Assembly: GCA_026874595.1 (NCBI GenBank)
Contig: CM049316.1
Coordinates: 67,108,676 to 67,172,675 of the forward strand
DNA from: Sipunculus nudus
Lineage: Eukaryota > Annelida > Sipuncula > Golfingiida > Sipunculidae
Direction of reading: 5' to 3'
Length of the DNA: 64,000 nt
This document shows, piece by piece, positions 1 to 64,000 of this stretch (the stretch's first letter is position 1; each line of letters opens with the position of its first letter). The notes beneath the pieces were generated by a model that did not search any database, had not been told where the DNA came from, and saw only the letters and a list, made by a program, of their open reading frames with translations. Position numbers and translations under genes: made by a program.

Positions 1-3000
1 TGTGACAATAGGCTTACATCTTTAATTAAACTTCTCCATAATTTTACTCTCTTTTACATAAGACTGTAACCAAACATCACGACCATGTTCAATGCTAAAA
101 TAGTAAAGAATGCTGATAATATCATGTGGGATTTAAAAGAAAATGCCATAATGAGTTTGCATTCCTTTCGCACTGTATGGCACAAATATGCCAATATGTA
201 TCCGTGACATTTCTTGAAATTCATATTATTAACAGATTGCAGAAAAATGTACCTGTATACACTAAATTCTACACAATCACAAATCCAAGTTCTCAGGCAA
301 TTATATTTTCATTTTTTTTGTCAGAAAAAAAGGTGATTTCAGAAAAAAAATTATGTAACCTGCTATTCCTCTGACAATTTAATTCGGCTTAGTAATGACC
401 GCGTGAAAATGTTTGTAGGCATACAAAGATTAGGCGGACAAGGCGTCACTGGTACTGTGCAACATATTCCTAATTGCACAGATTCCTTGTGTACAGAATG
501 CGAATGCGTGTTGTAAGAGATCATATGCACCGGCTCGCTATCATGTGTATTTACCATGTGTTGCTCAAGGACTTCATGCAGAACTGGAAAAATCGCTATA
601 CACGTAGCAATTCATTTGACCAGATCCGCATTCTGCATGCCATATTGGCATTCCGTACATAAGGAATCTCTGCTTTACACATAGAAAACATGCTAAAATT
701 AATAACAAAAGAAACCTGAACGACAGAAATACTTGTACAGAATCAAATATATTACTTTAATACTGTTTTAATATGTAGCCATGTGTATCAGATATGAAAG
801 TCCACAGGCAGCAATCAGATGATATTTAAACAACAAATATCTCCAACCTATGAAAATATCGATAACTTGTCTTACTGTTAAAATATCAAGATGTGATAAT
901 TATTGATAGTACATGACAAGCAGTGTACACCTAGGCACGTCTTGTAGCCAATCTTATATATTAAGCAAAGCTTAAGCAAGCAGCACAAGAAACAAATTGT
1001 AGATGGGCACCGTTCTCAATTATCTGGCCAGTAAACTTTCTCCGACACAAGGAATAAGCCATTATTATATACACCCTTTGCTGTTCCATTTTTTTTTACA
1101 TGACGCCAATATTTAGTCTAGCCTTTCTTATAGTAAGAATGGTGTTGTGGTGGCTTTCTCTCGGGTGATGACCCATAATTGAGCAGGGACCAATCTACTT
1201 TTAAATACATTTTCAAACCATGATGTTGTCAATAAACAGTAGTAAAAAGACCCAATGACACAATGAAACGCAACAATTTTTCCGAACAAAGTTTGGTGGA
1301 TTATGAACCTGTTACTTTAACTATTCTTCACATTATATTTACACTTTTCAATTTCTAAAAATACTTTCATTTCAGCTCTCCAACCAGACATTCCTTTAGT
1401 AAAAATCTGAAATATCATCTGAGCAGATGTTTCTTCAAATGATTAACACATATACAATTTACTGAACATTTATCGTCAAACATTTTTTTCTTGTATTGTA
1501 TTTAATGGTTACATTAAATATTACAAAGGACAAACAATGGCAGTGGCTAATATACATTGATGCAGGACATCACACTATCAAAGACCTTTGGTTTGCACAT
1601 CAACACGCAAGTTTCATATTTTGGTTATAAACGCTTTTTTCACAGAAAATAACAATGATTTACCCTTTAAAGATATCAAGAGAAAACGATTGTTTAAGTA
1701 GCGGAGCGGGAAATACTGAATAAATAAGTCTCAGGTAATCTCTGCTGTAAACACGAAAGCAAGGTGGGGGGAGGGGGTGCGGGGAGTTAACAAATCTTTC
1801 CTTGTAACACATGACATTTCATGACGTAGACCTGCTCCCTGGATTTACCCCATATTAAAATATACTTATTTGATTCATCAAGAAGAATTTTTGCTGAAAT
1901 TATCCCTTTCTTGGAGATAACACACACCTGATTTAATAACTGCTGAAAGAATTGTCAGTGGTTACAGGTGTCCACTTTGGCGGGACTGAATTTGCAGGGG
2001 CTACACTGCGGGTACAATTCTATTACATATATCACGTTGTGGCATCACATAGCATTAACACACGAGAGACAAAAACCTATTAACTGACATAATAATACCA
2101 GCTCCAGATAAACAGAAATGTGACACAAGGTGGAACACAGAGTGACAGACATTCTGAATCAGAGTTTAAAGGTCAAGAACGTCTGTGAATTACACTGGAC
2201 GTTCATTTTAAGAGTTGACTATAACATTGTTCTTCCAAGAAATAGTTAATTTATTCACTGACAGATGTCGCCACAGCTACTGTTCAATACGCAGTTTCAA
2301 CAAAATGACAATCACGGTTCTAACTGGCATATTTGTGCAAATTAAAATTTAACAGATATACTTAATATCTCAACTACAGATACGGCCTGCCTTTCTAAAC
2401 TCTTCATTTTAATATGCGTCTCTGTTTCCACAGAATGCTGCATTCCTATCAACCTTTTTCATCTCTTATAATGCATTGTGCAAGAGCAGTACATATTAAA
2501 ACTAACCTACTAACTTGTTAACACGACTCCAACGATGTTGGTCATTTTTATGGCACTAAACTGGACAGAACATAACAACACTGAAAAGGAATTCTCATAA
2601 ATATATTGTCCGGTGGCACCACTGTTTTCAGAGGCCATGGCAATCATTATGACGTCACAGTGTGAATTGTAGATTTCAGAGTCCCAATCCCTTAAAGGTA
2701 GCATAATTTTACTGAAATTAACACACCCTTCACTATGACATAGCCCCCTACTGTACATCTAATTGTTCATAAATTCTAATGAAATGCACCCATGTTATAT
2801 ATAATATGAAATTCACACCAAAATATTTCATTCCGTAAATTAAATATCAAATACATTAAATAAAATCTGTCAAGTTATTCTAACAAAACAAAAAATATAC
2901 AATGAAAAAACAATACCATCAGATAATTATAAATGACAAAATTTGCCAATCATCAGACGCAAGCACAGAATGTAAAATTTTGTGTTCAAGGTATGTGATC

Positions 3001-3139
3001 AAATATATATTCAATTTTTAATTTACCCCACATTTTTATATGTGGTGTATTTTGTTTCAACAAATAGTCTGAATCCTGTAGTTTTTGTTCTACATGTATT
3101 GTTCAAATGAAATCAACACTGTAGTCTAAGTCTTTGCCA

Positions 3140-3163
3140 CCCCCCCCCCCCCAAAAAAAAAAA
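3140..3163. repeat. poly-C/poly-A homopolymer run
   Basis: Thirteen C's followed directly by eleven A's. It is a simple low-complexity tract and a likely place for assembly or length error. Confidence 0.9.
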
Positions 3164-3583
3164 CTTTACAGTATCAGTACATTTGTGGTATGGTACATCA
3201 TATGACATAAATTATTTGGGGATTGTTTAGTTTTACTATATATTTACTTCTCTTTTCCAAATGTCTCAACACACATCCCCATTCCCCAAGTGAATATGGC
3301 ACAAGCACCTTTTCATTAATTACCTTTCATTACTCACCATATCATACAGTAAAGCCTTTTAATGTTTGTGTAATCAAAAACTTCATACAGGAAAGCAGGC
3401 CATTCACATCAATTCTACTGGAACACAATGATCAAAGATGTCAATGATGGGCTTGCCACAGAATTAGCAAAAGAAGATATCTAAAAGATTGCTTCCCTAT
3501 CCCCTTTTAACGTCTTTATCTGTCATATTCAGGAAAAATAACATTTCATTGTATTTCAGAGAATAACCATACGTTATATAACC

Positions 3584-3585
<2 letters not shown>

Positions 3586-3629
<44 letters not shown>
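3586..3629. repeat. (AT)n microsatellite
   Basis: About 22 uninterrupted AT units, flanked by AT-rich non-coding DNA. Confidence 0.95.
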
Positions 3630-3633
<4 letters not shown>

Positions 3634-5630
3634 CTATATTATGTTTTCCATTTTAAGGATCAAAATTTATATTAGTCTACAACACAATGAAACATTTCTG
3701 TGTGAAGCAGACCTACACTATTCTAGACTAGAATTATTACGACTGAAAACATTAAAAATTTCATATGTTTTTAATTTAAAAACAGACTGCATACAGGCTG
3801 AGATCCATCAAAACATTATCATGTGAACATTTCTAAGTGTCTGAAGTAGCACCTGTGGAATATGCAAAAAGTTATCATTAATGATTATCACTCATCTGGC
3901 TGTAGTTCTACCATCTGACAGAAGATCATTCTGCTACATCTAGCTTGTACTGATGCAGCTCTTAAGATTTTTAACATGATGCATGCTTCTATATACAGAA
4001 GCACAATAAAATCACTGCTAGAAACTTAAACGTTTTACAGTGAACACCCTGCATTCCTTTCACAAGTCCTATATCGGTCATTATAGAAAGCAAGCCTCAC
4101 ATGGTGCGTACATTTTTAAATTTACAATTAAATTTTAAAGATACAGAAAATCTTTGTGTGAGAGCCCCCTAAAACACAGCCCTCAGTTAAGGAAATCACA
4201 GAAATAATGAATATATAAAATGTAATTTTGATAATGTGGTGTCTTAGCCTGTCACAGAAAATCCAAGGTATTTGTAGGCCATAAGTGTGTCCATTAACCT
4301 TTTGTCAAAAGTAATTCCTGGTAACTGTAATTTTATGAATAACTTTTTCCTTGTGCGATGCATGGTGGTTGCAGATAATCATGGCAACTATACCATCTTC
4401 CGACACTACCATGTTAACAATTTCTTGCAATCCTTAGAATAGTCATGTTGCACTTGGCATGCTTGCAGGGTCTTAAACAGTAGGAAGAAACAGCACCATG
4501 CAAGGCCTGCTTCACATATTAAAATATATGATAATAGTCATGTTTTCTCCTATTGGTATAACCAATACATATCACATTCTGTGCTGTGTGGTCCCAAACA
4601 TTATGGCATGAACACAAGAAGACAGGAACACCGCAGAAGTTTTGAACTTCAAAACATGCCTATTTTTTAGGCAAAAAAAAAGGATGGTTCTCAGGCACTA
4701 TTATTTTTTTAAATTACCTTTTTTGTGTGTTTCGAAAAATATGTCATATGATCAGAGAAAAGCATTATAATAACAGAATTTTTGCTTAACAGGTAAGAGC
4801 ACTACATAACTGAGGAAATCTTATGAAAACTGTTTTATTTATCTTCTTGAAAGATGAAAATCAAAATAAAAAAGCTGAAAGGGGTTAAAACTGATGCAAG
4901 CAGTGCCTGAGAACCAGACCTTTTTTTTTTTTGCCTTAGTCCATTTGCATACAACAATGATACTCATAAAGTCTTGCCAATATTTACTGTTTCTATACCC
5001 ATTGATTTTTTTAATTAAATTTCTGAGTCAATATTATCCAAACTGATAATACTATCACTGTCCATTTTATAAACTACAAGTCACACAAATTCAACACAAA
5101 CCCTAAAGGATGCAAAAAATGGTATATAGTACAGTCATTGTACACAAAATTAATTACAATAAGATTTCTCAAAATACATGCTAGTACGCCTGAATCAATA
5201 TTTTACAGATTTAAGGAATATATATTAGCTCATAAGTATTCATAAGAATGGCATGCAGATTTTCCTGGGACTACATATTTACACTTAAAATGAAAAGTAA
5301 TATTATCAATATTCTGAATGCTATACTCTTATCAAATGGTCATGAGCAAGTATTTCCAAAGAAATGAAACCTAACCTTAAAAACATATTAACAGAACAAA
5401 GTTTAACAAAATCATCATTATTCATAAGAGTTCTCTTACCTCTTCAACCATTCAGGAATGTTTGGTCCTTTGGTTGACATTTTCTAGCATATACAGTAAA
5501 CCTCCTTTAGGTCACCAAAGTGGTTTTATGAATAATCATGGCACATCTTATTTTCATCAAAGGCCAACAAGGATCATGCTAAAGAAGTTTTCATGCTGAC
5601 AGGATGGTTGTCAAGTCAGAAGTTATTGTA

Positions 5631-5810
5631 TATAGTAGAACCTTAGTTGTACGGACACTTGCAGGACTAGACATTTTGCCCACACTACAGAGGTGCCCTT
5701 GGTAGGGGGGTAACAGATATCTGGACTTTCTTTCAAGAGACTTCCTATAAGTGGCCATAAATGGGAGTTGCCCCTAGTACAGAGGCCCCCGTATGGAGAA
5801 CTTTCACTGT
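5631..5810. mobile_element. pogo/Tigger-like MITE, degenerate
   Basis: The left end TAGTAGAACCTT and the right end GAACTTTCACTGT are imperfect inverted matches of the CAGTGAAACCT type seen in many Tc1/mariner-pogo-derived MITEs. The interior has paired text typical of these elements (GTACGGACACTT near the left, AGTACAGAGG near the right). No transposase frame is present. Length is about 180 bp. Confidence 0.5.
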
Positions 5811-7248
5811 TTAAGGGGAACCAAGAAGAGCAGGTCTCAAAGAGCGAGCTTGCAAATGATAGAAGCACTTAGTGCATAAGGGTGAGAGAATGGGATGAAG
5901 AATCTTTTTTTCTTATCAAGTCTGTAATGGTACAATATGGGAGTAGTTTTTTATTACGTGCGTATTATTCAAATTACAAGATTTATGTGGGCAAAGGGGG
6001 ACACATGCCTCTTACATCTGCCTGAGTAGTACATTTATCCGCTTTTGAATTCTTAATCCAGAACAAGATCTCTGGATGGTATTATCTGCTGACTGAGACT
6101 GAATATAACTAGAGTATTTTGGATTTGGTCTTCTGGTTTGTTAAGGGTTTGTTAAGGTCTGTTATGTGCACAGGATTAAATATAGCATGTAAGCACGTTT
6201 AAAAATAAATAAACCAATGAAGCCAGGGTATGCCTGGTAAAAATAAACAGACTTTTAATCTGGGACCTTCCTTGTAGGATTAAATCAGATATCTAAACAA
6301 AATAACCAGTAACTATCCTTGTATGATTTAATGTCTATGCATTATGTTCAATGAACTGTCCATACTGCGTGTCAGGTTATCATTTTTGTTGGATTTTATC
6401 ATCCTACAAAATAATTGTTACATTTTCACCAGGATATAGATGCTGGTCTGAATGTCTCTCTCTTGGTTAGCTGGTGTATATGATACCTCAAGTGTTAAAA
6501 ATGGAGTTCAGTGAGGTTTTGTACATTGCATCTTCATGCCGCAAAGAGGGCTGATTAATTCTTTTTAGGTATCTCAATTAACCCTATGAGTATTCCATAT
6601 TCTTTCTGAATTGCCAAGTCATCATAAGGCATGCAGAAATTACCTCTTCAACTGTCATATATTATTCCTTAATTAGAAGTGTGGCAACTATGGCTCCAGG
6701 CTTGAATTATAAAAGATCTGTGGTTCTCAGTAGGTCATTGGTACTAGATATTCACAGCCAGGAAATAACTAAAAGATGCTCACATCACCAAATAACAACA
6801 CACAATAATCTTCTCATGAAAATCAAGAGAAAACATTGATTTCTTTCACCGCGTGTTATTTTTTACAGCAAATATCATTCAGTTGTGTTTACGGCATAAG
6901 TTTTTGTCACTTCTGTTAATCAAATTGCTGCCAGGAAAATATGAACACACGGAACATGTATATATTTCAACATCCATATCTCTATTACAAAGAAACACAG
7001 ATTTCTCCAGTAATAAACCTGTAAAGTGTATGAGCTCTGCATGCAGATACTGGTGAACACTCATAAATTCTGAAAGCCAACTGTTGCCATGACAAGGGCT
7101 GTGGTTAGTGAACACTAATGACGATTTTCAAAGGTGAAAATTTGTACAGGCTCTTGCCACATGAATATATACATCAAAGACCAAATACAGGGTGTAGACC
7201 ATAACCACTGATCATAATAAACAGTGCATGCTAAGACTGCAAACAAAA

Positions 7249-7973
7249 TACAGTGAAGCACTGTTTATCTGTACACAACTTTTCTAAAAAAAAACTTTTT
7301 CCAAAATTGAAAAGTGAGAACTGAAATATGACTATTTATAAAAAAAAGTCCATAAGAGTAAAACTGTTCATCTGAAATTCATGTTGATTGACAGATTAGG
7401 ACAGAGGACAATGTAGGTCATTTAATTTCACTCCATATAATTTAATGAGTTTATGTAATGGCAACTTAGCTGTGGAGCTGCAATTGTGAAAGCATCTTTG
7501 CTTTGTTACGTCTACAGGGTACAATCCAATCCACACTTTTAGAGAAAGATTACTGATAATCTTTGGCTTTTCACCCTGAAAAAAAAAACTGTCTCTGTAG
7601 ATGTAGATCAAACTCTAATGTCACAGGTGCTGATAAGGTTCATATGATCCATTCTCTGCTCTTTGAAGATACCTGCCCTTTTGATGTTCCTGACGTGTAT
7701 ACACAATATTGTTTGATTTTAGTAAGACTGCATAATAAGGCAGACTCTAAATAGACTGAATGCACTGAGTTGATAATATTAATTAGTTATATATTTGCCT
7801 TTATGTGGTGGTATGGCTGTAAACTGGTATTTATAATAGATTATTACCCCCTTATCAAGATCATGCCAGTGGGTCTGTGGTTGTATTATACACAGAACCA
7901 TTTCTCGTTACCTTTGTTTATCCATATAAAACCATTTTCACCGAGAAGTGCAGATAAACAGTGCTTCACTGTA
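7249..7973. mobile_element. MITE with perfect 21-bp terminal inverted repeats
   Basis: CAGTGAAGCACTGTTTATCTG at 7251-7271 recurs exactly, reverse complemented, at 7951-7971. TA flanks both ends, fitting a TA target duplication of Tc1/mariner-type elements. The roughly 720-bp interior has no recognisable transposase, so it would be non-autonomous. Confidence 0.75.
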
Positions 7974-8529
7974 TGCCTTATTTTTAAAAGATAAACACCT
8001 ATTTCCAAAGTAGATCAATAAATGAAGTCTGTACAAGTTGGTGGTAATGTATTGTATTTAAAAATACATAAAATGTACAACCTACTATTTAAATGAATAA
8101 ATTTATATTCCCTTCTCACAGCTGAACCAGTCCTCCTGTTGGCCACAGATGCGGTGATAACAGGTCAATGTGAAAATGTGCAAAGGCTGTTATATGAACC
8201 GTCAAACATGACAACAATCCTTAACATTTTTTGTCCCCTGTTTTGAAGTGTGAAAGATAGGTTTGGTTCATCTGAGCAACAAAAGGGTAGTTTTCCAATC
8301 TGAACACAGAACCTTGATTCAAAGAATGATCTTTGAGAGTATTTCCTGAATTATGGAAAGAGTAAGCATAAAAATTAGACCACTCCAGATGGGGGGTCTG
8401 AGGGTGTTAGGGAGTTAAACCCCAAATACTGCAAGAAATGATCTTTCCTTGCAGTGTTTTTCCCAAACTTCAAAAGCTAAACCTTCCTCCCACCATTTAG
8501 GGAGCTGTGGACCTCTTTAAGGGCATTAG

Positions 8530-8590
8530 TCCCTTGGTGTAATGATGAACACTTCCCTTCCCGCAATCCAGGATCAGCCCCTGACTTTGA
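8530..8590 (+). repeat. tRNA-like relic, possibly SINE-derived
   Basis: TTGGTGTAATGATGAACACT resembles the A-box region of a tRNA-Gln/Glu-type gene, and ATCCAGGATCAGCCCC follows at about the right distance as a decayed B box. No clear acceptor-stem pairing was found, so it is not called as a functional tRNA. It lies just beyond the coding end of the minus-strand gene. Confidence 0.3.
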
Positions 8591-8816
8591 AGTTTGTTGT
8601 GATTCCAAAATTAACTAAGCAAATCTATATCATGCAGAATTCATTATGTTTCCTCTCACATGTGCAAAATGCATTTGTTCCCTACGAAACAGTCAAATGA
8701 TGGACTCTTAGAATCAAGGTGTCTGGCAAAAAAGCAAAGCTTCCCTTGATGTTACAAAGCAGGATTTGATGGACTGTACAAGAACGTTTGTGTGAAATTA
8801 TAAAACAGAGGGCCCA

Positions 8817-9017
8817 TCATGACTCATCTACTATTGTTCCGTTTTCAAAGGCCTGCGCTGAGAGATCATCATTGTCGCCATTTCCTTGGTCACCTGATTC
8901 CGTGGCCTCTTGTTCATCTTCCTCCATCTTGTCAACTTTCTTATCATCATCTTCAAGTAGTGCCTCCTCGTCCTGGAGTTCTTTGGACTTGTTCTTCTTA
9001 CTGGTTGTCCCGTTTGT
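8817..9017 (-). CDS. coding exon 7: acidic C-terminal tail and stop
   Basis: 201 nt encoding residues 314-379 and TGA at 8817-8819. The acceptor is TTTCATGCAG at 9018. The tail starts Lys-rich (SKKNKSKE) and becomes strongly acidic (EDDDKK, MEEDEQE, DNDD), ending TIVDES. Acidic tails of this kind end hnRNP C proteins. No membrane segment or folded domain is evident. It joins exon 6 in phase 0. Confidence 0.85.
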   Translation of the reverse strand, partial: TNGTTSKKNKSKELQDEEALLEDDDKKVDKMEEDEQEATESGDQGNGDNDDLSAQAFENGTIVDES

Positions 9018-12000
9018 CTGCATGAAATAAAGAAATACAGCATTTCTTCTTTTTGAAACCACACTTCCTATTAAAAATCACACAGACTATGCCAAAATCT
9101 CAACAACAGGTTATAACTTATGGGTTTTTCTTGATTTGGCACATATTAAACCTGAAATTTTAAAGGCTAAAAATAACATACCAGTATCATTCTTACATTT
9201 TGGTTACCTTCATTTTATATTCATTAGTGTCCCAAACAGGGCATCAACCTATTCTAAAAAGATGTTCATACACAAACACAACGGGCTATTGGAATAGACC
9301 ACTTAATGACTGATCCATTAACACAATCATAAAATTGTCATGTACATGGGAACAGTGCTCTTAATCTGTGCACAAAGCTGAGTGAGGTTTTGTTTTCACT
9401 CACGTCTTTGTGCATATATCTGTGCACAGGTCCACATGATGTGATACCAAAGTTTAGAGAGAGGATATCAAGTAACAATAAAACGGTGGTGTCACACCAG
9501 ACATGTATCAAGTTTTGCTTTGGCAAACTTGTTTATCAACTGTCCACCAGAGGGCAGTGCAATAGTAACATTATCTCATATCATGATTCTAGTACACATT
9601 TTGATATCTGCTATGCACAAGCATGTCATAATAATGATTATTCATTTACATATTCACAATCAAACAGTGAATGATAGAACAATGATATACAATTAATATG
9701 CAGTATAATGATGTGTGTTTTAAAACACAGCAGATCACTGCAATAACATCACACGACACTTGCTGGGTTGTGTCCCTATGAGATATATAAACAAGGGACC
9801 TATGGGTCACGGCGCTCAGCTGTTCTATATGATAAAAAAATATGATTTAGAAATGATTCACATGCTGGTTTTGTGTGGTAAAAAATATAAGCTGTATTAT
9901 AAGTTGTTGTTGTTTAGCTTATGTATGATTTTGATAGTATCTTTGGAGACAGGGAAGAGGATTGATTTCATTTATTTTATTAACAAATGGAGTACTATTG
10001 TCACACAGATTTTGACTTGGCCATTTAACTTATAAGCAGAACATATAATATAAGAGTTTAACTATTTATAAAAAAAATTACAAATATTGTCCCAAATATA
10101 ATTTTTATTAAAAATGATAAGAGAATCTTATGATTTTTTAAAATGAAATATAACTGAAATGATTATTAAAATAATATTAAAGAATATATTCATGAATGCA
10201 TTCACGAATACATTTTGAAAGTATTTGCACTGGTATTCATATACTTTCATTTTTACCTGAATTCCCATTCTTTATGCAAGAAATTTTATAATGGAGTACA
10301 TATTCATATTCGTATTTAAATACAATTGCAAATTATTCGCACCATGTCTGGTATTTACTCAGTTTTCACCAAACAATGATGTTGAGAATCCAGAATATAC
10401 AAAATTAACACATTTAAATAATGATCACAGGGATGTGCTCAGAATAATTTGAGTGCCGGGCGGGCGGGCCGTGCACATGAAAATTGGGGGGGATCACGGG
10501 ATATCTAACGTTTAACTTTCATTTTTTATAGACACGATTCGTGATATTTCAACTGCATGAATAAATCATTAGTAATACTAATAAGCGTCATTAATTTCCA
10601 ATATGCCGACGGAAATGCCGCCACTGAGAGCAAATCTGATTGTAAAAATTAAAACACCGTGGTAAACTCATCTGTCAGTTCAGATTCTGTCGGTCAGGAT
10701 TTGTTGAATACTTCCATATAATATGGGTATAATAGAGGACCGTATTCAGTTTTTCGCGCTTAAAACCTGATACCAAACATCATATTCCACTTTTCTACGG
10801 CAGTTTGGCCTCATTAGGAACTGTGACCTTATAAATGTATTCGAATATTTAGGTCGATCATCAATTATATTCAATCAAACATCGTTTGGCGCGTCATATG
10901 ATTTCATAGAAGCTGATATCAGCATTAGTCTTTTATACAGATACAAGGTGGCGCTACCATAGCAGCTACGTTCACTTCTTTCGTACCAAATTTTATTCAT
11001 CAACATTCACTTAATACGGCACATTTTGAAAGAGTACCTTCTATTAAATATTCATTTGGGCTCCACTGGATGTCATCTAGTGTGGAAGACATGCACTTAG
11101 ATATATTCAACAGGGGTCACTAATTGTAATACCGGTAAAACACCGCGAGAAAAGCATAAACGCGAGTATTTTTGTTCATGGCTTAAACAATTTAAAAATA
11201 TTACTGCCGGGCGGGCATTGACACTTCAAGTCAAGTGCCGGGCGGCAGGAAAGACTGCCGGGCGCACCAGCCCAGCGCCGCCCGGCGTGGGCACATCCCT
11301 GGATCATAAGTACCTGGTTTTATGGCTTTTATTTATATTTTTAAAAAAATAAATGTAATATATTCATTTTGGACTAATTTCACATAAATGTACACATTAG
11401 ACATAGTAGAAATCTAGATTAATATTATCAACTGCATCTTTGTCTATCATTAATTTCCTTCATATGATCCCCAATCATTAGTAATGAATAATATGATTTA
11501 CTTTTTTATCATTAAAATTGAACTGAAAAATACCATAGGTGACTGCATGGTGTTATTTGGAATATGTGACATTCTATTCATCGATACAAGATTCTTATAT
11601 CATCGGTAACTGCAAGTTAATATCCTGTTATATCAACTAACAAATTCCTTTTCTATTTTTCTTTAATTTGTGATTAAAAACCAATAAAAATTTATAAATT
11701 TATTGTTTATTGTTATGTTGTTGATTAAAACTACTAGATGAGTTGGGTTGGACACCTGGATCAACTGTGGCTGGCCATTATATAATAAGCTGCCTGGAGC
11801 CCCAGTTTATGCCTCGCCTCAAGCATGCATAATTTGCTGAAAGTTCAACAAGGTCAACATACAGGTGATTCAAGAGGTGCTACAAAGAGCCAAGGTCTGA
11901 CATGGTCTCATAAAAACATTGATAAAAGCTACAATTTTTGGCCAATTTCTTTCAGCTTTTTAAACTAAAAAGCTGAAATCTTTGTGTGCATGATATGAAA

Positions 12001-15000
12001 ATAATATCAACAGTGCTCACTGGAAACAAACATGCCATGGTCAAGTTTGGGCAAAATTTAAAGTACTAATTTTATATTTATACTAATAACTTATAAAATT
12101 TGAAAAATTCAGAACTAATTTTGGGTATTCAATTGAATCTTGATTAAATAATGTTACATCCCTGACAAAAAATCTCTAGCTTCAACAATCCTCTTGTTAA
12201 GGGAGTAAATATATTTCTTGATATTTAACAAAGTGCATAATGTTTGGGCCCACAACTTAAATTAATTACACAATACTGACATCATTTCTGGCATGTGCAT
12301 AGAGAATATATAGAAAAATATGTATATTATATATGATTAAAGTCAGATCAGTGGTTTTGATAGTAGGCAGTCTTGAAGTGTAACAATGGGTTTTTAATGG
12401 AAAAATGAAGTTTTTCATTAATATCTCGAAAGTATTAAGTACTAGTGACCAAATTCTTGGCATGGTAGGGGATTTTTGAGACATCTAATTGCATGCCAAA
12501 TTTTAGGAACTGAGAGCTGAAGCGGGGGAGCTGAGCACTTGCAAACTGCATGACACAAGCTTGATGTAAACAATATGTTACATGGTGCTTGAAAACTTGA
12601 ATAAAATCTACAGTTTTTGATCAACTGGTTTCAAATTTTGGGGTTTACAGACAAAATGCTAAAAAAAACATGCTGTGAAAATTAAATCCACAGTACTTAC
12701 AGTAAAAAAACGTGCCATGGGCAAAGTTGGGCAAAATTTAAGGTACCAATTTTTCATTTTTGTTAATATTTTAAAAAAATGTTAAAGATTTTGATCTAAT
12801 TTTGGGCATACAATTTAATTTTGATTAATTAAAGTTATATTACTGGAAAAAAAGTTTATAGCTTTAACATATTTTGTGTAAGTGATCAAATAACTTTCCT
12901 GATTTTTTACACAATGCATTATGTTTGGGCCCATAACTTTTTAAATTTACATAATACAGACATAATTTCTGGAATGTACATAGGAACTATATAGAGAAAC
13001 AATTATGGTAAATATGCAAAAACAGATGAGTGGTTTTGATATTAGGCAGTCCTGAAGTGTAAAAATAGGTTTTTAATAAAAAATTGAGGTTTTTCCTTAA
13101 TTTCTAAAAGGAACAAAGTCGCAAAGACCCAGTTTTTGGCTTGGTAGGAGATCTTGGAGACATCTAAGATTATGCCGAATTTTGGATTCCTAGGTCTTAC
13201 GGTTTCAAAACGTGCCACATCTACGGACGGACTGACGGACAGACAGACGGACGGACAACGGACAATGAACTACAACTATAGCTCAGATGACTTATAGTCA
13301 GCTGAGCTAAAAATTATTAATTTATTGTTTATTGTTATATTCATGGTTAAAACTACTAGATGAGTTTGGTTGGACACCTGGATCAACTGTGGCTGGCCAT
13401 GAGCTGCCTGGCTGCCCCAGTGTATGCCTCCCCCCAAGCATGCATAATTTGCTGAAAGTTCAACAAGGTCAACATACAGGTGACTCAAGAGGGGGTAGAG
13501 AGGGCCAAGGTCTGACATGGTCTCATAGAAACATTAACAAAAAATACAATTTTTGGCCAATTTCTTTCAGCTTTTTAAACTAAAAAGCTGAAATCCTTAT
13601 GTGTGCATGACATGAAAATTATATCAACAGTGCTCACAGGAAACAAACGTGCCATGGTCAAAGTTGAGCAAAATTTAAGGTACTAATTTTATATTTATAC
13701 TAATAACTTATAAAATTTGAAAGATTCAGAACTAATTTTGGGTATTCAATTGAATCTTGATTAAATAATGTTACATCCCTGACAAAAAAATCTCTAGCTT
13801 CAGCAACCTCCTTGTTAAGGGAGTAAATATATTTCTTGATTTTTTACAAAGTGCATTATGTTTGGGCCCATAACATTAAACAATTACGCAATACTGACAT
13901 CATTTCTAGCATGTGCATAGAGAATGTATAGAAAAATATGTATATTATATATGATTAAAGTCAGATCAGTGGTTTTGATAGTAGGCAGTCTTGAAGTGTT
14001 ACAATGGGTTTTTAATGGAAAAATGAAGTTTTTCATTAATATCTCGAAGGTATTAAGTCCTAGTGACCAAATTCTTGGCATGGTAGGGGATTTTGGAGAC
14101 ATCTAATTGTATGCCAAATTTTAGGAACTGAGAGGTGAAGCTGCGGAGCTGAGCTCTTGCAAACTGCATAACACTAGCTTGATGTAAACAATATGTTACA
14201 TGGTGTTTTAAAACTTGAATAAAATCTACAGTTTTTGATCAACTGGTTTCAAATTTTTGGTGTTAACAGACAAAATGCTAACAAAAACATGCTGTGAAAA
14301 TTGAATCCACAGTACTTACAGGAAAAAAACGTGCCATGGTCAAAGTTGGGCAAAATTTAAGGTACCAATTTTTTATTTTTGTTAATATTTTAAAAAATTT
14401 AAAAGATTTTGATCTAATTTTGGGTATACAATTTAATTTTGATTAATATAAGTTATATTATAGGAAAAAAAGTCCATAGCTTTAACATGTTTTGTGTTAA
14501 GTGATCAAATATCTTTCCTAATTTTTTACAAAATGCATTATGTTTGGGCCCATAACTTTTTTAAATTATATAATACAGACAATTTCTGGCATGTAAATAG
14601 GAACTATATAGAGGAATATTAATGGTAAATATGAGGAAAAACAGATGAGTCGTTTTGATATTAGGCAGTCCTGAAGTGTTAAAAAAGGTTTTTAATAAAA
14701 AAAATTGAGGTTTTTCCTTTATTTCTCAAAGGAACGAAGCTGCAAAGACCCAGTTTTCGGCTTGGTAGGAGATCTTGGGGACATCTAACATTATGCCGAA
14801 TTTTGGATTCCTAGGTCTTACAGTTTCAAAACGTGCCACATCTACAGACGGACGGACGGCTCAACGGACAGACGACGGACAATGGACCACAACTATAGCT
14901 CAGATGACTTATAGTCAGCTGAGCTAAAAATATTTTAATGAAAAAGATTGGAATATGATTGAATGATAACAAAAAAAAAAGGTTTCTTGACTATTAAATG

Positions 15001-18000
15001 ATACATGATTCAAACAAAAATGTGAAATCTCCGTATAAACTGTAGATGTTTGCTCTAACATTGAAACTACAGATTGTTATCACTATGGGCTGTAAATTCT
15101 AAATAATGGCCTTATTATTTCATCCGCAGGGGTTTCAAATTTCCGATATTCCAATCATTGGAAAGATCGGCCATAAATGAACAATAATTTCTTCTTGGGT
15201 CCCTGCTCACTTGGAAAGGGTTTTGCACACATATTATAAAATAAATTAATTCTTAAACTAGATGTGTCGGTAAGACACGAATGCCCCCGCCTGGGGCAAA
15301 TCTGTCATATCGTCAAAAATAGGTTAACTGGGACGAAACGCGAATTCGACCTGTAAGTGGTCATTATGCGCCCACAGACCAAACACTGGGCCAGTATCTG
15401 TAAGCATTGCATTGCGAAATTAGAATATTAGCAAAAGCTGGTAATCAGTTATAAATTTAAATTATAGAGGTATGTACCATGTTTTATAACAATCCACCAA
15501 ATGCTTCCTGAGAAATATCCCCCTAAGTTTTTTTTCCTATACTAAGCTCTGTGACCTTGAAAAGTAGGTCAAGACCACCCATCTTTGAACCTGACCAAGA
15601 TTTTGTAAATATGATGCAAAAGCACTGAAGTAATGAAGTTCCTTAGTTGAATACCTTTGGAGATAGCCTGCACAAAGGCCAAAATTGTAAAATCCGATAA
15701 AATTTCATTAAAAAATCAGAAATTGCAGGTGACACCACCAAAATTGTGCAGAACGTACAGACCATCAGTCCCAATGATCATAGTAAGTTTTGTGAAAATC
15801 CACACAATGGTTCCTGAGATATAAGCTTCTGAGTGTTTTTCTATAATCAGCTCTAAAATGTAGAAAAATGGGTCAAGGTCACCCATCTTCGAACTTGACC
15901 GAGATTTTATCGATATACATCTTCACTGATGAAATAAAATTCCAACGGTGAATCCTTTTAGAGATATCCCGCTCACAAGGTAAAAGATAGCAGACGTGGA
16001 ACGAACGGACGGACGGACGGACACCCGACAGACAGATGGACGGATAGACGGACAGCTTGGGTGACAACAATAGCCCATCAGCCTATGAGCTGAAGGCTAA
16101 AAAAGGCTGTACATGTACATTTGTCATAAAAATTTATATTTTCATGAAATTTTCTATGTTTCGGATCCGTAAAACAATCAAAAGAAGGTCAACCAGGACG
16201 AAACGTGAACTCAAACTGTAACTGGTCATTATCTGCATACACACCAAAAATCAGGCCAATATCTGCAGGCATTGCGAAAAAAAGTCCGTACATGTGTTTT
16301 GTCATGAAAATTTATATTTTTCATGAAATTTTCAAAAGTTAAGGAGCCTTAAATGGTCAAAAGTAGGTCAACCGGGAGGAAACCCGAACTCCATCTGTAA
16401 CTGGTCAATATCTGCATACACACCAAAAATCAGGCCAATATCTGCAGGCATTGCGAAAAAAGTCCGTACATGTGTATTTGTCATGAAAATTTCTATTTTT
16501 CATGAAATTTTCTAAGTTAGGGAGCAGTAAAACAATCAAAAGAAGGTCAACTGGGAGGAAACCCTAACTCGATCTGTAACTGGTCAATATCTGCATACAC
16601 ACCAAAAATCAGGCCAATATCTGAAAGCATCGCGAAAAAAAGTCTGTACATGTGTATTTGTCATGAAAATTTCTATTTTTCATGAGTTAAGGAGCCGTAA
16701 AACGTTCCAAAGTAGGTCAACCGGGACGCAAAGCGAACTCGATCTGTAACTGGTCATTATCTGCCCACACACCAAAAATCAGGCCAATATCTGCAGGCAT
16801 TGCGAAAAAAAGTCCGTACATGTGTATTTGTCATGAAAATTTCTATTTTTCATGAAATTTTCTAAGTTTAGGAGCTGTAAAACGGTCAAGAGTAGGTCAA
16901 CCAGGAGGAAACGCGAACTCGATCTGTAACTGGTCATTATCTGCCCACAAACCAAAAATCAGGCCAATATCTACAGGCATTGGGAAAAAAAGTCCGTACA
17001 ACTGTTTGATTTCGGAAGGACGGAAGGACGGAATGACGGACATGGGTAAAACTATATGCCCCGGCCACTTTGTGGCGGGGGCATAAAAATAGTTGTACTC
17101 TGTGTAGGTCTTTTTGTATGGTAAACTCGCCAACCTCAAGAAGTGCAAAATCTCTGCAGAACCATGATATCTCAGATAATGAGAGCCTTGACAGGAGCTG
17201 TTATGATTCTTTGGTTTCCCTTTGACATCACTATACCAAGTCAAATATTGTGAATGTAAAATCAGATCCCTGTATCCATAAATTTACAATTATTGATAAC
17301 CCAATGGAAAGACTGCGTGAAACTGTTTGAGCTTTGAGGAGCAACTACAGGTTGCTGTAATCTGGGATTTTAGCCCTGCGTGCTCCTTAAGCGTAATTTT
17401 GATAGAACATATAAACCAAATGCCACACAAGCCCAAGGCAGGACACAAGACTGGCACCGATCTCAGTGACAAGATCCAGACAATCCAGAGAGCAGACTTT
17501 GAGCAAATGTTAAAACAAGCAATCATAGTTTTCTTCATCAGCACCCAATGGAAAGTGACATCCGTCATTCAGAATGAGGTCTCGTAGCTTAACAGGCAGG
17601 TGCCATCAACGGTGAAAGGTCATTGGCAGGAAATAAGCTGAATGGCATATTCATTGGCTTATCATTTGTATATCAATTTGTTCTATGGTTTAGAAATGAG
17701 AGTTTGACTATGCTTATTCACATTTCAGCTCTAAATTATAATACATGTTTTGTATCAGGTACATACTGTCACTGACTTCATTTTCACGAGGTTAAATATT
17801 CACAATAATCACGTATTTAGCATGGGTTTTATTTACGTGATTTACCATAGTTTCTTACCACAGTGTTCATAACCATTTTTATATCAATTACCTAATGTGT
17901 AATCAAAATCTGAACAAGAGGCACAAGGAGCTAAGGGAACACTGAACAGTTGGAAATTCTTCATGCAATAGTACTACATATACAAAAGTATTGCTATTAT

Positions 18001-20106
18001 TTAAATTATCAATGTTTGAAGGAAGGGTAACAAAAATGTATGCTTAATATTGATCCTACCAGCACAATATACATGAGATGCCACTGAAGCTAAAGAATAA
18101 ATTACTGTCCATCTGTGCAGATGTGATGTCTAATTCATGAAGGCTCTATTTTCTATATATTTTCCGGAAACCCTTGTGAACAAAAAGACCACCACATTAT
18201 CAAATCATGAGGAAAATATTGTGATACATACAACAAAGTTAGATAATGTATCACTTGCATCAGTATGTGTCTGTGAAGCCTCACCTTAGCATTCACCTTA
18301 GCAGTCCTTTGTGTTCTAGGGTCCACATAGATGACAGCACCATGACCATTTTGACAATGACGACACAGATCCCAACAGGTGTCGAACACTGCGTTACATG
18401 TAGCACAGGTCCACTGGTCAGGTTCAGGAAAATCTGTCAAACATTTGAAATGATGTTTAAGTATAAATAAACTAAATGTTTATTCCTGTCAATCAAGGTA
18501 CATTTCTATCCGCCCCATACACAGAACAGAATTCAGCTTTTACCCTTTAATTATCCAGATTGGGATAAATTTGAAACTTTTTATTTTTACATGGTAATAT
18601 CTCATTCTGTTTACATTGTATCTTTAAAAAATTTTCTGCATTTACTAGAGGGAAGGTTTCAGTAAACAGAAATATTTAGAACTGAAAATAAATGTACACT
18701 TTTTTATTAGGAAACTTTGGCCAGATAGCAATTACAAATGGTTCAGAGTGACCCTCTCAGCAGTTAAAGGTAACTTTACTGGTCAAAGTGAACAGGAAAT
18801 AATAAACTCAAGTGAATGGTGACATCACAGTGGATTTTATTCAGCATGGAGAAGCCACCTTTTTCACAGTATTGAATGATCAAGGACTGCAACCCAGTGG
18901 TATCATTTATAAGAACTTGAACATACAATACATCTGAATATATATCACACCATGATCAAGCTATGCCCACCTGCACAATAGATAGGTGGCGCTAACAGTA
19001 CAGTCTCATGGCCTCATAACAGATGGAAGAGTTCAGGTCCCAACTGTATAGAGGCAATGTAAATGGTTCATTCTTTGGAGCTAAATAAAAGTTAACGCAT
19101 AATAGGGCAAGAATGGCTTGAGTTACCTTCAGGTACCTTTAAAACACCTTTATTCTCACCTGATTTCGGTACATGGCACTTGCATGTGAAGCGGAGAATA
19201 CACGGATGTCGCTTGTGAGCCTCCATGTGCTCCATGTCAGGGAACTGCTGTTTGCAATTTCCACATATCAAAATATCAGGTGTATCTGAAAAACATGTAA
19301 CAACTTATAATTCATCAACAGAATCTACAGACAAATAATATATATTATTTTTTTTTCTATAGGTACTAACTTTCCCCTGTGGAAACTGCACGAGTATTGT
19401 TTTGATACCGTTAATCACAATATAGATTTCCTGAAGGGGTTTTGTCACTGTAATCTTACTAGCAAGATCTTGTAATGGTAATGTCACAGGTAATTATTGT
19501 GGATGTAAAATTACTTGTAATATTTTGTAACTGTAATGTTATATATAGCTAAAGATGGTAATGATTTTAACACTGGCAATATCTCATACTCTCACACTGT
19601 AATGTTGCCAGCAATATTATTCTATATTCTAACAAGCAATGTCTTGTAACATTAAAGTTACTGGAAATCTCATGGTTGTTATGTTACTTTTGATATCTGG
19701 TGAATGTTTACAATGTTTATTGTGATATCTCATGAGTGTAATTAATGCTGCCGATATCTCATACATGTAACCTAACTGACAATATTTTGTGACTGCAGCT
19801 TTAAAGAAGTAAATTGTGACTGTAACCTTATTTACAGTATCTAGTGACTGTACCCTGTGCTGTGATACACTGAACGAGCACAACTTACGGTACTTCGTGA
19901 CTGTCACAGGTTTGGGCTGCTGGGTGGCTGCTGCTGTTGGAGCTGACCCTGCTGGGAAGCCTGATTTCCCCCTCTTCTGTGTAGAGGGGTTTTGCGGTTT
20001 CTGAGGCTGGATATTGGGGCGTGACCGCTTCATCCCCGACATCCCTCCACCCATACGGTTCATCTGTCCGATGTTCTGAGGCATTTGGAGTGAACCACCA
20101 GACCTG

Positions 20107-20191
<85 letters not shown>

Positions 20192-23100
20192 AAAATTCAA
20201 ATAAATTCTTTAATGGGTAGGTCCATAGCCAGTAGGTGGCACTGTATATTAATTAAGTATAAAAAGTATCCATACAATTAGAATGATATGTTATTGTAAA
20301 GCCATCTAGATTACAGGTTTTATATGCACAAGGTTAGGAGCCAAGCCAAAAGAAGTATACGCTCATCGAGCAGCTGCAGGTTGCTGCCGTCAAGACCTCA
20401 GCCCTGTGCGCTCCTTAAGCATGTTCTCTGAGCCAACAGTCGCAGTGCCACGCCAAGCCAAGCTGGGACCCGTAGGGGGCGCCAGCGTCTCTCCTGGGCC
20501 GTTGTCTTTGTTAGAAAGCTACAGCATCCACAGCCACAGAAGCCAGAAGCAACCCGCATTCCCTCCACCGATCCCAGCAGTGGAGACCCAGCCATGCCAT
20601 TCGAGAGCCATACTCGATCCTTGTGAACGACCTTACTTCGAGACCCAAAGCCCTTTTACTTGTGATTTAAGTCATTTGGACCGTTTAACCAGGTTTCCCG
20701 GTTATGCAAGTTTTACAAGGTAAGGTTTTACATCGGCAAGGTAAGGAATAATCGAGAAGTCGTAACCTGTCAGACAGAGAAAATCTGAGGTTTTGAGATT
20801 TCATATTATTCCACTCCAGCACAAGCAGGGATCAAACTGAGGAGCTTTAGCTCTGAAGTCCCACAGAGATTTGATATTAATTAAGGGCCTCTTGGCAATT
20901 CATTGGCCTAAGAGTATCAAAAACCAGGCATGAACTGTACCAGTCTCAAGTGTTTGTTCACACAGTCAACAAACAAACAAACAATTTTATTTTTTTGGTA
21001 GTGGAATGAGATTATAAACAAAATATTTTGAACTATAAGAGGTCATAAAGTTTAAAAACCTTTTTCAATTTCATATTTTAAATTTGTAACTTATTCAATT
21101 TCAATTTCTGCAAATTTTAAGGATTTTAAAAGCATATGACCCAGTTATTTTCTCTTTTATGTCATTAATTTCTGGGTCAATTTGTAACAAATGTGTTACA
21201 CAAGGGGAAAAGAAGCATGTGCATTAATCGTCCAGGCTAAGGTTCACTCTGAACAGAATGTTGCATGTCTTAATCAGACTAAGCCAGTTTAACGAGATTG
21301 AGATTAAGTGACATTGGTTCGTAAATCAATGCTGAATGACATAACAGTACCTCTTATGGCAACATCCCAAAGTAAATAACAAGATTTTGGCATGGGCAAG
21401 TTAAATTCAACTGCACATACCTAACTGCATTTTTTTCCTTTTGTGCATGTGAATATACAACTCCTGGATTGCACAAACATGATTGAAAACAACTTTATTA
21501 ATCAAGTATTTCATTAGGAACAGAACAATCCAATCATTTATTCAAACAATATTGTATGAAAACATGGCTGAGAAATTCACAGGTTGGTCATTAATCAGGG
21601 TAATTATATATGTAATTTTTTATTTTCATAATTAAACCCAGCCTCGGCAATTAATCACAGATTTCAGGCTGTGTAAGACAGATTGCTGACAGTATTCTGA
21701 AGCTAGTCTTTGTACTGTAATTAATTATTTGGCTTTATTTTGACTCAAATATTATATATACTGAACTGTTTGCAAAAGACATAAATCTCAAAGAAAACTC
21801 ATTAAAATAATGCGTCCTGTGTGTATTTCCCTGGGAAAACAAAAATGATGACAGCCACACAGTCACTCATTTTTATATTGACAACTATCTTGCTTTTACT
21901 GCAAAACCTGGGATACCAATTAAATTTTCAGTGGTCTATTGTAACTTGTTAACTCAGTGTGGATGATCTAATATTGAACACAAAGAATACTGAATGATGC
22001 CAGCATAAAACTACTTATAATCACATTGATGGATCATATTCTGAAATTGTTTGAAATCTGCAAAGTGAACAATGATTTATTCATTACAGTTATTCACATA
22101 GGATCTAATAACAGCACTTAATCATCCGAGGAATACTGGCTGCTCTAATCAATAGGTCAGATTAGTTGAATACCAATGCGGAAAAGAAAAGGGCTGCAGA
22201 GCATGAGTTAGAGCAGGACATTTCACAACACACCCAGTAAATTAGTACAGAGCAGTTGAGTGAGAAAATCACCTCAGAGCTCATCAAATGCTGCATCAAA
22301 ATTAGAGCAGCGCAATATAATAGAAATCAAAGCAGTACTTAGAATTGTTTGGAATTGGTCTTAATTTCATGATTGATCAGAAATAAAAATAAGTTGGCCT
22401 CTGCTGACCCATTATAAGAAATAATCAGTTGTTAAGGAGAATGAAATTTCTGGCCTTATATAGACCTAAATCATGTCTACTAATATTAAGGCATATTAAG
22501 GCTAATATAAGCAATAATTCTATAACCTACATGTGGATATAGTAAACTTAGGTATGACATTATTAATGAACACAATTTTCTGAAGTTGGCTGGCATGAAT
22601 TATATGAAAGCATACATTTCCTTACCACAAAGCCAAAGTAATGTGCATAACTCAGTAATTAATCTTGGAATATGGCAAGGTCCATTATTGGATCGTTTTG
22701 CACTAACTGACTGATCATTTATTAAAGTAAACCATCCATCGACCACTTGTTCCAAAAATCAGCTCAGAAAACAAAAATGGCGCATCAGCTCAGAAAAGCA
22801 CAAGCACAAAAGCCCCAAAGACTAGTTGAAAGAAACTGCAGTTATTTAAAACCAAGCAAACCACCAGTACCATTTGGTCAGGCTACCATTTGCACAGACT
22901 AATTTTTATTTGTTTTCATGAAGAATATGATTGTTTTGTCTACTGGCTACGAGTTAAATAATAAAATCAAGTGCTGAGGGAGAGGTTAAAATCTGGTAGG
23001 AGGAGTTAGTGGAAGACAGCCTGATGAGACATTAGAAATTTGTAACTTCAGCTGTTAAATTACACAAAAGTACAGCCCATTTACAAATAGACTGAGACAC

Positions 23101-26100
23101 AAGATATTTTCACTACAGCTGGGCTTACAAACAAGACACTCAGGATATTGCCTGGAATTATTTTTTTTCTTCAAAGGCAAGAGTCTTACACAAAAACCAC
23201 GACACTGCGGTCTGTCATGTTAGCCTCTCTACCCAGCAACACATGTCCGTTAACATTTTACAAATCCTTAAAGGGGGTCTGTGTCACTGTTTCAAACATT
23301 TTTATGTTATCTTGACCAAATACTTCATATTGTTAATGATCAGCCTTGCTATTTTATCTATCCAGGCAATGAAGTTTTTAAAAGGTCCCTGACCTTGGAG
23401 TTTCCTGGTCTACCATCCGGTTTATAAATTTGTTTGAAGATTCAAAAGAACAAAAGAAAACAATTTATAGTTAATTATGTTACAAAATGGTACCTTGAAA
23501 TTATAGTAATTTTTATAGGCTTGCTCTTATATTTCCTCAAAAAGGAGAGATCTATTTAAAATTTCATAATGCTGAACTTGAAAATTCTATTTTCTTTCTT
23601 TAACATTTCCGGAAACAAAAAATACACAATAAAGACAAAGTAACAAACTGGCAATGAATAATGTAATGCCCTGGTGAATTTAAGCAAGTACAGTCAAAGT
23701 TTTAATTTTTTTAAATATTTAGTTATTTCATTCAAATAACAGGTAATTACTGATTACCCATTTCCAAATGGGATGACATTACAGTACCCCTTACTGGTTT
23801 TTTTTTAAGTATTGACAAAAATAAATTTTAAGTACTGTTTAACCTCTAGGCTGGAAAATTCATATTTTACACTGCAAATATTTATACAGTTCAGTCAAAC
23901 ATGAGGGGAATTTCTGTAAATATAAGAGATCCTAAAGATCAAGTTGGCACATTAAACTTCATCGATGATTGATTCATGCCTTATGTGCACAGTTGACATG
24001 AACACGGGGAAGCTCACACAATGAGAAAATATCTACGGGACTTTTTTTTTGATGACCATAAAAATCTGTTCCTTGTATGAGATCTTGGTCTCATTAATGT
24101 TTCACAATGGCAGACTCAGTATCGGATACATTTTGGTAGAAGCTAATAAATATGGTCTTCATATGATGTCACGGTGCATGTTAGTATTACATTATCAGGG
24201 TCCATAGCCAATTAGTTGATCCTACTAGCCCCACTGAGCCGGAGCCAAATCTTTTTTGTAAGATTATTCTTTGGGTCATAAACAGTCATGACCTCTCAGT
24301 TCTTAGGATAATGAATAAAAATTACTGTTATATGAATATAAATGTAAGAGCAGCTCATTTACAACCAATTATGTACATTCAACTGTATTAATAAAACATG
24401 CTATGTGAAATATTGTTAAATGTGTATTGCTAATTTAATATCATGTATGTTATAAATAAAAGTCTTAAAATTTCGAACACTATCATGTTCATTCACTTCC
24501 TTGCTGTCAGTATAGGTCAAAGGTTAAAACACTGCCTAAAAATACATTAATGCAACCAGTACTAAAATTTTAATTGATGTCGGTTAAAAGCTTTCATAGT
24601 TATCTGGGTTTTTTTTCACACATGGCAACGATTATTTCTCAGAATTTGAGCCAGATGCACAAAAGACTTGTTTGTTTATAATTGTTTTTGTTAATGTTCC
24701 CTTGTCTAAATTTCATGTCAAAAATTAATTCTGAACTGATAATACCATTCATATTTGTTAAAATTTTGCAATTTCTGCTTTTTGTTCTTCTGTGAGGTTT
24801 TTATTTCCATTATCTCATCATGCAATAACCTAATCATAGTGTATCCATTATTCCATGAATTTATTACTTTAAATAATAAATGTGCAAAAAACTGTAATAA
24901 TTGGACAGGGAAACGATTAATAGCGAGCGAGTCAAAAACGACTGTTTACCACTGGTAGTTATAATTTGAAAGATATGACATCATTTAAAATAGCAATCTT
25001 TGACTGACAGATAGCATACATGATCTATTATTATTTAAATATCCATCTTTTTGCCTTGGATGATGGGGCATCTTATTTAGGGAGATTTCATTTTTCGTGA
25101 AAATTTCCCTTATGCAAACATTGCAAATATAAAACCATAGTGAACAAAGAGGCAACAATAGAATGAAGATGGACTTAAAGTTACTGCTTGGTCTCAGATC
25201 TCCCGCTCTTCATTGCTTCACTGCATAATGTTAGGACATTAATTGTAGAACATTATTATAAAATTTCACTTCAACCACAAAATAAATCATTACTTTTTCA
25301 ACATCACTGGGATTCCAAGTAGTCTTTATATACTCTCTAATATCAACAAGGACAGCCCAGGGAAGGTAAGTTTATTACCCTTAGGCATTATGGCAAAAGT
25401 TAATACCAAGTTCTACAAAACTGGTGTTCTCATCAACTGTTAATTGCTTCCTGATTCCATCCTGAACCCTATTCAGCCTGGTAATTGGCTGGATTTAAAT
25501 AATTGACACTACCCTTTAGCACTGAATAGATAATTGGATACATGCATGGGAGCCAGTTAACAAATGCCCCCTGGTGTCAGCTACCACACGCCTCTAAGTA
25601 AATGGTGGTATGATGAAGTTACATCCACTGTGGACCACACTGGATCTAGCAACATTCTTCAAGGTTTGAAGTAGTTTGAACTGCTCCATATGTTTATTAA
25701 AACTGATATTAACTGACATTCTCTGCTTGCAGATTCTTAATTAATGAATGCAGCCTTATAAAGCTATGTGTTCCTAATATATTTGATGTATAAATGTGTA
25801 TTTGTAAACAAAATACATAAATCTCTTTTAAAAAATAGGAATAATTGTTGTCATTTGATGTATTATCTTGTGATAATTACAAACTATATGTTCTGTGCAA
25901 ACAAACAAGAATAAGTGAATAAAATTTGTCTTACTGTATATTTCTTTATACAGAATTACTCATGTCATCTTTTATTAATGTACACTTCAGGGGATTCAAA
26001 TGTTAACAAGTGTACACAGGGATTTTTTTTTAAAGTTAACCCGTAGAGACAGTGACTATTCCAATGTCAACTGTTAACATGGAAATTCTGATTTCAACTA

Positions 26101-29100
26101 GTGTACCATTGGTATTCTGAAGTCATCTAGCTGAGTTCTAAACTGAACTGGATTCCTTGAACACTTTTACAGACAAATTATGCATACCACTGAATCTAAA
26201 GAATAAATAATTCAGCATGCTATTTTATCTTAAATAATATATCCTTCAGCATTCATGTGTGTGTGAGTGTGTGAACTCTCAGGTGTGTCTGAGTACACTT
26301 TATCAAATCAAAGTCCTGATAATAATTAATCAGTTCACTCAGTATTCACTGGTTTTACCTTGGTCTCCTATTCAAGACATAAACTTTTAAGGAACACAAA
26401 TATTCAGTTGCAATTCTACATATCCACATAGACATCCCTAACAGACCTATACAAATACATTATAAAACAAATCATTATTGTCTTTATGCCTGGTGACCCT
26501 GAGAATATAAAAAAAACATTTATTAAACAAGCCTTTATCCCGTGCTCCTAATCTATGACAGCAGGGGCACCTGGGATAGTAAACAATTTGCTCGTTGGTT
26601 ATTTTTATACTGATAGGGTCATGCCAGTTGCTTCTTGCATGGAAGAATTGATTATCAAGATCAGGTCACCAGGTAAAATGCAATAAAACCGGAACTCTTG
26701 GGTCTCTTGTCTGTTGAGGATCCACGAGGTCACGCGAAAGAGGAATTAGTCCCGTGTTTCTTTGTTAGTGTTTACAGCCATGTAGCCGAGCCATGAAGAA
26801 GAGAAAAAAACCTTGTATTTGCCATGCCCAGCTAATTTTCAGCTTTGATCATATGCTGAATACTAAATTGCCACAAGCAGTAAAGGCAACACACAGTCGC
26901 TCGCAAATATGCAAAGATAAAGGCAGCGGTACTTGTGTAAAATCACAAGTTATTTTTGCTAACTCATATCAGTCTTTAATATGACTGCAGATGTCTTTCC
27001 CACCCTTTTGCCGTAAATGTCCCCAGCATTCCAGTGGATATGCTTTGCCATGAGGGACAACATACTGGCCACTATGTAACAACTGGAGAATTGCAAATTG
27101 TCTATTTATACCCATGGGGACAGTGCGTCCTAATCTACAGAACTCCAGTCCTATTTTGTAATGGATGTTCACTGCCCCACTGGCGATGTCCAATAAAACA
27201 TCAATCCATCCAGTAGCCAGTGGCACTTTCCAGTGATCCCGACGTTGATCTGAATTGGTCTTTCATGATGGCAAACACTACAGCTTTTACTTGACAGAGA
27301 CCAGCTTTTCGTCAGCCCAGCCAATGCATAAATACATATTAAATTCATGATAATGAAAGCCATATTAACGTGACAGTGTGACATACACAGAAGTCTCTGC
27401 CAGTATTGATGGCTGCAAACGAGAGAGAGACAGGACCCATTGGTGCTGGCATGATCTGTTTAAAATAGAAGCTGAGGCAGATGGATAGATATGTCATTAT
27501 TAAAGAGTCTGAGAGGAATCTAACCAGGAAAAAGGTAGAATATTCATAAACATGTACACCAAGCAGGGATGGATCAAGGATTTAGGAAAGGGGGAGGTGG
27601 TCCAACCAAGGAGGACTAATGACAAAGCCTAAATAAAGGTCCCCAGATCCAGAAAAGGGGGTCCAGGCCGCAAAAATTGGTCTGAACCCCTTATAAAAAG
27701 GTTCCGGATGGCTGAAAAGGGAGGGAGTCCAAACCACGTGGACCAGCTTCTGCCAAGACAAAGGCACATGTTCAATTCAGTATATGAATGACAAACTATT
27801 GAAACTAAGAATTCACAGTGTATCCCAACTAAATGATAACTTCCTAGCACACAGTAACTGTTTTTTTTGCCACATCCTTACAAGAAACTATTGCCACTGA
27901 CCAATTATAACAACAATAAAAAACAAGTGACCCAGGGGTCATGACGCTCAGCTGACCAAGAAGACACTGACAAAAGTAATTTTATCATCTGAATGTCAAA
28001 TCTGAATGAAATACTTTTTCCAAACTTGACCTTTTGTATAAAATCATCCAATATTCATTGGGGTACTATGGAGCTCTGTAGCATGATGAAGGATATGAGT
28101 AACAGACACCTATTTTCAAGGTTTACAAGATGACTTTTCAGGGGTCTCCCAGCATGTCAAAAAATAAAATTCTAGGTCCAGTTATTATGATTTGTGCCCT
28201 GTTAACAGATGACCAAATGTTTATTCTGGGGGGTATTTCAAAGCTGCATAGGATGAAGGATATGGGTAACAGAGATGTAATTTCAGGTGCACAAGGAGAC
28301 TTTTCAGGGGCCTCCCAGCATATCAAGAAAGGAGATTCTTGGTCAAGTCACTATAATTTGTGCTCTGTTAACAGATGACCAAATCTTTATTCTGGGGAGT
28401 ACTTCGGAGCCCCATAGCATGAAGGATATGGGTAACAGAGACCTAATTTCAGATTTCCAAAGAGACTTTCCAAAGGCCTCCCTGCATGTCAAGAATGAAG
28501 ATTCTAGGTCCAGTCATTATGATTTGTGCCCTGTTAATATATGACCAGATCTTTATTCTGGGGGGTACTTCAGAGCCCCATAGCTCACAGAATATGGGTA
28601 ATAGGGACCTTATTTAGGGTTTCCATGTAGACCTTTTATGGGCTTCCCTGGAGGTGAGGACAGAAGATTCTAGGTCCAGTCATTATGATTTGTGCCCTGT
28701 TTACAGATGACCAAATGTTTAAAGATCACAAAAGTAGAGAAAAAAAATTGTAAAAAATAAAAAAAATATAGGTGGCGCCACCAATCTCCAGAAATTGATG
28801 AAACACTCCATGATCAATATCCATGCAAAGAATCATGGTGGTTAATGCATTAGTTGTTCAGATACTTGAGCTTTTGTATTAAATTTTGCATTATTCTGGG
28901 GGGTACTTTAGAACCCCATAGCTCGAAGAATGTAGGTCACAGTGACCTAATTTCAGGTTTACAAGGAGAATCTCCATAGACCGCCCAGGATGTCAAGTAA
29001 GAAGATTCCAGGTCTAGCGGTTACGATTTGTGCCCTGTTAACAGACAGACGCCTGGATGGCCGGACGGATGACGGACAAAAGGTGATCCCTATAGCTCAG

Positions 29101-32100
29101 ATGACTTTCAGTCAGCTGAGCTAAAAATTGAAAAAATACAGGTGGCGCCACCAGAATGCAGAAACTGATGAAACATTTCATGATCAATATCCATGCAAAG
29201 AATCATGGTGATCAATATAATAATTGTTCAGATACTTGAGCTTTTGTATCAAATTTTCCATTATTCTGGGGGGTACTTCGGAGCCCCATAGCTCAGAGGT
29301 TACGGGTAACAGAGACCTAATTTCAAGTTTTTAAGGAGACTTTTCATGGGCCTCTCAGCATGTCAAGAGAGAAGATTCTAGGTCCAGTTGTCACGATTTG
29401 TGCCATGTTAACAGATGACCGCATCTTATGAGGTCTCAAAAATAGAGAAAAAAATTCGTAAAAATAAAAAAAATACAGGTGGCGCCACCATACTGCAGAA
29501 ACTGATGACACATTCCATGATCAATATCCATGCAAAGAATCATGGTGATCACTGCAATAGTTGTTTAGATACTTGAGCTTTTGTATCAAATTTTCCATTA
29601 TTCTGGGGGGTATTTCGGAGCCCCATAGCTCAAAGGTTATGGGTAACAGAGACCTAATTTCAGGTTTCCATAGAGACTTTTTATGGGCCTCCCTGCATGT
29701 CAAGAGAGAAGATTCTAGGTGTAGTCGTTACCATTTGTGCCCTGTTAACAGATGGCCGCATCTTAAGAGGTTTCAAAAATAGAGAAAAATATTGGTAAAA
29801 ATCGAAAAAATACAGGTGGCGCCACCAGTCTGCAGAAACTGATGAAACACTCCATGATCAATATCCATGCAAAAAATCATGATGATCAATGCATTAGTTG
29901 TTCAGATACTTGAGCTTTTGTATCACAGTGACCTAATTTCAAGTTTACAAGGAGAATTTCCATAGACCTCCCAGGATGTCAAGTAAGAAGATTCCAGTTC
30001 TAGCAGTTACGATTTGTGCCCTGTTAACGGACAGACACCCGGACGGCCGACGGACAAAAGGTGATCCCTATAGCTCAGATGACTTACAGTCAGCTGAGCT
30101 AAAAATATGTCAAGACTACTTCAATAATATAGCTCTGAAAACTGATCAGTAACCAGTATGAATTGGGCATAATATGAAACAGTCTCATAATGTAACACTC
30201 ATAGCAATACTTCACTCACTTAAATGTATAATACAAAATATAATATACACAAGATATATTACAGATTTCATGAAAATTTTCTTCTTTGTTGTAAACATGA
30301 ATATCCCCTATTTCCTCTTAAATATTTATTTCCATATGATAAATCTATAAAAGTTATTCCTGAAAAATCAGCCAATCAAATGATGCTCACTTCATTTTAG
30401 ATTGCCATTTCACCTATTATGCCTTATATGTAGCTGAGATAATATATTATTATTAAATACTGGACTTTGCTGTTCATAAGACTAGCCATACACCCATAAT
30501 TTCAACATTCTACCTGTGACATCCAGGTTTTAGTGTGTATGCAAAATGGCAGCCCCCATGAGTAGTTTGAGCAACTGGAAGAAATAAACCTGTCAGAGTA
30601 CTGCGAGGACAGCGTCCAGGTGAGATCTGCAGAGAATGTCTGGTGGAAAGGGAACTTCTATCAGTACATTTACAATGGAACAACGCTTTTTTTTTGGACC
30701 TCACCAGTAGGATGATCAAGCATCTTCAATTTATTGATACAAATCAGTTCACCATGAAATTGTTACAGCCCTAATATAAAGTTCTTTTTCTCAATGGTGT
30801 AGCACTAGCTCACATATCTAGGAATCTAGAATCAGGGGCAAATTCCAGTGAACCAGAATGCCAAGTTCAACTGCACAAGATGTATTGATCAATGCCTAGG
30901 TCTGAAAATAGAACAAACTTCTGCATAATGGCAACCACCCATGTAAATTAACCACACTAACTGTCTTAATTAAGAATAACATATCATTAACTAAATGTAG
31001 ACAGAGTACTTTGAAGGAAGAAATTAAACCATAACTAGAATACGGGTAGTCGACAAGCGACTACGTGTATCCGCCTAAATCAGAGTGGAACGGGTGAAGT
31101 GAGGCATGGATTTAGTGGCAAGGGGAAATAGAGTGAAGTGTTGCATATTAGCAGGGATGTCTGCAGCCAAATTGTGTATGAAGGTTGCCCCCCCTACCAC
31201 AAAATCCAGAAAGCCGTCCCAGTTGTATACATATGCAAAATTTAAGGCAGATAAGTCAAACCACTACATGTATATGAGTGATTTTAGCCCGTGGCAGACA
31301 ATCAGATGGACGCTGAGCAAAAATGGTTGCAGGTGACGGCACCAGTTTTGCGTATGATAAAGAGCTATGTGAGAACTATACACATGCAAAACTTTGGCCC
31401 AATCGGTCAAACGGTTTCCAAGATATGAGTTTGGATGTCTGCTGCATAAACTAGAATGCAGGTGGCTCCAACTGTCATAAAATCAAGAGAGCTGTCGGGG
31501 ATGTATAAACCTGCAAAAATTTTAGCCAGATATGTTAAACTACTGCCGAGATATGATTGAGTTTATCGCATGGCAGACAAACAGACAGGAGCTGTGCACA
31601 AATGGCTGCAGGTGGCGCCACCAGTTTTGCATATGGTAAAAAGCTCTCCAAGGGCTACATTTGTGCAAAAAAATTTTCCTGATCGGTCAAACGGTTTCCG
31701 GGATATGAGCTTGGTTGTCTGCAGCGTGAACGTGAATGAAGGTGGCGCCACCTGTCACAAAATCAGAAAAGCTAACCAGGATGTATACGCATGCCAAATT
31801 TCAGGTGAATTAGTCAAGTCACTGCAGAGATATGAGTGATTTTAACCCAAGGCAGACAAACAGATGGACATGGTGCAAACATGGTTGCAGGTGGGGCCAC
31901 CATTTTTTGTGTATATTATAAAGCTCTCCAAGGGCTACATTTGTGCAAAAAAATTTTCCTGATCGGTCAAACGGTTCCCGAGATATGAGCTTGGATGTCT
32001 GCAGCGTAAACGTGAATGTAGGTGGCACCACCTGTCACAAAATCAGAAAAGCTAACCAGGATGCATACGCATGCCAAATTTCAGGTGAATTAGTCAAGTC

Positions 32101-35100
32101 ACTGCAGAGATATGAGTGATTTTAACCCAAGGCAGACGAACAGATGGACACTGTGCAAACATGGTTGCAGGTGGCGCCACCATTTTTTGTGTATGTTATA
32201 AAGCTCTCCAAGGGCTACATTTGTGCAAAAAAATTTTCCTGATCCGTCAAACGGTTCCCGAGAAATGTGGGATTATGTGTGGAAACAGACGCACAAACGG
32301 ACGCAGAGCGCAGAGGAAAGGTCCGAGGTCAAAACAAAATCGGGGCACAGCAGTTCACATGTGACCCGAACATAATCCCGGGTTTCGTAAAATTCCGCCC
32401 AGCGGTTACGGAGGAGTTCTCCTGAAACCTACGCGGCGGCGGCGGTGGCGGTGGCGGCGTGGAGCTGAAAACATAGTTAAAAACAAGTTACAGACCATCA
32501 GTCCCTATGATCATAGTAAGTATTGTGAAAATCCATCCAATGGTTCCTGAGAAATAAGCTTCTAAAAGTTTTTTCTATAATCAGCTCTAAAACGTAGAAA
32601 AATAGGTCAAGGTCACCCATCTTCGAACTTGCCGAGATTTTGTCAATATACATCATCACCGAAAAAATAAAATTCTTACAGTGAATCCTTTTCGAGATAT
32701 CCCGCTCAAAAGCCCAAAGTTGAAAAATCTGATAAAAATTCATTAAAAATCAGAAATTGTAGGTGGCGCCACCAAACTTGTATAGCAGGTACAGACTATC
32801 AGTCCCAATAATCATAGTAAGTTTTGTGAAAATCCACCAAATGGTTCCTGAGTAATAAGCATCTAAGTGTTTTTCTATAATCAGCTCTAAAATGTAGAAA
32901 AATAGGTCAAGGTCACCCATCTTCGAACTTGACCGAGATTTTGTCGATATACATCTTTACCGAGGAAATAAAATTCTGACGGTGAATCCTTTTCAAGATA
33001 TCCCGCTCACAAGGTATAAGTTAACGGACGCCGGACGGACAGACGGACGGACGGATGGACAGCTTGGGTGACGACAATAGCCCATCAGCCTAAGGGCTGA
33101 GGGCTAATAAAAAGTCAAAAAGGAAGCTATTGAAACAGACACTACAATGATTTCTTTTTCATTTTCTAAATGGGAGGTAATGTGCTCACCTCTGTTTACT
33201 GATTGGTTTGTATGTCTGCTTTGACATGGGACACGTCATAAAAACTTGACTTGATGTTTGCTTTTGACATTAGTAAGCTGGCTTGTTAAAAGTTGTCCCA
33301 AAAAGTTTGAAAAATACAAATTTTGAGGATATTAAAACAAATTCTGGTCAGTTCATCACAATTTAGTCACTATAATTGTAATGACTATGCATTTCATCAT
33401 AGTGAATGTATATAAAATTCATTGTACTAATGTTACACACCTCTGATTTTACTAAAATCATGGAACTCTGTGATGTTCCATTTCATCATAGTGACTGTAC
33501 TGTACAATGAGATCTATCTTGCAACATTCAGGACTTTGTTCCATACAAACTGGTGCATGTAGCTAAACTGATACATTTGGTTCTAGTCTGCATTAAACAA
33601 ACAACTGTAGTTTGAGGAAAGACTTTGAAATGCTTGAATGGAACAAATTTGACAGGGATATATGACATGATGATATTCTGTTGGTGAAACCTACTTTGAA
33701 AATTTCAGAGTTTTCCTGTTACCAGACATGTGTTGGTGGACAACTCCACAGAATAATGCAGCAACAATGTTGGCAAATTCAAGAAAATTATGAGTTTGAA
33801 CTTTTTCAAAAACTTTAGGAGATCTTCAGTACTTTGGCATACATTTCACATTTAAAATTTAATAATTTTTAAAAGTTTACCTGTTGTAAAAACCCATCAA
33901 ATACCCCACACAACCACCTGCATATCCAGATATATGTCAAGGGAAGAATGAGAATCTGGGAAGATCCAGTATCCTCCCCGGAAAAATGAGAATTCTGATT
34001 TTTCCCGGGGAAAAATGAGAATCATTTCATACTGTGATTTGATTCTGATTTTTCCCAGGAAGAATGAGAATTCTGATTTTTCCGTGGAAAAACCAGAATT
34101 CTTATTATTCCCAGCCTGCTCCTGTTTGTTAAATAGTATCCTTTTAATAGTTATGGTGGGTTAAGTTTGCATATTTTACTACAGTTTTATAACTAAACTT
34201 TAATGTTATTAACTGACCATTGCTAAAAGAACAGTACCAGGTAACATTTGGTGTCATAAAAACAAGGGACCTATGGGTCACGACGCTCAGCTGTTATATA
34301 TGATAAAAAAATATTATTTAGAAAGGAGGTACATGCTGGTTTTGTGTGGTAATAAATATAAGCTGTATTATAAGTTGTTGTTGTTTAGCTTATGTATGAT
34401 TTTGATAGTACCTTTGGAGACAGGGAAGGGGATTGATTTCATTTATTTTATTAACAAATGGAGTACTACTGTCACACAGATTTTGACTTGGCCATATAAC
34501 TTATAAGCAGAACATATTATATAAGAGTTTAACTATTTATTAAAAAAATTACAAATATTGTCCCAAATATAATTTTTATTAAAAATAATAAGAGAATCAT
34601 ATGATTTTTTAAAATGAAATATAACTGATATTATTATTAAAATAATATTAAAGAATATATTCATGAATGCATTCATGAATACATTTTGAAAGTATTTGCA
34701 CGAGTATTCATATACTTTCATTTTTACCTGAATTCCCATTCTTTATGCAAGAAATTTTATAATGGAGTACATAATCATATTCATATTTAAATACAATTAC
34801 AAAGTATTTGCACCATGTCTGGTATTTATTCAGTTTTCACCAAACAATGATGTTGAGAATCCAGAATATACAAATTTCACACATTTAAATAATGATCATA
34901 AGTACCTGGTTTTATGGCTTTTATTTATATTAAAAAATAACTGTAAAAAATTCATTTAAGACTTATTTCACATCAATGTACACACTAGACACAGTAGGAA
35001 TCTGGATTAATATTATCAACTGCATCTTTGTCTATCATTAATTTCCTTCATATAATCCTTAATGATTAGTAATGAATAATATGATTTACTTCTTTATCAT

Positions 35101-38100
35101 TAAAAATGAACTGAAAAATGCCATAGGTGACTGCATGGTGTTATTTGGAATATGTGACATTCTACCCATCGATACAAGATTCTTATATCATCAGTAACTG
35201 CAAGTTAATTTCCTGTTATTATAAACTAACAAATTCCTTTTCTATTTTTCTTTAATTTGTTATTAAAAACCAATAAAAATTTATTAATTTATTGTTTATT
35301 GTTATGTTGTTGGTTAAAACTACTAGATGAGTTGGGTTGAACACCTGGATCAACTGTGGCTGGCCATAAGCTGCCTGGATTCTCCCCTCAAGCGTGCATA
35401 ATTTGATGAAAGGTCAACAAGGTCAACATACAGGTGACTCAAGAGGGGCTGGAGAGAGCCAAAGTCTGACAGGGTCTCATAAAAAACATTAATAAAAGCT
35501 ACACTATTTGGCAAATTTCTTTCAGCTTTCTAAACTAAAAAGCTGAAATCCTTATGTGTGCATGATTTGAAAATTATATCAACAGTGCTCACGGGAAACA
35601 AACGTGCCTTGGTCACAGTTGGGCAAAATTTAAGGTACTAATTTTATATTTATACTAATAACTTATAAAATTTGAAAAATTCAGAACTAATTTTGGGTAT
35701 TCAATTGAATCTTGATTAAATGATGTTAGATCCCTGACAAAAAAAAATCTCTAGCTTCAGCAATGCCCTTGTTAAGGGAGTAAATATATTTCTTGATTTT
35801 TTACAAAGTGCATTATGTTTGGGCCCATAACTTAAAAAAAATACACAATACTGACATCATTTCTGGCATGTGCATAGTGAATGTATAGAAAAATATGTAT
35901 ATTATATATGATCAAAGTCAGATCAGTGGTTTTGATATTAGGCAGTCTTAAAGTGTAACATTGGGTTTTTAATGGAAAAATGAAGTTTTTCATTAAACTC
36001 GAAGGAATTAAGTCCTAGTGACCAAATTCTTGGCATGGTAGGGGATTTTGGAGAAATCTAACTGTATGCCAAATTTAAGGAACTTACAGCTGAAGCTCGG
36101 GAGCTGAGCTCTAGCAAACTGCATAACACTAGCAATATGTGACATGGTGCTTGAAAACTTGAATAAAATCTACAGTTTTTGATCAACTGGTTTCAAATTT
36201 TTGGTGTTAACAGTTGAAATGCTAACAAAAACATGCTGTGAAAATTAAATCCACAGCAGTTACAGCAAAAAAACGTGCCATGGTCAAAGTTGGGCAAAAT
36301 TTAAGGTACCAATTTTTTATTTTTGCTAATATTTTTAAAAATTTAAAAGATTTTGATCTAATTTTGGGTATACAATTTAATTTTGATTAATAAAAGTAAT
36401 ATTACTGGAAAAAAAGTGCTTAGCTTTAACAAGTTTTGTGTTAAGTGATAAAATTTCTTTCCTGATTATTTACAAAATGCATTATGTTTGGGCCCATAAC
36501 TTTTTTAAATTAAATAATACAGACCTAATTTCTGGCATGTACATAGGAATTATATAGAGGATTATTTATAGGAAATATGAGGAAAAACAGATGAGTGGTT
36601 TTGATATTAGGCAGTCCTAAAGTGTGAAAATAGGTTTTTAATAAAAAATTGAGGTTTTTCCTTAATTTCTCAAAGGAATGAAGTCGCAAAGACCCAGTTT
36701 TCGGCTTGGTAGGAGATCTTGGGGACTTCTAACATTATGCCGAAATTTGGATTCCTAGGTCTTACGGTTTCAAAACGTGCCACATCTACGGACGGACGGA
36801 CGGAGAGACGGACGGCAACGGACAATGGACCACGACTATAGCTCAGATGACTTATAGTCAGCTGAGCTAAAAAGTAGAAAACACATTTCTGTTAAAATCA
36901 GTTTTATTCTTACATGATAGTACTAAACCCATCACATACATGTAAGTTAAAACAAGCACACCTCATATTTACATATTAGTTCTTAGCACATATGACTCAA
37001 TTTTAAAGATTTCTAGATGTGAACATTTTTAATCTATAATTCAGTGAAGATAAACATGTATGACAGACTGACTAACACATCTGACAAGTTGTCAGTGAGC
37101 TTCTGACATTTATACATGTTATGTTCAACACTTTTTGTCAGCTTCATATTTTATTCTGATATTCACATATTTCTATTTTGTATTAGTGTACTATTTATTT
37201 CTTTTTTTAAACTTGAACAGTTCAGAAAGATGATCAAAGTTTCTTTATGAAAAAGAGAAATAAGTATGAAAAAAATTAATAGAGTTAAGTTGGCATCAAT
37301 AATTCCCATTCTTCCCGGGAAGAATGAGAATTCTCATTTTTCCCAGGTTTGAATTTCAAAACTGAATTCCAGTCTCTCCCGGGAAAAATGAGAATTCCCA
37401 ATTTCCCGGGAGAGACTGGAATTCTCATTTTTTCCGGGAAGAATAAGAATTCTCATTCTTCCGGGAAGAATGGGAATTCCTTCATACCATCTCTGGATTC
37501 TCATCTTTCCCCGGGAAAAATCAGAATTCTAATTTTTCCCGGGAGGATTCCGGATCATATGTCAAGGGAAGAATGAGAATCTGGGAAGATCCGGAATCCT
37601 CCCGGGAAAAATCAGAATTCTCATTTTTCCTCTGATAAATGAGAATTCTGATTTTTCCCGGGAATAATGGGAATTCCCATTCTTCCCGGGGAAAAATGAG
37701 AATCATTTCATACTATGATTTGATTCTGATTTTTCCCGGGAAGAATGAGAATTCTGATTTTTCCCGGGAAAAACCAGAATTCTTATTTTTCCCAGCCAGC
37801 TCCAGTTTGTTAAATGATATCCTTTTAATTGTTAAGGTGGGTTAAGTCTGCATATGTTACTACAGTATAATAATCAAACTTAAATGTTATTAACTGACCA
37901 TTGCTAAAAGGACAGTAACATTTTTGTTATGAAAAAAAGGAGAAAACACATTCCTGTTAAAATCAGTTTTATTTTCTTTTATTCATTTTGTTGAGATGAG
38001 CAGACGTGAGTTCCTAATTACTTATCCTGCCTACTGGACTACTTTCAATACAATCTTTGATCACAATTAATGCATCACAATCAATACTGACTGATGTTTA

Positions 38101-38283
38101 TTGATCAAAGGGGTCAGATCACCAAACACACAAACAGCTTCATAATACTTTATGTCAACAAGTGTAGTTATTCCTAAGCACTTAAAACATAAATTATTTT
38201 TTTTTATTCTCATGGAACCTCATCTCAGAAACCTGACCTAGCTATTATTATAATATTATAACCAAAAATTAAGGAACTTGTTT

Positions 38284-38357
<74 letters not shown>

Positions 38358-41300
38358 TTTTTGTCAGCTGCATATTTTATTCACATATTTCTATTTTGTG
38401 TGAGTGTACTATTGATCTTTTAACACCTGAACAGTTAAGAATTAATGTGAAAGAAAGATGATCAAAGTTTCTTTCTGATAAAAAGAAATAAGTTTAAAAA
38501 AAATTAAAAGATTTAAGTTTGCATCAATAATTCCCATTCTTCCCGGGAAGAATGAGAATTCTCATTTTTACCAGGTTTGAATTTCAAAACTGAATTCCAA
38601 TCTTTCCTGGGAAAAAAGAGAATTCTCAATTTTCCCAGGAGAGACTGGAATTCTCATTTGTCCCGGGAAGAATAGGAATCCCTTCACACCATCTCTGGAT
38701 TCTGATTTCTCCTGGGAAAAATCAGAATTCTCATTTTTCCCGGGAGGATTCTGGATCTTCCCGGATTCTCATTCTTCCCTCGACATATATATATGCAACA
38801 GGGTTCCTGCAAATTTTTTCATATTATTTTTTTTTTATTTTCAATAATATAATTTCATATTTTCAAACTTTGGTCATCTTTTGCACCGCCTCCTCTACAC
38901 ATCAATGCCACTGTCTGACCCTACCATATAACTCTTTTCTTATCACCTCTTTCAAAAGCATAAGCCTTAGTCGACAAAATAAAGATATCTTTATAAACAG
39001 ATGCTCTAATTCCCTTAGTATGCCTCAGTGTAAAACTGAAAGTCTGCCATTTTTTTCCATAGGAATTTTATAAAATCAGCATATTTCAAGTGCTTTGAAA
39101 AAAACATGCAATTTCAAATAGTTTTAAACATGTGGGATCTTTCAGCAGGGCCATGCATGATTTAGAACACCTCTCTCAAACCCTGGGCCAGTGGTCACTG
39201 CAGGTCCTCCTCACAACACAGGTTGGATATGATTCCCTGTACAAGAAGGTTGATACAACTGTTTTCTTTCTTTAACATGGACTTGTATGTTCAGTGTAAG
39301 AGATAATATATGCTTAATGAAAAATGCATTCTGGTGTTTAGTGGTTTAGAACATCTGCCGAGCATTCATGCTGAAGTAACGAAAATTTTTACTGGGCACA
39401 GATTTAACACATGACAAAATCAAATTCATCACTTGCATGCTTGGAAAAAAGTGGGTTTGAGTGAAAATTCATTAGTAGATCTTGGACTGAAGAACAAATC
39501 TGCATTGCTGATTGTCTGTAGGGACTGTCCAGGGTAATCAGATTGGATAAATTAGGCAATGGAGATAATTAGTTTGGCAACAAACTGAACAACAGCATCC
39601 CTTGATACTTCTGACATGCACCTGTCAGGTGCCACCTGATGAAAATACATCTCCTGTAAGGAGTAAGATGCATCAGGTAGACTTTGAACAGCTCATTACT
39701 CACGAGCTGTTTGGGAGGCAATCAGTTACGCATTGTGTATTGAGAATCAGATTCTGAATCTTTTGTGGTCTTAATTGTGTGATTTTCGTGCACAGAATTT
39801 TGTATTTGTCACCAGAATTTTTTTACTTCCGCCAAGGGGCGGAGGTCATGTTATTGCTGGCGTTGGTTTGTCTGTTACAAAAATTATTCTATATAGTTAT
39901 AAACAGATTTTAATGAAATTTTCAGGATTGCCCGGCAAATGATACAAGGAACTATTGATTAAATTTTGGGGGTGCCCTGATTTACCATCTGGATCCAGGA
40001 TTTTTTTTTTAAATGCTGCATTTTGACAATGCCATTTATGGGGGTAATGAGCTGCCTTGGTGGAGGTCTGTGCTCTCTGAGTGCTTTTCTAGTGTAATAT
40101 TTTACTTTTAAATTTAAGGATGGATAATGTGTTAAAGTTTGAAACGTATACTGGTGACAATGTTATACAGCGAGAACATGTTTAATACATAATACCAATT
40201 ACAATGAAATTCATACATAAATGCTTAATACCTGCGAGTTAATAAATATCTAATACTTAAACGGAAGCCAACTAGCTGCAATAAAACTGAATTTTCTTAA
40301 ATATGTTCATATTTTATGAAAAGGGTGCACTGGCAGATATATAAGTAAAGTACCGCCAAGTTGATTGTGCTGTGCCTGTATCAACATTAAATGCTAGAAA
40401 CAGCCGACTTCTTCTTTAATAAATAATTCATTACTTTCTCTTTTAAACACAGTTTCTATGAGTATGTATGTAATCTATGAACAAATATGAAAGGATGGAC
40501 TCTAAGATTTCTAAATTTCTTAAATTTCATATGCTCAAAGGCTCAAGTACACAGTTATGTATCTATGTATGCAGCCACACATAGTGGGCATAAAATACTT
40601 ATGTTTGTATATAACATGGCTATGGACAATTTTTAACAATTTTTAGGAGTTTAGCAAGAGGGGCAAGAGAATTTTGACAGCTGAGTCCTGACACATCATT
40701 ACAATGCAGTTACTTCAGATTACCAAAGTAAATCCTTCTTCAATCATCCACAAATGGAGAAAATTGCCACTCATATTAAACGCAATTCCTTTTCCAGATT
40801 TCCATTATATCCTGAGGTAATTGTATCCCAATATCTTTGTTACAACAGTGGTTGGATTTCAGAGAGACAGAGTCTCTTTGATCTGACAACATTAATGCGC
40901 TCCATGGTCAAGTGCTGGTTTGAATGATGTAATGTAAAAATTCTGCAGCCTGTAAATTTAGAATGATAATGATGAAAAGCCGTGTTTGAAGTGACACTGT
41001 TTGGCCAGGTCTGCAGGGATGTTGTTAACGTTCAAAGGCAGCTGGTTTCACACGTGTAAAAACGATTTTTGGTTTTTGTGACGCAATCACTGCCATGTGT
41101 ACTGTATTGGGCATTATTATGACCTCGCTTCATTCTACTCTAATTACCAAGCAAAGTAGCTCCCTCAACGGCTGTTAATTAATCCACTACAAATGATCAA
41201 TCACATTAATAATAGTTCCTGTACAAAGGCTACTTAATTACAAAAATAAAATCTCTTATCTTCTTGTTCAGGAATCCCAACAGTAAACCGGAAGCCTAAA

Positions 41301-44300
41301 AGGAACATTTTCAAGACATGAGCACGGAAACAGAGTGACCACTGAAGGGAAGCCAGCACAGGAACTGACACCAAATAAAATACTACAGAACATGTTACTT
41401 TTGTGAAACTTATGCAAATTAACATGAGTTGACATGGTGTTTTTTCTCTTTTTTATACAAATATTGAAAGTCTTAAGGAAATGTGTAAATTTCATCTATG
41501 AGAAAAATGACACCAGATGAATGGTAAAGCTGGTATTGCACTCATTTGCTTAATACAAACCCATGAATTACATAAAATCGGGAGCAATTTTCATGAGCAT
41601 GTATCTTTCACAAATCATGGTACATTTGCAAAATTTGCAAAAAATGCATGCTAGCAAAATTTTCTGGTTATACAGTAGCTGACCAATAGAGGGGTTATGT
41701 GGACGGTACAATAGTTCATTACCCCAGAATCTAACCTTTCTGCCCTTATTTCACAGTTCAGAAAACAACCTGCAGGTGGCTCTGCCTACTCTATGATGAT
41801 AAAGGTAACCGCCTGATAATGGGTTAAGATGTTTGTGTTCCAGGTTAAACATGATCTTACAATACCATATGGTTTTAAGTTTCTCCTATAAGTGTACACC
41901 ACAAATGTTGCCAATAAGTGTTTTTTTTTTTTTTTACTTTAATCTGAATCAAGAAGATTGATTTTTTGTAATTGTTTCTGATTCTTGATATTATATAGTA
42001 TAAGAAATCTCCCAAATAAGCTCAGAAATGTAAAAATTCAGTAAAAATATCAAAATAATACAAGTCATAGTCATTGGTCTGACATTACAGGATACCTTAT
42101 TTTCCACTATTTTCCCATGTGACTAATGTGTTATTGAACCTGAGAACAATATACTTCCAATACAATGGCATTCTCCCCAAGACACCGACAAGTGGCATTT
42201 TGTCAATGGCTACGGAGTCTGGTCCGGTTTAAATCAAATCAGGAAACAAAGTCTGAAGGGGTTCCACCATCATATCAATAGATTTCAAGGCTGCCGACCT
42301 GTCTTTGTTAAAATGAACCTACTGAAAGCTGAAAGCCACCAAAAGAATTTATGTGTTAAGCTTAAAAGCTAAAACATTTGTTAAGTAGTGAATATACCTG
42401 TTTTAAGGCCAAGCATCGTACTCACTGCTTGTCTGCTTACTATGCATGCACAGACTGTCGAGTTTAAACTTTTATTTATTTCACATGGATTGTACAAAAA
42501 GTTGATATAACTAATGCTAGGCCTGGATGCAGGCGTCCAGTAGAATAATATTAGAGGTAGAGGAAACCAAACGATGCAGAGATATCTACTGGCCTTGAAC
42601 TAGCCGTGAATACAAGACTCAACAGGCTTTTATGGTAAGTTTAACTTGAGAAGTGATACAAGCCATACAGAGGAATGCATTGCAGTTGTCTTCCATCATG
42701 TTGCATCAATTAATATTATGCTAAAAAGCCCATAATCTTAACATGCTATGAGATATAAATTAACACAAAAGAATAAAAATGAACTCACAACACAAACATG
42801 TGTTCAGTTAACAGTGCTCACTTTAAAATAACCCACCACTGGCCACTTTTATCATATAAACCTGATGACACAAACATGTATGGTTACTATGATAAAATGA
42901 TCTATTGAGTCTTTATGCAAGTACTGACTTAATGCCTCTGCCAGAACAGTAATTCTTATACCCTTTTATGTCTGTTTGTGTGTTTGTTCACAAGATAACT
43001 CGCACATTCCTGAATGGAATCTCATAAATTTCCAGAGCCTCTCGAGAACGGGCCACTGAAGAATTTATTAGATTTTGGTGTGAATCTGGCACATGATCAG
43101 GATTCACCAACATCATCATATATTCACAAAATGGAATATTCACAAATGTTGATATGGGAATAAGGACCAAATAATGACCTGAACATGGTGGAGGCTTGCA
43201 CTCCTTTAAATGCAGATTTAAGCATATTTTACAGAACTACAGAAGAGACATAAAATACTCTATCAATAATCAATCATCATTTTCTTTCAATCATCAAATA
43301 TGATTTTTACACCCAATCCCAACCACTTATTATTACCACGTCAAAATTTTCTGAATTCACAACAAAAATAACATTTACTGACCATTGTTCCTGCATTGGA
43401 TTCGGCCACTGTTCTCCCTGTGACAGAGTGCGCTTCCTCATCGTGCCCTGACCCATCATGCTCGGGCCCATCATGCTCGGCATGTTCATGTTCATATTCA
43501 TACTCATGTTCATATTCATGTTTGGTTTGCTGATGAGTCTATTGTGTATCTTTGGTTCAGCTGCCAGATTCACATCTGTAAAGAAGAAGTTTATTACATA
43601 ATTTTCTATTGAATAAGTACATACATAAAACTCTGTCATCTCATTTTTATCCAGGTCATACTGAAAACTGAAATTTCCTTGATTGAAGACTTGCATGAAT
43701 TGATACCTGACAGAGGTGTTAAATTCCCCTACTTGATATTGGCATCAGTAGCTGTTCTTTGATATGAGAAAGATGTACAAAAATCCTGCACCTGGATAAG
43801 TTAAAATTTCAAACCACTTTTTATGTCAAGACCTACATCCAGGGTTGGAGTGATTGTATTGTAAATGTAGTTAATTCTATTATGATTAATTTAAAACTGT
43901 TTACTTACAATTACAGTGGAACCTGTCTTAAACACCACCTGTCTTATAAGACCACCTGTCTATCAAGACCACCCTTGAGTATAACAAAAGCATTCATATT
44001 AGGTAAAACTGACCCATCGAAGAGGACCACCTGTGAATATAGACCACTTTTGGCAAGTCCCATGGGTCATCTTATTAATAAGGTTTCACTGTACCTCAAA
44101 TATTAACGTAACTGATCACAACAGCGGTTAATTCGGCATGTAATCATGATAACTTTCAAGATAACAAGTTTTATATAATTTACAAATTACACAAAAATGC
44201 ATGTTCTTCATTTACAGGTCAACAAATAAGATAAAGTCACTGCACCGCCACACTGACAGTTTGACAAAAGATTTTTTCCGCTACACTTAAAAGTATCTCA

Positions 44301-47300
44301 GCAGAAAGAAATCAATAGTTTTAAGATATCTGTGACACTTAACATGTATTAATTACCAGATTTTATGTATATCCTTAATTCAATATTACTCTGATGAAAC
44401 TGATATAACTGGTACAACTCTAATATGCTGTATAAAAAGCTAATTTTAGTTTTAATAGGCATAAAGAATCATAATCACTTTAAAACAACCAGTGAAAAGA
44501 AATAGTAATCATCTATGATTACATTCATCAAGCCTGAGAGATTACTGAAGTATGCATTCTGTAAGTGCATTTACTGTTTTTTTTTCAGATATCAGGGATA
44601 CAGAATTCCTGTGACAGTTTCCACAAAAATATAACCTTGTATTGTAACAAAATATTGCAATATGCATGTATGTGGTAATGCAAGTTTTGGGTTTGTGTCT
44701 GTAGGCATGCCTGTAATTGAGATTGCTGAGGCTATATCCTTATTTGAGATGTTTTACTCAGTACATTAAAATTAAAAAAAATGAACTTATATAAAAGTGC
44801 AACACACATAATGAGTACATATCAAACAGTAAGCACTCCCAGAGGACACAGACCTCTGCATAAATCCACCTTGTGCATAACAAGGATATACATAATCTTT
44901 TCCATGCTTCTTCATAAAATATAAGGATTCTATTTTAATATCTTTTTAATTTTGATAAACAAACTAAGGAAAATACATGACCTCCTGTCATCTTCAAAAG
45001 GTAATAAAATGAAAATGCCTGCAGAAGAAAGCAGTCCATATGACCAGTGAATTCCAATGGCGAGGGTCTTGCAGTATGCCAAATTAAACAAGTTTCCATA
45101 TCTGGCAACGAAAAAAATACCTCAGTTAAGTTACACAAACCTGATTATGGTGATCCAGTGTAACTATAATTAATTTGATTGATTAATATAATTAAACCAT
45201 TAATTATAATTGATTCTTTCTTGAGTGTAACCTTAACCCTGCACAAAATTCCATTAAAATCTGTAAATAACTTTCTGAGCATAGTTGCCGAGAGACCAAC
45301 TGAAACCAACCAACGAAGACAAGAATATGATACTTTCTGGCAGAGGTAAACATATAAGTAGAAAATATATATGCTTATATGCACAGAATCAGGGATTTTG
45401 ATTTACTACTACATGTACTCAACCCAAGTTCTGTCAAAGGACAAAAATTCTAAATGCTGTCTGAATCACAGTGTATTGTTTAACTCTGATAGTTAGTTAA
45501 GCCTGATAACTATTGTTATTGGATACAAAACATGATAGGTGAACAAGAGAAGACATTGAGCAACACAAGTGTCTTAGGAGTCAAAGATATGCATCCACTA
45601 ATATTTGTTTGAGCTTTCACCAATAAATCCCACATAAACAGGAGAGTGAATTGATGAAATGTTCAACAAGTTTGCCTCTGCACTGAGAACTGGAGAGCGG
45701 CATCCCACATGCATGACTTGATTCCCTGGAGCCTAGTCTGGCGGCCATATGGTTATGGAGCCGAGAATCAACGCTCATGAATAAATGAGCCCGGATTCTT
45801 GTATGCCTGAAATATGGAGAACAGCTTGGCAATGAAGCCCAGTCCAAAGCAGTTTGTTGTAGTAAAATACAAAGCACAGCCCTCCGTTTACAGATGCGTA
45901 AACTCTGCAACTTAAATGACAGGTACTCTCAGTAGGGCCATTTAATGACAGTAGGATAGTCCCCACAGATGTGCCTTATCACACTTTCATTCCATTAGAC
46001 TTGGGCTTATTTGCCTTTTCAACCAATCAAAAACAGGTATTTCGTCAAATGAAACAGTGTTACTACACTATTCAATGACCTCGTGTCCAACATTTCATGG
46101 TACAATATTTATCAAATGGAGAGTTATCAAGGAAATGATGTTAAAGTTTTGAATGGGAGATTTTTCACAACATGCCTAACCACACAGTCAGTTCATCAAA
46201 CAATTCCTGAGTTTATCTATTATTTTATCAAATTAAGACTCTTTTATTTCTAATAACCTTTACTTGATGAATCTGACACTTACAGCCAATAAGTAAATTT
46301 GTGCTTAATTATGCATCTCCCTTGTTCCTAACATTTTTTTTGGTTCTGATTTTGAATTACTAATTAAAAACAGCAACAGGTTAATTGAGGTACAGAAGTA
46401 TGTGCTGACATTTTTGTTTTACAAAGAAAAGGTCCATATCCCTTTGGTGGCAGCATCCAGTGGGGTATGGATAGCATTAACTATATACAAGTGATATGCT
46501 ACAGACTGTCCAATATGTCAGTGTTTTATATGCATGGGACTAGGTATAATCCTGTAAGCGTGAACCATTCATATGTAAAGCAACCTGCAGATCCCAGTCG
46601 TGCTTGCAGAAATTGAATGAATAGTTCAATGTCTACATCTGATACAGCCTCCCTCCACCTTGCAGTATTCTTTTATAAAATACATTTTAAATAACTGTTG
46701 GTTAATGAATGCGTTAATACAGTGAAGTCCAGTTAAAATATAGCATTAATTATGAATATTCCAACAGGGAAATAATTTTTGTGTTAACCTGGAGAAATGA
46801 GATTGTCCTGTGAGGGGCAGTCAAATTCTCTGACACAAGGGAAGACACCGTAAGGGAAAAAGGTTAAAAAAGCTGTATACAAAGGGAAACGCATGAGCTG
46901 TTTACGTGTCTTTTTAATATTAATGCTATGGCTCAGCATTGACTGAAACTTAGGATTAAGGTTCAATTGATTAGATCTGCCCTCAGTACCTTATTACTAC
47001 ATTTTTAATCTATTTCTACAAGCTGGAAGGATGATTTGTGTGGGAGCCAAAGTGGGAACTTCTGTGCACTGAATGAAGAGATACAGAAAGATTGCAATAT
47101 CTGAGGACAAGAATGGAAAAGATGGTAATTATAAGTGGTAGAAATTAATTGTAACACCATGTTTAATGACTAAAAGAAATAAAATAATCAAACATTGATT
47201 ACGGTAAAAACACATATACGAAAAAAAATTTTCCCTGTGTAACAAAACATCTTACGGTAAGTTGTGTGGTCGCCTTTTATGACGGTATGAGTCCAAGAGC

Positions 47301-50300
47301 CCAAACTTGTGGTCTGAATGTCACACCAACCCATCAATGCCATGAGTGGGACGAGCTATTTGGAGCCAGCATGATGATGACTCTTGACTTCAAAAGGTTT
47401 AAATGTCATTTTACTACTGTCTGCTATAACTGTTCAAGTGTTGAAAGAGTGGATTTTCAAATAACCAGTGATATTTTTGATACTCAGTAGAAAAAGTTTA
47501 CCTTATTTTCACCCTAAAACTACCGGTCTTTTATCATTGTTACATCAACTTATATGAGAGAATTTATGGCACTAAAAGATTAATTTAAGTGCCTTCTATA
47601 TTACTGTGAAGTCAGTATAGAACTAGAATACGGGTAGTCGACAAGCGACTACATGTATCCGCCTAAATCAAGAGTGGAATGGGTGAAGTGAGGCATGGAT
47701 TGAGTGGCAAGGGCAAATAGAGTGAGGTGTGTTGCATATTAGCATGGATGTCTGCAGCCGAAATGTGCGCCACCTACCACAAATCCAGAAAGCTGTCAAA
47801 GTTGTATACATATGCAAATTTTAGGCAAAAGGTCAAACAACTACATGTATATGAGTGATTTTATCCCACAGCAGACAAACAGAAGGACTTGTGCAAAAAT
47901 GGTAGCAGGTGGCCCCACCAATTTTGTGTATGATTACGAGCTATGTGAGATCTATACACAGGCAAAATTTCAGGGGGACATGTCCAACCAGTCCTTAGAT
48001 ATAAGCCTGAATGTCTGCAGCATTAACATAAATGCAGGTGGCACCACCTGCCAAAAAAAATAGAGAAAGCTATCCAAGATGTATAAACACGCAAATTTTT
48101 AGGCAGATAAGTCAAACCACTACAGAGATATGAGTGATTTTAGCCCACGGCAGACAAACAGACAGACGCTGTGCAAAAATGGCTGCAGGTGGCCCCTCCA
48201 GTTTTGTGTATGATAAAGAGTTATGTGAGATCTACACACATGCAAAATTTTGGCCCAATTGGTCAAATGGTTCCCGGGATATGAGCTTGGATGTCTGCAG
48301 TGTGAATGTGAATGTAAATGGCACCACCTGTCATAAAATCAAGAAAGCTCTCCAGGATGTATACGCATGCTGAATTTCAGGTGAATTAGTCACCCCACTG
48401 CAGAGATACGAGTGATTTTAACCCAAGGCAGATGAACAGATGGACACTGTGCAAACATGGTTTCAGGTGGTGCCATTTTTTTTGTATGTTATAAAGCTAT
48501 CCAAGGGCTACATTTGTACAAAATTTTTTTCCTGATTGATCCCGAGATATGTGGGTTTATGTATAGAAACAGATGCATAAATGGATGCTGAGCAAAGAGG
48601 AGAGGTCAGAGGTCAAAACAAAATCGGGGCGCAGTAGTTCACATGTGATCTGAATATAATCCTTGGTTTCGTAAAATTCCGCCCAGCGGTTACTGAGGAG
48701 TTCTCCGGAAACCTATGCGGCGGCGGCAGTCAGTTGAAAACATAGTATCCGCAAAACTATTAAAATATTTACTGGGTAGATTCAGTCTGACTTGTACATT
48801 ACTAAAAAATGTCCATGTAATCCCTGGGTTGTTAATATATGTTCTCTGCACAAGATTCAGTTTTAATGTTGTTTACCACCTTGTGACTGGTCTTTCTCAA
48901 TTCTCAGACAGGATAAGGTTATTTTTCTGGTTAATATGACTTCTTTTCAAGTTTAACAAACTCTCCAGCATAACATATAATTTTTTATACCAAGTTTGAC
49001 AAACTCTCCAGTATAACATAAAATTGTTTCAACCACTTTTGACAGAAGATAAAATTTCATGATTTTTCATGACATTTTGAACTGTTACCAAACCTAATGA
49101 CTTTCATCAAAAATGTGTTCAATTTTCATAACATTTTCATAACTTTTAAGGATGTGTTAACCTTGCAAATTAAGCTGAATGATCACCCAGTATATATATT
49201 TATTATTATTATTCTGCAACCCAGACCCATGGTCATTACTAAGACCTTGAGGAAAACAAGCTTCTACATCACACAGAAAGGTACCCACACTTAGAAAAAG
49301 ACAGATTTCCACAAATCAACAGGATTTCCCCAGACATAAAAGCCAATTTCCCTTAAATCCTGAGAGACTGTCTGTATGGTTACAAATTACAGAAATCTGA
49401 AGCTATACTAAGTCCATGGAGGGAATCTAAGAGGTGTTGTGTGTGTTTCTAGATGGTTAATACAACATCCTTTGATCAAGAACTGTAATTACAGATGTGA
49501 TCTTACTGAATATCTTAGCATTACAGATGTTAAGAATTTAGCAACATTGCTAGTAATAGTATTTAAATTCAAGTCATTTTAGCAAATTTAAACATACAGG
49601 CTGCCATGAATGCACTACTCAGTTGGCAAGCCTGATAACACCTAGTTTTGTTGAAAGTCATATGTAAAACTGCAATACAATGGCCATCCATTCTCTTGCA
49701 ACAAGAACACGCATGTTAACAGTTAACATTAAGTTTAATATCAACATAAGGCTGTGAGCAAACAATTGACTAATAGAAAAAGTTGACAATGTGTAAACTA
49801 AACCCTAACACCCATCTTCATGGTGACTGCCAGCATTTCCCATTTAACTGTCAGTAGATATCAACTGTGGCATGCTTGTGTACAGTCAGAGAGATTTGTC
49901 AATCCCCAGATTTATATCAAACTTTTTGGGACATGACAGATGTTGTTAGATGGAAAAGAAATACATAAACAGTTGATTTGGTTGATTCAAAATGACATAA
50001 TATTTACTAGTATGTAAATATATGTTGTAAATTTGAAGGAAGTACACATCTCCGAAAAGAATTGTCATTGCTGTTTTTGATGTAGTGCATGCTGCCACTC
50101 AGACTCCCTTAGATCAGAGCAATAAAATTGTAAATAACCATAATGCAGATCAGGAAATACCACAATCAAGGCTGACCATTAGAGCAAGGCAGAGTGAGAT
50201 CACACAGTGAGATAACACAGCACACCTTTATGGCTAAGTATTGAGACCTCAAACTCCACCTACTGACATGGAATAGCTATAGCACTACTTTATTTTAGCT

Positions 50301-53300
50301 GTGAATACACAAAGCAGTAGGCTGTGAAGTCTGTATTTGAGTCGTGACATAAAACATTTGCAGAAAAGCACTGCAAAGGGCATCATATTGCATCAGTACT
50401 GTGGTAAACAGCCAGTAATCTTAACATTAGACTATGAGTGATGAATAAATATAAAAGAATACACATGAGCTCATCTCTATGGTAACAGTGCAGTGTCTGT
50501 GTGAGATATAAGTTCACTATTGTCCAGTGAGCTGTGTGGAACATGCTTGTGCATGTGGAGGGATTCACAATATGCTGAGATAAAACCGAACTTTCTCACA
50601 CGTTGTAGCTGTTGTTAAAAAGTACACATACATATCTAACAGTAACATTGGTTCTGGTATATTTCAAGCTGTTCAAAATGATGAAATATCAGAATTCTCA
50701 TGGAGTTTAACAGAGCAGCCATTGTTATAAGATGTAAAGATGCTGGTCAGAGACACTCTTAAATGTTGGAGGGCTGAAACAGCACACACTCATTTATACA
50801 ATAAAAGATCAGAATGATTCTGATGCTGTTCAAGTAGTAACTAACCAATCAGGTTTAACATTTACTCATTCCTGGGAAACAATAATTATAAATCAAATGT
50901 AGCCTTCCATGGGATGATGACTGTGTCATTGATGAACTGATAATGCAAAAGAAATTAGACCAACTGATACAATATTTGTCTTTGTATTATGACTGATCAG
51001 TGCAAAAAGCGTCATTACATTCCAGGTAATAGTGTATTCATTTATCTTATTTTAAGCGGCCTATTAGACTTCTATTATAAACATGTGATGGGCTGATGAT
51101 CGATTATAATTGATGATTGGTTGACTGATGGACACGATTTGATCATCGATCTTGCAGAGAAATAATCGATCACAAAAATGTTCACAAAACTTATGCTTTG
51201 TGATGAAATGTATGCTTTCATGAAAGTCTCTAGAAAACTTGCAAAGTCTCTAGAAAATTTTGTGTAATTTCATAAACAAGGAACCTTATAACACACACAC
51301 ACAGGATATAAAATCAGCTATATATTAGCAATTATGAAGGTTTTATATCAGTTGAGAAGAATTATAGGTCTGTATGTGGTAACAAATTCCATACTCCTAC
51401 ACAACCAATAAATTCTGATTTCCAGTTCGTAGAGATCTACTGATTTTTACAGTGCAATCATGAAATTACAACTGATTCTCAAAACTTATATTTACTTTAG
51501 ACCTTTGGACCTTTTATAAAAACAGGCCAGAAAACTATGATCCTGTAGTAATAGGCTATTCATTTTGTTTATATTTACATGTTTATTGAGTGTGTTGGGG
51601 GGGGGGGGCAAAATACATTCATGAAGGACATCTGGTAGTGATTCAGTGATTCAGATGAACCAGAGTTTAGCAAAGGGCTATCTGCAACAAGTGATCTTTC
51701 ATCTTCTACACAACTTCAACACACCACCTCAGATTACATAATTTTTCTCTTTGTCAATAATGTTGTGTTTACAAACAGCTTGTTGATAAACAAGCTCATA
51801 CAGCCTTCACAGAGGTGTTATACTTACTTTTCTTACCAGGAATTAGCTAGAGTCCATAAGCATGAACACACAGAGAAAGCCAGATATCACATAAATTCTA
51901 TTTAAAAGGTAGGTAAATAGATCACTTTAAAAGGCAAGTATAATAAATCTGCTGCAGATATCACTTTTTATAGAAGGACTCTTTGAATAAGTATGCACTA
52001 TGTTTTTGTTAAACTTCTGATCTCTACCATCACTGTAAGAGATTTCTGTTTTTTTTTTATCATCTGCTGGCTCCAATCCCTTTGCAGTTTTTCACTGCCC
52101 CTGTATATATATATGTTTAAAGCACAGACACTGTTAACATCACTTGTTGGTTTGGCAGGAAAAGGAACCTCTTTCTCTTCTTTACTGTACATTTGGGGCA
52201 ATTTACATCAAGCATGACTGATGATTAATTTCAAATGATGAACCACCTATCATACAGAAACAACATACACAAGATGTCTGCCCATGAATTGACCCAATCT
52301 TCAAAGAGTATCCCTAAACTAGCTCAGGTGATTGACAGGTTTAATTGATAACCAATCCTTGGAGGGCTTGCTCAATCCATTTGGTGTCCATAACAGATCT
52401 GCTTTCAGTCCCTCTGCCAAACAGAATTTCTAATGCGTGATGGTGCCAGAGGGGCTATCTTCTTCCCATCTGATCAGTTGCTAGATTCATCAATATTTCC
52501 AAATGAAGGTTTGAAGGTTAAAATACTTTCTCTTGGAAGTTTGTCTGATTTCTCAAGTTTTTATGTGGCAAAACACAGTAATGTTGAAGATTCAGCCTCA
52601 AAGCATTAATCTTATATAAAATATGGAATGAGCAACAAAAATCTACATCAGCAACTTCACCAAATATATTTAGCGGGTATATACATACAACTGTATTATA
52701 TACCATTCTTCAATTTTCAAACATAAAACTGACTAAAATATTTCTTTTACACCATTTCAGTTTTTTTTGCTTCACTTGAAAAAGATGTTACAGTTGTATA
52801 AATATTCAAAATGCAAATTCAGTTTTGGTTAGTACATACTAAAACTCTTGAAAACTGTATATTAAAATTTTAATCAACTTTACCAAAATATTCAAACTCG
52901 ACTATTTAAACAGCATAAAATTAAAATGCCTCCTCTGCAAGTCAGAACTCGCAGCTGCTTTTCGCTATGGAACTGGTATCTGACAGAACTACAAATGTTA
53001 CATGTATCAACATCTGAAGCAAAAACAAAAAGTGTCATCATCCTATGTGCCCCCCTCTCAATCCAGCCCTGTTTCAACTACCTGTACACATAGAGTGAAG
53101 CTCGTTCATGCTTATAAAATAAGTTAACTAAGTAAGACTGAGTTATTCCATACTGATTGACAATCACTCCTTAGTCCTATGGGAATCACCACACCATGTT
53201 TCTTAATTTATGCAGCCTTCTGCTTGTGTACATACTAACCTATCACTTGATTGGCGTAGTTCTTCCCGTCTTCACAAGACACAGCTCGACGGGCGTCAGA

Positions 53301-53495
53301 GGGAATCTGGTACTGGACGAACGCGTACCCTTTGTGCATTGATATACCTGTGATGTTTCCATAACGAGCGAAGATCACTTCAACCTGCTCTTTGGTCAAC
53401 TGGAACGTGTTCAAATTACCAACAAACACTCGAGACTGTATTGACATTGGGTCTGTTGCATTGGTGCAACTTCCCACTCTTGGCATCATATCCAT
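8817..53495 (-). CDS. hnRNP C/RALY-like RRM protein with two BCL11-like zinc fingers (six coding exons)
   Basis: Joining 53495-53240, 43575-43383, 20103-19889, 19285-19160, 18433-18285 and 9017-8817 on the minus strand gives an uninterrupted 379-residue protein; every intron is GT-AG and in phase. Residues about 20-94 form an RRM with RNP2 VFVGNLN and RNP1 KGYAFVQY, ending in DVNLAAEPK, a signature of the hnRNP C/RALY family of nuclear pre-mRNA-binding proteins. Residues 104-127 are Met/Asn-rich. Residues 175-196 are basic (KRSRP, QKRGK), a likely nuclear signal. A C2HC finger uses C229, C232, H245 and C250; a C2H2 finger uses C273, C276, H289 and H294. Residues 314-379 form an acidic Lys/Glu/Asp tail, as in hnRNP C. 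I see no leucine zipper like that of hnRNP C. A nuclear RNA-binding role is inferred. The ATG at 53495 has a good context (GCCATGG) and begins the hnRNP C-like N terminus. An extra small in-phase exon cannot be excluded. Confidence 0.88.
10428..11301. mobile_element. 874-bp TIR element nested in A1
   Basis: Ends CAGGGATGTGC and GCACATCCCTG are exact inverted repeats. The 5-bp GATCA is duplicated at 10423-10427 and 11302-11306. The A2 copy has the uninterrupted site AATGATCATAAGT near 34893, which confirms both edges. GC-rich motifs of the type GTGCCGGGCGG recur near both ends. No transposase frame is seen. The terminal text is hAT-like, but hAT elements normally make 8-bp duplications, so the superfamily is left open. 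Confidence 0.85.
11694..13312 (+). repeat. A1 core unit, first tandem copy (1.6 kb)
   Basis: Runs from TTTATTGTTTATTGTTATG to the hairpin GTCAGCTGAGCTAAAAA. It is repeated directly at 13313-14930 with high identity. Inside are two related subunits of roughly 650-700 bp, recognised by GCCATGG...GGCAAAATTTAA, TTTGGGCCCATAAC and TTAGGCAGTC. An ACGG-type microsatellite is at 13223-13263. Confidence 0.8.
13313..14930 (+). repeat. A1 core unit, second tandem copy
   Basis: Direct repeat of 11694-13312, with the same internal subunits, an ACGG-type run near 14845-14880 and the 3' hairpin at 14893-14926. A2 has one such unit (35284-36873), so A1 gained the extra unit after or during amplification. 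Confidence 0.8.
15421..16100 (+). mobile_element. C-family pearl-like element (C1) nested in B
   Basis: It interrupts a B core unit: GCATTGCGAAA stops at 15419 and AAAGGCTGTACATG resumes at 16101, where other B units read GCGAAAAAAAGTCCGTACATG. C1 has two core-like units, an ACGG-type run (about 16001-16054) and a 3' hairpin TAGCCCATCAGC...GCTGAAGGCTA then A's. It matches C2 (32482-33109). The 5' end is not clearly defined and may be truncated. Confidence 0.7.
16140..17000 (+). repeat. tandem core array of B element
   Basis: Five units of 170-180 bp, marked by AGGCCAATAT at 16253, 16432, 16611, 16781 and 16961. A sixth, split unit lies at 15311-15420. Each unit contains GTCAACCGGGA, CTGTAACTGGTCA, and GCATTGCGAAAAAAAGTC followed by TACATG. 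Confidence 0.85.
17333..17587 (+). repeat. interspersed repeat fragment related to 20366
   Basis: GAGGAGCAACTACAGGTTGC and CCTGCGTGCTCCTTAAGC closely match GAGCAGCTGCAGGTTGC and CCTGTGCGCTCCTTAAGC at about 20369-20420, over roughly 60 bp. An open frame of 86 codons covers it on the plus strand but matches no family I recognise. It is probably a degraded retroelement piece. Confidence 0.4.
18285..18433 (-). CDS. coding exon 6: C2H2 zinc finger
   Basis: 149 nt encoding D264 (last two bases) to K313. The finger is C-x2-C-x12-H-x4-H (C273, C276, H289, H294). The stretch WTCATCNAVF...RHCQNGHGAVIYV resembles the BCL11 finger that reads YTCTTCKQPF...QHAQNTHG, including the Tyr/Trp before the first Cys and the hydrophobic run after the last His. 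The acceptor is GTTTGACAG. Two donors 12 nt apart, AAG|GTGAGG at 18285 and AAG|GTGAAT at 18297, would both stay in frame. Confidence 0.88.
18434..19159 (-). other. intron 5
   Basis: 726 bp between exons 5 and 6, GTGAGA...GACAG on the minus strand. The sequence is AT-rich and unique-looking. A sequence with a weak B-box-like GAGTTCAGGTCCC is present near 19030, but no A box at the right distance supports a tRNA or SINE. Confidence 0.85.
19160..19285 (-). CDS. coding exon 5: C2HC zinc finger
   Basis: 126 nt encoding H222 (last two bases) to S263 plus one base of D264. The finger is C-x2-C-x12-H-x4-C (C229, C232, H245, C250) with core text CGNCKQQFP and AHKRHPC. Spacing and residues resemble the N-terminal CCHC finger of BCL11A/B, from family knowledge. 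A second short CKC follows at 256-258. The acceptor is TTTTTCAG and the donor CAG|GTGAGA. Both ends are phase 1, so the exon could be skipped without loss of frame. Confidence 0.87.
19286..19888 (-). other. intron 4
   Basis: 603 bp between exons 4 and 5, GTAAGT...TTTTTCAG on the minus strand. The plus-strand text shows a weak recurring pattern of TGTAATGTTA / GTAATATCT-like phrases every 30-40 bp over about 19440-19860, suggesting an old degraded minisatellite. Confidence 0.85.
19889..20103 (-). CDS. coding exon 4: basic Gly/Gln/Pro-rich linker
   Basis: 215 nt encoding residues 150 (last base) to 221 plus one base of H222. The composition is Gly, Met, Gln, Pro and Lys, with basic clusters KRSRP (175-179) and QKRGK (192-196) that may act as nuclear localisation signals. 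No folded domain is evident. The donor is ACC|GTAAGT. The acceptor is unusual: instead of a pyrimidine tract, a (TA)n run of about 80 bp ends in TTTACAG at the exon. The length is not a multiple of three, so skipping would shift the frame. Confidence 0.85.
20108..20186. repeat. (TA)n microsatellite abutting the exon 4 splice acceptor
   Basis: About 38 TA units ending 5 bases from the exon 4 boundary at 20103. On the transcribed strand it occupies the place of the polypyrimidine tract and branch region. Confidence 0.95.
20366..20722 (+). other. CpG-richer open block with a plus-strand donor, identity unknown
   Basis: A 105-codon plus-strand frame (20406-20723) lies in a block richer in GC and CpG than its surroundings, followed by TTTACAAG|GTAAGG at about 20719, a good splice donor. 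Its Pro/Ser-rich translation matches nothing I know. Its first 60 bp are shared with 17333-17395, so a retroelement fragment is more likely than an antisense gene. Confidence 0.3.
20795..20860 (-). repeat. tRNA-derived SINE-like fragment
   Basis: The minus strand reads GAGCTAAAGCTCCTCAGTTT then GATCCCTGC, resembling the anticodon-arm-to-B-box part of tRNA-derived SINEs (GGTTCGATCCC). The A-box side is not clear, so the call is weak. Confidence 0.3.
20900..26680. other. repeat-poor part of intron 3
   Basis: Almost 6 kb with no copy of the families found elsewhere, only short homopolymers. The sequence is AT-rich with scattered TAATTA-type homeodomain-like words. No exon could be supported. 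It might hold regulatory sequence, but nothing here proves it. Confidence 0.4.
27567..27745 (+). repeat. interspersed repeat, family I
   Basis: Begins GGATGGATCAAGGATTTAGG and contains AAGGGGGAGGTGGTCCAACC and AGGTCCCCAGATCC. A second, inverted copy lies at about 63228-63352, where the reverse complement reads GGATCAGATCCAGGATTTTT and continues AAAGGGG, then GTCCAACCCAGG. It is a dispersed repeat of unknown class. Confidence 0.5.
27923..30105 (+). mobile_element. F-family pearl-like element
   Basis: Starts ACAAGTGACCCAGGGGTCAT (hairpin TGACC/GGTCA), then CGCTCAGCTG at 27945-27954. It ends with the hairpin TAGCTCAG...CTGAGCT (30071-30100), then A's. An internal copy of the 3' end, with its own ACGG-type run, lies at 29056-29127. 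Tandem core units carry TTCTGGGGGGTACTTCGGAG and CAGGTGGCGCCACCA. The end motifs match family A while the cores differ. It has no coding capacity. Confidence 0.75.
28771..29826 (+). repeat. F core array with perfect GGTGGCGCCACC palindromes
   Basis: The 12-bp palindrome occurs at 28771, 29141, 29478 and 29815, spaced 370, 337 and 337 bp. The spacing marks the core period. Text around each is conserved (AAAATACAG before; CAGAAACTGATGA after). Confidence 0.9.
31034..32481 (+). mobile_element. D-family pearl-like element, copy D1
   Basis: Starts ACTAGAATACGG with the perfect hairpin GTAGTCG(ACAAG)CGACTAC at 31046-31064. Core units of about 300 bp hold GCAGGTGGCGCCACCA, CGGTCAAACGGTT, GAGATATGAG and CAGACAAACAGA. 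It ends with TTCCGCCCAGCGGTTAC, then a GCGGCGGCGGTGGCGG run and GAAAACATAG. D2 at 47622-48745 has the same ends. No protein-like frame is conserved between the two. Confidence 0.7.
32482..33109 (+). mobile_element. C-family element, copy C2, fused to the end of D1
   Basis: Matches the cores of C1 (CAGACCATCAGTCCC, ATCAGCTCTAAAA, GAGATATCCCGCTC) in two units, one with GGTGGCGCCACC at 32762-32773. It ends with an ACGG-type run (33025-33060) and the hairpin TAGCCCATCAGC...GGGCTGAGGGCTA. Its 5' part begins abruptly after D1, so it is probably truncated. Confidence 0.7.
34262..36873 (+). mobile_element. A-family pearl-like element, copy A2, inserted in a G element
   Basis: A complete 2.6-kb copy: ACAAGGGACC at 34262, CGCTCAGCTG at 34284-34293, left part to about 35283, one core unit 35284-36873, an ACGG run at about 36788-36825, and the 3' hairpin with CAGCTGAGCT at 36859-36868. 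The right G copy (around 37915-37960) gives the empty site, so both edges are known to within an A-run. No longer target duplication is visible. Confidence 0.85.
37300..37800. repeat. CCCGGG/GAATTC palindrome array, G family
   Basis: Dense alternation of TTCCCGGGAA-type and GAGAATTCTC-type palindromes at the junction of the two G copies. In both strands this yields misleading open frames with repeating FPGK/REE-like text. The array can form large hairpins. Confidence 0.9.
38292..38344. repeat. (AT)n microsatellite inside the right G copy
   Basis: About 25 AT units; absent from the corresponding place in the left copy. Confidence 0.95.
39826..40095 (+). repeat. interspersed repeat, family J
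   Basis: Begins ACTTCCGCCAAGGGGCGGAG, contains ATGAAATTTTCAGGATTG and GGATCCAGGATTTTTT, and ends GGTGGAGGTCTGTGCTCTCT then GAGTGCTTTTCTAGT. This end is common in repeats of many marine animals, from general knowledge. Its class is not certain. Confidence 0.6.
42960..43205 (+). repeat. diverged family J repeat
   Basis: Contains GTGTGTTTGTTCACAAGATA then ACTCGCACA, TTAGATTTTGGTGTGAATCT, and a final GGTGGAGGCTTGCACTCCTT. It lies just downstream (minus sense) of exon 3. Confidence 0.45.
43383..43575 (-). CDS. coding exon 3: RRM end and Met/Asn repeat
   Basis: 193 nt encoding residues 86-149 plus two bases of W150. It opens with DVNLAAEPK, the family signature at the end of the hnRNP C/RALY RRM. 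A hexanucleotide-type coding repeat follows, giving NMNMNMSMNMNMNM (104-117), then MMG repeats and RKR. The acceptor is TTCTTTACAG at 43576. Two donors are visible: ATG|GTCAGT at 43383 and TCA|GTAAAT three codon-bases further. Only the first keeps the frame into exon 4, so I chose it. Confidence 0.88.
43912..44093. mobile_element. pogo/Tigger-like MITE
   Basis: TACAGTGGAACCTGTCTTAA at the left and TTAATAAGGTTTCACTGTA at the right form imperfect TIRs starting CAGTG next to TA. The interior has AAGACCACCTGTC and GAGGACCACCTGTG phrases typical of this MITE group. It is 182 bp and non-coding. Confidence 0.7.
44818..45352 (-). repeat. family J repeat, minus orientation
   Basis: The reverse complement starts ACCTCTGCCAGAAAGTATCA, continues with CGTTGGTTGGTTTCAGTTGG and AAAGTTATTTACAGATTTTA then ATGGAATTTTG, and ends GCAGAGGTCTGTGTCCTCTG then GGAGTGCTT. 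It is the same end as at 40045-40090. Confidence 0.5.
47622..48745 (+). mobile_element. D-family pearl-like element, copy D2
   Basis: Same 5' hairpin as D1 (GTAGTCG 47634-47640 / CGACTAC 47646-47652) and same 3' text (TTCCGCCCAGCGGTTAC, GCGGCGGCGG, GAAAACATAG). The cores are more decayed: the palindrome appears as GGTGGCCCCACC and GGTGGCACCACC. It has fewer core units than D1. Confidence 0.7.
51597..51608. repeat. poly-G run
   Basis: Twelve consecutive G's, a simple low-complexity tract. Confidence 0.9.
53240..53495 (-). CDS. coding exon 2: start codon and RRM
   Basis: Encodes residues 1-85 plus one base of codon 86. The exon itself starts at 53514, after a pyrimidine-rich acceptor ending TTTTTCAG at 53515, so 53496-53514 is 5' UTR. 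The RRM lies here almost whole: RNP2 VFVGNLN at residues 23-29 and RNP1 KGYAFVQY at 55-62. TNATDPMSIQSRVF matches the region just before the RRM in hnRNP C, which supports this start. The donor is G|GTTAGT. The base G carried over makes GAT (Asp) with the next exon. Confidence 0.93.
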
Positions 53496-53931
53496 GGCGA
53501 CAATCGAACTTGACCTGAAAAACACAAAATGCAAGAGTAAACTAGAAATCTGCATACAAATGGATGCATGCCTCTGCCATATTTGCATCCACTTTGCTTA
53601 GACAACATGTTTCAAAAATGCTATGCAAACACACTGGAGACTCGAATGTGCTTGGTGCTCCACAAATGTCACCATGACCTAAACAAATCAGGTAACAATG
53701 ATGGCACATGAGGCTAGATCTACTGTGCATTCACTAATATTTTGGCCCATATTCCCAGGTTCGTTCATGAATATATCATCATTAATTTGTGAATATTCCT
53801 TGATGCTCTAGAATCTGGAGAAGAGGCTCAATCTATATAAAAATCACAGCGATTCTTCTTCAGCCCATTTCCAAATTGCCCTGATAATTTCATGAGAATC
53901 TGTTCATAATTGCGTGATTTATGTTATGAAC

Positions 53932-53959
53932 AAACACACACACACATAAACACACACAG
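53932..53959. repeat. (CA)n microsatellite, interrupted
   Basis: CA repeats interrupted by one TAAA. Confidence 0.85.
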
Positions 53960-54030
53960 GAATGATCTCATACTCTCCTGGCGAAGGCAATTAATGATTA
54001 AAGACTAGTGAATATGTAAACTGATATAAA

Positions 54031-54780
54031 TATCATGGGAAGAATGAGAATCTGGGAAGTTCCACAATCTTCCCAAGAAATAAGAGAATTCTCATTCTTC
54101 CAAAGTGAAATGGGAATCAAGAAACGATATGATGTGGTTCCTGTTCTTCCCAGGAAAAATGGGTATTCTAATTCTTCCCTGAGAAATGAGAATTTCAGTC
54201 TCTCCAAAAAAACTGAGAATTCTCATTTTTTCCCAGACTGGTGATGGAATTTAGTTTTGAAATTCAAACCTGGGAAAAATGAGGTTACCATTTATCTTGG
54301 AAGCATGAATCTTTAACAGGAACTTATAACTCTTTTCATTTTTTTTTACGTTTATTATACTTCTTTTTCAAAAAGAAACTCTGATAAGTTAACTAATAAA
54401 TATTCACTAACCTAAAATAGAATTAATTTTATGTGAATTAAATAAGAAGCTTATAATTGCAAGTTGAGATTAAGTGCTATAAAGGTAACAAGTTCTTCAT
54501 TTTTTGTAATATTATTATAATAACAGCTAGGACAGGTTCTATAGATGAAATTGTCAGACAATAAGAAGCTGGGAAAAATGAGAATTCCTATTCTTCCTTG
54601 GAAAAACAAGAATTCTCAATTGTCCTTTGGAAGAATGAGAATCAAGTGATAGTGTGAAATGATTCCCATTCTTCCTCGGAAAAATGAGAGCTTCATTTTT
54701 TTAGAATGAGAATTCCCATTTTTCACAGGAAGAATCTGCCAGAAATTTCCCAGATTCTCATTCTTCCCTTGACATATATA
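54031..54780. mobile_element. G foldback-like element, diverged copy
   Basis: The left end GGGAAGAATGAGAATCTGGG and the right end CCCAGATTCTCATTCTTCCC then TTGACATATA are inverted repeats of each other and of the G ends at 33931 and 38790. It is shorter (750 bp), and most CCCGGG centres have decayed (TTCCCAAGAA, TTCCAAAG). Confidence 0.7.
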
Positions 54781-57700
54781 CATCTATTTAAAAAGACTAG
54801 ATGCACATCAGAAGAAACTTTAGTTTATGGAGATCAAATCTGGGAAAACCTAGGTATATTCAAATGTTCATGTATAAAGCCTTCCATTTTCAGTTTCTTA
54901 CTTTTCCGTTCATCATACAGCTATTCTCAACAAAGCATGTTTCCTCATTTCTGCTGACCTTGGTTTAATAAGAAGTTCTGTTTTTCACATTTACTGTAAA
55001 ACACAATGCAATCCCAAACTTATTGAAACTTTGGTACAGAATTTTAATCTCAACAGCCTGTCACATAGGCCTTGCATTGGCAAAATATAAATGATTCATT
55101 CAAAAAATATATGAAAAACATAGTGTGGAATAAATGATATTTTGAGTACTTGAATTATAGGTACTTTTCTTTAATTTCTGCCTGAGAGTTGTAAGGTAAA
55201 AACATGACAGCTTAAGTCTATGTTAGCATATAGCAAAATATATTACATACTGTGATACAGCAATGAAAAACTGAAAAATCACATTATAATATGGCATCCA
55301 TATTGTTAAATATAGTACTTTAAATTTTATTTTACACAATTTGTTACAAATAATATAATTTTTAATCCAACTCTACCAACTGCTTCATCATTGAAATTAA
55401 AATAAAATTTTAATTTACTACAAATGTCATTTATCAAGCTTGTGATAAAATATCTAAGACTCAATTTACATGGGAAAAGAGTCGTATTGACAATAAATAG
55501 CACTTATACAAGACCAAGACCCTTTTCCCATGTAAATTATTGTCAATACTGGCAGAAAAAGAAGAGGAGAGAAAGACTGAGTCAGAGATACAAGGACATT
55601 AAATTCATACATGTAACATCCCTGTGGCTCAGCTGGACTTCTACTGGTATCATATCACATGTCCATGGTCACATCTAAACCTTGACACGAAGACCTTTCT
55701 CCAGTAACAATGTTAGGACAGACAAAAAAAGGTCAGCCTGACGTATAAAGGTTACTCAGCTTGCCAGCAAGATCTCACTAACATTTTCAAGTGTTTTACC
55801 AATTTAGTTTGTTTGACAAGGAAGATGCCTCGAGCAATACTAAAATCAATAACTGAAGTAAAGCAACCCCGAAAGTCTACAAATTCACTGATCTTCTAAA
55901 TTTAGAAGAAATTCAACACCTGGCATCTCTGACAAAATGGATATCTGAGAGAATGAAGTTAATGTAAGGTTCAGACTCTCATGTGGGATTTCATCAAGAG
56001 CATTTCTGTTACCTCACAACCTCAGGTCAATTAAGAATCTTCAGTTAAAAATAAAGAATTTTAATGAAACAAATTAAAATTCAGTTAAGAAAGTATCCAA
56101 AGGGTGATTTGGTCAGCAGATTTTTATTCAATTCCAATGCAATTGCAAACATTGTTATCTTAATTAAAGAAGACATTTCTTTCACAAGTGTGCTGACACA
56201 GTGAGTAGCAGAGATTAAGAAGAATTGCAGCTGTTAACCATGTTCTCTGTGAAAACCAGTGGCATTTTGTTTGACTTTGGTATTTCAATGCATAGCTGAT
56301 AAATAAAACTTTTATTAAAAGGAACTAATCCAAGAAAACACATTACCTAATGAGCAACATCTGAGAAAATGTGAGAGCATCCGATTTCACTTAATAATTC
56401 AATTTAATTCAAAACTAGAAATGGTCCTCAAGAGGGCCTGGCATGTCTGGTAGTGCTGGACTAGCTTACATATATGTAATATCTTTAGTTTTTAAGTTTA
56501 AAAATATGACAAACACAAACAGGTTTTTATCAATACGCATGAGGGAACAAAGTCCTTCTGGTTCAAATCATATAAAAGAAGATCTTTCTGAAATAATGTG
56601 TGTAAAACAAAATCATTGATTTTACTCTGACGGCAATATTTGATTTGAGCTAGTCTGTAATTCAAGTCCTAATAGGCACCAATCATCCACGTGAATTTGA
56701 AAAAAAAGATCAAGGGTATTCTCCTATTGTGGTCTGGCCCGCTATATTGGATTTTTGGCGGGGGTGTTATCTGACAGGGATGGAACCCTCAAAGGCCCCT
56801 GTGATCCCTGTGAATATGAGAAAGATCTAGCATGATCTTGTTAATATATCACACCTTTATTTTTACATATGGTTCATAAGGAAAGTTTCATTTTCTTCTT
56901 TTAAAAGGGTATACTTGTATGAATGGTCTCAGGCTTTCAACCCGTTTTGCATTATTTGCAGTATGTTCAGAGCATGGTTGTAGTTGATTTTCAGCACACT
57001 ATAATGCAGCAGGTCAATTCTGCAGGGATCAGGACTAATCAACCATCATCAGCCACTGACAAACAGAGCTGTTAGCAAAAGTAGGTGGGGGTATAAAGCA
57101 GAGTCAACAGGACACTCATGAAATTCCACACTGTTCCTTGCACCAATAAAGCTGACTAACAGCATGTTGGAACAATTAATCTTTAGCATACTCAGCAGTA
57201 ACAGAAGGCACTTTGGCATTTCTAAGGGAACCTTAGCTGTCATATTTCTGAAGCTGAAGAACAGCTCATCTTCCTAGCAAGTTGTTTTTAAGAGGGGCAT
57301 TGGCTCTGTGTCAATACTCTGTTACACTGAACTGGTAGAGCTCTTAGACTACCTACTATGTACATTAGTAATGACCGGTATATTATCAATACTGATTCTA
57401 AATTCTCATCTTGCATGAGCATCAGATTTTTTAATAACAAAATTACTTATACAGGAACTGACCAAAAGTGCTCTTAATTCATTCACAGTGAAACCATCAA
57501 AGCAAATGGCCTCAATTCCTCTCTTTGAGCTGTTTAACACCTTGTTATGGGTTAGCGTGTAAGTAAACACAGTAAATCTATGTTTGTAAACAATAACAAG
57601 GAGGCATGACCAGAGGTCCTATTTTTTTATTTTTCAGCCTGTGGGGACATGTATCACATTTAAGGGCCAAGTCAGCTAGGGCATCTCCTAATTGACAGGT

Positions 57701-60700
57701 GTTGTGGCCTCAGCAAACGCAAGTTAGATGTGCTGTGTTAATGTTGACACCTGTGATCAAGCCTGGTCAACTGTTTTTTTACACTTGTGTAAAGGAGGAA
57801 GCGAACAGAATGAGAGCAATATTTTGGCAGGTACCAATTTATTCCAAACAGAAGAGGCTATTTTTCATGTTAACTTGAACATGCTTAGAAGAGGGCTACT
57901 GGAGCTAGGCTCTGTCACATCATTTCAGGTACCAGTGACACACTATTGACTACATAAACAATTTAATGCACATCAGCAAACCCTAAGGGATGAAATATTG
58001 ACAATTCCTGAGCCTAAAAACCAATGTGCCACAAATACACATGGTCTCCTGCTTAGGAACCTAGATGACAGCACAGGCTCTAAGAGCTGGGACCGCATAA
58101 TCCCAGTCAACCGGAAATCATACATCACTTACACCTGAAAAATTCCTAGGGGTCAAGGACGGCCTTGTGACTCCATCGCCCCCGTCATAACAGTTTTCAT
58201 GAATTTCTTAGCCGTAAATTTGGACAAAAACTGATTTAAGACAAAATGCTGTTTTCAGCAGGCAGTTAGAACAAGGTTATAATTCTACTGCTTAAACCTC
58301 CTTGTCTAAAACTTGAAAACCTTGCTTGTTACATCATGTTTAGAGGCACATTGGACCACTATTATCTTTGACTAAATTGAATAAAATGACTGTCATTACT
58401 TGATATACTGATAAATGCCTGTAACAGTATTTAAGGCAGCTTTTGGTTTATAAGGATTACTATCTCTTGTTAAAATTCAATATATTTTAATAACTGTATC
58501 GGTCATTTCTGCCCAGCAGAATGGATTTTCTGCCTTATAATAATTTATTAAGAATATCTTTCAAAATGTGCGCTATTTCGATAATGAATAAAATTTGCTA
58601 CTGAATGCCATTGTTTGTTCCTAAGCAAGAATTCCTAGTGACTGAAACATGTGACCCTTTTCTAGTATTTCAGGTTTCATTTGAAGGGATTGTGTCAGTG
58701 CAGAAATCCAGATCACTGTGGACAGCTATTTTTTTAACGGGTTAAAATTTGTTTGAGTTTCAATTGAAGTTATTATTGTTTAGCGAGGTCCAATTTTCAC
58801 CATCCCACTATATTGTCACCTACACCAAGTACTAAACAAACATCATATGAATTAGTTGTATTTAATTACACGTACGCAAAAAAGTTGCAAATCTTAACAA
58901 TAAGACCAGGATTAATGGCAACAATGAGCAAGTAGAAACTCTTGTGATATATTTACAGTATATCATATATATCTGAATATTTAAATTGATTCACAAATCT
59001 AAACTGCATCAACATTAATACTAAATTTAGTCAGGTAAAATCACATTATGCACACAGATATATTTCTTTTTTTTTTATAAAATATATATTTTTTTAATTT
59101 GCAAAGCATTAAATATATGAAAATAACACTCCGGAATTCTAATTTTAAACTGCACCTTTATTTATCCATGATTTGTTTCATATATTATCAAATTATGCCT
59201 ACTGATGGGTAAAATTATATTTTGTTTAATTATTTAAAAGAAAATAATTTTTTAACAAGGCCTACAGGCCTAAAGCAAACCTGTGCAATGGGATTACACC
59301 AGGTATAATGCTTCAATACTGGATAATTACTTTTTAAGAACATGTGTAACATATATATGAACAATGCAAGCTTTTATTTTAAGTTTGTACTTAAAGGTCA
59401 AAATATTTACTTAGCATCACAGTTTCAAAGTGTGAATTGCCCTGAACCTTTAAAGTTTGAGATCAATAGGCATTCAATTTGAACACTTCTCTCACCCAAC
59501 CATGATGGGCTGCATTTAGCCCAGTCTGGTGGTTCTGTGTTGAAAAAACAGGTAAAGTTTGTCCTGCCTTGTGTAAGATAGCTAGGAGACTGTTGAAGAT
59601 GCCAGCCAGTTCAGCCTCCCTTGAAAGGGTATTTTCTAAATTTGAATATCTGCAATCAAAGCTACGGATCAGATTAGGCATCCAGAATGCAGCCAAGATG
59701 GTTACCTGTTACAGATTCCTTTGAGGTAGTTTTGATTTAATTCAATATGAGATATTCTTGACTTCAAAATGGGTAGCATCAGTAAAGAAAATAAGCAACT
59801 GATGTATTTTTTCACAAGTGATTACCCGATCACTAGGTGTTGTTTTTTGTGTTACCAAATTCAATATTCAATACTTACATTCAATATACATTTAAAACAT
59901 GCAGTATTATTTTTATGCATGACACAATATATGTGCTCTATGTGTTTGTCACAAATAAAAACTCTGTAACTCACCTGTTTCCATTTTTTGGGGACCGACC
60001 TTCACAATTTCATAGATTTTGCCAAAAATATCATTTCAGAGGTTTTTCCATGCTCGAAAATTCTGGAATATTCCACTGGAACATTTCAAGTGAGAAAATG
60101 CCATCCAACCCTGATTAATAGGGAACTGCGCAGGATACCAATCAATCAACGTCAGTTCATAAGAAGTTCCTAAATTGGATAGGTCTAAATAACGGCGGGC
60201 TTACAAGGATCTAAGGCGATGTTTCTTTAAAATATTAAGCTAAGAATGTGTTTATGTTGCCAGAAAGACTCATTTACTACCAAAAACTGATGTGTATATT
60301 TAGCACTTTTCAGAGTTTGTTGGTGCCTTCTACAATTTCACCTTTAAACGCCATAGTGTACATGTCAGAGCCACAAGTGGCACTACTGTGATCTTATCAC
60401 AGGTGTGGATTCCGCAACAAGGTATGGTACTGATAGTGGTTTCCTTATAATTACAGGATTATCTGACTGATTAACTGAAGGCAATATTTTAAAATGACTT
60501 GACTTTTTGCACAAATATTACCAAAAATCAATGGATGTCGCCTTGGCAGAAAGGACTGAAGTTTCCACAATGAGATGTACTTGACAATATTAATAAATGG
60601 TATAAATATCAAATAAAATGGTCAACTCCTAAATGTTTGACAACAGTGTTATTGAGTGCAATGGATTTGTTATAAAGAATTGCTCATGTAACACAAGTCG

Positions 60701-60749
60701 ACAGAAATAGGAAGCATTCACAATACACGATATGCAACTACACAGATAT

Positions 60750-60764
60750 CCCCCCCCCCCCCCC
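60750..60764. repeat. poly-C run
   Basis: Fifteen consecutive C's. Confidence 0.9.
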
Positions 60765-60939
60765 TTTAGCAGTTGTCACTTGCAAGTGATTTGCATGAGG
60801 TTCTCACTGCAAAATTAGTAGCACCATGATCTTAGCCATTCAATGACAGTGACCGTGATACAACTTAAATAAACAGACAACAAGCTAACAATCTGTAATG
60901 AAAACACTGCCTGACACTCAAAATATATCTAGGAATAAC

Positions 60940-61500
60940 AGTTGCAAATCTGAGACCAACCAAACGGTAGGACGGCGGACATGTGGATGTCGCCATGTTT
61001 GCGCCTACTGGGGACCCAAAAAACCAACCAAACGTGCTTCTAAGATCGTCACATCGTAATAACATTCGTTCGGGAGCTACAAAAGGCATAATTTATAACA
61101 AAACAGATCGTCTGCTACACTTACCTGATCGGTGAAGTCTGCAAGCACGGGATAAATCACGATCGATGGATCTGGGAGTTCTGCAGCAGAGTTTTGAGCT
61201 GGCTCAGTGCATGTCGAATACAGACTGGTGTTTACTCATAACGCGTACCAATTGGACTGGTATCTTCCTCATTAATGTACAACCACCCTGCATTTCGCTT
61301 TTTTTCTGATTTCTCGGAGCCTCAGGAGATCGCGATTTTCATTACGGCTTTAATGAAACTTCATCATTAATCAACTTTGGCATTTTTATGGTCGGTAGTC
61401 AGTTGGTCTCGTTACGCAGGGAAAAGGATATTAATTTTCACCAGGTGTGAGCCCCGGCAGGTGAAAAAAATGTTAATTACCTTGACAGGCGAACAGCGTC
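60940..61500 (-). promoter_or_regulatory. CpG-richer block, candidate promoter
   Basis: CpG dinucleotides are clearly denser here than in the AT-rich surroundings (for example GATCGATGG, GATCGCGAT, AACGCGTA, GGACGGCGGAC). The block spans the candidate exon 1 donor at 61125. In invertebrate genomes with sparse methylation such blocks often mark unmethylated starts of housekeeping genes. No confident TATA box or initiator was identified. It also contains a direct repeat AACCAACCAAACG near 60956 and 61021. Confidence 0.4.
61125..61230 (-). other. probable exon 1 (5' UTR) of the RRM/zinc-finger gene
   Basis: On the minus strand ATCAG|GTAAGTG gives a near-perfect donor with the exon ending at 61125. 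It could join the 5' UTR part of exon 2 at 53514. The left edge is fixed by the donor; the upstream edge (transcription start) is not visible, so 61230 is only nominal. The one upstream ATG seen near here (ATGCACTGA) ends after two codons. Alternative: a donor by chance, with the real first exon elsewhere in 53.5-64 kb. Confidence 0.5.
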
Positions 61501-61730
61501 ATGGTTTCTAAGTCTACGATAACATGAAGTACAAGTTGTACAGACTACAAATTTAATGCTGTCACACTTCTATATGGATTAATGTGTCCATAATGTCTTA
61601 TATTTGATGATTAAATTTTATAAATAAACATTTTGATTCAGAATTTTATTTTAAAAAATCAAAATAAATGAAGATCGCACCTGAAGTATGACTGTAGGCC
61701 TTATCACAACATTCGTGTATATATATGCAG

Positions 61731-61731
<1 letters not shown>

Positions 61732-61791
<60 letters not shown>
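61732..61791. repeat. (TA)n microsatellite
   Basis: About 30 TA units, upstream of the candidate promoter. Confidence 0.95.
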
Positions 61792-61792
<1 letters not shown>

Positions 61793-61992
61793 CGCGGTTA
61801 ATTACCAAAACGGCATTTGATTTTTTTTTTGTCAAATTTCAAAGTCAAAATGTCAATTTAATACACTGAATAAGCACTGATTTATAGGATTATATCGAGG
61901 ATGGTTCGTTTTTATGTCAATAATCAACTAAGCAGTTGCGATTGTAGTTCAATAGGTGCAAACAAACGATTATTTGTATACAATGGCGGAAC

Positions 61993-62007
61993 GGGGGGGG
62001 GGGGGGG
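61993..62007. repeat. poly-G run
   Basis: Fifteen G's. Confidence 0.9.
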
Positions 62008-62034
62008 TCCGAAGCCGCACCTCCCTTTTTATTT

Positions 62035-62990
62035 AGCCTTTTTATTTTCTTAGATTTTATAGGGAAACAGCTAAAAAAAACTTTAAAAATTTTCTTCTCC
62101 GAAACCGCCAGCCAGATTGTCCAATATTTCACAAAACTGATTCCTGGAACATCTCTCTAAAATTTGTTCGAATGGTTCCAGTTTTGGCCGAGTTACAGGA
62201 GGTTGAACTTAATCATCTGTCCAGAAAAGCACACTAAAATTAAAATCTCAGAAACGGCTGGAGCTATCATCACCAAATGTTATGCCAATGTTTGTCACAT
62301 AAGTAATATCTGAAAATGAGGTATCGGTGGTGCCACCAACATTGAACTTTTTTTTTTTTACAAGCCAAAATGTAATTTTAGACTCTTCTAGCTTATACAT
62401 TGCTTTATGATGAAACTGTTCAGCTGATTGGTTTAAACTTTACAGGAATTATTCTATGGTAGGGTTCTGCCAGTTTTATAAGAATAGATTGGGTAAACGC
62501 AGCTTTAAAAAAGCAGTGTAGCCAATTGAAAAAGGCTTTCAGTGTTTGAAAACAGATTTTACAACATGCCAAGTTTCAACATGCCAAGTCAAGAGGTCAG
62601 TTCAACCAGGTGAGGTCCAGACATCACCATTGCAACTGACCTGGCTCTGTCTGGTGTCTAAACGATGTGTCTAGACGTCTAGAATGCCCAGATTAGAACT
62701 AGTTGAACTATGTCTTTCTTCAACTGTTTGAAAAAAACTTGGTTTGCATTTTTAGCGAATCTGTGAGCTTATGCGATGGTGTGGCGTCGTCCGTCGTTCG
62801 TCGTGCGTCATAGCTATCCCAAAAAGGACTAGAGCTAGCATCACCAATTTTTTTTTTGCAAAAAATAGTCATCTAAAAAAGCATACCGGATTTTGCTTAT
62901 TTCGTAGCTAACTGCATTTTCTTAGATTTTATAGGGAAAAGCTGAAAAACATTTTAAAATGTTCTTCTCCGAAACCATGCTGCCAAATTG
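62035..62990 (-). mobile_element. ACGG-type element, minus orientation, poorly delimited
   Basis: GGCGTCGTCCGTCGTTCGTC (about 62780-62805) is an ACGG-type run read from the other strand. A core phrase is repeated at about 62045-62110 and 62920-62985 (TTAGATTTTATAGGGAAA, TTCTTCTCCGAAACC). GGTGGTGCCACC at 62326-62337 recalls the palindrome of the other families. The ends were not resolved. Confidence 0.5.
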
Positions 62991-63227
62991 TCCGTTCATC
63001 TGTCCAAGTATAACCTCCCTGCAAAAAGAACATATCAGAAATATCCTAGTTTTAAATGTCCTAGTCCAAAACGTGCAGGTCCAAAACGTCCATTTTGCTG
63101 AAATCATAATGACTAAGGTAGATATGCAGGACATAAGAGGATCAATATTAAATTTTAAAAATAAACCTCCATTCATGTATACAGCCATTGGGTTCTCATT
63201 AGACCTGCATGTAGGCCTTGTTTAGGG

Positions 63228-63352
63228 TTTCAAACCAAATTTATCGACCTGGATCCCCTCCTTTCCCGGACCAGAGGACCTATATTAAGGGTTTCTTTTA
63301 GTCTTCCTGGGTTGGACTCACCCCTTTCAAAAATCCTGGATCTGATCCTGAT
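63228..63352 (-). repeat. interspersed repeat, family I, inverted copy
   Basis: Reverse-complement match, with divergence, to 27567-27745 (GGATC...GGATTTTTGAAAGGGG, GTCCAACCCAGG, AGGTCC). Confidence 0.45.
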
Positions 63353-64000
63353 AAATAAATACCAACATGGAAAAATCATCTTTTCTGGAGAAAACATATT
63401 ATTCATTTTCAGATGATGTATAAGAAATCACATGACTTTTCGAGTAATTACCGGTCATTGATCAGTTTGTTAATTACAGTAATCATAAAACTACATCATA
63501 ACACGACCAATTCTGTTTCATATGCTGTAAAAATGAGGCATAAGATATATATATTTGTGTGAATGTGTGTGTTTGTTCACAAAATAACTCGCGCAATCAT
63601 GTAATCGTGTAAATTTTAGTGTGGACCTGGAACATGATGCGGATTCAGAAACGTCGTCAACGAATATTAAAATAATAAAGTCACTAATGTACAAATTAAC
63701 CTGGGAATATGGGCCGAATAAGTGCATGAGTACCAACGCGGGTTTGGGAGCAACCCACATTAAGGATCCCCACATGGCGAAGGCTGCATGGCGTTTCTTA
63801 GACTGTAGAATTATAGTTTTGCAATGAGAATATTATCCGTAAATAAGTGTATACGGATTGCCGTATGAATTTATCCGCAAGTCCATTGATTCTGTCACTG
63901 ATTTGTCCTAATGCGGCATACCTGTAGAGGGGCCATATCGGGAAGAAACACAGATTTTTAAATAAAGTGCCAAAGATTAAATCTAGTTAACCGTCTCATT
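63353..64000. other. upstream flank, no supported gene
   Basis: Contains a possible degraded J-family start (GTGTGTTTGTTCACAAAATA then ACTCGCGCA at about 63566-63594). The rest is AT-rich with slightly more CpG than the introns. No exon can be supported. Confidence 0.4.

Follow-up and report, generated by a model that had tools for sequence, protein, structure and literature searches.

The particles that form on nascent transcripts contain hnRNP C as a core component, and passages of PMC8994388 describe the vertebrate protein as having one RRM per chain, a zipper-like helix adjoining a basic stretch, and a tetramer that measures RNA length. According to the same passages, hnRNP C needs the zipper-like domain both for tetramers and for strong RNA binding, and PSKRQRV is its nuclear localization signal (PMC8994388). 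Fly CG42458, a homologue of hnRNP C, is paired with HNRNPC in an excerpted table of PMC10948934. For the transcription factor BCL11B, an excerpt of PMC8708588 reports that the isolated N-terminal CCHC finger forms tetramer-size complexes on elution, and cites the statement that this finger type favours protein contacts.

The window analyzed here, the whole 64-kb stretch of Sipunculus nudus DNA, encodes a protein that is best characterized by an hnRNP C-type RRM, followed by a C2HC finger of the wider BCL11-like kind and then, as second finger, one of BCL11 type. We read it as a genuine domain fusion, an hnRNP that would bind U tracts and that carries, in its oligomerization slot, zinc fingers through which it may oligomerize. 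The coding region runs on the minus strand from an ATG at 53495 to a TGA ending at 8817, the same start and stop that an earlier sequence-only reading had assigned. That reading's exon numbering is kept throughout, so that exons 2-7 are the six coding exons and exon 2 is the first of them (Table 1). Spliced in phase, the exons total 1140 nt and encode 379 residues, as originally proposed. GT-AG boundaries are present at 5/5 introns, which measure, from their coordinates, 9,664, 23,279, 603, 726 and 9,267 bases in 5' to 3' order. In frame 0 the joined sequence has a single, terminal stop; the alternative frames have 23 and 26. The window appears to hold one gene for a single protein, the joining of its six exons in one transcript being predicted from DNA. 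Acceptor-like TTTTTCAG lies 5' of the ATG, ending at 53515, and suggests a non-coding 5' UTR exon further upstream. Part of the exon-3 linker is made by a 6/12-bp tandem repeat at 43481-43522, and an Rfam scan of the window found nothing.

Table 1. Coding exons of the predicted gene in window coordinates.
Feature	Position	Strand	Content
Exon 2, first coding	53240..53495	-	start codon and most of the RRM (VFVGNLN, HKGYAFVQY), then phase-1 donor
Exon 3	43383..43575	-	final RRM strand (DVNLAAEPK), then Met/Asn/Gly/Gln-rich linker
Exon 4	19889..20103	-	Met/Gly-rich head, then KRSRP...TQKRGKSGF
Exon 5	19160..19285	-	126 nt, phase 1 at both ends; C2HC finger CGNCKQQFPDMEHMEAHKRHPC
Exon 6	18285..18433	-	phase 1 to 0; C2H2 finger WTCATCNAVFDTCWDLCRHCQNGHGAVIYV, assigned to BCL11 finger-1 type
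Exon 7, last coding	8817..9017	-	acidic tail and stop codon

Residues 9-97 find their best matches among solved structures in hnRNP C (2mxy, E 1.5e-29; 1wf2, E 1.8e-28) and RALY (1wf1, E 3.4e-26), followed by PUF60 at E 2.1e-9. These top three matches bear out the initial assignment of the RRM to the hnRNP C/RALY type, and the first of them excludes chance at the level of sequence. The domain shares with hnRNP C and RALY the short HKG(F/Y)AFVQY loop and the NLAAEPK end, and 51/85 aligned residues are identical to human hnRNP C.

Searched against its own genome (1,426,538,692 bases), the window RRM returned itself as the sole match at E<=0.001 (12/12 candidates scored). With the human hnRNP C RRM as query, the window came first at E 7.1e-21 and the next match followed at 5.7e-4 (14/14 candidates scored, E<=10). 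The gene is probably the animal's only one of hnRNP C/RALY type, as judged by a search that works exon by exon and scores the best candidates only, which a very divergent paralogue could escape. Among 150 RRM matches, 15 other RRM loci were inspected, 7 of them picked mostly for short loops, and none was of hnRNP C type. A segment at G000:C11:10919862-10920017 matches the first 52 of the 89 residues in the human hnRNP C RRM query at 42% (E 0.0037) and has one in-frame TGA; it is possibly a decayed hnRNP C-like copy or paralogue. Scans of viral contigs with the RRM, and of bacterial and archaeal contigs with 313 residues, yielded no relative, in line with an animal origin of the gene.

Exon 4 sits 603 bp from the C2HC exon, between the RRM and the fingers, and contains KRSRP and TQKRGKSGF, whose counterparts after the RRM of human hnRNP C would be KRQRV and SRRGKSGF. 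The match to human hnRNP C is weak, with RGKSGF reaching E 0.013 in a local blastp without composition correction and 1.2 in tblastn over the window, and KRSRP stands opposite KRQR in the MAFFT alignment only. The exon was first located by a search whose length was set by the previously proposed 379-residue total. A scan without a length assumption gave five phase-compatible, stop-free candidates between exons 3 and 5, among which exon 4 exceeded the rest in length (215 nt) and in GC content (0.57 versus 0.35-0.39); the other four, at the same splice-site threshold, all overlap and all end at 42398. Detection depends on the filter. With a looser donor filter there were 24 candidates, the three longest all starting at the exon-4 acceptor, and a stricter pyrimidine-tract acceptor filter missed the exon because this pyrimidine-poor acceptor is placed inside an (AT)n tract. 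The fraction of Met, Asn, Gly and Gln is 0.56 for the tail of exon 3 and 0.65 for the opening 26 residues of exon 4, compared with 0.21 elsewhere in the protein, so that a similar composition continues across the 23-kb intron.

These observations bear on a different account of the locus, in which two genes lie side by side: one hnRNP C-like, with exons 2-3 and further 3' exons that escaped detection, the other a small zinc-finger gene in which exons 4-7 follow a first exon of their own. Such an arrangement would accommodate the 23-kb distance between exons 3 and 4, the internal Met codons in exon 4 and the acceptor in a pyrimidine-poor (AT)n tract, but it would leave to coincidence the hnRNP C-like RGKSGF and KR-R of exon 4 (a weak likeness), the shared Met/Gly-rich composition of exons 3 and 4, the compatible phases at every junction and an exon 7 that encodes an acidic tail, as in hnRNP C. 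A further point against it is that at the same threshold just four other overlapping stop-free candidates exist, all ending at 42398 with a GC content of 0.35-0.39. Two adjacent genes strike us as improbable. The hnRNP C-like exon 4, the shared composition and the acidic last exon favour one gene, and from them we infer the link over the 23,279-base intron.

Downstream of the RRM the single predicted protein both resembles hnRNP C and departs from it. The two are alike in an acidic C-terminus and perhaps, on a weak match, in the KR-R and RGKSGF stretches after the RRM; Asp or Glu fills 22 of the last 55 residues, which agrees with the hnRNP C-like acidic tail noted at first, the alignment of the two tails resting on composition. 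Unlike hnRNP C, the window protein has a Met/Asn-rich linker and two zinc fingers between the basic stretch and the acidic tail. The human hnRNP C zipper (CLZ) gave a best tblastn match of E 1.7 against the 64-kb window, a search that an alternative exon with a zipper could escape if too divergent for tblastn, and a best blastp match of E 0.10 against the 379 residues, inside the acidic tail and not convincing as a zipper. The proposal that fingers replace the zipper region is consistent with this outcome, since no convincing CLZ match was found and the fingers occupy that position. Because the zipper was not found, we file the RRM only, and not the whole protein, as hnRNP C. By its sequence the protein is not BCL11, whose fingers 2-6 were not found in the window, and it appears to lack the CLZ, a defining trait of hnRNP C that was tested.

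As first described, a C2HC finger (exon 5) precedes a C2H2 finger (exon 6), and the second of these gives the clearer signal. Human BCL11A finger 1 matched the window at 18425-18321 by tblastn (45.7% over 35 residues, E 2.7e-8) and at E 1.25e-7 within a joined two-finger query. In that query the native linker was shortened and composition correction was off, which inflates the joint E of 1.5e-15; the single-finger values are relied on here. Against finger 1 of the genome's own BCL11, on C3, the second finger is 42.9% identical over 35 residues (E 5e-7 in 200 kb). It keeps the non-zinc residues of BCL11 finger 1 (TC-TC, W, QN-HG--IY). When it was shuffled 100,000 times with the zinc consensus preserved, none of the shuffles reached its score against human BCL11 finger 1 (observed 86, mean 18.7, SD 9.6), none its score against the genome's own BCL11 finger 1, and 61/100,000 its score against the corresponding finger of a second BCL11-like gene. 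Eight control fingers scored 1 to 35 against the second finger, compared with 86 for human finger 1; a ninth (C3_ZF2) was out of register and was excluded. Together, the tblastn E of 2.7e-8 and the shuffles exclude a chance resemblance in sequence for this finger.

Genome-wide, where a first look gave 6,381 zf-C2H2 candidates, the best non-self match of the finger pair was the genome's BCL11 finger, at E 0.00108 (11/11 candidates scored). The next match, C2:53924530 (E 0.026), was rejected as a chance stretch without finger cysteines, which makes the BCL11 margin at E 0.001 a modest one. Another match, C16:54762048 (E 1.2), contains a stop and was likewise rejected. Pfam zf-C2H2 gave no match of its own for the second finger; a phmmer search of solved structures with the finger pair returned 10 sequences at E<=10, all of them at 0.1 or above and BCL11A not among them; and phage records scanned with the second finger held no relative, as expected for an animal gene. 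On these sequence comparisons the second finger belongs with BCL11 finger 1, by a modest genome-wide margin, and does not fall in with generic C2H2 proteins, its best non-self match being BCL11 at E 0.001.

The first finger scored 19.2 bits (E 0.0013) on the Pfam model CCHC_BCL-11A (PF25491), whose cut-off is 27, compared with 54.6 bits for human BCL11 finger 0 and 49.6 and 51.1 for the two bona fide finger 0s of this genome; it was absent from the 16 matches of a genome search with that model. Human BCL11A finger 0 matched the window at 19277-19200 by tblastn with E 0.004 (0.025 with the joined query). From the second Cys to the His the finger spans 12 residues, where BCL11 finger 0 has 14, and its helix lacks ILIFI, a hydrophobic stretch present in BCL11 finger 0. 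Its closest genomic relative is TDIHICGTCQEQFHDIDGFVDHKRHGC, a C2HC finger at G000:C11:46677847-46677924 with 54% identity over 26 residues, the same spacing and a phase-1 acceptor, in a gene that may be E4F1-like. Pairwise scores were 83 for this relative, 59 for human BCL11A, and 59 and 43 for the genomic finger 0s; the relative itself reached 18.3 bits on the BCL11 CCHC model, and its 3-kb locus contained no finger-1 match better than E 0.067. Of the suggestion that both fingers resemble the N-terminal BCL11 pair, the half concerning the second finger holds, its best non-self match being BCL11, and the half concerning the first is not supported as put forward, given 19.2 bits against 27 and a closer relation to another C2HC gene. 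By sequence, the first finger is only BCL11-like and not demonstrably BCL11 finger 0; lacking ILIFI and being two residues shorter, it may not share the tetramer formation of BCL11 finger 0.

The genome has a BCL11 orthologue of its own at G000:C3:22.961-22.994 Mb, with finger 0, finger 1 and fingers 2-6, of which fingers 4-6 are 85% identical to the human sequence. Like the window gene, BCL11A/B and this orthologue have a C2HC finger followed by a C2H2 finger (TC-TC...W...QN-HG--IY), with a phase-1 intron before each. BCL11 fingers 2-6, present in the C3 orthologue, were not detected in the window (no tblastn match better than E 0.29), and the window's C2HC finger differs from that of BCL11 in being two residues shorter and below the Pfam cut-off. 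To our knowledge, BCL11 has no RRM.

A second BCL11-like gene lies on the window's own chromosome, ~62 Mb away (G000:C11:5401324-5415792). Its finger 0 exceeds the Pfam cut-off and is followed by a finger resembling finger 1 and by four more C2H2 fingers found by pattern; the gene may be a lineage-specific or an old BCL11 paralogue. It shares with the window gene finger 0, the finger-1-like finger and phase-1 introns, and differs in the further C2H2 fingers; no RRM match better than E 0.21 was found near it in the stretches examined.

As read from sequence, the window gene, the C3 BCL11 gene and the second BCL11-like gene all begin their finger-0 and finger-1 exons in phase 1, with the first Cys following a few residues later. 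The window's C2HC exon is symmetric (1-1), as the finger-0 exon of the second BCL11-like gene appears to be. Such phases would be left behind if exon shuffling had brought in the finger pair, or if the genes descend from the same forerunner, and are supportive of either. They are not decisive: introns in phase 1 are widespread, and the gene at C11:46.68 Mb, which shares its C2HC spacing with the window gene, also has a phase-1 acceptor.

The finger kinship has to be weighed against convergence, in which the gene would be single but its fingers ordinary C2H2 and C2HC fingers that came to resemble BCL11, with no BCL11 module captured. Retention of the non-zinc residues of BCL11 finger 1 in the second finger, at a score that 0/100,000 shuffles reach against either the human or the genome's BCL11, is hard to reconcile with that account, as are the standing of BCL11 as the best non-self match genome-wide and the agreement with BCL11 in finger order and phase-1 introns. 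Convergence would sit more easily with the first finger, whose 19.2 bits on the BCL11 CCHC model are about those of another genomic C2HC finger (18.3 bits), with the failure of phmmer to retrieve BCL11A among solved structures, with the lack of an own Pfam zf-C2H2 match for the second finger, and with the modest genome-wide margin (BCL11 at E 0.001, a chance match at 0.026). On balance, we judge it unlikely. The source of the captured finger exons, one of them symmetric (1-1), would most likely have been a gene for a BCL11-type transcription factor or an ancestor common to such genes.

Overall, we consider it likely that the window holds one hnRNP C/RALY-type gene, probably single-copy, in which two fingers, most likely captured, fill the zipper slot and would have an oligomerizing or docking role. 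The protein would reach the nucleus by its KR-R stretch, and its RRM would bind U-rich pre-mRNA. The fingers would then stand in for the zipper, offering a surface by which several copies associate or the RNP docks onto partners. With no zipper found, fingers in its place and an isolated BCL11B finger of tetramer size, the comparison points to an hnRNP that may gather copies or dock partners through zinc fingers. A literal transfer of the BCL11 tetramer mechanism is disfavoured, since the window protein does not keep the hydrophobic stretch of the finger-0 helix. Single-sequence models of the two finger exons were of low confidence (pLDDT 65.7 and 61.4), and the low-confidence exon-6 model did not have the strand-strand-helix order expected of a finger.

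C2H2 fingers often bind nucleic acid, and those of the window protein might form a second nucleic-acid-binding surface, for RNA or DNA, in place of an oligomerizing or docking one. We regard this as a tentative possibility, but there are only two fingers, dissimilar and in separate exons, with no TGEKP-type linker between them, and the CCHC type favours protein contacts according to the excerpt of PMC8708588. A contact surface for further copies or partners is the role we prefer for the fingers.

The fusion would amount to the transfer, by way of phase-1 exons, of a finger module from a transcription factor to a protein that packages RNA. An apparently sole hnRNP C-type gene with fingers in the zipper slot asks whether it is the tetramer, the zipper or the partner contact that is conserved. 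In a more far-reaching version, which we hold to be doubtful, the sole hnRNP C gene of this lineage, and perhaps ancestrally that of animals, oligomerizes on pre-mRNA through a finger module shared with BCL11 and not through a zipper. If that were true, vertebrate hnRNP C and RALY would have acquired their zipper as a substitute, and RNP assembly could be under the control of zinc or of BCL11-type partners. Among the open-licence matches listed, titles and abstract openings contained no description of such an RRM-finger fusion; the architecture may be annotated in sequence databases.

The window also contains several kinds of repeat. Diverged tandem arrays with periods of 166, 337 and 280 bases occupy 28085-30106 and 31067-32267 in the 23-kb intron, and GGTGGC(G/A)CCACC palindromes occur within the repeat units at 29122 and 31155. 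To both sides of the finger exons, at 15532-15986 and 32489-32947, ~300-450 bases recur at 79-98% identity, ~16.7-17 kb apart (families D8, D10, D11, D13). Short arrays with ~28-base units are scattered at 34042-34114, 37301-37793, 38592-38679 and 54572-54642, built around TTTTCCC(G/A)GGAA(G/A)AATGAGAATTC-like sequence, and probably belong to one dispersed repeat family.
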